DNA of 64,000 nucleotides from Bolinopsis microptera (taxonomy: Eukaryota; Ctenophora; Tentaculata; Lobata; Bolinopsidae). Numbering within the stretch: the stretch's first letter is position 1; every line of letters starts with the position of its first letter. Position numbers and translations under genes: made by a program. Location: assembly GCF_026151205.1 (NCBI RefSeq), contig NC_087079.1:18036945-18100944 (forward strand), in the 5' to 3' direction. Shown here in pieces: positions 1 to 64,000 of this stretch. The notes beneath the pieces were generated by a model. The model ran no database searches, had not been told where the DNA came from, and saw only the letters and a program-made list of their open reading frames with translations.

Positions 1-991
1 ATCAGCTGAGTTCACTGCTACCCGTTATTTTTCACAATCCAAAGGCTCAAATATCCGTTAGTAGCTCCATTCTTTGTTCGCTGTCATCTTCTATATTTTG
101 AATTTCGGCGTTTCTACGAATTAAAATCTCGAATTAGTATTTGAAAAAGGAAAAAGTCTAGAAAAATATACGGAAAAAACATGATGTTTGGAGAGATGAT
201 CCCCACCTGGCGACGGACCACTCCTCAGTTAATATCTTCTGACACGTCTTAATTATTATGCTAGCTTCACTCCTGTGTGTTAGTTATTGTTCACATTTAC
301 AACAACATTTCAAGGTAGTCTGGAATAACGCACTACATAATGGTTTGAGTTTTAGGATTTTTCTATAATTATAAGCCAATGTTTTGACATAGGGACAGTG
401 AACATGGAATTGACTGAGATCGGAAATACATAGCTATTTGAAATGAAATGAAATGAGGTATTTATATCCCGCTCATATGATTAACCAACAACACAAGGAA
501 GGTGGTTAACCATGTCAGAGCGGCTGACTGTGAGTGATGTGAGGAATTTACCGTGACACTTGACAGACGTGACATTTTTCCACTTTTAAAAGTTCAAACG
601 AAAGTACTGACGACCGGGATGTTTTTACGGGTGATAGCAAATTTTAGACTTTGTGGCTATCTGGACTGGCCAAGCTAATTTCTGCCGATCCATTTCTTGC
701 ATCATAATAATATGTAATTCATACGTTTTCCAAACTATAAGAAAAAACAATTAAATTAAGTTTGTGTCGGGACAAAAATTATATTTCGTTGTCGATCATC
801 TCCTCATCGCCAGTATTTTGGAAAGATTATCAGTTCTGAAATTATATACAATTACATCAGTTAGGAAATAATTATCGTCCCAAAATACTGAAACTGGTGG
901 TACAATTTTTTGCGGTTCTCTAAATTAGTCACCATGCCTTTTTTCTGTAAATCTTGTCTCAATTGTTTTATAATGAGTTTCTCCCTTACAG
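1..991. other. Presumed intron of the CFAP54-like gene
   Basis: I see no convincing exon here. The stretch is AT-rich. Near 440-480 an (ATGAA)n-like stretch followed by a motif resembling GTATTTATATCCCGCTCAT looks like the inverse of a retroposon 3' end also seen near 53785-53822. The acceptor of the first recognised exon follows a pyrimidine tract at 975-991. Confidence 0.4.
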
Positions 992-3900
992 CTGCACCGC
1001 TACGTTATGGAGACTCTAAAGATCCTCTACACTAATAATCAGTTCGAGAAACTCGCCTACATTGGCACCAGATTCAACCAGCTCACCAAGTCAGTATTTT
1101 GTTTCATAGACTAATTGGGTGAATAACTGTGGCCTCTATAATATATGACCACAATACGATATTAATACAATATGGTATTAATGACATGGTTCAGTTTGTG
1201 ACTCAAGAGCAGCCCTTATACTCCAGTTGCTACTGGATATGATTAAATAGGTCATTGGTAACTCAAATCACAGAGGGCCGTATGTTGTGTCGCTAGTCCC
1301 AACCCTGTGGATCCACGCCCATATTTCATATCAGGTGCGTATATATGGGAAATTTGTATCTCAGCTTCTGAAGGTCTTAGAGACTCATAGTTGAGTTTAA
1401 AATGACCGCAATGCACATGTTTATATTGGCATCATGAAAGCCCAAAATGATTATTTTTGGACAAAATTCAGAAAAACTGATTCTCACTTGGGCGCGAGTA
1501 AAACTAAAAAAATCTACTAGAGAAATTAAGTGTAATTGGATATGAAGTTCAGTGTCTAGTGTCTACAACGTTTATAAACACAGGATCCTTTGTAGGGTCA
1601 TTCTGCATCAGAATTGATTAAGGTACGCAAATTCTATTAGTAGTTTCAACCCTGACTGATGACCTTAAGTTTTGGAGTGGAATTTTGAGTTAGTCCTTTA
1701 AATTTGCCGGGCATTTTTTAGAATTTGCCCGCCAAAAGAACTAAACTTGGGAACTAAACCCCCTCCCCCTCCGCTGATTACGTAATATGTGAACGACCCC
1801 TAAATACAAAATATCAACAAAATAAAATACTAATTGATGCAATTTCGGATTGCACAGAAACTGGCTTACCGCACATGTACTCTATGTAAAGAAAAAAATG
1901 CTCTTTTTATTGTCAAAGATTACAAATCTGAGTCAGGTGTGTTCATAACCAGGTTTGTCAGCTGCAAATAATTTGCTACATACGTAGACCTTTAATCTTT
2001 TAATTGTGCGAGAGTTCACGAAATATACTACTTGTTACTGTATTAGTATATTTGTGATGGCTACAAAATCAAATATATTATAAATCAAGAGGCTTGCATA
2101 TAATGAACATATTGACACGGGTGCAGAGTTGAGTCTGTACGGAACCTAGTAGTTTCAGATCCTTGTTTAACTTGCCGTACAGCAAGGTCATCCACTACTT
2201 TAGCCCGGCGAGGCACATAACTCCCTCTACAACTCCATGACAAATGTTTCATATATACTAGCCGAGTTCACAAGTTATATCCTTGTGTTTGAGAAGAGCT
2301 CGTTAGAACTGCTTCTTTCCCTTCAGTATCCCACAGTCTCTCGAGTTTCGTAACTGCCAGAAAACTCTCTTAAACAATTACTAGACTCGGTGATTATAAA
2401 TCAAGAGGCTTGCATATAATGAACATATTGACACGGGTGCAGAGTTGAGTCTGTACGGAACCTAGTAGTTTCAGATCCTTGTTTAACTTGCCGTACAGCA
2501 AGGTCATCCACTACTTTAGCCCGGCGAGGCACATAACTCCCTCTACAACTCCATGACAAATGTTTCATATATACTAGCCGAGTTCACAAGTTATATCCTT
2601 GTGTTTGAGAAGAGCTCGTTAGAACTGCTTCTTTCCCTTCAGTATCCCACAGTCTCTCGAGTTTCGTAACTGCCAGAAAACTCTCTTAAACAATTACTAG
2701 ACTCGGTGATTATAAATCAAGAGGCTTGCATATAATGAACATATTGACACGGGTGCAGAGTTGAGTCTGTACGGAACCTAGTAGTTTCAGATCCTTGTTT
2801 AACTTGCCGTACAGCAAGGTCATCCACTACTTTAGCCCGGCGAGGCACATAACTCCCTCTACAACTCCATGACAAATGTTTCATATATACTAGCCGAGTT
2901 CACAAGTTATATCCTTGTGTTTGAGAAGAGCTCGTTAGAACTGCTTCTTTTCCCTTCAGTATCCCACAGTCTCTCGAGTTTCGTAACTGCCAGAAAACTC
3001 TCTTAAACAATTACTAGACTCGGTGATTATAAATCAAGAGGCTTGCATATAATGAACATATTATGGCACTAATGCCTATTCTGCTGTTAGGAGAGAAATC
3101 ATTGAATCGATTTAATGATCAAATTTAAAAGGTAATTTGAGCAGGTGCTTGTTTACTGGGCTAATCTTAGCCAGGGATCCCCAGGTAATTCTTCTTCTAA
3201 CAATTATAGCAATTAAATACAGGTGGTTCTGCCAACTACATCCCTTATAGAAACTTAATAGTCAACCTCATGCAGTAGAAAAGTAGAAATAGAATGGCCT
3301 CTAATAAGAATTTCGCAATATCGACCATGACGTCACGCTCTGAACAGGTTCCTAGTGACGATTTCTTTTTTCTCGAAAGCACGTGCAGTAAAACTCCAAT
3401 TTACTATTTTCTTTTCCCGCAAACTGTACTGTGAATCGGATTTTTAGTGTTACGTAGGACATTAAAAACGGTTTGTGTGGGGCATGATAGATTTTTGAGC
3501 TTTTAAGTTGTCAGAAAAAAAAATGTAACAAATAGTAACATCAAACATGTACTTAATTATGGTATCTCGGGCTAAAAAAGTCTTAGAGTCATTTGCAGCA
3601 CAGTAAAACGTTCAACATGTACACATTCGGATAACATTTATGGAGCAGCACATACCACCTAACTTCAATTTTGGTATAACTGCGAAAGTACTCAGTTTCA
3701 GAAGCTCCTTCCAGCTATCTTAGGCTGCCTTCAGCTCCCTCTCTGGAAGTACTGCTTGGCTATTATGGCTAATCAACTCAAATCCAACCTCATGTAGCAG
3801 AATCTACTTCTGGCTACCTTCTGCTAACTCCATGCCAACTCTACCCAGCTACCACCAGTACGTTATAATTTTGCATCTTTCTAGCAACCTCTGATATGAG

Positions 3901-6900
3901 TGCTACCTCCCGGCTGCATCCAACAATTTCCAGCTCATAGGAAACTTGCTGTTTCTAGCAACCTCTAAACGCCAGAATAAAATGTTACTGATGGTTGCTA
4001 GACAGGGCAAGAAGTAGCCCACTAGCCTAAGCTAAGGTTGCTAGAACGAGCAGAAGTTGGAGGAACTTTGGTGGTAGCTAATAAGCTAAATAGAGGTAGC
4101 CAAAGTAGGTGAAAACAGCTGGAATTGGTGTTTTCTGCATCTGGTGGTAGCTGGATAGAGCAGGAGGTAGCATTCATATCAGAGGTTGCTAGAAAGATCT
4201 AAAATTATAACATATTGTAGCTGGGTAGAGTTAGCATGGACTCAATGGAGTTAGCAGAAGGTAGCCAGAAGTAGATTCTGCTACATGAGGTTGGATTCGA
4301 TTGATTAGCCATAATAGCCAAGCAGTACTCCCAGAGAGGGAGCGGAAAGCAAATTCGAAAAAATTCTTTTAAAAAATTCTTTAAAAAATTCTAAAAGATT
4401 CCCGGCAAATTTAAAGGACTAACTCAAAATTCCACTCCAAAACTTAAGGTCATCAGGCAATTCTATGTTGATTCTGAAAATTTCATGAACGAATATTGAG
4501 GGGGGGGGGGGGGGGGGGGGGGGTAGGTCTTGATTACGTTTGATTACGTTTGATTACGGATGGGGGGAGGGGGTAAAATTGCCGAGATAGAAAAGTCATA
4601 TTTGCGCCTGGGGGTAATTTAGAAGTTTTGCACCCTAGGGTTGAAACTACTAATAGAATTTGCGTACCTTAATCAATTCTGATGCAGAATGACCCTACAA
4701 AGGATCCTGTGTTTATAAACGTTGTAGACACTAGACACTGAACTTCATATCCAATTACACTTAATTTCTATAGTAGATTTTTTTAGTTTTACTCGCGCCC
4801 AAGTAAAGTGAGAATCAGTTTTTCTAAATTTTGTCCAAAAATAATCATTTTGGGCTTTCATGGCTTTTACAGTGCCAATATAAACATGTGCATTGCGGTC
4901 ATTTTAAACTCAACTATGAGTCTCTAAGACCTTCAGAAGCTGAGATACAAATTTCCCATATATACGCACCTGATATGAAATATGGGCGTGGCTCCACAGG
5001 ATTGGGACTAGCGACACAACATGCGGCCCTCGGTGATTTGAGTTACCAATGACCTATTTAACCATATCCAGTAGCAAAAAACTCTATACATCGAAGTGTA
5101 CACTCAACTCCCCCCTGCTACTGGAGTATTAGTTGGTGGGGGTTGTTAAGTCATGTTATTTATGCTTGAACCAGTAGACTAGTAGTTATAATGAACTGTC
5201 TGACCCCCCCCCCCCAGTAGGTACCAATTGTTTGGTGCTTACTATGTGACCCCCCCCCCCCCCCCCAGTAGGTACCAATTGTTTGGTGCTAACTAAGTAA
5301 CCCCCCCCCCCCCCCCCCCAGTAGGTACCAATTGTTTGGTGCTAACTATGTGACCCCCCCCCCCCCCCAATAGGTACCCAATTGTTTGGTGCTAACTAAG
5401 TAACCCCCCCCCCCCCCCTAGTAGGTACAAATTGTTTGGTGCTAACTATGTGACCCCCCCCCCCCCCCCAGTAGGTACCAATTGTTTGGTGCTAACTATG
5501 TGACCCCCCCCCCCCCCCAGTAGGTACCAATTGTTTGGTGCTAACTAAGTAACCCCCCCCCCCCTAGTAGGTACAAATTGTTTGGTGCTAACTATGTGAC
5601 CCCCCCCCCCCAGTAGGTACCAATTGTTTGGTGCTAACTATGTGACCCCCCCCCCCCCCCCCCCCCCTCAGTGATGTGTTCGGAGAACAGACCTACCCTC
5701 TGATAATCTACAGCAAGAGAAAGTTAGTGGACAGAGTAGCGGAGTACAACGAACCGTGGCACACGGAGACCAGTAGTGTCAGTATTCGCAGTACTGTCAC
5801 TCCTGTTCAAGGTATGTGGCTGTGTGTGGCTGTGTGTCCGTCCCTTTGTAAAGTTGTAATTAGCAGTTATACTAAATCTGTTCAGATTTTTTTTTACATA
5901 TGCAACCTACTAAAACCAATGGGGCCCTCCCCGGGGTCATTTTTTAATTATTTTAAAAAAACTATTAAAAGTAACATAGAAAATAGATCCCGTAGACTGA
6001 TGATAACTTTTAACTACTAATCAGAGCTATTTAAACCTGGTTTCAATAATGTTTTGAAGCACATGGGCTGGGATAAACTCAAGCTACAAAATAATACCTA
6101 CTCCCCTTTCAGCTGCGCACGAGAACATATCACCCCAAATAGTTGAAGCACTGCGTCTGTGCTCCGTCCCCCTGGATCTGGAGGTGGACCAGGAAGCACT
6201 AGCTAGCGTGCTAAGTGTCCGCTCCCACACTGCACTCTCCTTACAGTACTGCAGACAACTCCTCCTCTGCTATCTCGCCGGATACGGCAAGGGTTAGTTT
6301 TATGGTTTTTGTTGATATTTCTCAAGGCGAGGGTTATTTTTTCCCCTTACATATAACACGTGTTCCCCACATAACACGTGTTCCGCACATGACGTCATAA
6401 CACGTGTTCCCCAGGTAACCTAAAGCCGAGTAGCTCCCCACATAACACGTGTTCCCCAGGTAACCTAAAGCCGAGTAGCTCCCCACATAACACGTGTTCC
6501 CCAGGTAACCTAAAGCCGAGTAGCTCCCCACATAACACGTGTTCCCCAGGTAACCTAAAGCCGAGTAGCTCCCCACATCACACGTGTTCCCCAGGTAACC
6601 TAAAGCCGAGTAGCTCCCCACATAACACGTGTTCTCCAGGTAACTTAAAGCCGAGTAGCTCCCCACATCACACGTGTTCCCCAGGTAACCTAAAGCCGAG
6701 TAGCTCCCCGGTCTCCTCCTTCCACCCCGGTACAGCAGGAGCCAGTAAACTTTACGATAAACCTGGAGACTTGTTCGTTTCACCTCTCTCTACCTCCTCC
6801 TACGGGATCATAGTGTCTACTTACGAGAAAACTATAGGTTTGTTATTGGCTGAACATTAGTATAGTGATTGGGACTCTAGATGAAATAAATTGGTTAATT

Positions 6901-9900
6901 ATTGACTTATTAGTCATTGTATGTTATTTATTTAAACAACATTCTTTCACAACAATCTAAAGCTCGCGTCACGGTATGTTTCCTATCTAATTACTATAAA
7001 TGATCCCAGAAATGCTGCAAGTAAAGGGAAAGACTGATTTAGCAGTTCAGGCGATGCACGAGCTAGGAAATGTTCTCTTCCACTCTGGGAATACTAAGTT
7101 AGTTATATCTAATTTATTCGTTACCTATAAATTATATACTCGGATTCAGGCGAGAAAATATGGCATCTATACCTCTTCATAATGTCGAACATAATCTTTC
7201 AAATTTCACCAGAACAATAATAATTAGTATTATTGAAAATCAGCACTTCACTTACACTGTATATCAACACTTTCACTTTCACTATTACAGGGGAGCGTTC
7301 AAATGGTGGTGTGACGCACTGGACACACTGCTCCACATGACCAACTCCATGCAGAACTGGCACAGCTTCACTCCTGAAACACTTCTCAACAAGTGCCAGA
7401 TATGGGGCTGTTTGCTCGGCGCCTGTATCGCTTCTAATATTTCCCAGTGAGTTTAAAAACAGTTAGTTAGCCAGTACACTAATTTGTTTTGGCAACATAT
7501 TGTTATTTGAGAGTCCTGATAAGCATGTGGTAAAGATGATGGTTATTCCCCATTATCTGTTTCTGCTTCTTCCAGTTCTCTTGATATTTGAAAAAACGGA
7601 TAGCAGAATGATTGATTACTACTTGATTTAAAATGTATTATCAACTAACAAATGGCTAATTAAGAATTATGATGATAACGTCGCACTGACCCTGATGACG
7701 TCACACTACCCCCTGATGACGTCACACTACCCCCTGATGACGTCACACTACCCCCTGATGACGTCACACTACCCCCTGATGACGTCACAATGCCCCCTGA
7801 TGACGTCACAATGTCCCCTGATGACGTCACAATGCCCCTGATGACATCACAATGCCCCCTGATGACGTCACAATGCCCCCCTGATGACGTCAAACTGCCC
7901 CCTGATGACGTCACACTGCCCCATGATGACGTCACACTGCCCCCTGATGACGTCACAATGCCCCCTGATGACGTCACACTGCCCCCCTGATGACGTCACA
8001 CTGCCCCCCTGATGACGTCACACTGCCCCCTGATGACGTCACAATGCCCCTGATGACGTCACAATGCCCCCCTGATGACGTCACAATGCCCCCTGATGAC
8101 GTCACACTACCCCCTGATGATGTCACAATGCCCCCTGATGACGTCACAATGCCCCCTGATGACGTCACACTGCCCCCTGATGATGTCACAATGCCCCCTG
8201 ATGACGTCACAATGCCCCCTGATGATGTCACAAAGCCCCCTGATGACGTCACACTGCCCCCTGATGAACGTCACACTGCCCCTGATGACGTCACAATGCC
8301 CCCCTGATGACGTCACAATTCCCCCTGATGACGTCACACTGCCCCCTGATGACGTCACAATGCCCCCTGATGACGTCACAATGCCCCCTGATGACGTCAC
8401 AATGCCCCCTGATGACGTCACACCGCCCCCTGATGACGTCACACCGCCCCCTGATGACGTCACAATGCCCCCTGATGACGTCACACTGCCCCCTGATGAC
8501 GTCACAATGCCCCCTGATGACGTCACAATGCCCCCTGATGACGTCACAATGCCCCCTGATGACGTCACAATGCCCCCTGATGATGTCACAATGCCCCCTG
8601 ATGACGTCACAATGCCCCCTGATGGACGTCACACTGCCCCCTGATGATGTCACAATGCCCCTGATGACGTCACAATGCCCCCCTGATGATGTCACAAAGC
8701 CCCCTGATGACGTCACACTGCCCCCTGATGACGTCACAATGCCCCCTGATGACGTCACAATTCCCCCTGATGACGTCACACTGCCCCCTGATGACGTCAC
8801 AATGCCCCCTGATGACGTCACACTGCCCCCTGATGACGTCACACTGCCCCCTGATGACGTCACAATGCCCCCTGATGACGTCACAATGCCCCTGATGACG
8901 TCACACCGCCCCTGATGACGTCACAATGCCCCCTGATGACGTCACAATGCCCCCTGATGACGTCACAATGCCCCCTGATGATGTCACAATGCCCCCTGAT
9001 GACGTCACAATGCCCCCTGATGACGTCACACTGCCCCCTGATGATGTCACAATGCCCCCTGATGACGTCACAATGCCCCTGATGATGTCACAATGCCCCC
9101 TGATGATGTCACAATGCCCCCTGATGACGTCACAATGCCCCCTGATGACGTCACACTGCCCCCTGATGACGTCACAATGCCCCTGATGACGTCACAATTC
9201 CCCCTGATGACGTCACACTGCCCCCTGATGGACGTCACAATGCCCCCTGATGACGTCAACACCGCCCCCTGATGACGTCACAATGCCCCCTGATGACGTC
9301 ACAATGCCCCCTGATGACGTCACAATGCCCCCTGATGACGTCACACTGCCCCCTGATGACGTCACAACTGCCCCCTGATGACGTCACACTGCCCTCCCAA
9401 CAGGTATATAGTGAGCCACAGTGTAGATGACAAAGTAGACGCGTGTCTCCTTAGTGCCCAGCTATTTAAAGCTCTGTTCCATGCATCCCTGCCTCACCCT
9501 GCATCTGACTACCAATATGTTAACCACGAAATAGGTCAGTTAAGAAATATGTCTAGGCAACATGTCTAGTTTTAAACCGTTGCTTTCTGAAAATACAAGA
9601 ATTTTAAGTAAGCTGGATATTTTAAATAATCTGAACTGTGTATGAATTCTAAAGTAACCCTTTTTTCGCGGAGCAAAAATGTGTTTTTCCTTCACACTTT
9701 CACAGAATGACAACAGTATTTAATTAATTAATTAATTAATTAATTAATTAATTAATTAATTATTAATTACAGGAGAAGGTTTCAACATCCCCGCCCTGAT
9801 CCCCGGAGTAGATCTGCTATCTGACCAGTTCAGATGCAGCGCTAGTGTGCTTGTTGGGTCTCTACACTACGTGTCCGAGACTCTTGTTAGACACCAGTTC

Positions 9901-12900
9901 GCTAGTCAGGTTACCATAGTTACACTACTAGTTACCATAGTTACACTACTAGTTACCATAGTTACACTACTAGTTACCATAGTTACACTACTAGTTACCA
10001 TAGTTACACTACTAGTTACCATAGTTACACTACTAGTTACCATAGTTACACTTCTAGTTACCATAGTTACACTACTAGTTACCATAGTTACACTACTAGT
10101 TACCATAGTTACACTACTAGTTACCATAGTTACACTACTAGTTACCATAGTTACACTACTAGTTACCATAGTTACACTACTAGTTACCATAGTTACACTT
10201 CTAGTGACCATAGTTACACTTCTAGTGACCATAGTTACACTTCTAGTTACCATAGTTACACAGTTTACAGAATAGCTAGTGAGGTTTACTCATAGTTTAA
10301 TTAGTTAGTTATTTAAGTTGCTAATTTCATGGCTAATTATTCAGTAAGATTAATAAGATTTTAACTTTGTAACGGTTTATTATTTCAGGCTCTACCAGTA
10401 CTGACACTATATCACTACGTTGCCATGTCTCTTCTATCCGACACCAAACATCTCATTCTTGCTAGAATACTCAAGGTTGGTCATTTTATCGTTTATAACC
10501 TGATCATTTTCTCGCTGTTTAATGAGCCTGCTCGTCACGAAATTTAGTATTTATTATAAATAATATTGATATAATTTAGATATTTGCTTTATAAAGTTGA
10601 CAGAAACAAGTTGACTGATAAGCTACTACCCCTGTACAGGTTGAAGCACTGACACAGTTGTCCATGTTAACAGATGCTCTACAATTGTGGAGTCTGGTAT
10701 CTCAAACTGAGGCGATGCCCACCCCTCCTACTTCTCATGGCAATAACATTTCCAACAAAACTGTGAGTAGTTATTTGTTATTAATTAATTAATTAATTGA
10801 TCATTTGTAATGATTATACAACTTTCTCTCGCTGATTGCACATTATTCGGCTTTTCCTTTGTGGCTTACTCTTTGAACAGGCTGAACAGCACCGTTTAGG
10901 TACTTAAACCGGAAAAGCTTCTTTTCTATTCCTCGCTACTTAATTCCATTTACTCTCATGTAATCATTTTCTTGTTTCGAAGAATCTCAGTTATTTCAGT
11001 TATTTTTTGGTTCTTTCAAAAAATGTTTATTAGTTGAGTTTGCAGGAGAATTATGTACCAGTAACAGCTGTATCCCTATGGGTGGGTCACACATCTCACT
11101 TGTTCGTATAGTGTAACTCCTGTAACTAGTGTAACTAGTGTAACTCCTGTAACTAAAACATTTAGATCTGGTGGGGGAGTCTGTATTGACACGCGTTATT
11201 CTGTGTCACGTGTCGTCGTGACACGTGTTACTCTGTGTCACGTGTTATTCTGTGTCACGTGTCGTCGTGACACGTGTTATTCTGTGTCACGTGTCGTCGT
11301 GACACGTGTTATTCTGTGTCACGTGTCGTCGTGTCACGTGTTGATGCAAATATGGCTCCCCACCAGTATCTAGATTTATTTAGCAGTATATTATTGAAGT
11401 TTGTTTAATGAAAAGTGAAAAACTTGTGACGTTGGCATGGTTTAAGTCGATTGTTATGTTCGGGCATTTCCCTGTGTAACTAAACCATTAAGCTTTATGT
11501 TTTACTGCATACGTGATCATTTAAGAGCTCCAATATTATACCAAGGAGCAAGGAGTATGAACAATCGAGGGAGCAAGTGAGATCTAGATGGTAATTTCCT
11601 AACTTAAAGTGCAAATTTCGGAGGGAAATGAAATAAAGTTAAGAAATTACCATTATTTTCACTTAGTTAGCTCTTTATCTGAATATTAGACAATGGTTAG
11701 TGTTGTACAGAATAAAAAGTGAAAACTTGTGAATTTGATGTTTATCAAATTGAGTAACATGTGAGTTGTGATGTTATGTAAACTTTAAAATGAATAACTT
11801 ATGACGGTGGCATGGTTTGCGCCAATAATAATCTCTCGGTGAAGCATTGAAAGTTATATTTATAAGTTAACTGAATGATTATAAAAGTCATCCTCAGTTC
11901 TCAGAGTTATAAAACCAAATATCTCGCAGAATGTTCCAGAGTACAACATAACAGAACCACTAAACAGTACCCAGAACATACAAGCTGTAGAACACGCTAT
12001 AAAGTGCAAAATCCCACCAATCCCTCAGCCCCCCTTCACTACTAACCTATCAGCACTTGCGCAGCTGGCGCACGCGGGGTTGATGCTGGCTATTGCGCAG
12101 CGGTCCTCTGTTGTGCCTATGTACAGTGAGGGCAGTGAGAGTCAAAGTAAGAATGTCTCCTGGAATATAAACAAATTCACTGACCATTGTACTGAACTGA
12201 CCATGTACCGACCATGTATTTTTAATTCCCTGCTATCCCTTCAAATAATGATTACTCCTACAGCTACAGAATCTGCCATCAAGTACAAACTGTGTAATTC
12301 ATCTGAAGTTATACTCATGCACCTCTCCAAATGTGCTGATAAAGGTAATTATTACCATAGTTACACTACTAGTTACCATAGTTACACTACTAGTTACCAT
12401 CTCTCCAAATGTGCTGATAAAGGTAATTCAGTATGCCCTATTTTATTACCATAGTTACACTACTAGTTACCATAGTTACACTACTAGTTACCATCTCTCC
12501 AAATGTGCTGATAAAGGTAATTCAGTATGCCCTATTTTATTACCATAGTTACACTACTAGTTACCATAGTTACACTACTAGTTACCATAGTTACACTACT
12601 AGTTACCATAGTTACACTACTAGTTACCATCTCTCCAAATGTGCTGATAAAGGTAATTCAGTATGCCATATTTTTAAAGTTTGAACTGAACCCCCTTGAC
12701 TAAACAGCTCTACACTTCTGAAAATGTCCTCAACTTCTTTTTGAGTATTAAATTTCTCCCTTCAGAAGACGTCCACTACTGTGAAATTTTTATTTTTATT
12801 TTTTTCATAATTTTTAATTTTCATATTCACGTATATTAAATAAAATTATATTGTTATGTATCATATGATTTTGTAAACATTGGCCGGTGTACCAAAAACC

Positions 12901-14340
12901 GGTCCCAAACAAACAACCCTTCAGAAGATGCCCACTACTGTGAAATAGAGATAGGGGTGAGTTCCCGTAGGTTGCTGTGCACTATCGCACTGGAGAAGCA
13001 GCTGGGGGCTACCATAGTTAACCTCAGTAACTACGGGCTCTCACTTCTCCAGCGCTCTTATCAGCTTGACAGGTTTTTATCTTACATTTAATACTGCTAC
13101 TATTTCTATCTTACATTTCTTACATTTCTGTAATTCAATAGTTTGTTTTTAGAGATAGATACATCTTAGTTTTCGGTGATTAATGATTGTGATGACGGAG
13201 TTTAAAACATTGTATTGTGAACTTATTTTCTACATGCTTCTGTTGCACTTAATTTGACATTGAAACAATCTTCACACAATCCTGGTTTGTCAACCTTGCG
13301 ATCCTACTATAACATTATATTATTAGACAAGAGGTAGTTTCCTACGATGAGATGTGTAGTAAGAGGCGGCTGGACAGTCTGGCCTGGCTACAGTTAAAAT
13401 GTGCTATGATCCAAGGGTTTGGGCTCATGACCACCATGTACGGTAAGTCATCCACTTACAAGGTCCCAATGCAACTTGGACCTTGATTTTTTTTCAGTTT
13501 CAACTTCAGAAATCGTCGCTTGTCTTGCAAGTGTTTTTATGGCAGTGGTGCATCGTCTTCTCTTATCATTTCATGAACCTACAAATTTCTAGGTGCGAAT
13601 GATTGCAAGCAAATATGTGCCGCCACGAAAGAGGAATCTCAGCTATTCAATTCGAGTGAAATGCAAGCCTGGATATCACTGAAAGACCTTGTCTTGGATA
13701 TCAACGCCAGCAACACTTTCCAAGTTGAGGTGGGCGTCTAATTTCCATCTAAAAAACTTGATAACGTTCGAAACATTCCTTTGATAAATTCAAATATTCA
13801 CGTACATAGTCATTCAACCATTATATTCATTATGCATCGCGAAGCTGTCCAGCTCGCACAGTGGCGGCTTATTTAGCAGAATTGACAACGCGGGAGGTCT
13901 ACTGCGCGGCTCAGTTGGCATGGTAACACTAATCAAATGTTATGAAGAACAAATTTATTTTCGCGCGTTTTGTCCACATGTTAATTTCACGGCTGTTATT
14001 TAATAAATAAATATTTATTAATTATTCTATAAAAAAGGCGTGCCTGAATAAATGCGTTCACCCTGATTTTTTTGTGAACCTTAATTTCAAGATAGCAGTT
14101 TTTAAATGTTTAGGATCAAGATAAGAAGAATTGCTACTTGTTAGTTGTTTGGTAAATCATCTTCATCACTATTTTTAGTTTCAGATACAGCCTCTCTTAT
14201 GCTCATGCCACTTTTCAGCGTCAGATAAAAGAAGGTCTCTCCAGGATGGTGGCCCCATCCTGTCTGGGTGCCAGTGTTAGTGTTGGTACTATCCTGTACT
14301 GTGCTTCTAGAGCTACTAACAAGGAGGACTCACTATCCAG
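992..14340 (+). CDS. CFAP54: CFAP54 C-terminal half (16 exons, partial at both ends)
   Basis: Sixteen exons join in frame with GT..AG borders: 992-1089, 5672-5811, 6113-6292, 6685-6837, 7010-7097, 7291-7446, 9404-9534, 9773-9909, 10389-10475, 10640-10762, 11930-12146, 12264-12344, 12925-13072, 13327-13442, 13593-13729 and 14219-14340. Phases agree at every join, giving about 704 codons without a stop. The product is mostly helical and TPR-like, for example GNVLFHSGNTKGAFKWWCDA across the join at 7097/7291, followed by LLGACIASNISQYI. I recognise this style from the C-terminal part of CFAP54, a very large protein of the C1d projection of the central apparatus in motile cilia. The assignment is from memory of the family and is supported by the CFAP54 N-terminal half in the same window. 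I see no start codon exon and no terminal exon; the last exon ends in phase 2 shortly before the N gap. An unrelated ciliary TPR-like protein is the main alternative. Confidence 0.72.
2079..3063. repeat. 316-bp tandem repeat, about 3.1 copies
   Basis: The motif TAAATCAAGAGGCTTGCATA recurs at 2081, 2397, 2713 and 3030, a spacing of 316, 316 and 317. The units look nearly identical; the extra base is one T in a CTTCTTTT run. The fourth copy breaks off after about 33 bases. The array sits inside the foldback element, and its near identity suggests recent amplification or gene conversion. Confidence 0.95.
4499..4523 (+). repeat. Poly-G run
   Basis: An uninterrupted G run of about 23-25 bases lies inside the right arm of the foldback element. 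Its length is likely polymorphic or uncertain in the assembly. Confidence 0.9.
5200..5668 (+). repeat. About 50-bp minisatellite with long poly-C tracts, 10 copies
   Basis: Each unit has a C tract of roughly 10-22 bases followed by AGTAGGTACCAATTGTTTGG and GTGCTAACTATGTGA or a close variant. The last C tract runs straight into CTCAG, the acceptor of exon 5672-5811, so the repeat itself provides that exon's polypyrimidine tract. Confidence 0.93.
6345..6709 (+). repeat. 45-bp minisatellite spanning a splice acceptor
   Basis: Seven units share ACACGTGTTCCCCAG followed by GTAACCTAAAGCCGAGTAGC, with 45-bp spacing. Junctions fall at 6415, 6460, 6505, 6550, 6595, 6640 and 6685. The first half of each unit is intron end and the second half is the start of exon 6685-6837. 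The frame used by the gene is open through every unit, so each acceptor would add a 15-residue block (NLKPSSSPHNTCSPG or a close variant). Each unit also carries the palindromic CACGTG core. Confidence 0.93.
7680..9395 (+). repeat. 20-bp minisatellite with a CRE palindrome, about 85 copies
   Basis: The unit is close to CCCCCTGATGACGTCACACT, with 19-21 bp variants. Almost every unit carries the perfect palindrome TGACGTCA, which is the consensus CREB/ATF site; a minority have TGATGTCA. The array fills most of the intron between exons 7291-7446 and 9404-9534 and stops just before that acceptor. ORFs read through it on both strands only because units rarely contain stops; they are not genes. Confidence 0.96.
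9720..9768 (+). repeat. (TTAA)n microsatellite
   Basis: Tandem TTAA/TAAT tetranucleotides lie directly upstream of the acceptor of exon 9773-9909. Confidence 0.9.
9910..10262 (+). repeat. 21-bp minisatellite starting at a splice donor, about 17 copies
   Basis: The unit is GTTACCATAGTTACACTACT plus A. The array begins at the donor of exon 9773-9909 (CAG then GTTACC). Because 21 is a multiple of three, the exon frame stays open through the array as repeated VTIVTLL until a stop near 10273. Every unit has a possible GTTACC donor. The same unit reappears at 12350-12620 in another intron of the gene. Confidence 0.94.
11185..11345 (+). repeat. Palindromic CACGTG-rich minisatellite
   Basis: About four to five units of roughly 30 bp contain GTGACACGTGTTATTCTGTG and TCACGTGTCGTCGTGACACG. 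Each unit is internally palindromic and holds CACGTG E-box cores. It lies in the intron between exons 10640-10762 and 11930-12146. Confidence 0.85.
12322..12660 (+). repeat. Composite repeat duplicating an exon end and its donor
   Basis: The last bases of exon 12264-12344 with its donor (CCAAATGTGCTGATAAAG then GTAATT) occur four times, at about 12322, 12400, 12494 and 12628. They are separated by two to four copies of the 21-bp unit (GTTACCATAGTTACACTACT plus A) and, in two cases, by an AGTATGCCCTATTTTATT spacer. Confidence 0.92.
12759..12788 (+). pseudogene. Duplicated start of the next exon
   Basis: CTTCAG followed by a stretch encoding EDVHYCEI matches the real acceptor and start of exon 12925-13072 (EDAHYCEI). 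The similarity stops there and AT-rich intron sequence follows. It is a partial exon duplication about 160 bp upstream and a possible decoy acceptor. Confidence 0.75.
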
Positions 14341-14631
14341 GTCAGCAACTGAATGATACTTTTTAGCGATATTTCAGGTTTAAATGTTTGTAACAAATTG
14401 TACTGTGTTTAATTAGCATAAATAAGCCACGGTATGTGCAAATTTTAAAATCCTCTCCGTCACTTCGGCCTTCGTATCAAGAAAATGTAAGTTATTTTCA
14501 GTTGTACCTACTAAATGTTAATATTTGATATCTATGTTAATATTATCGTTTACTTATACTTTGCTTTTTTTACGGAGCGAATCTGCAAAGTCCAGGTAAT
14601 TGCTAGATCCCCTCTTGCGCCAACTATCACG

Positions 14632-14731
14632 NNNNNNNNNNNNNNNNNNNNNNNNNNNNNNNNNNNNNNNNNNNNNNNNNNNNNNNNNNNNNNNNNNNNN
14701 NNNNNNNNNNNNNNNNNNNNNNNNNNNNNNN
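14632..14731. other. Assembly gap (100 N)
   Basis: Exactly 100 N, the conventional length for a gap of unknown size. Coding sequence of the CFAP54-like gene stops shortly before it and does not resume after it, so order and orientation across this join are uncertain. Confidence 0.99.
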
Positions 14732-15690
14732 GTAGTCCTCATTCTCCTCACGTCCGACAATTGCGTTTATTTTGTCGCTAATATCCCTTTAGTGCACGTG
14801 AAGCGTGCACGCCACCCGCCCGGCGCGCGCTTCGCATGCGAAAAAATATATGCAACGTACGTCATGTAGCGAGCTTCCGAGCTCGTGTTGCAAAGGGGAG
14901 GCCTGCCTTCCGAGATCACATTACCAGGGGGAGCCTCGAGTCCAAAATTGTCTCATAGAATGGTCGCCCGACCTACCTCCGACCGACCTCCGACCGACCT
15001 CCAACCGACCTCCGACCGGCGCCCGACCGACCTCCGACCGGCGCCCGACCGACCTCCGACCGACCGACCTCCGACCGGCGCCCAACCGACCTCCGACCGG
15101 CGCCCGAACGACCTCCGAAAAACTTGACTTAGAAAATTTTCGGTCAGACTCATTCTCGATACGTACCTTCTGTATCGAGAGCTCCCGCTTCCGAGCTCGT
15201 GTTGCAAAGGGGAGGCCTGCCTTCCGAGATCACATTACCAGGGGGAGCCTCGAGTCCAAAATTATCTCATAGAATGGTCGCCCGACCTACCTCCGACCGA
15301 CCTCCAACCGACCTCCGACCGGCGCCCGACCGACCTCCGACCGACCTCCGACCGGCGCCCGACCGACCTCCGACCGACCTCCGACCGACCTCCGACCGAC
15401 CTCCAACCGACCTCCGACCGGCGCCCGACCGACCTCCGACCGACCTCCGACCGACCTCCGACCGACCTCCGACCGACCTCCGACCGACCTCCGACCGACC
15501 TCCGACCGGCGCCCGACCGGCGCCCGACCGACCTCCGACCGACCTCCGACCGACCTCCGACCGACCTCCGACCAACCTCCGACCAACCTTCGACCGACCT
15601 CCGACCGGCGTTCACCTACCGCCGACCGGCGCCCGACCGACCTCCGACCGACCTCCGACCGACCAGCCTTGTCTGATCTATGACCCTGTT
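14732..15690 (+). repeat. Duplicated GC-rich block with GACCGACCTCC arrays
   Basis: Two copies of a block beginning GCTTCCGAGCTCGTGTTGCA (near 14871 and 15185) are each followed by arrays of an 11-bp unit GACCGACCTCC mixed with GACCGGCGCCC. The first array is about 150 bp and the second about 390 bp. The GC content is unlike the surroundings. Proline/arginine-rich ORFs here come from the repeats. Confidence 0.9.
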
Positions 15691-16922
15691 ATACTGTGGA
15701 AATTATGGATTTGTTCGTCAAGTTTTAAATATAAATAGATATATTCTCGAATCCTCGATAGTATTGCCTGAATAAATAGTATCTGGAGAGAAGATTTGTA
15801 GGATACAATACTTGTATTGAGTAGGAATGGTGTGCCTCGTGACGTGTAAAGCTGTAGGTACTTCGCACGACGCGACAATAGCTGGATAACGCAATATTGT
15901 TCACACACGTTTCGTGTACCTTCTTAGCTTATCAATTACAGTGATTGGGATATTGACTTTGAGTAGGGAATGTTAGGACATGATTGGATCTTGTGATATA
16001 AAGTAAGAATAGCTCATCGTATGTAATACTCAACAAGCTAGTATACTTTACTACAAGCTTACAGGAAAAATGTTTCATCCTTTTATTTTGTGCTCGATAG
16101 ACTCGGCCCGGGTCAGCTGCCTTATAGAGCGAAACATATTCATTCCTATAGCTCATCTTATTTACCTCATATTCACGTTATTATCAATCTACCTTTTTGT
16201 TCGTATTGATTCGTGATCAAAGGGACAGTTTCTATATTCCGTATTATTACAACCTGTTCCTGACCATACGTTTTTCTTGTACGATTTTAAAGCTTTTGTC
16301 GAGTATGAGTGTTGTGCCGTATTATTATTAAATCTAAAATAGCTAATAATTTAATTAATTATTAACAGGCCCCTTAACGTGGGCAATAACATACGCTTTG
16401 TAAATTATATGAACAAATTCAAGTCTATGAATTTGTTCATATAATTTAAGGTAAAAACTAAGTTATCTGCAGCTGCTTACCTAGCTCATAGGCTTCCTCA
16501 AACCTGTACATTCACTAGCTGGAAGCCTTATTCAACGAATTTTAAAATCAAATTTTTGTGACTTAGTTAACTGTAGCTGCTTCATGTTCTGAAATATAGT
16601 AGATCAGGTACAACTACATCTAACAAGTATAATACAACATTGGTTAAAGGGCAGGGATCGAACGGTTATACGGTAATATTTGGATAACTTTGTCACACTC
16701 CTAATACGATACCTCTTTTCTACTGTGAGGTTTCCTCAAAACCCTTTTAACTTATTAAGTGATGGTTCTTTTATCGATTGCAGCCCTAAATTATGCTGTT
16801 TTGAATTGTTGCCTAATACACGCACTTGGTTATTGGGAAATGAGGTCACTGTTTACTTAGATATAACGACCTGCTAAAATACTGCAATTACCTCACATCT
16901 TTAAACTAATTCATTGTCAAAC
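15691..16922. other. Intergenic region with one perfect hairpin
   Basis: No gene is recognised. At 16401-16448 there is a perfect 21-bp inverted repeat with a 6-base loop; its arm contains ATGAACAAATTCA. The last few hundred bases are the presumed 5' region of the LRAT-like gene. Short ORFs here show no recognisable protein. Confidence 0.5.
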
Positions 16923-17690
16923 ATGGATTCATATAATAAGATTCTCCAGCAAAGTCAGATGACGAATACCTCCATATTTGACGATGTTGGTATGTCTGCC
17001 ATGTCCGCTGCTATACTTGCAGGTGCGGCTGGGGCAAGATACGACTCACTTAGAAATCAGGACCTGAACTCGGACCTCATTGGGCCGGATGATAAACCCC
17101 TTTCAGTGGACGACGCTCTCATGAATAGTCTCCAGGGGCGAGTTTATAAATTCACTCACAAGGCTATCTGGGGATGTAGGATACTGCTACCAGCCGGAGG
17201 ACACATTGCTAGAGATGTGGTTAATACACTGGTGGAGTTGCCACCTACTGAGCACTGGGCTTTTGTAGCCAGGGCTGAATGCAAGGCTTTAAATCCTCCC
17301 CAGGTAGCATACTTCATCGCTCAGTTTGGTAACGGGGACTTTATTAAACCCAAGGAGGAAGTAGGACGAGATGATGACAAAGCAGTACCCTTCGGAGCTC
17401 TCCTCCAAGAGAGGAACAAAGCCCATGCTGCTTTGAGTATTGTTCAAGGTCCCTCCAATCCTGACGTTTGGATACACAGCCCGGAGTTACGCCCCAAGAG
17501 ATATGTGTACAAAGATAAGCAGCTGTGTAGTCCAGCATTCAGAGAAGACGAGTGGGCACCTATGAAGAAACCAATGAAGTTACGAGAGCTGAACGACTGT
17601 ATTTACGACACCGAATGCACTGGGAGGGATTACGATGCTATCAACAATAACTGTCAACATTTTTCAGTGGCTCTTTTCAACAACATCTAA
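16923..17690 (+). CDS. LRAT/NlpC-P60-like domain protein, single exon
   Basis: An uninterrupted 255-residue ORF; the first ATG is at 16923. Residues 1-70 are low-similarity and partly acidic. From about residue 72 there is an LRAT-like core with a candidate catalytic His at about residue 111 (PPTEHWAFVARAE) and a candidate catalytic Cys at about residue 244 (NNNCQHFSVALFNNI) very near the C terminus. NC(E/Q)HF is characteristic of the LRAT clade of NlpC/P60 thiol enzymes (acyltransferases and phospholipases). The order His then Cys fits that circularly permuted clade. I see no signal peptide and no clear C-terminal membrane anchor, which many LRAT proteins have. An AATAAA signal follows near 17861. 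The substrate cannot be named. A PPPDE-like thiol peptidase is an alternative. Confidence 0.8.
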   Translation: MDSYNKILQQSQMTNTSIFDDVGMSAMSAAILAGAAGARYDSLRNQDLNSDLIGPDDKPLSVDDALMNSLQGRVYKFTHKAIWGCRILLPAGGHIARDVVNTLVELPPTEHWAFVARAECKALNPPQVAYFIAQFGNGDFIKPKEEVGRDDDKAVPFGALLQERNKAHAALSIVQGPSNPDVWIHSPELRPKRYVYKDKQLCSPAFREDEWAPMKKPMKLRELNDCIYDTECTGRDYDAINNNCQHFSVALFNNI

Positions 17691-19013
17691 GAGTATGGTC
17701 TCCAGTAAACCGGTTAAATTAGCTGATAATAATTTTATAGATCGGAAAAAAAAGCTATTGTAAGACCCGGAGGCCGAAGTAGTCATTTAACTTGTTGATT
17801 AGAACTTTTAATTTTTTAAGAAAAAAGGAAAATAGCAATATTGATTGAAAAGATCTTGTAATAAATATTGATTTGTGACTACAATTGATCGTGGCATTTG
17901 TGTGTTATACAAATATAAACATACTACGAAATAATAAGAGAAAACAAAATCTCATAGAACCCAACAAATAGCTGCTGCCAGCGAACTGAGCTGACCGGTT
18001 ATCAACTGAATGGGGATTCTACGGACACAAATTGAAATTTTTTTTCTTTTCAAGGTGTAAGTATTTTGGCAAGAACTTAGAAATTATCACAGTTTATTAA
18101 ATGAAGTAATAAAGTAATAAAGACAACTTATTATATATTATTATATCGATAATTCATCAAAACATGATAAATTCTATAATATAATAACTATAGCGCCAAA
18201 TTACGCGCACTGTACAATGTTTGTTACAATAATTTTACCTCGCGCGTTACAGTTACTCCACTTGTAGCAGCTGCTTTTACTGACCTCCAAAAGTCAAGAC
18301 GTGAACGGTGAACTAAATCAATTTAAATCACGAGAAAGCGCTGTTTAAAACTCTGATGAGAACACAAGTTCATAGCTGGTAACAAATCGAGATAAACTTA
18401 CGAAGAAGACTTACACGGTTTTCATACTTATCATCAAGCTAACAAATGAGAACAGCAAGCAAAACAAAGCAATGTAGTAGGAAGTTAAAGCAATGTTTAT
18501 GCTGTGGATAAGAAGTGTGAAACGTTAGGTGAAATTTGTTTAATAATTCATGTAGACTGTAAAGTTAATTTACACAGCAATTAATGAGTTTTAAAACACA
18601 CATGAACTAAACTGAGGCTTTACAAGCGGATTTAGCTGGCTGCAGACAACAGAGTATAGCAACACAGGTAATGGTAGTACCTATACTCTAACTAAACACA
18701 GGTACTGTTACATGTTGTCTACCTGTCTACTTAGTACAATACACAATATAACACAGAACACATAACACAGTGCTACACAATATCACAGTGCTACACAGTA
18801 CACATTATTACAACATGGAAGACTACATACCACTTTCTCATTTGCTACCTTCAGAAATAAAGAAGTTTTAAAGTTAAAACACGGCTTTAAAAACTAAAGA
18901 GTATTTCTCAGGACAGACTAAGAAACACAGATTTAAAAGATTGTCATATTATTAACAGCTATTTTAATGAATCAAGTAAAGACTAAAGTAGTAACAAATA
19001 AAGTAAAACTCAC
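17691..19013. other. Region between convergent genes
   Basis: This holds the 3' end of the LRAT-like gene and, on the minus strand, presumably the rest of the CH-domain gene. The minus-strand exon ending at 19014 has a clear donor (GTGAGT), so more exons should follow at lower coordinates. I could not identify one with confidence. A very short candidate on the minus strand near 18835-18855 is possible but unproven. Confidence 0.4.
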
Positions 19014-22000
19014 TACTTTGGCAAGACTGTCTCTGTAAGAGTGAACGTAGCTAGCTAGATGTTTTAATCTCTTAATCTCCTTCTCGAACTTATCCAACTC
19101 TTGCAGCTGCATTTTAAATATTAGATAATTAATTCTATACCTGGTGTTATTCTAATACTCACAGCGTGTACTTCTAATATTCAACCAAATTAAGGATAAC
19201 GATACATTTTCTAGTGCTACAGAAATTGGTCATTTTACCTTATTAAAGTTAAAATGAGGAAAAATGCGGAGTTTTTAGGTCCCTGTGTACGACAACAGGG
19301 GATGAAGCATGATTTTTGGCAGGATACCCATGGTTGCTAGAATAAGGTTGAAAAAATAACAACAAATTGTTCTAACCTCGGTAGCGTATGTGTGTAGTTT
19401 CTTCTGGGCTGCTTTGTTGCTCTTATCGTACTGTGAAGCTAACTGTCGTGACGACACCAGGAACACCTGGGTTAATAGATAGTAGAGCTAGTTGTGGTCA
19501 ACATGTTAGCTTAGTAGTACTTAGAGGAGCAGGATTAAGAGATCATAATTAACATTAACATTCCCAACTTTGAACTTAGAGAGCCCCCCCCCCCCCCCCC
19601 CTATACTAGATAAGTTAATAGTTATTTGTACCTCGTTAAGGCCCTGTGGAGGTTGCTCTGAGTGGAGTGTATCTCTGAGTTTCCTCCACTCTCCTGCCAT
19701 TTCCTCAACACAATGCTCCTGAGCTTCTTCTAGTTCTCCCATCATAACACGTGATCTCTCCTGTAGCTCCTGAGTGACACGTGTTAGTTAACTTCTCTGG
19801 CACGTGTTAGTTAACTTCTCTGACACGTGTTAGTTAACTTCTCTGACACGTGTTAGTTAACTTCTCTGACACGTGTTGGTTAACTTCTCTGACACGTGTT
19901 AGTTAACTTCTCTGACACGTGTTAGTTAACTTCTCTAGCACGTGTTAGTTAACTTCTCTGACACGTGTTAGTTAACTTCTCTGACACGTGTTAGTTAACT
20001 TCTCTGGCACGTGTTAGTTAACTTCTCTGGCACGTGTTAGTTAACTTCTCTGGCACGTGTTAGTTAACTTCTCTGGCACGTGGTATTTCTTTTGGAATAT
20101 GGCCAAAATACGGAGCAAATATTATTAAATTATCTTATTTGGTATCTATCCTCTCATCACGACACGACCCGTTCGTGCAATTCTCAACTGATGGAAATCT
20201 TCCGAAATAATTTGTGAAATGATCGTTTAAAATGTTATTATTAACTATATTAATTATATTAAAATTAACGAACCATAAAGTGAGCCGCTCTCTGTCTGGC
20301 AGTGTGTTTACCCAGGAGTACACTCTTCAGTACAGACAAGTACACTAACACTACTCTCTCATCAGGGATACTAGTAGCTACATCTGAAGTTGTAGTGTTT
20401 ATCAGTGTGTTTATTAGTGTGTTTATTAGTGTGTATAATGTTTATTAGTGTGTTCAGTAGTGTGTTTATTAGTGTGTTTATTAGTGTGTAGTAGAGTAAA
20501 TAAAGAGTCTGTTAGAGTTGGGATAACTTGTTACATGTATTACTGCATCCCTTTATTCGGTAGTATAGAGTATTTTAATTGAAAGCTTGTCCGACCTCAC
20601 TTCAACTCACATGCGTACACCATATCATACAATATCAACCATTAAAAAAGTGTCCCAACTTTCTTTTGCCCCTCAAACTACACTATAAAACTATCAGGTA
20701 GTAACTAAGTAACTAGTAACTAGTAACTAGGTAACTAGTTACTGTTAACACTATGTAGTAGGTGTGTTTGCTGGGCTGGTGGTCTGTGTCAGTGAGGTAT
20801 CCAAACAATGCAGCTCTGTTGACTCATGTTGTGCGACAGCTCTACTATATTGGCTCATGTTGTGCGACAGCTCTACTATATTGACTCATGTTGTGCGACA
20901 GCTCTACTATATTGGCTCATGTTGTGCGACAGCTCTACTATATTCTTATATTGGCTCATGTTGTGCGACAGCTCTACTATATTGACTCATGTTGTGCGAC
21001 AGCTCTACTATATTGGCTCATGTTGTGCGACAGCTCTACTATATTCTTATATTGGCTCATGTTGTGCGACAGCTCTACTATATTGGCTCATGTTGTGCGA
21101 CAGCTCTACTATATTGGCTCATGTTGTGCGACAGCTCTACTATATTGGCTCATGTTGTGCGACAGCTCTACTATATTGACTCTATTTTGCCGCCTCTATT
21201 CAAACTATTGGTGATGTGATTACTTCAAAACAATAGCTCAAACAGTGTGTTTATTGCGTACTACTACTACACGTATTATATAGCAGGTTCTATCATCTGA
21301 CTGTGTCATATTCTACACAAAACACTGTTGAGAGGGGTATAATTAATACACACAGAGAGTTTGTAATACTGTTTATTGTATACAATTGGCAGGGTTACAA
21401 TACTATAGACAGGTGTGTGTGTGTTGTAAGAGATTAGACAACCCGACTAAGTAAGAGAAGTTTATTAGTTTGTAGAATTCATTATTTAGTTATTAGTTCC
21501 CAGAATATACACGTAGGTAACAGTGGGGAGGCGCCCAATATCCACCCTGTAATTAGTCAATTAGAAGCTCACAACCATGTTAGTGTGCAACTATAACACA
21601 CTAATACTACTATTATAACACTGTGTGTTTCTATGTGGCACAATATGGCACTTATCTGTTAACTCTTAACATTCTTACTTTAGATGGTTGGTTGTAATTA
21701 CAACATGTTATAAATAACATTACTACCAGGTATTTAAGTTTTTAAGTATCTGACTTTATTCTGTAGCTCTTGTCTCGGTATAGGCAATAATAAATATAAT
21801 CGTATAATTGAAGTAGAGTAAGTGTTGTTAGTATATAGTAAGTGTTGTTAGTATATAACACTACAGTAACACTACAGAGAGTACTAGAGTAGTTGAGGTA
21901 GTGTTTAGTAACCTCACCTGGTGTACAATAGTGAACCCTCCTAACATTGCTTAATTAAGTTATGTGACGTTATAACTAGAAGTTATGTGACGTTATAATT

Positions 22001-25000
22001 AGATGAGTATTAATTAATATCACCACATAACTCGTTCACGCAGGAACACTATAATGATCAAAATATGTCAAGTTTAGTGGTAGGTATTAGTTTAAACCTT
22101 ACATTATCTTGTTAATCATGCACTCTAATACAGTATAACTACTTTACAGCACTCTAATACAGTATAACTACTTTACAGCACTCTAATACAGTATAACTAC
22201 TTTACAGCACTCTAATACAGTATAACTACTTTACAGCACTCTAATACAGTATAACTACTTTACAGCACTCTAATACAGTATAACTACTTTACAGCACTCT
22301 AATACAGTATAACTACTTTACAGCACTCTAATACAGTATAACTACTTTACAGCACTCTAATACAGTATAACTACTTTACAGCACTCTAATACAGTATAAC
22401 TACTTTACAGCACTCTAATACAGTATAACTACTTTACAGCACTCTAATACAGTATAACTACTTTACAGCACTCTAATACAGTATAACTACTTTACAGCAC
22501 TCTAATACAGTATAACTACTTTACAGCACTCTAATACAGTATAACTACTTTACAGCACTCTAATACAGTATAACTACTTTACAGCACTCTAATACAGTAT
22601 AACTACTTTACAGCACTCTAATACAGTATAACTACTTTACAGCACTCTAATACAGTATAACATGATGCTAATCCCAGGGGACATGGTCCTGATTAAAACT
22701 AATGTTACACGAGTGAACTAAGGCGGTTAAGTGAGGCTAAGTGAGTTAGAACCTAGTTACAGGGTGCAGTGAGCTGTAGAGAGGGTTCACTTTAGTATCC
22801 GGGGTGTAGTGTTACAACTTGGAACAGTTCCAATATTTACTGTAAACTCTAAACATTGTAGTATATAGGTAATAAATAGTGTTGTCAGAGGTACAGAGAA
22901 AAGCTGTGTTGGCTACTGCTAGATCAAAGAATCGAGTCAGTTCTGGGTAATAGTCTGTCGGTTATTTGCGCATGATAAGTTTAAGTCTTATCCGGCAGCT
23001 GATACTTCGAAATTTTATGTTTAACTAGTATTATACATTATTTTTAGTAAACAACGTTAGTAGTTACCCTGCCCTCGTTCCCAAGGTAAAAATCTCCCGG
23101 CCCCCAGGTAACCAGGGTAACCAAGGTAGCCAGGGTAACCAAGGTAACCTATGTAACCAAGGTAACCAAGGTAACCAAGGTAAGCAAGGTAACCAGGGTA
23201 ACCTATGTAACCAGGGTAACCAAGGTAACCAAGGTAGCCAGGGTAACCAGTGCAGGGTAAGCAAGGTAAGCAAGGTAAGCAAGGTAAGCAAGGTAAGCAA
23301 GGTAAGCAAGGTAACCAAGGTAAGCAAGGTTACCAAGGTAACCTATGTAACCAGGGTAACCTATGTAACCAAGGTAACCAAGGTAACCTATGTAACCTAT
23401 CTAACCAAGGTAACCAGGGTAACCAGTGTAACCAGTGTAACCAGGGTAACCTATGTAACCAAGGTAACCAGGGTAACCTAAGCTATGTAACCAAGGTAAC
23501 CAAGGTAACCTATGTAACCAAGGTAACCAAGGTAACCAAGGTAACCAAGGTAACCAAGGTAAGCAAGGTAACCAGGGTAACCTATGTAACCAAGGTAACC
23601 AGGATAAGCAAGGTAACCTATGTAACCAAGGTAACCTATGTAACCAAGGTAACCAGGGTAACCAAGGTAACCAAGGTAACCAAGGTAACCAAGGTAACCA
23701 AGGTAACCAAGGTAACCAAGGTAACCAAGGTAACCAGGGTAACCTATGTAACGTACCGTGCGGCATGAGAAGAGGTTCCACAGAGAAGCAACTCTTAGCC
23801 ACGTTGAGAGCATGTTGTACTCTCTCTACTGGCGACATCTTACTTACACTAGCCATCACTACTTTGTCAGGCCTGGAACACGGAGTTACAATTAACAGAA
23901 ATGTTAACTTTGTGTAATTTTAAATATTATAGTCCTATTTAGTCTTTGATTTTATAAATATACTAGAAAGCCCGTGGTAACAGGGACGAAGCTAGTAGTC
24001 TTCTTTGAAAGAAAGTTTTAATCGCATCCCAACCGAAGATACAGCCGATTTAATTATAAAACACTTTAAACACAACGTAATTACCAAAAAACGATCAAAA
24101 TGACGTTAAAACAATCTTTGCACGTGCACGTGTGCATTAAAACACCGTTGCTAAGGAACCTTTTGGTTGTTACCTAAATTCCTATTTTTCGTCTGATTTG
24201 CACGTGGGCGGTCGTACATACAGACAACAAAAACAATTCTTTGAATTATAGTAGAGACACCACCCCAGTGGAACAGGTAAGTAACAGGTAAGTAAGGTAA
24301 GTAAGGTACCTGTAAGCGTGAAGGAGTCTGCAGAGAAGTATGCCATTATTCCAGCTAGTAGAGAAGTTGAACTGCTCGGTAGTTCCCAGAGTTTCTTGTA
24401 GCCAGCCTCTTAACTGCTGCTGTAATGTACTTCCTGGGGAGGGAGTGAGTGTGAGATTATAACAACTTGTTACTTCTGAGCCATTGTATGAGATAAAAAT
24501 CTCTTATCTAGTGAGATACAGCGAGCTCCTCTAGTAAATTGTGGCACTGGTTTAAAGAGGATATATTAAACAAGTTGTAAATCCCTCATATTATTATACT
24601 ACTGTTGTATCCAGGTGGTCCTTTCTCAGAAGTCAATATTCAATGTCCTATAACTTCGTTATGTTCAGCAGTATGTTGAATAGACTGTAATGTAAACCAT
24701 ATGTAAACCAGCATACTTGTAGGTAACTAGTGTGTAGTGTGTTGAACATCATTACTCTCAATATACAGATAGAGAGTAAAGTGTGCTATAGTAGTTTACA
24801 AACACTAGACACTGCTGGGTGTCAGGGCGTGGCTGAGTAGTATAATGATAGCCAACTAGTGAGTATTATTATGCAGTCTACACAAACACTAATAAACCAC
24901 ATAGAGTCATGTAGCATACACTCTCACTTAGTCGTGTTTACTATTACTATTGGTGTTTACAGTGCAATAAACCATCATGATTAATGATCAGACTCAATAA

Positions 25001-28000
25001 TAAGATGTAGCCTGAGTGTCTGGTAAATGTGCGGACTATTGGACAGTTTAACTAGTCGTGTAGTGGGTTAGTTCATTAATCATTAATCAGAATAATAACA
25101 ATAATTTGTTCATTAATCATTAATTATAATCATAACTCTTTATTAATTGTGATTTTAATCAATGATCGTACTAAATTAATAGCTATAGCTAGATCAATAT
25201 GGTGCTAAAAGGTATTAGCTAAAAGAGGGAGAGAGCTTCTTTCTTCAATAATTGAAACACTTTATACTAAACAGGATGCACAATATACTAATGATAATCA
25301 TAACATTATAATGGTACAGTCATCTGACATCTCTTAATCAGGAGAATCTACGATAGGGGGAATTGTTAACATGTAAAACTCTGCTGATAACCACAAACCA
25401 GTGTTCAAATGTCTTATATCCTTTATTTCATGCATCACCTCTTCAATTAAACTCCTTCCTTTCCCACCTACAGTATTATCACCGTTATCATGGGTACTTT
25501 TGTTAAATTTAGTACTCTCTTACTATAAATACTTTTATTTAATATAATATATCGTAATAATAATAATAAATAATTTAAGTAATGATTGTATTACAATATA
25601 TATCAGTTATTGTATTATTGTATTAAGTACCACAGCTCGTTAAAAGTAGATGCTAAAAAAAACCTAAGATTAAATGTTTCCTTTCGAAGATAAAATTCTT
25701 AAAATTGCCGTTCAGATCGGTCCCTGGAAGCAAGTTATTCTAATATAACTGTAATGAAAAGGTTAATTTAAGTTAACATTCAGTAACTGGTAAAACTAAC
25801 CTAGAACTCTACAGGGAGAATCAGAGGTAGCAGGGTTGGTGTTGGGGTCTCCATTACTCATACCATGTATCTGAAATATTACTCCTTCATCAAACAGCAA
25901 AACGTTGTAACTTATTAACTGTATTATATAAAAAACAAAACCAATATTTGGAAAGTGACGGGGTTGTAAGAACAGAGCTATGGGGCGACGTTTTTGGTGG
26001 TTTGACGAGGGAGGTAATAGAGACGGGAGCAGGTTCAAACTAAACACGATTGTTGAACAGAGTTCTGGATGCTAGGATACACAGAGTTCTGGGTGCTAAG
26101 ATACACAGAGTTCTGGATGCTAGGATACACAGAGTTCTGGGTGCTAGGATACACAGAGTTCTGGGTGCTAGGATACACAGAGTTCTGGGTGCTAGGATAC
26201 ACAGAGTTCTGGATGCTAGGATACACAGAGTTCTGGGTGCTAGGATACACAGAGTTCTGGATGCTAGGATACACAGAGTTCTGGGTGCTAGGATACACAG
26301 AGTTCTGGATGCTAGGATACACAGAGTTCTGGGTGCTAGGATACACAGAGTTCTGGGTGCTAGGATACACAGAGTTCTGGATGCTAGGATACACAGAGTT
26401 CTGGATGCTAGGATACACAGAGTTCTGGATGCTAGGATACACAGTCCCTGAAGTTCAGTACACCACGTGATTACAGTGGTCAGTAACCGTGTAGTCCAGG
26501 TAGCTTCGTAACCCAATTACAGGAGAGTTTTACAGTGTATATCGGTTGCAGGGGGCTATACATTAACGGTTACAGTGGTTATAATGTACATAGTACAATG
26601 TACTGTCTGTTATAGTTACAGTGGTTATAATGTACATTGTGCAATGTACTGTCTGTAGTTACAGTGGTTATAATGTACATTGTACAATGTACTGCCTGTA
26701 GTTACAGTGGTTATTATGTACATTGTACAATGTACTGCCTCTAGTTACAGTGGTTATTATTTACATTGTACAATGTACTGGCAGTAGTTACAGTGGTTAT
26801 AATGTACATTGTACAATGTACTGCCTTGTAGTTACAGTGGTTATAATGTACATTGTACAATGTACATTGTACAATGTACATTGTACAATGTACTGCCTTG
26901 TAGTTACAGTGGTTATAATGTACATTGTACAATGTACTACTTGTAGTCAAGGAACCACAACTGGCTCGCTTATGTCTTTAAAGGAGAAAATATGTTAAAT
27001 ATTCAGTTGGTATTTAAATACATTATACGTCATAGCACCTTGTAATGTAAGACGCTCGCGACTAAAGGTGCGTATAGAAGTAGTAGTACGCTTACAAAGA
27101 CTTTAATAGAGTAGGTAAAGATGATGTGAAACCCACTTCACACTTCACTACCACTAACCCATCTCACTGCAATGGTATAAGGTAGGATACAGGTGCATAT
27201 ACTTATTGAAGTGGCAAGTATTATACCAAAACAACTAAAACAGGGCCAGAAGGCTGATGCCTGCTAACAAAGCTCCCAGCTAAGCTATGTAACACAGGCA
27301 GTCCAGAGCTAGAACATCAAACTATGAAACTAGAAAGTGAAAGTGAAAGTACCTGGAACTTGAGAATGATGATCCAGAGCATGCCTAAAGTGAGAGTAGA
27401 ATCCCCAGACGTTATATTGGTAGCGTCTATGTTAACTGTTTTTAGCCCCTTGCTGTGGAGGAATGTAAGAGCCATACCAACATTCTCCAGAGCTCTCAGT
27501 TTCTCATCTACACATCGTGATCTACCCTGAGGAGTAGTGTTTTAGTTTCTCATCTACACATCGTGATCTACCCTGAGGAGTAGTGTTTTAGTTTCTCATC
27601 TACACATCGTGATCTACCCTGAGGAGTAGTGTTTTAGTTTCTCATCTACACATCGTGATCTACCCTGAGGAGTAGTGTTTTAGTTTCTCATCTACACATC
27701 GTGATCTACCCTGAGGAGTAGTGTTTTAGTTTCTCATCTACACATCGTGATCTACCCTGAGGAGTAGTGTTTTAGTTTCTCATCTACACATCGTGATCTA
27801 CCCTGAGGAGTAGTGTTTTAGTTTCTCATCTACACATCGTGATCTACCCTGAGGAGTAGTGTTTTAGTTTCTCATCTACACATCGTGATCTACCCTGAGT
27901 AGTAGTGTTTTAGTTTCTCATCTACACATCGTGATCTACCCTGAGGAGTAGTGTTTTAGTTTCTCATCTACACATCGTGATCTACCCTGAGGAGTAGTGT

Positions 28001-31000
28001 TTTAGTTTCTCATCTACACATCGTGATCTACCCTGAGGAGTAGTGTTTTAGTTTCTCATCTACACATCGTGATCTACCCTGAGGAGTAGTGTTTTAGTTT
28101 CTCATCTACACATCGTGATCTACCCTGAGGAGTAGTGTTTTAGTTTCTCATCTACACATCGTGATCTACCCTGAGGAGTAGTGTTTTAGTTTCTCATCTA
28201 CACATCGTGATCTACCCTGAGGAGTAGTGTTTTAGTTTCTCATCTACACATCGTGATCTACCCTGAGGAGTAGTGTTTTAGTTTCTCATCTACACATCGT
28301 GATCTACCCTGAGTAGTAGTGTTTTAGTTTCTCATCTACACATCGTGATCTACCCTGAGGAGTAGTGTTTTAGTTTCTCATCTACACATCGTGATCTACC
28401 CTGAGGAGTAGTGTTTTAGTTTCTCATCTACACATCGTGATCTACCCTGAGGAGTAGTGTTTTAGTTTCTCATCTACACATCGTGATCTACCCTGAGGAG
28501 TAGTGTTTTAGTTTCTCATCTACACATCGTGATCTACCCTGGGGAGTAGTGTTTTAGTTTCTCATCTACACATCGTGATCTACCCTGGGGAGTAGTGTTT
28601 TAGTTTCTCATCTACACATCGTGATCTACCCTGAGGAGTAGTGTTTTAGTTTCTCATCTACACATCGTGATCTACCCTGAGGAGTAGTGTTTTAGTTTCT
28701 CATCTACACATCGTGATCTACCCTGAGGAGTAGTGTTTTAGTTTCTCATCTACACATCGTGATCTACCCTGAGGAGTAGTGTTTTAGTTTCTCATCTACA
28801 CATCGTGATCTACCCTGAGGAGTAGTGTTTTAGTTAGTAATCTACTAGAAGATCTATTTGTAGTGTAGTGTTTGAACAGTTTAGACTTCAAGATAGCATA
28901 CAATTGGAGAAAACAATAAGGAGTAGTGTTTTAATAAGGGCAATCTTGCGTGATCTTAAGTCAGCTGATAGCACGAGAGAACTTGGCGAACGAAATCCTA
29001 TTATAGCGAAAGTGAAAGTGAAAGTGAAACAAAAGCAAGTTCTCACCAGTTTCTCGCTGGAGAGCTGCTCTAGGAGCTGCAACAACAACACACCATCCTT
29101 CAGATCAGTGAACAGGTCTGTCACGTGGGTACCACGTGGTTTTAGGTACATGTTCACCCACTTCTGGAACGTTCTCTTCTGCACTTCCTCCCGAGATGCT
29201 GAAAACAGATTGTGTCATAGAGTGTCAGGAGGATAAGGTCCTTATAAAGGAGGGTATAATTACGACCCAAATCTTAATTTCAGCCAAATTTTTACCAGAA
29301 AAAAAGCTGAAACATTGGATTTTGGTCCCCATATAAAACAAATTTGAATAACCTTTTAGTAAAGCACTGTACTTACATCAACTGTTTCCCCTTTTAGTAA
29401 AGCACCGTACTTACATCAATTAGTCTGTACACAACAATGTGGTCAGGAGTATGGTTTACTTACACATTAAATAAGGAGAACTCTAGAGAAAGATTACCTT
29501 ATATGGTAGTGTAACCATGGTAACACTACCATATAAGGTAAAATACTCACACTTCAAATAAACCCTGCGACCGCTACACTGAGAGGGGTGAACTCGAGAG
29601 AAGCTCATTCTAACAACACAAGGTGCTACTCACACCAACAAACACTATAACAATAGCAGGTGTATCTACTACTCACACCAACAAACAACACTATAACAAT
29701 ACAAATACAATTACAATCGTGAACTTCGAACACGAACAAGAGATGAACAATAACAATGTTAACAAGGTCAACTAGATACATTTAATCGTGTTAACTATCT
29801 ACAAGGTTCACGCAACATTCCGATAAAGATATATGATAGGGGCACTGTAATCATGACATATTATATAATCACAATGCTCTCAATAAGTAAAACAGATAAG
29901 TAAACAGCTCAAAGTGTTACACAGTAATGAAGTGAATACGTTGTGTTCTAATAATTTAATATAATTACGGGGTGTATTAGACGGTAAAGTTAGATTATAC
30001 GTGATCATTATTGGGTAACAATACTTACTCAATAGAGATCACGTATAATCTTTATTTTTGTTATGTGTTTGTTTTTGTTCTTAGAATTGTCCAAATTCTT
30101 TGATGCTTTCAGTTTTATTACGTTGTGTTGCCAGTTTTGTGATCGCTTCCTGGCGAAATCAAGTATTTTTTATTTATTTACCATAGCAAAACTCGTACAA
30201 TTTCTCTGACAAATAGCAATATCCCCCTTACCTCCAAAATACCTCCAAAATACCTCCTTCCAAAATTGTAAACAGTAACTGAGCCGCTTTAAATTACCCT
30301 TGTTAACGATGATCTTGTACTTGAGGTAGTTGAGGAGTCTCTCCACATTCTTCCGAGGCATCTGTCACTCTGTTACAGCTAGCTACCAGCTAGCTACCAG
30401 CTAGTTACAGTTGTTAACTACTGTGTTACTAGTTGTAGACTGCTAGTTAACACTTAGTCTCCAGTGATTTACCGCTCACTAACTATCAGTCAAGTTCTTC
30501 AGTTTTAACCAACTTTCCAACTAGTTCCACAGCTCTCATGGGACGCTCTCAGATGTCACAGAATGTATCTCAGCAGTAACGTAAGGAGCTAGGTGCAGCA
30601 GTAACGTAAGGAGCTAGGTGCAGCAGTAACGTAAGGAGCTAGGTGCAGCAGTAACGTAAGGAGCTAGGTGCAGCAGTAACGTAAGGAGCTAGGTGCAGCA
30701 GTAGGACAGTGTCATGGGGTTGTATCACAAGTGCTGAGGTGTATCACAAGTGCTGAGGTGTATCACATCTACACTCTACAGATTGAGTAGTAAACCTACT
30801 ACATCTTCTCATCTTGGGGGTGAACTAGTCAATTGATAGAGAGATACTAAGATGTTGCGCATATTACGTTAATTAAATAAACAATCAGCAATCTGATAAA
30901 AATGTTATACTTATATTCACGTTCATAAAGTCAGAAGGTTTCATAAAACTGAAATAAATATTTTAAAAATACAGAAAGCAAGCAATGCAAATTTACGTCG

Positions 31001-32314
31001 AAAATGTTAGATGTAAAGTTAATAAAGATAAACACCCACCATATTAACAAACTATAATAAGATAACCTTACTGTAGCACACTGTATAGCTACACTGCATA
31101 GCTAGTAGCTACACTGCCTCCACTAGAGACATAATACCAGTTAAGTGAAGCTACCTCTACCCAATAGACAGTGAGTAAACTCTCGTAAGACCAGGAAAAG
31201 AGCGACAATTTAAAAGTTCCATTAAATATAATAATGTAGCTAAGAAGCTGAGATATGCTGCTGACCTATTGTCTAGACTTCCTCTTATTTTACGGACAAA
31301 ATTAAACTTTACTCAGGACAAAACAGTGATGAATAATGAAAGATTTAACTTTGCAGTTAAATGCAATCATTTACCAGCATTTAAAACAGATGTTACAATC
31401 AATATCTTATGCAACATAGTACTAATAGGCTTAATGTTACAACTTTGAAAGTCAAATTGTTTTCATGGTAAAATATATTATATAGACTCTTACAAATGGG
31501 GCCTACTGAAAAACAAATTAAGTAACATAAGAATATAGTGAAAAAGACAGCAACATAATAATATTGACAGGTGCAGTGTTATGACTGTAGTGTTACAGTA
31601 CAAATTCGGCAGAATTACTGCACTGCACGAAGTTGCAGAGCCGCTCTGCTACCATGGCAATGTTGCAGAGCTGTACTGTTACCATGGCAATGTTGCTAAT
31701 TGGATCAGCATGTCACGTGACAAGCTCACGCCTCACTGAGCTAGACATATTGAATATTTACTGACACGGTGACAGAGTAATACAGAAGGGTGTCAGTACT
31801 AGGGTGTTTCAGGAATATAAATACGGGTTCCTGCTAGTTCTGATAATGTGCGTCCTGACCACATGATATTTAAATTAAGGTATAATTTTTGTTGCATTAT
31901 TATTATGATAAAATACTGTGCTAGCAGGTGTTTTTTAACGGAATACTCTTACAATGTAACACCTCCAAGTAAAAAGACTGGATGAGTGACACGACATTTT
32001 AATTAATTCTTTTTCCGTCTCATTAAAAGCCGTCTCACTTTTCCGACCGTTAAACTGCCAGAAAATTTATCAAAGTTTTATCATAGCCCACATCCCTCCC
32101 CCCGGTCACCCTCCCCCCACCCACCATCCCTCCCACCACATGATAAGAAACAGTACTCACACTTGAGTTGGAGTAGTTTGCTGGTGACTTGTCGAGTTAG
32201 CTTTCTCCTGCTACCCCCGCTCTCTTCCTGCCTCTCTTCAAGAGTAGAGACATTATGTGTAGAGACAGGGTGTGTCTCACTGTGTCTCACTGGCCTCTCA
32301 TTCTTCTCCACCAT
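19014..32314 (-). CDS. Tandem CH-domain actin-binding protein (actinin/spectrin type), 3' end not found
   Basis: The distal-start model on the minus strand has ten exons: 32314-32161, 29198-29047, 27526-27353, 25870-25801, 24433-24310, 23872-23757, 20383-20274, 19769-19632, 19466-19377 and 19106-19014. All phases agree, giving 407 codons with no stop. CH1 spans about residues 54-160: EEVQKRTFQKWVNMYL, then DLFTDLKDGVLLLQLLEQLS, then TLGMLWIIILKFQ. A short Asn/Pro/Ser-rich linker follows. CH2 runs to about residue 290: LRGWLQETLG, FSTSWNNGILLCRLLHAYRP, KMSPVERVQHALNVA. After that come charged helices such as MMGELEEAQEHCVEEMAGEW and LQELDKFEKEIKRLKHLASY, resembling spectrin-repeat or coiled-coil sequence. 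This is the actin-binding domain layout of beta-spectrin, nesprin and actinin relatives; I cannot choose the subfamily. The role is presumably actin crosslinking or anchoring. Confidence 0.83.
19581..19600 (+). repeat. Poly-C run
   Basis: A C run of about 18 bases in the minus-strand intron between exons 19769-19632 and 19466-19377. Confidence 0.85.
19775..20085. repeat. 23-bp minisatellite with CACGTG and GTTAAC palindromes, about 13 copies
   Basis: The + strand unit is CTCTGACACGTGTTAGTTAA plus CTT. Each copy carries CACGTG and most carry GTTAAC, both palindromic. On the minus strand the array lies immediately upstream of the acceptor of exon 19769-19632, whose flanking sequence (AACACGTGTCACTCAG) resembles the repeat unit. 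Confidence 0.94.
20395..20500 (+). repeat. GTGTTTATTA-type short tandem repeat
   Basis: About eight imperfect copies of a 12-bp unit close to AGTGTGTTTATT, in an intron of the CH-domain gene. Confidence 0.75.
20824..21180 (+). repeat. About 31-bp minisatellite, 11 copies
   Basis: Units contain GCTCATGTTGTGCGACAGCT followed by CTACTATATTG; some carry an extra TTCTTATATTG. It lies in the large intron of the CH-domain gene. Cys/Leu-rich ORFs in several frames are repeat artefacts. Confidence 0.93.
22118..22662 (+). repeat. 29-bp minisatellite, about 19 copies
   Basis: The unit is CACTCTAATACAGTATAACT followed by ACTTTACAG, essentially identical across copies. It lies in the same intron as the 20.8-kb array. 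The homogeneity implies recent expansion. Confidence 0.96.
23095..23756 (+). repeat. 9-bp (GGTAACCAA)-type minisatellite
   Basis: About 70 copies of a 9-bp unit around AAGGTAACC with variants (CAGGGTAACC, CTATGTAACC, AAGGTAAGC). On the minus strand it starts right at the donor of exon 23872-23757 and fills the beginning of that intron. Gln/Gly/Asn-rich and Leu/Pro/Trp-rich ORFs here are repeat artefacts. Confidence 0.95.
26055..26446 (+). repeat. 24-bp minisatellite, about 16 copies
   Basis: The unit is ACACAGAGTTCTGGGTGCTA followed by GGAT, with G/A alternation at one site. It lies in the intron between minus-strand exons 27526-27353 and 25870-25801. The unit length is a multiple of three, which explains long ORFs in several frames on both strands. 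Confidence 0.95.
26565..26945 (+). repeat. About 43-bp minisatellite with a TACATTGTACAATGTA palindrome
   Basis: Eight or nine units combine TAGTTACAGTGGTTATAATG with the near-perfect palindrome TACATTGTACAATGTA. One stretch (26846-26891) multiplies the palindrome alone three times. It lies in the same intron as the 24-bp array. Confidence 0.92.
27499..28835 (-). repeat. 46-bp minisatellite spanning the acceptor of the second CH1 exon, about 29 copies
   Basis: Read on the minus strand, each unit is intron end (ACACTACTCCTCAG) followed by the exon start encoding GRSRCVDEKL (GGTAGATCACGATGTGTAGA). The exon-proximal copy is the working junction at 27526. About 28 further copies extend into the intron, so each carries the same acceptor. 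The unit length is not a multiple of three, so upstream acceptors would generally shift the frame. Confidence 0.95.
29494..29541. repeat. Perfect hairpin, 19-bp arms
   Basis: Arm TTACCTTATATGGTAGTGT is followed after ten bases by its exact reverse complement. It lies in the intron upstream of the CH1 exon. Its function is unknown; it may be a tiny MITE remnant. Confidence 0.9.
30298..30361 (-). CDS. Proximal alternative first exon of the CH-domain gene
   Basis: ATG at 30361-30359 opens MPRKNVERLLNYLKYKIIVN and runs 21 codons plus one base to a GTAATT donor. It also leaves in phase 1, so it splices in frame to the CH1 exon (...VNK-A-SREEVQKRTF). It cannot sit in frame between the distal exon and CH1, because its own coding frame would need a phase-0 entry. 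This points to an alternative promoter producing a different N terminus. Confidence 0.6.
30576..30705 (+). repeat. 25-bp minisatellite, 5 copies
   Basis: The unit is CAGCAGTAACGTAAGGAGCT followed by AGGTG. On the minus strand it lies about 220 bp upstream of the proximal alternative first exon, in the region where its promoter would be. Confidence 0.92.
30706..32160. other. First intron of the CH-domain gene
   Basis: AT-rich with no further exon recognised. Near 31625-31690 a short direct repeat (TACCATGGCAATGTTGCAGA) occurs twice. If the proximal first exon is used, this is its upstream region. Confidence 0.5.
32161..32314 (-). CDS. Distal first exon of the CH-domain gene
   Basis: ATG at 32314-32312 opens MVEKNERPVRHSETHPVS and runs 51 codons plus one base to a strong GTGAGT donor. 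It leaves in phase 1, as required by the CH1 exon at 29198-29047, giving ...LLQLK-S-SREEVQKRTF. The encoded tail is basic and Ser/Thr-rich with no recognised domain. The proximal exon at 30361-30298 is an alternative. Confidence 0.7.
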
Positions 32315-33900
32315 TCTCCCTTCCTCATATCGGTACTGAAATTAACACGGGTTATTGTAACGTTGCTATTATAACCTTGCTGTCCGACTTAGCTTCTCTT
32401 AGGTTATTTTTAATTAAAACCGGCCGTTATTTTCTCTATCGACGTAAAGATGATCTTCATATTGCCAATTTGTTACTTTCATATCCAGACAAAGTTAAAC
32501 TATAACTTGAAGAAGAATAAACACTGTCTGTGCCTGAAGTTAACAATTTCACAGCAATTACTCCAGTCAGAAGAGTACCGCTGGAAGACGGAAGGTTCTA
32601 GAAGAACTGGAGGAGTTAAAGATAACACTTTACTTAGTACTCTAGAGTATGTAAGTGTGTAGTAGAGTTAAAAATAACACTTAACTTAGTACTCTAGAAT
32701 ATGTAGTTGGCAGAGACCTGGCGAAGAAACCTGTAAATGTAGTTACATATCAGCACCACAATCTACATTACTTCCAGTCAAACCAGGTAACACACTGTGT
32801 AGACACCCTCCTAGACAGGTAACACAGTGTAACCTCCTCCGCAAAATGCTACATACAGTAACAGTTCTGCACTATCACTACATACACCTCCCTTAAAGTA
32901 CTATCTCTACAGTATTCACACCTCCCTCTTACTTCACCTGTTACAACATTGCAAACTAGAAGTGGGGCACAATTGATGGCTTTTCTGAGTTTCTAGAATC
33001 AACACCCTAACTTTGACGATATAAAGTTATGATATATTATTGCTATAGCTTTATATCATGTTCATGAAGCTTCTATTTTGAGAACTCGTTTAACCACATT
33101 ACTAAAACTTTACTCTAAACACTAAGAGTGATGTTATATAAGCTAGCAGTGTAGGAAACAGTTAGTGAAGTAAGTGTACCACTATGTGTGCAGTGTGGGA
33201 ACTATAAATACCTGGTCTCTAACTGTGTAACTAACTTAAACTAACTGGTATTAATGAGGAATAATAATAATGTCTTTATCTAGCATTATGTAATATCACT
33301 GGGACTACATACTACAAGTATTATTATTAAGTTAGGGGTATAAATAGGTAGAACCTCAATAAACCTAAACAATTTGCCCCTTTACATGCTCGAGGTGAAT
33401 TGAGTTATTTATTAGTTCTTACAATGATATAAGTTATATAATTAACAACTTAATATAACTTTAAACACAATGGACTATGAAACACCAGATCTACAAGGTT
33501 AACAGGAAGTACATGGAGAGGGAGTATGAGTATAAGTAGGATCTCAACAGGAGAGGGAGTAGGATCTCTGTGGGTTATTTAGAGGGGTTTATAGGGAGGG
33601 AGATAAGAAATATGAGAGGTAGTATAATTGTGAGTGTATAGTACTGTGTATAGAGAGTGTATTGTATACTGTATAGTTGAATGTCACCCAGCTGGTATAC
33701 ATGGTATTGGGTAGGGAGAAGTTAATATGCCCAATTAGAGCTATTAGCTGACGCACAGTGCAGGTAATACAGTGCTGGTAATATACATTAGTAATCTGGA
33801 GCAAGATATAAGCAGATCATTACTAGAAAGTAGAGGGGTGCCCACTGGATCAGTAAACCATACACAGGACCTACAGAGTACAGAGTAGGGACCTCTACAC
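32315..33900. other. Upstream region of the CH-domain gene
   Basis: No coding sequence recognised. By position, the bases just above 32314 should hold the distal promoter of the minus-strand CH-domain gene. I see no clear TATA or other core element that I would defend. Confidence 0.4.
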
Positions 33901-33917
33901 AGAACCTACAGAACCTA

Positions 33918-34520
33918 CAGAGTAGAGACCTCTATCCAATAAACATAGACTACACAGGAAGTAGAGACCTCTATCCAATAAACATAGACTACACAGGAAG
34001 TAGAGACCTCTATCCAATAAACATAGACTACACAGGAAGTAGAGACCTCTATCCAATAAACATAGACTACACAGGAAGTAGAGACCTCTATCCAATAAAC
34101 ATAGACTACACAGGAAGTAGAGACCTCTATCCAATAAACATAGACTACACAGGAAGTAGAGACCTCTATCCAATAAACATAGACTACACAGGAAGTAGAG
34201 ACCTCTATCCAATAAACATAGACTACACAGGAAGTAGAGACCTCTATCCAATAAACATAGACTACACAGGAAGTAGAGACCTCTATCCAATAAACATAGA
34301 CTACACAGGAAGTAGAGACCTCTATCCAATAAACATAGACTACACAGGAAGTAGAGACCTCTATCCAATAAACATAGACTACACAGGAAGTAGAGACCTC
34401 TATCCAATAAACATAGACTACACAGGAAGTAGAGACCTCTATCCAATAAACATAGACTACACAGGAAGTAGAGACCTCTATCCAATAAACATAGACTACA
34501 CAGGAAGTAGAGACCTCTAC
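33918..34520 (+). repeat. 39-bp minisatellite, about 15 copies
   Basis: The unit is TAGAGACCTCTATCCAATAA followed by ACATAGACTACACAGGAAG. Copies are identical over nearly the whole array. The length is a multiple of three, producing a 216-codon minus-strand ORF of a 13-residue repeat (RGLYFLCSLCLLD) that I regard as non-coding. Confidence 0.96.
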
Positions 34521-34529
34521 ACAGGGAGT

Positions 34530-36315
34530 AGAGACCTCTACACACTACACAGGGGTTAGGGACCTCTTGTTGTCCAATATGAAGGTTTTATCCGAGTCAC
34601 TGGACGATTGGTCTCCTTGTTTTACAAGTTAACTATTATCCTTACTAACATTTTATGTAACATTTGTGGTACAAAACCATCAATTACTAAGCACACACTG
34701 TATACACACTGCCATCTTACAGAGCCTGAATAGTCAACAGTATTCTACAATCTACAGTAACTAACTAAGTTTTTATAAGTAATTAGTAACTGAATAAAAT
34801 GTTATTAGTAACTAAGAACTAATTAAGTTGATATTAGTAATTATTACCTAATTAGTAAGTACTTGCAGTTACCACCCGTATTCACACTCAGACCTGAGTT
34901 TAGTCATTTTCCGATACGAGATTGGGGACGGGTTCTAAAAACAAACAAACAAACAACATAAATAATAAAGTTGTTATTAGTAATTAGTTGTTACTAGCAA
35001 TTAATAACTAATTAAGTTGTAATTAGGACACCTTGCGATAATTAGCAGCTAGACGGGTGATTTTGTAGAGAGCGAGTAGCGCGATCCTCTCCATTCATCC
35101 TGTAATCCTCTTGTTTCTAATATAACAACAACTTTACTACAGAGTTGTGGGGAGGCTGTGAAGTAGTGTTGATTATAGTGGGGAGGCTATCAAGGTGGCG
35201 CTGTGAGCTGGGAGGGACTGTGTGCAGAGAGGGTTATCCAGCTTTAGTAGGGGACTTTCCGCCTCTTTCTACATAGTTCTTGGTAGGTCTGTTATGTCCG
35301 GATAATCAAATTAGCTTGTATTGTATTAATCTACAACTAATACCTTCACACAACCAAACTACACACAACGAAACTAGAAGATTATCAACTACTTTGAAAA
35401 TACAAATTCAAATTTACTAGGAAACAAATTTAGAAAGAGCTTTTAAATCGAATTGATTATTTACGTTATATAATAAGTATAGCTACGAAGCGTATAATCT
35501 AATCCAGTTGACTTATACTAGAATACTAGAATATTTTATGACTGCGTTGATGACTGCATCTATGAATTGGAGCAATTTAGTTAACAAACAGTCGAAATAA
35601 ACTTAAAGCAGCGAAAAGACGACGTAAATCAATCGAAATTTTTAAAATCTACAATTCAGCAGCACATAAAGAGGGGTGTAATATTCTAACCGATTATAAA
35701 ATCTATATTATATAGTGATAATATAACCTTGGTAAACTAGTTACTACGGTTATATTAGTACAATCTTCTGAAACAGCTAAGAACGTCACGTACTTTACAG
35801 GGCAATAGTAAGAACTTCTATAACAGACGATTATTAGCGATATTAGCAATTATGTGGTCCAAACGAGACAGTTATATAATAAGAGCTAAAAAAAGCTTCA
35901 TATCAAGGCGTACTTTCTGTAGTCGACCTAGAATATTAGATAGCAGACAAACACTGGCAGACGAGTAGATTATATAAGTAGTGATTAAGTATTTTATACA
36001 AGTGTAGTAGGTTATATTATAACCTATATAACCTGTATAAGTACTGATTACAACAACGTGCCAGTCACCTCTACAACGTACTCAGCAGGCCTCTACTTAG
36101 AACGTTTATAGTTTACAGCTATTCAGGTTGCAAGATTCTATAAATCCTAATAATAGCGGACAATCAGAATCTGAGGCTATCAGAAAAGCGCACACATGTA
36201 ATGAGATATTATGTTTGATTGCTGCAGTCAGCAGATATATCTGTGTAGCAAGCAGAAGAGGAATTACTCCGCAAGCAATTATAATACTATGTATTAGAGG
36301 GAGGAAAACAAAAGA
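34530..36315. other. AT-rich intergenic DNA
   Basis: No gene recognised. Contains short direct repeats such as AGTAACTAATTAAGTTG variants around 34790-35030. Confidence 0.4.
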
Positions 36316-36321
36316 GACGGG

Positions 36322-39300
36322 TGTCGTCATGGAGTAAACAAAATCAACTGCAGCATATTATTCAATTAATACTACTATTTAAGTTATGCTGTCATGGAGT
36401 AAACAAAAACAACTGCAGCATATTATTCAATTAATACTACTATTTAAGTTATGCTGTCATGGAGTAAACAAAAACAACTGCAGCATATTATTCAATTAAT
36501 ACTACTATTTAAGTTATGCTGTTATGGAGTAAACAAAAACAACTGCAGCATATTATTCAATTAATACTACTATTTAAGTTATGTCGTCATGGAGTAAACA
36601 AAAACAACTGCAGCATATTATTCAATTAATACTACTATTTAAGTTATGCTGTCATGGAGTAAACAAAAACAACTGCAGCATATTATTCAATTAATACTAC
36701 TATTTAAGTTATGCTGTCATGGAGTAAACAAAAACAACTGCAGCATATTATTCAATTAATACTACTATTTAAGTTATGTCGTCATGGAGTAAACAAAAAC
36801 AACTGCAGCATATTATTCAATTAATACTACTATTTAAGTTATGCTGTCATGGAGTAAACAAAAACAACTGCAGCATATTATTCAATTAATACTACTATTT
36901 AAGTTATGCTGTCATGGAGTAAACAAAAACAACTGCAGCATATTATTCAATTAATACTACTATTTAAGTTATGTCGTCATGGAGTAAACAAAAACAACTG
37001 CAGCATATTATTCAATTAATACTACTATTTAAGTTATGCTGTCATGGAGTAAACAAAAACAACTGCAGCATATTATTCAATTAATACTACTATTTAAGTT
37101 ATGCTGTCATGGAGTAAACAAAAACAACTGCAGCATATTATTCAATTAATACTACTATTTAAGTTATGCTGTCATGGAGTAAACAAAAACAACTGCAGCA
37201 TATTATTCAATTAATACTACTATTTAAGTTATGCTGTCATGGAGTAAACAAAAACAACTGCAGCATATTATTCAATTAATACTACTATTTAAGTTATGCT
37301 GTTATGGAGTAAACAAAAACAACTGCAGCATATTATTCAATTAATACTACTATTTAAGTTATGCTGTCATGGAGTAAACAAAAACAACTGCAGCATATTA
37401 TTCAATTAATACTACTATTTAAGTTATGCTGTCATGGAGTAAACAAAAACAACTGCAGCATGTTATTCAATTAATACTACTATTTAAGTTATGCTGTCAT
37501 GGAGTAAACAAAAACAACTGCAGCATATTATTCAATTAATACTACTATTTAAGTTATGTCGTCATGGAGTAAACAAAAACAACTGCAGCATATTATTCAA
37601 TTAATACTACTATTTAAGTTATGCTGTCATGGAGTAAACAAAAACAACTGCAGCATATTATTCAATTAATACTACTATTTAAGTTATGCTGTCATGGAGT
37701 AAACAAAAACAACTGCAGCATATTATTCAATTAATACTACTATTTAAGTTATGTCGTCATGGAGTAAACAAAAACAACTGCAGCATATTATTCAATTAAT
37801 ACTACTATTTAAGTTATGCTGTCATGGAGTAAACAAAAACAACTGCAGCATATTATTCAATTAATACTACTATTTAAGTTATGCTGTCATGGAGTAAACA
37901 AAAACAACTGCAGCATATTATTCAATTAATACTACTATTTAAGTTATGCTGTCATGGAGTAAACAAAAACAACTGCAGCATATTATTCAATTAATACTAC
38001 TATTTAAGTTATGCTGTCATGGAGTAAACAAAAACAACTGCAGCATATTATTCAATTAATACTACTATTTAAGTTATGCTGTTATGGAGTAAACAAAAAC
38101 AACTGCAGCATATTATTCAATTAATACTACTATTTAAGTTATGCTGTCATGGAGTAAACAAAAACAACTGCAGCATATTATTCAATTAATACTACTATTT
38201 AAGTTATGCTGTCATGGAGTAAACAAAAACAACTGCAGCATATTATTCAATTAATACTACTATTTAAGTTATGCTGTCATGGAGTAAACAAAAACAACTG
38301 CAGCATATTATTCAATTAATACTACTATTTAAGTTATGCTGTCATGGAGTAAACAAAAACAACTGCAGCATATTATTCAATTAATACTACTATTTAAGTT
38401 ATGCTGTCATGGAGTAAACAAAAACAACTGCAGCATATTATTCAATTAATACTACTATTTAAGTTATGCTGTCATGGAGTAAACAAAAACAACTGCAGCA
38501 TATTATTCAATTAATACTACTATTTAAGTTATGCTGTTATGGAGTAAACAAAAACAACTGCAGCATATTATTCAATTAATACTACTATTTAAGTTATGCT
38601 GTCATGGAGTAAACAAAAACAACTGCAGCATATTATTCAATTAATACTACTATTTAAGTTATGCTGTTATGGAGTAAACAAAAACAACTGCAGCATATTA
38701 TTCAATTAATACTACTATTTAAGTTATGCTGTTATGGAGTAAACAAAAACAACTGCAGCATATTATTCAATTAATACTACTATTTAAGTTATGCTGTTAT
38801 GGAGTAAACAAAAACAACTGCAGCATATTATTCAATTAATACTACTATTTAAGTTATGCTGTCATGGAGTAAACAAAAACAACTGCAGCATATTATTCAA
38901 TTAATACTACTATTTAAGTTATGCTGTCATGGAGTAAACAAAAACAACTGCAGCATATTATTCAATTAATACTACTATTTAAGTTATGCTGTTATGGAGT
39001 AAACAAAAACAACTGCAGCATATTATTCAATTAATACTACTATTTAAGTTATGCTGTCATGGAGTAAACAAAAACAACTGCAGCATATTATTCAATTAAT
39101 ACTACTATTTAAGTTATGCTGTTATGGAGTAAACAAAAACAACTGCAGCATATTATTCAATTAATACTACTATTTAAGTTATTCTGTCATGGAGTAAACA
39201 AAAACAACTGTAGCATATTATTCAATTAATACTACTATTTAAGTTATGCTGTCATGGAGTAAACAAAAACAACTGTAGCATATTATTCAATTAATACTAC

Positions 39301-41715
39301 TATTTAAGTTATGCTGTCATGGAGTAAACAAAAACAACTGCAGCATATTATTCAATTAATACTACTATTTAAGTTATGCTGTTATGGAGTAAACAAAAAC
39401 AACTGCAGCATATTATTCAATTAATACTACTATTTAAGTTATGCTGTCATGGAGTAAACAAAAACAACTGCAGCATATTATTCAATTAATACTACTATTT
39501 AAGTTATGCTGTCATGGAGTAAACAAAAACAACTGCAGCATATTATTCAATTAATACTACTATTTAAGTTATGCTGTCATGGAGTAAACAAAAACAACTG
39601 TAGCATATTATTCAATTAATACTACTATTTAAGTTATGCTGTCATGGAGTAAACAAAAACAACTGCAGCATATTATTCAATTAATACTACTATTTAAGTT
39701 ATGCTGTCATGGAGTAAACAAAAACAACTGCAGCATATTATTCAATTAATACTACTATTTAAGTTATGCTGTCATGGAGTAAACAAAAACAACTGCAGCA
39801 TATTATTCAATTAATACTACTATTTAAGTTATGCTGTCATGGAGTAAACAAAAACAACTGCAGCATATTATTCAATTAATAGTACTATTTAAGTTATGCT
39901 GTCATGGAGTAAACAAAAACAACTGCAGCATATTATTCAATTAATAGTACTATTTAAGTTATGCTGTCATGGAGTAAACAAAAACAACTGCAGCATATTA
40001 TTCAATTAATACTACTATTTAAGTTATGCTGTCATGGAGTAAACAAAAACAACTGTAGCATATTATTCAATTAATACTACTATTTAAGTTATGCTGTCAT
40101 GGAGTAAACAAAAACAACTGCAGCATATTATTCAATTAATACTACTATTTAAGTTATGCTGTCATGGAGTAAACAAAAACAACTGCAGCATATTATTCAA
40201 TTAATACTACTATTTAAGTTATGCTGTTATGGAGTAAACAAAAACAACTGCAGCATATTATTCAATTAATACTACTATTTAAGTTATGCTGTCATGGAGT
40301 AAACAAAAACAACTGCAGCATATTATTCAATTAATAGTACTATTTAAGTTATGCTGTCATGGAGTAAACAAAAACAACTGCAGCATATTATTCAATTAAT
40401 ACTACTATTTAAGTTATGCTGTCATGGAGTAAACAAAAACAACTGCAGCATGTTATTCAATTAATACTACTATTTAAGTTATGCTGTCATGGAGTAAACA
40501 AAAACAACTGCAGCATATTATTCAATTAATACTACTATTTAAGTTATGCTGTCATGGAGTAAACAAAAACAACTGTAGCATATTATTCAATTAATACTAC
40601 TATTTAAGTTATGCTGTCATGGAGTAAACAAAAACAACTGCAGCATATTATTCAATTAATACTACTATTTAAGTTATGCTGTCATGGAGTAAACAAAAAC
40701 AACTGCAGCATATTATTCAATTAATACTACTATTTAAGTTATGCTGTCATGGAGTAAACAAAAACAACTGCAGCATATTATTCAATTAATACTACTATTT
40801 AAGTTATGCTGTCATGGAGTAAACAAAAACAACTGCAGCATATTATTCAATTAATAGTACTATTTAAGTTATGCTGTCATGGAGTAAACAAAAACAACTG
40901 CAGCATATTATTCAATTAATACTACTATTTAAGTTATGCTGTCATGGAGTAAACAAAAACAACTGCAGCATGTTATTCAATTAATACTACTATTTAAGTT
41001 ATGCTGTCATGGAGTAAACAAAAACAACTGTAGCATATTATTCAATTAATACTACTATTTAAGTTATGCTGTCATGGAGTAAACAAAAACAACTGCAGCA
41101 TATTATTCAATTAATACTACTATTTAAGTTATGCTGTCATGGAGTAAACAAAAACAACTGCAGCATATTATTCAATTAATACTACTATTTAAGTTATGCT
41201 GTTATGGAGTAAACAAAAACAACTGCAGCATATTATTCAATTAATACTACTATTTAAGTTATGCTGTCATGGAGTAAACAAAAACAACTGCAGCATATTA
41301 TTCAATTAATACTACTATTTAAGTTATGCTGTCATGGAGTAAACAAAAACAACTGCAGCATATTATTCAATTAATAGTACTATTTAAGTTATGCTGTCAT
41401 GGAGTAAACAAAAACAACTGCAGCATATTATTCAATTAATAGTACTATTTAAGTTATGCTGTCATGGAGTAAACAAAAACAACTGCAGCATGTTATTCAA
41501 TTAATACTACTATTTAAGTTATGCTGTCATGGAGTAAACAAAAACAACTGCAGCATGTTATTCAATTAATACTACTATTTAAGTTATGCTGTTATGGAGT
41601 AAACAAAAACAACTGCAGCATGTTATTCAATTAATACTACTATTTAAGTTATGCTGTCATGGAGTAAACAAAAACAACTGCAGCAAGTTATTCAATTAAT
41701 ACTACTATTTAAGTT
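36322..41715 (+). repeat. 65-bp satellite array, about 83 copies, with 780-bp higher-order period
   Basis: The unit begins GTCATGGAGTAAACAAAAAC and continues AACTGCAGCATATTATTCAA and TTAATACTACTATTTAAGTT ATGCT. ATGCTG and CAGCAT in each unit can pair. Variant units recur in a pattern: GTTATGG units at 36521, 37301 and 38081 are exactly 780 bp (12 units) apart, and the TGTCGTCAT variant falls five and eight units before both 37301 and 38081. The second half instead mixes GTTAT, CAGCATGTT, TGTAGCAT and TAATAGTAC variants. It is the largest array in the window. Confidence 0.97.
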
Positions 41716-43025
41716 ATCCTATTATGCTGTTATGCTATTATGTTATTGAACTAGCTGTCTCAGTTATACAACCAACAACGAAACATAAAGTTAAATGTAT
41801 CAAAAATCATATAGAATTCAAAGAAAGGGCAAGTCGTGAGGTTGGAGAAGGAAAGGGTGAGCCGGAGAAATTAATTACTACCAATTAACTCAATTAATGT
41901 TATCATTAATGAAATTACTATTAATTATCATTTCAATCGCACTATGATTTAGTTGAATTCTAAAGCTGTTACCTTCTGTACTTGACAGTTAATTAACCGG
42001 CAGATTACATTGCGATAGTAATTAGAACTACAAGGCAACTATGGCAAGAGAGAGCGAACGTACTGACCACTCAAAATCCTACAGAGAAAAGCGACAGAAT
42101 CACACAAGTGCTATTCTACAGAACACACCCACATATTTAATATTTATACGGGTATATTGGTATAACAGGCATAGTAACAACTAAACTAGTAACTAAGTAA
42201 CTAGTAACTATAGTAACTAGTAACTAAGTAACTAGTAACTATAGTAACTAGTAACTAAGTAACTAGTAACTATAGTAACTAGTATAGAGCAGTATTAAGG
42301 TACTCAGTATTTAAACAACATGTCCACTGTGTGATATATTGGTGTTCACAGCAGCTGCACTAGGGGAGTGTGTAACATAAGTCAGTTATTACTTTGTAAT
42401 CTACCAGCCAGTGACATATTATACCGGAATCTAGAGCCAGTGACATATTATACCGGAATCTAGAGCCAGGATTGTTCAGGGATCTAGCAGAGATTCATCT
42501 TACAGTAAACATGAGTACAGCGTGTTAACAATATCAGCTCAACTAACACAGTCAGTTAACAAAGTAACAAGTCACAGTTAACAAGAACAATACTGATTAA
42601 CACAATGCCTGGTTTGAGGGGATTATCCCTATAAAGTTTACTATGTATAATGTATATAATACTATATTATTATCCCTATAAAGTTTACTATGTATAATGT
42701 ATATAATACTATATTATTATCCCTATAAAGTTTACTATGTATCCCTATAAAGTTTATTGTATTGTATAATATAATAATATATTAGTATCCCTATAAAGTT
42801 GACTGTATTGTATAATATAATACTATATTATTATCCCTATAAAGTTTACTATGTATAATGTGTAATATAGAACTATATTATTATCCCTATAAAGTTTACT
42901 ATACTGTATAATGTATATAATACTATGTTATTATCCCTATTATATAGTTTGCACCATATAAGGATATCAAGTAAAGTGCTAATTATCAAGTAGCTACTAT
43001 TAGCTGTTAAGCTGTGAGAATATAT
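41716..43025. other. Intergenic DNA with short tandem repeats
   Basis: Contains AAGTAACTAGTAACTATAGT-type repeats at about 42180-42285, a duplicated CCAGTGACATATTATACCGG at 42411-42470, and about six units around TTATCCCTATAAAGTTTACT at 42625-42945. No gene recognised. Confidence 0.7.
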
Positions 43026-43189
43026 GGGTGATTCTCATCAAAACCGACCCAAAAAACACGGGATTTGAAAGTTGATCATAGAACGAAAAAAATTACATTA
43101 TGATAAATCGGGTTAGTTCCTCTACTTAAATCTGTATAGGGGTCAGATATTGCCCCACCAATTAATGAGTAATTGGCAATTAAGTGTGT

Positions 43190-43445
43190 TACACCCGTAA
43201 CGATTTCTGTTACACCCGTAACGCATTACGGGTGTAACAAATTCTCAAATGTTACACCCGTAACGCATTACGGGTGTAACAAATGCTCAAATGTTACACC
43301 CGTAACACGTTACGGGTATAACAAATTCTCAAATGTTACACCCGTAACACGTTACGGGTATTACAAATTCTCAAATGTTACACCCGTAACATGTTACGGG
43401 TATTACAAATTCTCAAATGTTACACCTGTAACACGTTACAAACGG
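43190..43445 (+). repeat. Left subterminal palindromic minisatellite
   Basis: Five or six units of about 42 bp, each a near-perfect palindrome joining TTACACCCGTAACG to CGTTACGGGTGTAA, separated by CAAATTCTCAAAT. It mirrors the array near the right end of the TIR element. Confidence 0.92.
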
Positions 43446-43587
43446 ATTGTTTGTATACTTTATTACTTTATTGATGTACATTATTCACCCATTCATCATC
43501 TTTTATAAATTTCACCTGTACAAAGTAAAACGATTAGAGTTTAAGCTACATAATGTAAATTTACGAAAGTGTAGGGGGGGGGGATCA

Positions 43588-43676
43588 TGTTATTTTTTGT
43601 CCGTTTTTATCCGTTAATTTTTGTCCGTTTTCAGAAAATAGGGTACCGAACGGACAAAAACGGACAAAAATTGTAA
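43588..43676. repeat. Inverted repeat of TTTTTGTCCG motifs
   Basis: TTTTTGTCCGTTTTTATCCG and a second TTTTTGTCCG face CGGACAAAAACGGACAAAAA, forming an imperfect hairpin inside the TIR element. Confidence 0.8.
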
Positions 43677-44024
43677 CTTTTGATTTAAATTTTCTCCACA
43701 ATTTGTAACAGGCTATCTGCAGAAATGGGTAGCCCGGTTAATGACCATGGTCCTTTCTCAAACTTTTAATCCTTTATTAGGCACAAAGAATAGTCTACAC
43801 ATTATTTAATAGCATAAAAAGGGATGAAAATCAATTCATTTATGAAAAATATCATGTAACAACTTTTCCATATTACTGGAGAGTAAAACTTTGTTAAACA
43901 CAAAAATTCTTGAGCACATTTCGAGTCAGACTCAAATGCGTTTAAAAGCATTTTAGTATATAACAATAAATTATGTAAACAATAACACCAACAATAATAA
44001 TAAATTGAACAAATTATTGAGAGA

Positions 44025-45785
44025 TGAAAGAGAGGAAGAGGAGGAGGGGGACTGAGGAGGGGACTGAGGAGGAAGAGGAGGGGGGCTGAGGAGGAGTAAG
44101 ACTGAGGAGGAGAACTGAGAAGGAGGAATGAATAGGAGGAGGAGGAGGAGAAGAAGGACTCAAGAGGAGGAGGAGGACTGAGGAGGAGAAGGAGGACAGA
44201 TGAGGAGGACTGGGGGAGGACTGAGGAGGAAGACAACTGAGGAGAAGGAAGAGGAAGACTGAAGAGGACTGAGGAGGAGGAGGACTGAGGAGAAGGAGGA
44301 GGACTGAGGAGAAGGGGGATTAGGAGGAGGAGGAGGAGGACTTAGAAGGAGGAGGACTGAGGAGAAGGAGGAGGACTGAGGAGAAAGGGAGAGAGGAGGA
44401 GGAGGAGGAGAGAGGAGGAGGGTGACAGGGGAGAGGACTGAGGAGGAGGAAGAGGAGAAGGACTGAGGAGGAGAAGCAGGAGGACTGAGGAGGAGGACGA
44501 CCCAGGAGGACGAGAACTGAGAAGAAGGAGGATGAGGACTGAGGACGAGGAGGAGGACTTGGGAGGAGGAGGACTGATGAGGAGGACTGAAGACGAGGAG
44601 GAGTAGGAGGAGGACTGAGGAGGGAGGACTTAGGAGGAAGAGGAGGACTGAGGAGGAGGAGGATTGAGGAGTAGGAGGAGAAAGAGGACTGAGGAGGATC
44701 AAAAGGACCCAGGAGGAGGACCCAGGAGGAGGAGGAGGAGGAGGACTGAGGAGAACTGAGAAGAAGGAGGACTGAATAGGAGGAGGAGGAGGGGACTGGG
44801 GGAGGGCTGAGGAGGAGGAGGACTGAGGAGGAGGAGGACTAAGGAGAAGGATGAGGAGGAGGACTGAGGAGGAGGAAGACCCAGGAGGAGGACCCAGGAA
44901 AATGCCCCATGAGGAGGAGGAGGAGGACTGGGGAGGAGGAGGACTGATGAGGACTTTTGAGGACTGATGAGGAGGACTGAAGCTGAGGACAAGGAGGAGG
45001 AGGAGGAGGACTGAGGACTGAGGACTGAGGAGGAGGACTGATGAGGAGAAGGAGGTGTATGAGGAGGATGAGGAGGAATAATGAGAAGGAGGATGAGGAG
45101 AAGGAGGACTGAGGAGGAGGACTGGTGAAGAGGACTGATGAGGAGGAGGAGGAGGACTGATGAGGATCAGGAGGACCCAGGAGGAGGACCCAGGAGGAGG
45201 AGGAAGAGGAGGAGGACTGAGGAGGAGGACTGAGCAGAACTGAGGAGAAGGAGGAGAAGTACTGCATAGGAGGAGGGGGACTGGGGGAGGAGGAGGACTG
45301 AGAAGGAGGAGGACTGAGGATAACTGCTCGGAGTAGGAGTAGGAGGAGGACTGAGGAGGGGAGGACTTAGGAGGAAGAGGATGACTGAAGAGGAAGAGGA
45401 GGAGGATAAAGAGGAGGACTGAGGAGGAGGACTGAGAGGTAGGAGGAGGAGGAGGAGGAGGAGAAGAACTCAGTAGGAGGAGGATGAGAAGGAGGAGAAC
45501 TGAGGAGGAGGAGGACTAAGAAGAAGGATGAGGAGGAGGACTGAGGAGGAGGAGAAGGACTGAGGAGGAGGAGGACTGAGAAGGAGGAGGACTGAGGAGA
45601 ACTGAGGAGAATGAGAAGTACTGAATAGGAGGAGGGGGACTGGGGGAGGACTGAGGAGGAAGAGGACTGAGGAGGACGACTAAGGAGAAGGATGAGGAAT
45701 AGGACTGAGGAGGAGGAGGACTGAGGAGGAAAAGGAGGAGGATGAAGAGGAGGACTGAGGAGGAGGACTCAGGAGAATAGCTGAA
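44025..45785 (+). repeat. 1.75-kb polypurine (GGA/CTGAGGAGGAGG) tract
   Basis: Imperfect repeats of AGGAGGAGGACTGAGGAGGA with very few pyrimidines on the + strand. It yields Ser/Pro/Leu-rich minus-strand ORFs that drift between frames and are not credible genes. Such mirror-like homopurine sequence can adopt triplex or G-rich structures; this is inference. Confidence 0.93.
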
Positions 45786-45964
45786 CTAGAATAACACTGC
45801 TTCCTTGTGTCAAATTCAATCATGAAGAATTCAATCACATACCTATCTAGGAAGATATTTACTCTTCCAGACACTACTGCAGTACATCGTACTTACATTA
45901 AATTACACACCTACTAGTATTGGTACCATTTTGATACCAACTGTACGGGTGTTACATTAATTAC

Positions 45965-46145
45965 AAATTCGTTGCACCAACAACGTGTTACAGGTGTAAC
46001 ATTTGAGAAATTGTTACGCCCGTAACGTGTTACGGGTGTAATATTTGAGAATTTGTTACACCCGTAACGTGTTACGGGTGTAACATTTGAGAATTTGTTA
46101 CGCCCGTAACGTGTTACGGGTTCGTTACGGGTTTGTTACGGGCGT
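45965..46145 (+). repeat. Right subterminal palindromic minisatellite
   Basis: About four units of the same palindromic family as 43190-43445, here separated by ATTTGAGAAT, the inverse of the left spacer. This supports a symmetric element. Confidence 0.9.
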
Positions 46146-46539
46146 GACGCCCCAGATCTTTATCAGCCTAAATTTTCCTTATCTACTAAGATAAAGATTC
46201 CAAACTTGTTAGAAGTACTACCTGTCCTATAAATAAGCCTTTCAGAAAGTTTTGTGAAAAAATATTGATCATAAGATGAGTTATAGTGTCTGAAAGGCCT
46301 GTGTTACGGGTGGAACATTATCTGACACCTCCCGTTTTTGGCCTTTTTTAGCAGTATTAACTTAATTTTATATTTCTAAGTTATATTTTAGTTATATATT
46401 TTGATGACCTGTTATTCTACGCCCAATTCTCTACATGATTGTACAAAAATTAATCAAATCGTTAAAAAAATGATTATATGACAATAGGTTGAGTGTGTAG
46501 AGTAATTTTGGGTCGGTTTTGATGAGAATCACCCATATA

Positions 46540-48525
46540 ATATTATATATTATATTATATATATTTAATGTTATGACATACAAGGTGACACCTGCATAGT
46601 TTCTAATTCCTCTGAGAATTGAGTACGTCGAGTAGTTTGTAGCGTTACAGATAACGAGAAGCTTAGTGATGAGTAATTACAAATTACTTGGAGCAACATT
46701 CCTATTAAATACGGGAGAACTTCCAATTCTAGTTGATGGTTTTAACAATACTCAAGATACTAGCTAAAAACAATATTACAAATTATTACTAACTAAATAC
46801 ACGTCATTTAAACGCATACAACATTAACGATATACAAGCAAGGAGCAAGTAAGTAAGTAAGTTAGTGAGAGTAGGAGTTGGGTTGCTTGCGGAGCAAGAG
46901 TAAGACCAAGCTTGTTACAAATAGCTCCAGGAAGGCGCCAAATTCCACGCTGCCATACGAACCAGTCAACAAGTTTCACAAAACCACCCAACCAACCAGA
47001 CAGAAAGTGTGAAGTCACGAGGTGTGACGTCATATCACGTGGTGTGACGTCATAACCAATTGGAAGGCTGCCAGCAAGTCAAGTGGTTTAGAAGGATGTT
47101 ACCGAGTTAGTAGTTAGTTTTCCGTGTAGCATGCACCTTCTTACACCTTGGTTACTCAAAGACGGAACCTTGTATTAAATTTTAACTGCTCAAGGAGGGA
47201 CAATTAACAAATACTGGTAATCACGATGAGGATGTGATTAACTTGCATCCTTTATTATAAAGGATATATAATAATAGCTAACCCAAAATTAGCTGCATTC
47301 TGTTAACACAACCGTCTATTAATGAAACCCCCCTAATTTTGTATTAATTATCGATAACTTATTACTTATTATTGATAACTTATTATTGATAACTTATTAT
47401 TGATAACTTATTATTGATAACTTATTATTGATAACTTATCATTGCTAACTTATTATTGATAACGTATTACTAATTATTGATAACGTATTACTAATTATTG
47501 ATAACTTATTACTAATTATTGATAACTAATTACTAATTATTGATAACTTACAGCCAGAGCAGCGTGAGAAGTTGGTTTCCATTCTGTTACATCGTCCTGG
47601 CAGAAATAACATGTTATATTTTGTTATATCATGAAAACAGATGACGTGATGACGTAAATCATTAATGTCTAGTTGAATTAATTTATAATGTATATTAGTG
47701 GATGGTTGTATTATAGGAGGCTAAAGGGCCAATATATTTATCAGGATCCTAGCATAAGGGGTCCGGTGGGTGCTCTTTTGGAAAACAGATGAGCAACTGT
47801 GTCCATCATAAAACAGATCATGTTAAAATGAGATACAATTGGATTCTATAAAAGTATTATAAACACTTATAATTCATTTAGGGTAAGGGAATTTAGGGCG
47901 AACAAAGAAATTATAAATTATTTCATAAATTCAGCTAAAATAGCAATCAAGATAATATTATGGTATTTAGATCGGTTTAACTTTCATTCATACAATTAGA
48001 CTTTTACAACTCAAATATTAACATATAATAGTACCCAATTGGGTGTATAAAGCATTATATTGGCTAGCAGGAACCAGTCTAACCCTATAAAAGTGGGGTC
48101 AAGAGATCACAACAATATTTATTCGTTTACTGATTTTAACACCTCTTGGGGTCCAAATTTCAGGACCTAAAGTTCTTATTCCTTGGTCAATTTTTTCCCT
48201 ATTGTTGCCGAAGGCAAAAAGATGGTAGGGAATAAGTTATCGGGTTTGGATATAATATGAGGTGGCCCGACAGCGCTACGCTGACGACAAAAGTCTGCTC
48301 CTTCGCAATATAAACCACTCCCCTATAAGTATGGAGTCTATTTTGCGCTTGCGACGCCAGTTATGTGTTAATTAATTATACGCATAGCAACCAGTTTTTG
48401 GCGCTTGACGACTGTTACACAGGTTTCCATTGGGTTACAATTCACTCTTATTCATTAATATAGCATATTAGTCATCTGAGCGGATCAATCATCAATGTAA
48501 GTGTTATTTTGGTGAAACAAGCTTA
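46540..48525. other. Intergenic DNA
   Basis: No gene recognised. Holds a tandem repeat of ACTTATTATTGATA units at about 47350-47550 and a duplicated TCACGTGGTGTGACGTCATA-like motif near 47017-47055. Confidence 0.5.
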
Positions 48526-48544
48526 ATAACTGAGACACACCAAA

Positions 48545-49055
48545 CTGACACTCGGCCACAAGCACGCCAATATCATCAAAAACCTCAACACCACACTCAT
48601 CAACAACAGACAAGACTACAGAACTGCAGTTCACCTCATCACGGGACACTGCGGCTTAAACAAACACCTTCACACCATTAGCAAATCAAACACCAGCGCT
48701 TGTCCTATGTGCAGTGACGGAGAGGAAACTGTCTCACACTTCCTTGGACAGTGTCCGGCTATTGCCCAAATTAGAGGTCAATATTTCCAGGACTACTACC
48801 TCTCTGTTAATGACATATTCGACAACCACCACGATTGTCAATTTTGCAAACCGCACCAAACGCTTCATTGTGCCGGAAGAGCTGGATCAGACCGGGGTGA
48901 CTTACACCATCCTCCACCAGTCACTCTGATTTCACCAGCAACCTTCCCCAGGGTTGCCACACCCCAGAGGTAGGCAGAGCATCTCAATGCTATCCTCTCG
49001 TGGGCTTTTTTGGCCCAGCCTCTCTTTAAAAAAATTTTTTTTAAAAGAAAAAAAA
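48545..49055 (+). mobile_element. 5'-truncated non-LTR retrotransposon (LINE) 3' end
   Basis: A conceptual translation from about 48553 reads GHKHANIIKNLNTTLINN, then HLITGHCGLNKHLHTI, then CPMCSDGEETVSHFLGQCPA. This is the usual C-terminal end of Jockey/I-type LINE ORF2, with the Cys-His pattern C..C....E...H.....C. A frameshift near 48840 moves the last 30 or so codons (FANRTKRFIVPEELDQTGVT) to another frame, which ends with a stop at 48929. A short 3' UTR and an A-rich tail (49026-49058) follow. Most of the element is missing, so it is a dead copy. Confidence 0.8.
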
Positions 49056-49455
49056 AGCTTAATAAATTACAGAGTGATAAAATTCAGCAAGTCGAAACAA
49101 ATTAAATTATGATATCAGCTGATAAACTCGTGGCTGATTATTTAACATTTGATCGACACTGAATGGTAAAAAGCGAATACATAGTTAAGAACAGATGTTA
49201 CTTTACATTTACATTCAAGAAGCAACTAAGATCAAGATTGCGGCATGCTTTTAAAGAATCCTATTTCAAAGAATTTTTCAAGTTCTGCACCCCTAATATA
49301 ATATAAACGATTATTATGTGCGCCAAACACCACTCTGGAATACAATAAAGTAAAAAAATTACATTGTAGGGAAATTTGATCATGAGTGGTGTAACCGTGT
49401 CAAAATTCTTGTTAATTTCTTCATACTGGTCAAAAGGCCATTAAAGCATTCGACC

Positions 49456-49560
49456 CAGTGGCGTAACGTTGCCTGTTGGCCCAACCCTCACCCCCCCCCC
49501 CCCCCCCTGCCGAAAATGCGCCCCCCTGTTGGCGCCCCCTTCCCTTTTGGTGCCCCTCCC
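49456..49560 (+). mobile_element. hAT-like terminal remnant
   Basis: CAGTGGCGTAACGTTGCC followed by C-rich GCCCC sequence resembles a common terminus of hAT-type transposons (CAGTGGCGTA). I did not find the partner end, so this is a weak call. Confidence 0.35.
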
Positions 49561-49770
49561 TAAAATTGAACAAATTAGGTGATTTAAGAGGATATTCCGG
49601 TAAAGTCTCTAAACAAGTGTGTTTCTAGAGCAAAACGTGCAGTTTTGCTAGTACCTCAGTTAAGTTTTTCAAAATTTTCCCACATTCAAACGACGATTTT
49701 GCGCCCCCTAAGATGGCGACTTTTCGCGGAAAGTCGTGTTAAAGTTGATGAAATGGTGTCGCAACAGATA

Positions 49771-50522
49771 TACAGGGTGGGCCAAAAGTCTGTACCCATA
49801 ATAGCTCAGTCACTGAGTGCCCAATTGAAATAATTCTTTCTGGTATGACTTACTACCACTGCACCACTGGTTCGAGGAATTTGTCAATTCGAAAAATATT
49901 TGTGTTCATTTTTTCAAATGAAGGTTCATTTTCGCATTTATTTGATAGTTTGGATAGTCGGATCGAGCCAAATTTTATTGAATTGTGTGTGTATTTCAAT
50001 TACATTTGTCCTGAAAAAATGGGAGTTCTAGCTTCTCAGATGACTGAGATATGAAGCATAACGAGCCACGAGGTTATTTATTATGTGTGATTGGCTTGCA
50101 TAATCACGTGATTAGGTGACCCCGTTAAACATTATAATGGGAATCGTTAAGACTGCTCAATCAAGGTGTCGTGTCAGTCACATAATCACCCAGTCAATTT
50201 TGTTAACGAGAGACACAAAATGCTTGATAACTTCATCATTTCTGTTCCGTTTTGCCTTATTTTTCAGATCAGATGCAACATTTAATAATCTACCGTTTCT
50301 GAAAACATTAGGCGTTCATTATGTTCAGAGAAAACATTATAGGTGTTTTAATATCGAATGGGCGTGGTCTAAAATATTCGAATTTTCACATTTTAACGAC
50401 GGAATCCTTGAACAAGTAGGTACAGTATGAATATACCATTTGCAAAGCAACAACTCTCAAATATAAAACACGACGGAGGTATATAACCCAACGTATGGGT
50501 ACTGACTTTTGGCCCAACCTTA
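49771..50522. mobile_element. Tc1/mariner-like non-autonomous element
   Basis: The left end CAGGGTGGGCCAAAAGTCTG TACCCATA and the reverse complement of the right end (AGGTTGGGCCAAAAGTCAGT ACCCATA) match with few differences. TA flanks both ends (49771-49772 and 50521-50522). The interior of about 750 bp has no transposase motif that I recognise, so it is a MITE or a decayed copy. Confidence 0.75.
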
Positions 50523-50599
50523 TTATTTTTTGGCTTCATATATAAATATATAGTAAGATTCAATGAAATTTTTGAGTCAATCCTTAATTGACGATGTCA

Positions 50600-50700
50600 A
50601 TTCATGGCAGCTCGGCGCGGCACAGTAGCGCATCTCGCCGATCTAGCCAGAGAAGCCTTATTAAGTGCGCGGCGCGGCACAGTAACGCATCGCGCTACAA
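50600..50700 (+). repeat. Short GC-rich direct repeat
   Basis: GGCGCGGCACAGTA is present twice about 60 bp apart (near 50615 and 50670), each followed by CGCAT. Origin unknown. Confidence 0.5.
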
Positions 50701-51270
50701 AGTCAATCCCAACATTGCATCGGGATTAAGTAAAACAAAATTTAAATTGTATTACCAATTGCCATATTTGATATTACAATGAATAATAATATCATCCCAG
50801 GAAGCCTTACTGAATACTGATAGGGGCTTAACTTCGGAAGTAAAAGAAATAGAAAGTTCTGGTTTTGGGTTTTCGACAAAATGTTCGTCTTGGTCGGCCA
50901 TTACTTGCGCTGCTGTGCTCTACCGTGCGTAGGTTCCCATAAAACTAAATCACTGGCAAGTAGCTCTTGTTCGCTGATTGGCTAAATTGTACTTCGTGGT
51001 ACGTGGTGCAATTGAATTTTTTGGAATTTTTGAACCGTGCAAATTCAATGAACTTACGAGCGCGCGCGCAGTTCAACAAGCTGTGAAGACGCAATTCCCT
51101 GCCAGTAAAGTTTGCTGGGATAATAAACATAATTCACATAGCCATGTGTATACGCGTACTGCGTGACGCGCTTGTTTCACAAGTAAATATATAGCTTAGT
51201 TAAAAACTTGAAAATCCGATAATAAACTCATGAAAATTAGATATGCTATGTAAAATACGCTTTTTACTCA

Positions 51271-51526
51271 CGGGGGGGGGGGGGGGGGGGGCTAAAACCA
51301 GGTTTTCGATCAAACGCTGCCATTTGTAGTCAAACGTCGCCAACAGTTGCTCTCGTCCAATGAAATCGCTGCATTTTGCCTGCCATTATGCATAATTGAA
51401 TTACATATATTCGTATGCGAAGCTTTGCTTTCATAATGCAGCGATTTCATTGGACGAGAGCAACTGTTGGCGACGTTTGACTACAAATGGCAATGTTTGA
51501 TCGAAAAACTGGTTTCAGCTCCCCCT
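51271..51526. mobile_element. Foldback MITE, about 256 bp
   Basis: The left half from the G run at 51272 reads GCTAAAACCAGGTTTTCGAT, then CAAACG and TTTGTAGTCAAACGTCGCCA; the right half is its inverse, ending GGTTTCAGCTCCCCC at 51525. The arms are about 110 bp around a short AT-rich centre. The left end has an expanded G tract (about 20). No ORF. Confidence 0.85.
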
Positions 51527-52044
51527 GTGTACTATATACTATATATTTGAAAGTGCTAGTCACTTATCACAATGACGGCGCTGAGCCTAAACTTTAAATT
51601 TATAAATTCAAAGATAAAATAAAAATTCCAAAGCAAAAAGCAAAAGTAAAAGTTATTATAAAAATATTTCATTAACTGACTTGTATTCTAAATGTTTAAA
51701 ATTCATAAATTGATAGTTCATAATGCTTTGTTTCACGTTGTAGCCCTGCCGCGCACAAGTGCGCGGCTTCGTCATTCGTGGTTTTTGGCCTTTCCACTTT
51801 CGCCACAAAACCATTTTGTGCAATAACAGGGGGGTAACGACGTGATACGAATAATTTTAATTCCACGTTTTAGTTGCGTATGTTCTGAGACCAGAAATTT
51901 TACAGTTTAGATTACACGTATGACGGACGTATTTCCTAATTCATAATTCAGATTGCCAACCTATAGAATATGAAATAAGGTTACAAATTTTAACTTCATG
52001 AATCGGGATCAAATCTTTGCAGAGCGCTTTCCTACCCAAATGTT

Positions 52045-52240
52045 GTGAAAACTAGTGAATTCACTAGTGGGATCAAAGACCCTTTCTCTGATTGAAGTAC
52101 TTTCCCTTCGTATGGATCTTTTTTTCCTTCCTCATGCTCACTGTAAATTCACTAGTGGGATCAAAGACCCTTTCTCTGATTGAAGTACTTTCCCTTCGTA
52201 TGGATCTTTTTTTTCCTTCCTCATGCTCACTGTAAATTAT
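52045..52240 (+). repeat. 96-bp tandem duplication
   Basis: A block starting TTCACTAGTGGGATCAAAGA and ending CTCATGCTCACTGTAAA occurs twice, with one extra T in the second copy. It looks like a simple recent duplication in intergenic DNA. Confidence 0.93.
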
Positions 52241-52721
52241 ATTTGATGGCTTATATTATATTGGGCCTCACCGAGCTGCAAATTATTGACATCGTAAATC
52301 AAGGATTTTACAACATGAAATTCAATGATGCTTTGTGGGTCACTTTGTACAGCTAAAGGTCAGTTTTTACGGCTGAAAATTTCATATGTTAATTGTTAAA
52401 ATTGTACATTTGTTTCATAAATGCACACATTAGTCAAAATCGTCCTGGTTCCTTTCAAACGGAGTCGAAACACAACAGCAGGCGCACCACCAAACTGCCC
52501 ATCCCCACCAGTCCCACCCCGCCACACAGCGAAAAGAACCAATTCCACCTATCATACTCCAGACTCCTCCCAATACCCGTTTTCATTCTCCTCCACACTC
52601 GTCACGACGTCACCCCTGCTCTGATCAGGGGTACGAGAAACCCAGCAGAGAAACCTTAAATAGAATTAGGGACTCTGCAATAACAAGAGAGTTTGACAAT
52701 CAAGCACTTGTCCATACATTC

Positions 52722-52764
52722 TTTTTAGTATTTTAAAAACATTTATGTTTTTAAAATACTAAAA
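52722..52764. repeat. Perfect AT-rich hairpin
   Basis: TTTAGTATTTTAAAAACAT faces its reverse complement across two bases. Confidence 0.85.
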
Positions 52765-53044
52765 CTAAGGTGCCCAACATCACTGCAACAATATTATCAG
52801 CTATCTTCTAGAAAGGAAACCACTCTCATTTCACAACTCCCATCTAATGACTTTATATCAAGATCCACCAAAATTTGGAGCACAATTGCACCTAAACAAT
52901 TGCACCTAAACAATAGGCACTCCTAATGCTGCAACATGCTTATAATGATTTAGCATGGACCTCAAGCGATTATGACATAATGCAGCTGTCATTTGAAAAA
53001 AATCCCCTTCAACTAATTTAATCCTGTGTTCTCGGCCAACACTT

Positions 53045-53091
53045 TTTTAATAGGAGGAACCTGTGGGCCCCACAGGTTCCTCCTATTAAAA
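53045..53091. repeat. Perfect hairpin with 23-bp arms
   Basis: The left arm includes AATAGGAGGAACCTGTGGG, a single C is the centre, and the right arm is the exact complement. The near-zero loop makes this cruciform- or hairpin-prone. It lies about 840 bp upstream of the CFAP54 start. Confidence 0.9.
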
Positions 53092-53099
53092 CATTTGAT

Positions 53100-53830
53100 T
53101 TTGGTAAACGTGTGTTGACTCTATGTATTTAACTGACTATCTATGTATTTACTTAGATACTGTATGTATTTATTTAGATACTGACTATTTATGTATTTAA
53201 CATAATATTTAGTTTATTACGGGTAGAAATTAATTTAGGTAGGTATTTTTTCTTCTAGGTAGATATTAAGAATTTGGTAAATTTATAAATTGTATGACTA
53301 TTTCCATTATTGAGACGTTTTTAATTTTTAATTTAGGAGGGTTTTTGTAATTTTTATAGGACTGGTTCACAGTGTGAACAGATTCTAGATTTATTATATA
53401 TATTTTTAAACTGATATTTAATAAATTATTAAAAGAACCAATTTTAAAGTTGCCATATTGCAGCCTTTAGGTTCAAAAATATACCCATTATGCTCACTTA
53501 AAAACAACTCTAAATCAGTAGGCTGTCACTCTATTAATGCACCACACTGCTATCTCCACTCCTTCATAGTGTGATGATATTTTGTAGAAATGTGTGACTT
53601 TATTTTACTTTGAAACTTTTACTAGGTTGCCGTTTGGTGTGAGCAATAGCGCAGCGTCAACCTATATCTAATCTATTCAAAGAGTGACAACCATATTACA
53701 CATTGAATTAGGATTCCTTTAAATATCAAATTGATTTATTGTAAACTTGTTTATTCTGTAATAAATGGCAAATTTTTGTTCAACTGATATGGGCGGTATA
53801 CAAGCACATTATTTCATTTCATAGTTATAA
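53100..53830 (+). mobile_element. Possible retroposon 3' end upstream of CFAP54
   Basis: The stretch ends GGGCGGTATACAAGCACATT ATTTCATTTCAT, which resembles a LINE/SINE 3' terminus with an ATTTC tail. A similar end appears inverted at 430-480. I see no ORF belonging to it, so the extent is a guess. Confidence 0.35.
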
Positions 53831-53931
53831 ATATGCAAAAATGGAGTGTTCACTTCATTTGTCTCAGAAATTGTGGCTTTTTAAAATGCAAACATTTGGT
53901 TTGACTAACCTCAAGTATATTTAGGAGCTTC

Positions 53932-56900
53932 ATGTCTAAGACACGTCAAGGTACTCTTTCAAAGTTTACCTCTGACACAAACAGTGAGTTCAACACTAAG
54001 AAGATAAATAAGATTGACCCGATACAGATTGCCTTTGTACAGGAGTTAAAAAGGTTCATTGGTAAGTGTCACTTTATGAATGTATACTTTTTTATCAATG
54101 TAAGGTGAAGCTTCGAAACAGTCCTGTAGATTTATATCTTTCCTGCCGACTCTCTTCAACATCTCTTACTGCAAATCGCAACCCGAAGATTATTTCCTAG
54201 CTTTATTTCTCTTTATGGTACTAGCAAAATAACTACTTTTGCCTATGTTAAAAAAATACTGTATTTCACTATTTCAGGTTATGTTGATAGAATATCAAAG
54301 GAAGCTGAGCTTTATTTTATCTCAGCTGGTGGTCCAGTAGATGAACCCAGTTCCAATGATGAGAGCCCTGCTAGGCTTTCAAACACACTGTTTAGCCTCT
54401 GGAATAGCTACAGCCTCAAGCTTCCAAAAGATTACTTCTTGACCCAACTCATTAACACAGGAGATTATCTCCTCAAGGTGAAAGAATACAATGTGGCAAA
54501 GCAGCACTGTTACGATTATTACCTGCGTCTGCTGAGAGATAGTGCAGTCACAGATGATTATTCATCTATATATTTTCCTACCGGATTTCAAGATGAGCAG
54601 AGAGTCAAAGAAACAAGTCAGGCTATTTTTGGAAATGGATTATGTACATTAAAGAATTTGGAAATAATAGACCCTCACATGAATGCAGAGAAGACAGTGG
54701 CTGATCTTCTGGAGGTTCTGGATGACTTTAGGAAGCTTACCCAGCACCTCATCCCTCATGAGCGACATTGTTGGTTAGTTTTCAATGGAACTGTTCACAT
54801 CTACAAAATCAGTCAATGGCTTGTGGACTGTGGCTACACTGCTAAAACTCTCCAGTATTTAGTTTGGTGCTGTGTCTGCATGGAGAGTGTCATTCCTCTG
54901 ATGACTCTCAAATTTCTGTCTTGGAGAGGTTCCTTGTACTCGGCTGTGTGCCAGAGCTATGTAGATTTAAATCAACCACATGCTGCTGAAGTCTTTGCCA
55001 GACGATGCCTTCAAAAAGTTCATCAACTGGCAAAAATTGAAGAGCAAAGCATGTCAGAACCCACTCCGGAATCCGAAGCTATTTTTCGAGAGGTCACAGT
55101 GAAACTCTCTGCAATAATCTTCAAAAGAGTTGTCTTTGAATCAAGGCGCCCAAAGAAGATCATACACCGGCCAAAAACAAGACAGAACCTGAAAGAGCTG
55201 CAGTTGTTACCATTTCCTCGAACCGCTTCTGAAAAGCTGGTCATGGATATGTTTGAAGGTAGTTCTTCACAGTTTCTAGCTATTCTAGAGGCTTTGTCAG
55301 ACCCGTGTAGGAGAACGTGTATGTATACTCCCCCAAAACTCGACACCACCGAGGGGGGAGATGCTCTTATGGATGTATGGGGTGAACTTATACTCGGTAA
55401 GTTGTATTTCTCATCTTTTTAGATTGTTAATAATATTTTCATTCTGTTCTAATTTTAAAATTATTATTCTATGAAATTTTAATTAATTTAATTAATTTTT
55501 TTAAATTAACAGTTGTGTATGATTTAACAGAACACTTTAAAATGGCACCTGACTTCGATTATCAACATTCACAGAGTTCCGCGTTACATAATTAACTTCA
55601 ATTAATAATACCATTCAACAAGCATGGTATTTAGATGAGATTTTGTTAAAACTAATTGAGATAAAAAACTCTTGCTGTAAATTAACAGCTATTTCCTTCT
55701 AGCTGGGTACGAGTTGATCTCCCGGTGTGAGTCCTTTCCACGAACCAGCCTAGTCCAGCTAGCTAGAGTAGGAAGTAACGAACTGTCTATGAGTGCAGTG
55801 TTAAAGTACATCAGGCTGGCTTTCAATTACGAGTACTGGGATTATTACACCATGGCTGTTTCTCATCTCGTCCCACTAATTGAGGTATTTTATAACGTGG
55901 CACTGTTATCTCGTCCCACTAATTGAGGTATTTTATAACGTGGCACTGTTATCTCGTCCCACTGATTGAGGTATTTTATAATGTGGCACTGTTATCTCGT
56001 CCCACTGATTGAGGTATTTTATAATGTGGCACTGTTATCTCGTCCCACTAATTGAGGTATTCTATAATGTGGCACTGTTATCTCGTCCCACTAATTGAGG
56101 TATTTTATAATGTGGCACTGTTATCTCGTCCCACTAAATGAGGTATTTTATAATGTGGCACTGTTATCTTGTCCCACTAAATGAGGTATTTTATAATGTG
56201 GCACTGTTATCTCGTCCCACTGATTGAGGTATTTTATAATATGGCACTGTTATCTCGTCCCACTGATTGAGGTATTTTATAATGTGGCACTGTTATCTCG
56301 TCCCACTAATTGAGGTATTCTATAATGTGGCACTGTTATCTCGTCCCACTAATTGAGGTATTTTATAACGTGGCACTGTTATCTCGTCCCACTGATTGAG
56401 GTATTTTATATTGTGGCACTGTTATCTCGTCCCATTAATTGAGGTATTTTATAATGTTGCACTGTTATCTCGTCCCATTAATTGAGGTATTTTATAATGT
56501 GACACTTTTATCTCGTCCCATTAATTGAGGTATTTTATAATGTGACACTTTTATCTCGTCCCACTGATTGAGGTATTTTATAATGTGGCACTGTTATCGT
56601 CATACTAGGTCACTGAAACCAGATTGTATTTGATATTCATTGTAGTCTTTGATTATTTCTACTTAAGTTATATGTACATAATATAATATGATGTAATTGT
56701 ATTCCTCAGGCGGTGGAAGAAGAAACAGTTGACCATATTTTCACCAAGGAGACAATCATGCTGCTAGATGCAATGAAAAGTGTTTCAAATGTGTTGAGGA
56801 AAGACACTCGGCCAAGCACCTGTTTTGTAGATAATATGCTGGATGGACATTGCACTCCACCTACTTTAGACAGGTATTATTGGTATTAAACGCAAAATTA

Positions 56901-59900
56901 TTATCTTGATAAATTGCATATTATTACCAAATTTATCATGCTATTATTCAGGGTATATACTATATTATATTATAATATCTTACATATACTATTGCTGTAC
57001 AGTATATATTATAGCAATTTACATTTTACAATGATCATTATTATATATAAACAAAACTACGCAATTCTCACGATTCACCACATGTATTCTTCAGTTTGAA
57101 CCAATGTTTAAGTACTCAAGCAGAGCGTGCTAGTGCCACACCAAGACGAAAATCAATTTGGGGCGACCAAAAAGATGATCTGTTCACCTTGATAAACCTG
57201 AGCTCAGTGCTGTGCAATATTAAAGCTAGTGACTGTGCGGAGATGTTTGTGAAGGAGCAAGGGGATATGTTGGTTGACGCCGTCTTGTTGATCCTTCACA
57301 GTCTCAAGGATCACTTCTCCCGTCTAGTGTCTCCTTCGACTGTAAGATTACTCGTGTTAAAGCACTGTTGCTATCTTTATTATCTTTATTATCTTTATTA
57401 TCTTTATTATCTTTATTATCTTTATTATCTTTATTTTCTTTATTATCTTTATTATCTTTATTATCTCTATTATCTTTATTTTCTCTATTATCTTTATTTT
57501 CTTTATTATCTTTATTATCTTTATTATCTTTATTATCTTTATTATCTTTATTATCTCTATTATCTTTATTATCTTTATTGGCACTATCTTTATTATCTTT
57601 ATTATCAAGTGCCCCTATAAGGCTAAACTCTGAAAATCTTAAAATTCGATATCATGACCTAAACAGAAACATGAATATTATGACTATACGAATAAATAAC
57701 TCTCAGGTGAAACAATACTTGGTAGCTGAGAACATTTCAGAGCTGATGGAGCTAATGGCTGATTGTAACGAACTGTCCCTGTGGTTAAACCTCTACAATA
57801 TAGACCCTCTGTTGCCGGGGGAGATTGCACTTAAATCAGCACTCTTACTTGAAGCTCATGCCAAGAATATGAAGACATCATTATTCGGGCATCGTTCTGT
57901 AAGGACTACGAATGTATTTTATTAAATAGATAATTAATAAAGAAAATAAACTTTTGTTTGAAGCTCAGGAAATTCTTGTAACACATTGATTTCCATGTTG
58001 AGTTTGCTTTCAACTTTCAAGTGGTATACCCCAACAAGGTTCTATGAGATATAGCGTAAGATATTTACAACCAGAGATAGTAGACACACCGATGTTCAAC
58101 TTAGTTCAACAGTTCAACTTTATGACCGTTCAACTAACAGGGTCCCGACAAACTATCAAAGGTCCAAACCACTCTAACAAACGCGCTCACAACACTGCGT
58201 AACAGCGTGTCAGCGCTGGAGGAGGTGCGAAATGTCAAGGAGATTGCGCTCACTGCTACCTGCGACCCGCTCATGCTGGTTGTGGATCCTTCCCTCAGCA
58301 GGAAAACTGAAGGTTCGTCAGGAACACTTTAGTTATTTCATATTTTAAACAACGGTATGAATTATAAATGTGGATACTTGTTGAGAGGTAAACCATAGTC
58401 CGTACACGTGACTGATATTTATCAATCAGATCCCAGAATCACGTGTCTATAAGTGTTAGGGAGCATTACAACAATGATCCCCCAGCTTGAACCTTATTGC
58501 AAAGTTCCAATATAATACAATGGTTCCCCCCAGCTTGAACCTTATTGCAAAGTTCCAATAATATAATGGTTCCCCCAGCTTGAACCTTATTGCAAAGTTC
58601 CAATATAATACAATGGTTCCCCCCAGCTTGAACCTTATTGCAAAGTTCCAATAATATAATGGTTCCCCCAGCTTGAACCTTATTGCAAAGTTCCAATATA
58701 ATACAATGGTTCCCCCCAGCTTGAACCTTATTGCAAAGTTCCAATAATATAATGGTTCCCCCAGCTTGAACCTTATTGCAAAGTTCCAATATAATACAAT
58801 GGTTCCCCCCAGCTTGAACCTTATTGCAAAGTTCCAATAATATAATGGTTCCCCCAGCTTGAACCTTATTGCAAAGTTCCAATATAATACAATGGTTCCC
58901 CCCAGCTTGAACCTTATTGCAAAGTTCCAATAATATAATGGTTCCCCCCAGCTTGAACCTTATTGCAAAGTTCCAATAATATAATGGTTCCCCCAGCTTG
59001 AACCTTATTGCAAAGTTCCAATAATATAATGGTTCCCCCAGCTTGAACCTTATTGCAAAGTTCCAATATAATATAATGGTTCCTCCCAGCTTGAACCTTA
59101 TTGCAAAGTTCCAATATAATATAATGGTTCCCCCCAGCTTGAACCTTATTGCAAAGTTCCAATAATATATAATGGTTCCCCTAGCTTGAATCTATATTGC
59201 AAAGTTCCAATAATATAATGGTTCCCCCAGCTTGAACCTTATTGCAAAGTTCCAATAATATAATGGTTCCCCCAGCTTGAACCTTATTGCAAAGTTCCAA
59301 TAATATAATGGTTCCCCCAGCTTGAACCTTATTGCAAAGTTCCAATATAATATAATGGTTCCCCCCAGCTTGAACCTTATTGCAAAGTTCCAATAATATA
59401 ATGGTTCCCCCCAGCTTGAACCTTATTGCAAAGTTCCAATAATATAATGGTTCCCCCCAGCTTGAACCTTATTGCAAAGTTCCAATAATATAATGGTTCC
59501 CCCCAGCTTGAACCTTATTGCAAAGTTCCAATATAATATAATGGTTCCCCCAGCTTGAACCTTATTGCAAAGTTCCAATAATATATAATGGTTCCCCTAG
59601 CTTGAACCTTATTGCAAAGTTCCAATAATATAATGGTTCCCCCAGCTTGAACCTTATTGCAAAGTTCCAATAATATAATGGTTCCCCCAGCTTGAACCTT
59701 ATTGCAAAGTTCCAATAATATAATGGTTCCCCCAGCTTGAACCTTATTGCAAAGTTCCAATATAATATAATGGTTCCTCCCAGCTTGAACCTTATTGCAA
59801 AGTTCCAATATAATATAATGGTTCCCCCCAGCTTGAACCTTATTGCAAAGTTCCAATAATATATAATGGTTCCCCTAGCTTGAACCTTATTGCAAAGTTC

Positions 59901-62900
59901 CAATAATATAATGGTTCCCCCAGCTTGAACCTTATTGCAAAGTTCCAATAATATAATGGTTCCCCCAGCTTGAACCTTATTGCAAAGTTCCAATAATATA
60001 ATGGTTCCCCCAGCTTGAACCTTATTGCAAAGTTCCAATATAATATAATGGTTCCCCCCAGCTTGAACCTTATTGCAAAGTTCCAATAATATAATGGTTC
60101 CCCCCAGCTTGAACCTTATTGCAAAGTTCCAATAATATAATGGTTCCTCCCAGCTTGAACCTTATTGCAAAGTTCCAATAATATAATGGTTCCCCTAGCT
60201 TGAACCTTATTGCAAAGTTCCAATATAATATAATGGTTCCCCCAGCTTGAATCTTATTGCAAAGTTCCAATAATATAATGGTTCCCCCAGCTTGAACCTT
60301 ATTGCAAAGTTCCAATAATATAATGGTTCCCCCCAGCTTGAACCTTATTGCAAAGTTCCAATAATATAATGTACTTATATTTTCCCACTTTAGGAGACGT
60401 AGCACACAATATCACAGTAGCTGATCTCCAACTTGAAATGTTAGCAGTAAATCTACGATTACAACAGCAACTTCACAAAGCAGAGAAAAGCGAATCTAAA
60501 GTAAGCTCTAATTCTTACTTTCTTATTTTAAATAACTAATTTTAACTATATATTAATTGTTTTTTTGATTGCTAGAAACTCTTTAGATTTGCCTCTTAAA
60601 ATTGAGCGATTTTTTCTCTTTTCGGTCGATTAATTCATTGGCTCAGACGTGAGCTGTAACTGATTAATTATAATTTTATATAGCATTCTGAATTCTGAAT
60701 TCTATTTATAACCCACTAACTTACTTCACATACCAAATATCAGTGTTAATTGGTTGATTATAATAGGTAGTAGAGTGGTGTAAAAAGAATACGCTCTTCC
60801 TTGCAATAACTCGGATGCAGTTAGCTACCATTGAAACAAAAGCAGCTGAGAAACACCTACGGGACAGCTACGATCTTCTGCTCAAGTCTTGGTCTGAAGA
60901 AAAACGGTGAGATTTTTACCAAACATTTTTTAGTTTGATGTACGATATTTTAGTTTTAAACTTTTATGCGTCGATCAAAACATTTTTAATTATATTGAAC
61001 ATTTTTTACTGTCAAGCGTAGCCGTAATCACACAACTTAGAACATCTTCATTTCTCAAAAGTGTCCCTTCTAATTACTACCTTATTTGATTATGTACGAA
61101 TTATCTTCACCTCCTCTTTTCAGGCTGCACACCTCGCTTCAAGGAACTGAACAACAAGGATCAGTCCCTAACCCTCCGATACTAACCTCTAGAACTAGCA
61201 CTACCATGACATTCAAACCTGCTCCTTATACAGCTCCTAAAGGGGTCAAGGTAGAGTCCCCATATTATATTATGATCCAAATAATCAAGTGTCTAATTAT
61301 CTCCGATATTCATAATTAATGAGATTTAATTTACTAAAATTAAATATAACCATAATGAAAATGTACATAACCCAGGTAAAGTGGTACAGACTATACGGGA
61401 GGTCGTCCTCTGGGAGCAACATAAAAGTGCGAATGAACGACAAGCTGTACCCAGGACTAGCAATGGAGGTAGCAGCAGTAGAGGGAAACGAACTGACTGT
61501 CTCTAACCTGACTCCCTACGAGAAATACCAGTTTGCTGTGGCTGCTTTTGACGAGCATGGCAAGCTGATAGCTGGGAGTATCGGGCATAGTAGCAAACCT
61601 ATACTGGCCTCTCCTCCGTTCAGTCATCTTACTGCTTGTGGGCATCTCATTCAGGTGAGCTATACTGGCCTCTCCTCCGTTCAGCCATCTTACTGCTTGT
61701 GGGCATCTCATTCAGGGGAGCTATACTGGCCTCTCCTCCGTTCAGCCATCTTACTGCTTGTGGGCATCTCATTCAGGTGAGCTATACTGGCCTCTCCTCC
61801 GTTCAGCCATCTTACTGCTTGTGGGCATCTCATTCAGGTGAGCTATACTGGCCTCTCCTCCGTTCAGCCATCTTACTGCTTGTGGGCATCTCATTCAGGT
61901 GAGCTATACTGGCCTCTCCTCCGTTCAGCCATCTTACTGCTTGTGGGCAACTCATTCAGGTGAGCTATACTGGCCTCTCCTCCGTTCAGCCATCTTACTG
62001 CTTGTGGGCATCTCATTCAGGTGAGCTATACTGGCCTCTCCTCCGTTCAGCCATCTTACTGCTTGTGGGCATCTCATTCAGGGGAGCTATACTGGCCTCT
62101 CCTCCGTTCAGCCATCTTACTGCTTGTGGGCATCTCATTCAGGTGAGCTATACTGGCCTCTCCTCCGTTCAGCCATCTTACTGCTTGTGGGCAACTCATT
62201 CAGGTGAGCTATACTGGCCTCTCCTCCGTTCAGCCATCTTACTGCTTGTGGGCATCTCATTCAGGTGAGCTATACTGGCCTCTCCTCCGTTCAGCCATCT
62301 TACTGCTTGTGGGCATCTCATTCAGGGGAGCTATACTGGCCTCTCCTCCGTTCAGCCATCTTACTGCTTGTGGGCAACTCATTCAGGTGAGCTATACTGG
62401 CCTCTCCTCCGTTCAGCCATCTTACTGCTTGTGGGCATCTCATTCAGGTGAGCTATACTGGCCTCTCCTCCGTTCAGCCATCTTACTGCTTGTGGGCATC
62501 TCATTCAGGTGAGCTATACTGGCCTCTCCTCCGTTCAGCCATCTTACTGCTTGTGGGCATCTCATTCAGGTGAGCTATACTGGCCTCTCCTCCGTTCAGC
62601 CATCTTACTGCTTGTGGGCATCTCATTCAGGTGAGCTATACTGGCCTCTCCTCCGTTCAGCCATCTTACTGCTTGTGGGCATCTCATTCAGGTGAGCTAT
62701 ACTGGCCTCTCCCCCGTTCAGCCATCTTACTGCTTGTGGGCATCTCATTCAGGTGAGCTATACTGGCCTCTCCTCCCTTCAGCCAGTCTGTCTAGCTCTT
62801 ACTTGATTTGTATTCTGTAAATGATTTTATTTATACGCTACCTTGTATTTTGGTGGGAGCAGGGTGCTTGCCTTATTACTTCTTCTTAAGGGGGCAGGGG

Positions 62901-63789
62901 GGGGGGGGTCTTTATGAAATTTCTCTCGAAATTGATTTTATAGTTGTTTCTAATAGAGGGGAGTGATATCTATCTGCTACTTTTGGTCCCATGGAAAAAT
63001 ATTGTTCCTAGCCGAAATTATTGCCGGTCAAAGGTCAGCGCTCATGTGTAATTGTATTGCGCGAGCGATTTTCAATCGCGCGGCCTGAAAATCGAGTCTA
63101 AAAATCTATCTTCTCCTACATTTTTTGAGTAATCACCCTGAAACTTTCAGGATATGTTCTAAGCACCATTTAGAAACTTTTGCTCTTTTTAGAATTTCGA
63201 GATAGGCCTTTAAAAATTATTCGATTTTGAAAATCTTTGACCTCTTTTTTTGACGATTTTTCCAGGTCCAAGATTTTCAAAATGGAATAAAAATTTTTTA
63301 AAGGCCTATCTCGAAATTATAAAAAGAGCAAAAGTTTCTAAATGGTGCTTAGAACATATTCTGAAAGTTTCAGGGTGATTACTCAAAAAATGTAGGAGGA
63401 GATAGATTTTTAGACTCGATTTTCAGGGCGCGCGATTGAAAATCGCTCGCGCAATACAATAACACATGAGCGCTGACCTTTGACCGGCAATAATTTCGGC
63501 TAGGAACAATATTTTTCCTTGGGACCAAAAGTAGCAGATAGATATCACTCCCCTCTATTAGAAACAACTATAAAATCAATTTCGAGAGAAATTTCATAAA
63601 GACCCCCCCTGCCCCCTTAATGCAGTCCAATTCTACTTATATTATTAATATTACAACTATTGATAAATAACACCCCCAGATCTGCCACAAGCAAGGAGCA
63701 CTAGCCGTAGCAACGGAAGCTTGCTCTCTACTCTGGAACTTCTTTGTTCTTCCCCACACCTCCTCTAAAACCGACATCAACATGCCCAC
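53932..63789 (+). CDS. CFAP54: CFAP54 N-terminal part, first 12 exons (continues past the window)
   Basis: Exons: 53932-54061, 54278-55396, 55703-55884, 56710-56873, 57095-57341, 57707-57898, 58141-58312, 60394-60500, 60821-60906, 61124-61250, 61376-61654 and 63680-63789. All phases agree, giving 971 codons plus two bases with no stop. Translation starts MSKTRQGTLSKFTSDTNSEF; an upstream AG at 53923-53924 leaves open a 5' UTR exon. Exons 1-7 match the style of the CFAP54 N-terminal domain (Pfam CFAP54_N, formerly DUF4486). Exon 11 is fibronectin type III-like, and exon 12 (ICHKQGALAVATEACSLLWN) resumes the helical repeats. CFAP54 builds the C1d projection of the ciliary central apparatus and is needed for normal beating. 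Large minisatellites sit in five of the introns. Confidence 0.88.
54278..55396 (+). CDS. CFAP54: CFAP54 exon 2, core of the N-terminal domain
   Basis: The largest exon of the gene (373 codons). It includes TQLINTGDYLLKVKEYNVAK, HERHCWLVFNGTVHIYKISQ and LVWCCVCMESVIPLMTLKFL, a conserved stretch of CFAP54 that looks like alpha-solenoid helices. The acceptor TTTCAG at 54277 and donor GTAAGT at 55397 are both strong. There are no repeats inside this exon, in contrast to the neighbouring introns. Confidence 0.88.
55867..56600 (+). repeat. 43-bp minisatellite spanning the donor of CFAP54 exon 3, about 17 copies
   Basis: The unit is the last 18 coding bases of exon 3 (CTCGTCCCACTAATTGAG, coding LVPLIE) plus GTATTTTATAACGTGGCACT GTTAT from the intron. 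The first copy contains the working donor at 55885. About 16 more copies follow in the intron with the same potential donor and scattered base changes. Confidence 0.95.
57368..57606 (+). repeat. (ATCTTTATT)n minisatellite
   Basis: About 26 copies of a 9-bp unit TTATCTTTA with a few C/T changes, shortly after the donor of CFAP54 exon 5. It creates long Leu/Ser/Tyr-rich ORFs that are not part of the gene. Confidence 0.93.
58466..60372 (+). repeat. About 45-bp minisatellite, about 42 copies
   Basis: Units contain AGCTTGAACCTTATTGCAAA followed by GTTCCAATAATATAATGGTT CCCCC. Lengths alternate between short and long forms (ATAATATAATGG versus ATATAATACAATGG). A two-unit period is clear in the first 500 bp. 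It fills the intron between CFAP54 exons 7 and 8. Confidence 0.96.
61376..61654 (+). CDS. CFAP54: CFAP54 exon 11, fibronectin type III-like region
   Basis: 93 codons beginning VKWYRLYGRSSSGSN. They contain NELTVSNLTPYEKYQFAVAA, the usual FN3 pattern of Leu-x-Pro-x-x-x-Tyr-x-Phe-x-Val near strands E and F, and end at HLIQ before GTGAGC. Exon 12 continues in frame with ICHKQGAL, which supports this donor. The last 55 bases of this exon are the founder unit of the 61-bp array that follows. Confidence 0.85.
61600..62790 (+). repeat. 61-bp minisatellite spanning the donor of CFAP54 exon 11, about 19 copies
   Basis: The unit runs CTATACTGGCCTCTCCTCCG, TTCAGCCATCTTACTGCTTG, TGGGCATCTCATTCAG, then GTGAG. 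The founder is the end of exon 11. Most copies keep the CAG/GTGAGC donor; units near 61713, 62082 and 62324 have GGGGAGC and lose it. Each unit also contains a pyrimidine-rich stretch ending TTCAG that could act as an acceptor, enclosing a 31-base pseudo-exon. Confidence 0.96.
62886..63620. mobile_element. Long foldback MITE with TTAA target duplication
   Basis: TTAA lies at 62886-62889 and 63617-63620. Between them, inverted arms of about 360 bp each begin GGGGGCAGGGG and match almost base for base (for example AGAGGGGAGTGATATCTATC and its inverse). A TTAA duplication is typical of piggyBac- and Kolobok-like transposition. No transposase is present. It sits in the intron between CFAP54 exons 11 and 12. 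Confidence 0.9.
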
Positions 63790-64000
63790 GTAACTGCACG
63801 TTTTGTACTTTGAAACCTTTTCAATGTACTGAGTTAAAAAGTACTGTAACAACGTTTTAATGAAATATACTTTTGTTTGTGCTGTTTTTATGTGTGTTAG
63901 TGATCCGTCCTAAGTCTCGTAATATTGGGTAATAATCCAACATTATAAACACAAGTGGTACCTGCAAAAAGAGAAACATTACCGCAATTAAAATTCCATT

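Follow-up and report, generated by a model that had tools for sequence, protein, structure and literature searches.

Minisatellite-like duplication of exon-intron borders in a comb jelly: mirages, known from amphioxus, in another phylum

Mirages, described in the amphioxus genes for Adh3, globin, TnC and PGBD5, are minisatellite-like tandem duplications of exon-intron boundaries, both 5' and 3' (PMC3087553, PMC3902484). Units range from 10-72 bp in Adh3 to 150-160 bp in the globins, unit number varies between haplotypes and AG or GT is present in many, not all, units (PMC3087553, PMC3902484); RT-PCR suggests that splicing is undisturbed (PMC3087553). Human segmental duplications are described as containing internal tandem repeats at exon-intron boundaries, which are variable, lie in recently duplicated genes and change transcripts and coding repeats (PMC2812944). 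Intron gain by tandem duplication, as outlined in PMC4974935, involves duplication of a segment across an intron-exon boundary, the donor deriving from exonic sequence.

Here we describe repeats of a ctenophore, very probably Bolinopsis microptera, in which the edge of an exon and its splice signal have been multiplied into the adjoining intron, leaving the gene seemingly unbroken. The oddity is already known from amphioxus, and the comb jelly now adds another phylum. Like amphioxus mirages, the ctenophore repeats span the boundary at both donors and acceptors, retain AG or GT in nearly all surplus units (183 of 186 in nine arrays) and differ in unit number between gene copies; unlike those of amphioxus, they occur in a ctenophore rather than a cephalochordate, reach 43 surplus units, affect many junctions of one gene, have been tested against a placement null and are known here from DNA alone. 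With the human segmental duplications they share variable minisatellites at the borders of a duplicated gene, although here the 40 paired exons are equal in length between copies. The exonic-sequence donor of intron gain resembles two cases described below (at 66840 and in dynein gene L033), whereas in the ctenophore the change affects an intron already there, which lengthens or exchanges its donor. In the five arrays of the window, the 64-kb stretch of DNA analysed as a whole, the intron's far splice site falls beyond the array, which excludes new introns bounded by duplicated segments at these places. Introners, too, multiply intronic sequence together with splice signals, but they do so as mobile elements that are dispersed and create introns. 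For four of the five window arrays no dispersed homologous copies were found within 260 kb, unit relatives there lying only in the adjacent array or at the same place in the other gene copy.

Arrays and gene copies

The features on which the analysis turns are as follows, by position and strand.

6396-6709, plus: 45-bp array, 7 units, 6 surplus sites; straddles CFAP54 acceptor 6685 with 25 exonic nt; free of stops in the coding frame (Tandem Repeats Finder)
6685-6837, plus: CFAP54 exon, copy 1; its 5' end founded the array; encodes NLKPSSSPV, against NIKPSSSPV in Mnemiopsis
7690-9394, plus: 21-bp array, 81 units (20 in copy 2); stops 9 nt short of acceptor 9404, the exon not being reached
9910-10261, plus: 21-bp array; starts at the first intron base after donor 9909, the exon not being reached
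12264-12344, plus: CFAP54 exon, copy 1; 3' end and donor copied three more times downstream (chaining, tblastn)
12349-12630, plus: 94/21-bp array, 3 surplus sites; donor 12344, 22 exonic nt; extra donors at offsets 78, 172 and 308
12786-12916, plus: 131-bp insert flanked by repeats of about 30 nt that copy acceptor 12925; absent from copy 2
12925-13072, plus: CFAP54 exon, copy 1, with native acceptor 12925 (chaining, tblastn)
14632-14731, no strand: run of 100 N inside CFAP54, either a gap in the assembly or a withheld stretch, where the copy-to-copy match ends
27353-27526, minus: exon of a CH-domain gene, acceptor 27526 (gene model, CH-domain match)
27498-28835, minus: 46-bp array, 29 units, 28 surplus sites; straddles acceptor 27526 with 29 exonic nt; single unit in L035
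55703-55884, plus: CFAP54 exon, copy 2, donor after 55884 (chaining, tblastn)
55865-56598, plus: 43-bp array, 17 units (6 in copy 1), 16 surplus sites; straddles donor 55884 with 20 exonic nt
61376-61654, plus: CFAP54 exon, copy 2, donor after 61654 (chaining, tblastn)
61599-62785, plus: 61-bp array, 19.5 units (17 in copy 1), 15 surplus sites; straddles donor 61654 with 56 exonic nt

A preliminary description of this DNA had reported five arrays founded across splice sites, and Tandem Repeats Finder combined with exon mapping places all five across exon borders at the positions claimed, donors and acceptors alike; for the array at 12349 the 22 exonic nt were counted by eye, as the finder sets the edge of this array 4 nt into the intron. 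The attribution to two unrelated genes needs revision: the CH-domain gene is separate, but the four plus-strand borders belong to two copies of one gene, CFAP54, which match Mnemiopsis exon by exon and are about 8% apart at silent sites. The further duplication reported at acceptor 12925 is present, not as a tandem array; nucleotides 36-130 of the adjacent 131-bp insert recur at 95.8% elsewhere on the contig, and the acceptor copy has the appearance of a target-site repeat flanking an element that inserted here. The array at 12349-12630 is absent from CFAP54 copy 2, where the intron measures 103 bp.

CFAP54 borders were set by in-frame chaining and tblastn of Mnemiopsis leidyi CFAP54 (P0122), and the minus-strand border at 27526 by a gene model and a CH-domain match spanning it (residues 5-108). 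Self-trained gene models drifted; training on trusted exons, later with P0122 as a guide, gave the models that took their place. Dropped before any counts were a 48-nt exon (-40909; 69962) without counterpart in Mnemiopsis, a 15-nt-longer alternative start of one exon, a distant match at 138647, predicted dynein exons shorter than 60 nt in L027-L029 and the final predicted exon of L030. A search of the assembly for COX1 found none.

Placement of arrays relative to exon borders

Array content is very high, at 68,083 of 260,000 bases of the stretch, and in the window the number of straddling arrays is near chance: of 26 intron arrays, 5 cross a border against 3.1 expected (P 0.18). When arrays within 10 nt of a border are included, the window has 11 against 4.4 expected (P 0.001). 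Across all sampled genes, enrichment over random placement appears at the array level, with 19 of 95 arrays straddling against 12.0 expected (P 0.02; leaving out copy 2 gives 12 against 7.1, P 0.035, and leaving out copy 1 gives 9 against 7.7, P 0.35), but not at the position level (19 of 356 against 18.1), where the background includes microsatellites. With the 10-nt rim the array-level excess is about twofold (34 against 17.3, P 1.6e-5; 22 against 10.5, P 1.7e-4, when copy 2 is left out, and 20 against 11.2, P 0.0035, when copy 1 is), and a modest bias toward the vicinity of borders is therefore possible. The array at 12349 was set to straddling by hand in the array-level tests. Introns were admitted up to 8,000 bases in these tests, up to 6,000 (CFAP54 copies, CH gene) or 8,000 (dynein loci) in the position-level test, and up to 6,000 in the 16-mer profile and the position test of copy 1.

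The signal is uneven among genes. The CFAP54 copies outside the window have 13 straddling arrays against 6.6 expected (P 0.008; 19 against 9.6 with the rim, P 0.0008), and copy 1 alone gives 11 of 80 against 6.2 (P 0.046) in the position test. The dynein loci show no straddling excess (1 against 2.2) and, with the 10-nt rim, 4 against 3.4. Restricted to arrays of at least 2.5 units, straddling stands at 14 against 8.8 (P 0.039; leaving out copy 1 gives 6 against 5.3, and leaving out copy 2 gives 9 against 5.8, P 0.10), and an earlier exon set gave 8 against 3.77 (P 0.022) for copy 1, 6 against 4.56 for copy 2, 1 against 0.57 for the CH gene and 0 against 0.37 for the dynein gene. The profile of duplicated 16-mers declines from intron through junction (19/254) to exon (1/250 at -72) and has no peak at the junction; it misses the duplications at 66840 and in L033, in which the donor itself was renewed.

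Exon interiors are clear of arrays: none lies wholly inside an exon in the 36 kb examined (7,013 + 8,477 + 997 + 10,496 + 9,209 bp, the first two sums being the two CFAP54 copies), and intron-side arrays extend up to 77 nt into exons, an in-frame exon edge being left.

Array births and surplus splice sites

Comparison between gene copies supplies before and after states. At 9 of 13 comparable junctions just one of the copies was found to have the duplication, and single units face arrays at 115645 (copy 2, against the array at 12344), 61124 (copy 2, against 19 units of 51 bp at -46674), 70515 (copy 2, against two units of 53 bp at -40334), -41674 (copy 1, against an array at 69232) and in L035, the second copy of the CH gene (against 27526). 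The native junction is shown to be the founder by the one unit in the other copy. That a junction slid into an older intronic array is excluded wherever the other copy has one unit, and at 6685 and 61654, where the exonic portion has a conserved counterpart in Mnemiopsis. Three of the five window arrays occur in both copies with differing unit numbers; unit counts throughout come from a draft assembly. The same donor has been duplicated separately in the two gene copies, over 51 bp at -43871 and over 58 bp at 66840, and these duplications, of two copies each, look like births, as does one of 55 bp in L033. The 58-bp duplication has GT on both bounds; that of 51 bp contains short filler.

A dispersed mobile minisatellite was also considered and, on the 260 kb compared, rejected, the array at 12349 alone among the five having a recurring unit, of 21 bp, which it shares with the array at 9910. 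Within 260 kb, 61 of 127 array units have a relative (groups counted by hand), and 13 of the 25 relative groups are one array seen in both CFAP54 copies; given the shared 21-bp unit and these relatives, not every array need be purely local.

The 186 surplus units derive from nine arrays at six junctions, a sample that leaves out 111378, 12344, 69232, -41481, -35159, 113261, 130095 and the two-copy cases. Mismatch per cell is 0.0081 in the splice dinucleotide, 0.0112 in the splice core and 0.0106 elsewhere in the unit. Surplus sites mostly score like native ones. Three arrays are free of stops in the coding frame and have periods divisible by three (45 bp at 6685, and 51 bp both at -46674 and at -43871), and could therefore give longer proteins in frame; the remaining listed periods of border arrays shift the frame. 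Agreement with the reading frame and with the Mnemiopsis protein suggests that the exon-proximal site is the one spliced and that the surplus sites are passed over. Iso-Seq and RNA-seq both went into the published Bolinopsis genome (PMC10232365).

Origin and persistence of border arrays

We consider it likely that these mirages reflect pervasive tandem duplication that is purged from exon interiors and tolerated at borders, each array being founded on a junction with nothing unusual about it. Tandem duplications of short segments, about 35-100 bp long at borders, would arise widely in the genome, probably by duplication plus slippage or unequal exchange, and some would expand; selection would remove those wholly within an exon. 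One that crosses a border would keep an intact exon edge and splice site while its surplus units turn into intron, and would therefore be about as harmless as an intronic one. Tolerance, one of two readings first offered, gains support from the empty exon interiors and the arrays that reach into exon edges. Pure tolerance predicts no border excess, yet the array-level tests give some. The other reading, a mechanism directed at junctions (slippage or repair at splice sites), is not established. A mutational bias that founds arrays at or near splice sites, for instance through short direct repeats around AG and GT or transcription-linked breaks, would account for the straddling excess of CFAP54 outside the window, for the near-border excess in the window and in all genes, and for the GT at both bounds of the 58-bp duplication; against it stand the dynein loci, the position-level count (though with microsatellites in its background), the 16-mer profile, the filler at -43871 and the non-independence of the CFAP54 copies. 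We regard this bias as rather improbable, and with the CFAP54 excess absent in the dynein loci we set it aside as the main cause, short of rejecting it outright.

Copies at borders seem to be tolerated rather than selected. Were redundant splice sites kept as a buffer, as was also proposed, most surplus sites should score like native ones, as they do, and the three stop-free arrays would fit; but surplus dinucleotides show no stronger conservation than other parts of the unit, most comparable junctions are duplicated in one copy only and the other periods shift the frame, so that we find selection of this kind very unlikely. We give equally little credence to assembly artefacts, arising in a long-read draft from which haplotypes had not been purged: the copy-to-copy match of CFAP54 does end at 100 N inside the gene, and L035, 81-89% alike to the first CH-gene copy, shows many small indels, but in 8 of the 9 tested arrays the units differ among themselves outside the splice core, three window arrays recur in both copies at different unit numbers, and like structures are described from amphioxus with RT-PCR (PMC3087553).

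More tentatively, mirages here may be a rapid, genome-wide source of turnover in splice sites, with births so frequent that copies about 8% apart differ at most comparable junctions, with new donors taken from exonic GT (66840; L033), and with a spliceosome that selects the site nearest the exon in the presence of up to 43 near-identical decoys. With their before and after states, ctenophore mirages make it testable how a splice site is chosen among dozens of near-identical ones, and how often border duplications yield new splice sites or introns. The placement counts supply a null for such claims: in this array-rich window, chance alone would place about three minisatellites across borders.

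Two copies of CFAP54 and their duplicated junctions

Minisatellite arrays whose founder unit straddles an exon-intron border occur at five junctions of the window (C8:18036945-18100944 of the 264.65-Mb, 232-contig assembly): acceptor 6685 and donors 12344, 55884 and 61654 on the plus strand, and acceptor 27526 on the minus strand, in a CH-domain gene. The preliminary description assigned the arrays to two unrelated genes, which does not hold for the plus-strand genes, both of which are CFAP54. Its 5' part matches PDB 9ijj_H (E 4e-115) and Pfam CFAP54_N, and its 3' part was identified through P0122, the Mnemiopsis leidyi CFAP54 protein, to which the 1,674-aa exon translation gives a full-length match of 77%; the sequence therefore comes from a ctenophore other than M. 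leidyi. One copy is represented in the window by its 3' part and the other by its 5' part.

Copies of the CFAP54 region
Copy 1: window 1-14631; C8:17983376-18051575; cut at 100 N
Copy 2: window 53782-64000; C8:18090726-18154350

Among the matches listed, the copies are mostly 91-98% alike, the match stopping at 100 N, and their 40 paired exons have equal lengths and 98.1% identity. Comparison of 622 codons in the 3' part shows 36 synonymous and 3 non-synonymous differences, and silent-site divergence is about 8% by a hand estimate. A second copy of part of the CH-domain gene lies at C8:17908284, on the upstream side of CFAP54 copy 1, in the same arrangement as at copy 2. The two CFAP54 copies on one chromosome are probably unpurged haplotypes; a segmental duplication would also fit.

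CFAP54 exons were recovered in succession in both copies by tblastn of P0122, and the founder's exonic portion belongs to conserved coding sequence (SPPFSHLTACGHLIQICHKQG at 61654, for instance, and at 6685 NLKPSSSPVSSFHPG, whose Mnemiopsis counterpart is NIKPSSSPVSSFHPG). The array-free copy keeps one unit at the native junction (115645, 61124 and 70515 in copy 2; -41674 in copy 1, negative coordinates and those above 64000 being counted from the window start and lying beyond the window), as does L035, the second copy of the CH-domain gene. When a 16-mer centred on each junction was searched for an extra copy within the same intron (at least 14 matches), at least one was found at 11 of 80 junctions in copy 1 and 7 of 96 in copy 2. 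Four duplications are common to both copies (55884, 61654, 76645 and 111378/6685); the other 9 of 13 junctions are duplicated in one copy only, and unit numbers also differ. Acceptor 130095 of copy 2 falls outside the 13 because copy 1 is cut and supplies no counterpart.

CFAP54 junctions duplicated in a single copy
Acceptor -46674: 51 bp, 19 units; copy 1
Donor -43871: 51 bp, 2 units; copy 1
Donor -41481: 35 bp; copy 1
Acceptor -40334: 53 bp, 2 units; copy 1
Acceptor -35159: 44 bp; copy 1
Donor 12344: copy 1
Acceptor 12925: copy 1
Acceptor 69232: copy 2
Donor 113261: copy 2

The copy described at acceptor 12925 is present but, unlike the arrays, consists of two repeats of about 30 nt that flank a 131-bp insert, which is absent from copy 2 and of which 95 nt recur elsewhere at 95.8%; most simply, the repeat would be the target-site duplication of a dispersed element. 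Donor 66840, the copy 2 partner of -43871, escapes the 16-mer test but has its own 58-bp duplication, in which exonic GTACGG has come to occupy the donor. The dynein gene locus L033 carries a similar duplication, of 55 bp, at 4770-4879. Border duplications of this kind are a possible route of donor turnover. At the 66840 exon and at L033 4725-4879, the donor position is now taken by GT-starting sequence from the following unit.

Placement of arrays relative to chance

Each array was reduced to one unit, and founders of the same length were positioned randomly within the collapsed gene; a founder counted as crossing a border if it took in at least 4 exonic nt.

Arrays at borders, observed and expected (straddling; with a 10-nt rim)
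Window: 5 of 26, 3.1 expected, P 0.18; 11 vs 4.4, P 0.001
CFAP54 outside window: 13 of 44, 6.6 expected, P 0.008; 19 vs 9.6, P 0.0008
Dynein loci: 1 of 23, 2.2 expected; 4 vs 3.4
All sampled genes: 19 of 95, 12.0 expected, P 0.02; 34 vs 17.3, P 1.6e-5
All without copy 1: 9 vs 7.7, P 0.35; 20 vs 11.2, P 0.0035
All without copy 2: 12 vs 7.1, P 0.035; 22 vs 10.5, P 1.7e-4

We conclude that the straddling count, which had been considered high for 64 kb, is ordinary for the array density of the window, the excess there appearing with the 10-nt rim, and that CFAP54 has an excess of border arrays, up to twofold. A position-level test, which counts positions rather than arrays against a background including microsatellites and other short repeats, gave 19 of 356 vs 18.1 expected with 16-mers (8 of 276 vs 11.9 without copy 1; 12 of 260 vs 12.4 without copy 2) and 16 vs 17.7 with 20-mers; the result prior to adding five extra dynein loci was 19 of 266 vs 14.8 (P 0.17), and for copy 1 by itself it was 11 of 80 vs 6.2 (P 0.046). 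The duplicated share rises from 0.4% at -72 and 2.4% at -48 to -32 on the exon side to 7.5% at the border, and in the intron to 12.6% at +16, 15.7% at +48 and 25.3% at +96, these intron shares being uncollapsed and exceeding the collapsed CFAP54 averages of 6-8%. The profile is a slope across the border with no peak. A preference for founding near borders is possible, though these tests do not establish it.

Surplus splice sites and array formation

Nine border arrays at six junctions retain GT or AG in 183 of 186 surplus units, and a single array, that at 61654 in copy 2, accounts for all three losses. Per cell, mismatch amounts to 0.0081 for the dinucleotide, against 0.0112 for the splice core and 0.0106 for the remainder of the unit; surplus sites vary like the unit, and there is therefore no sign in these arrays of selection keeping or removing them, so that the proposed selection for redundant splice sites finds no backing in their upkeep. 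No array lies wholly inside an exon in 7,013 + 8,477 + 997 + 10,496 + 9,209 bp of exon. Arrays may be born by tandem duplication, via break repair or replication error, and could grow through slippage or unequal exchange; one birth is bounded by GT and one has filler. Splicing would presumably use the exon-proximal site. Use of surplus sites would shift the frame at most periods, although the 45-bp array would add 15, and the two 51-bp arrays 17, stop-free residues per unit.

Tandem repeats over exon-intron borders, named mirages, have been described in amphioxus Adh3 and globin genes, where RT-PCR suggests undisturbed splicing and unit numbers vary among haplotypes (PMC3087553), and also in TnC and PGBD5 (PMC3902484). 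In human segmental duplications, repeats at such borders may yield new introns (PMC2812944), and a new potato intron arose from tandem duplication (PMC4974935). Among the titles and abstract openings of the open-licence papers listed, we found no report of such repeats in ctenophores.

Other repeats and minor observations

An array of 83 copies of a 65-bp unit occupies 36326-41717 (5.4 kb, 98% matches); a 316-bp unit is repeated 3.1 times at 2077-3062 (99%), and a related 21-bp unit, GTTACCATAGTTACACTACTA, is common to arrays at 9910-10261, 12349-12630 and 42172-42284. A GAG-rich purine tract of 1.7 kb (44032-45767) lies between two arrays of 42-bp units (43208-43439 and 45982-46121) that appear by eye to be mutual reverse complements. 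CFAP54 intron 61655-63679 of copy 2 is 829 bp longer than its copy 1 counterpart, and within it 62880-63640 seems by eye foldback-like, its own reverse complement returning. The dynein heavy-chain genes at C3:8954112, C1:6100405 and C4:10070770 have open frames of 3357, 3703 and 2539 aa; they may therefore contain almost no introns, and they exist alongside numerous multi-exon relatives. A 147-aa open frame at 48530-48970 includes a cysteine-histidine stretch that by eye resembles part of a retrotransposon protein.
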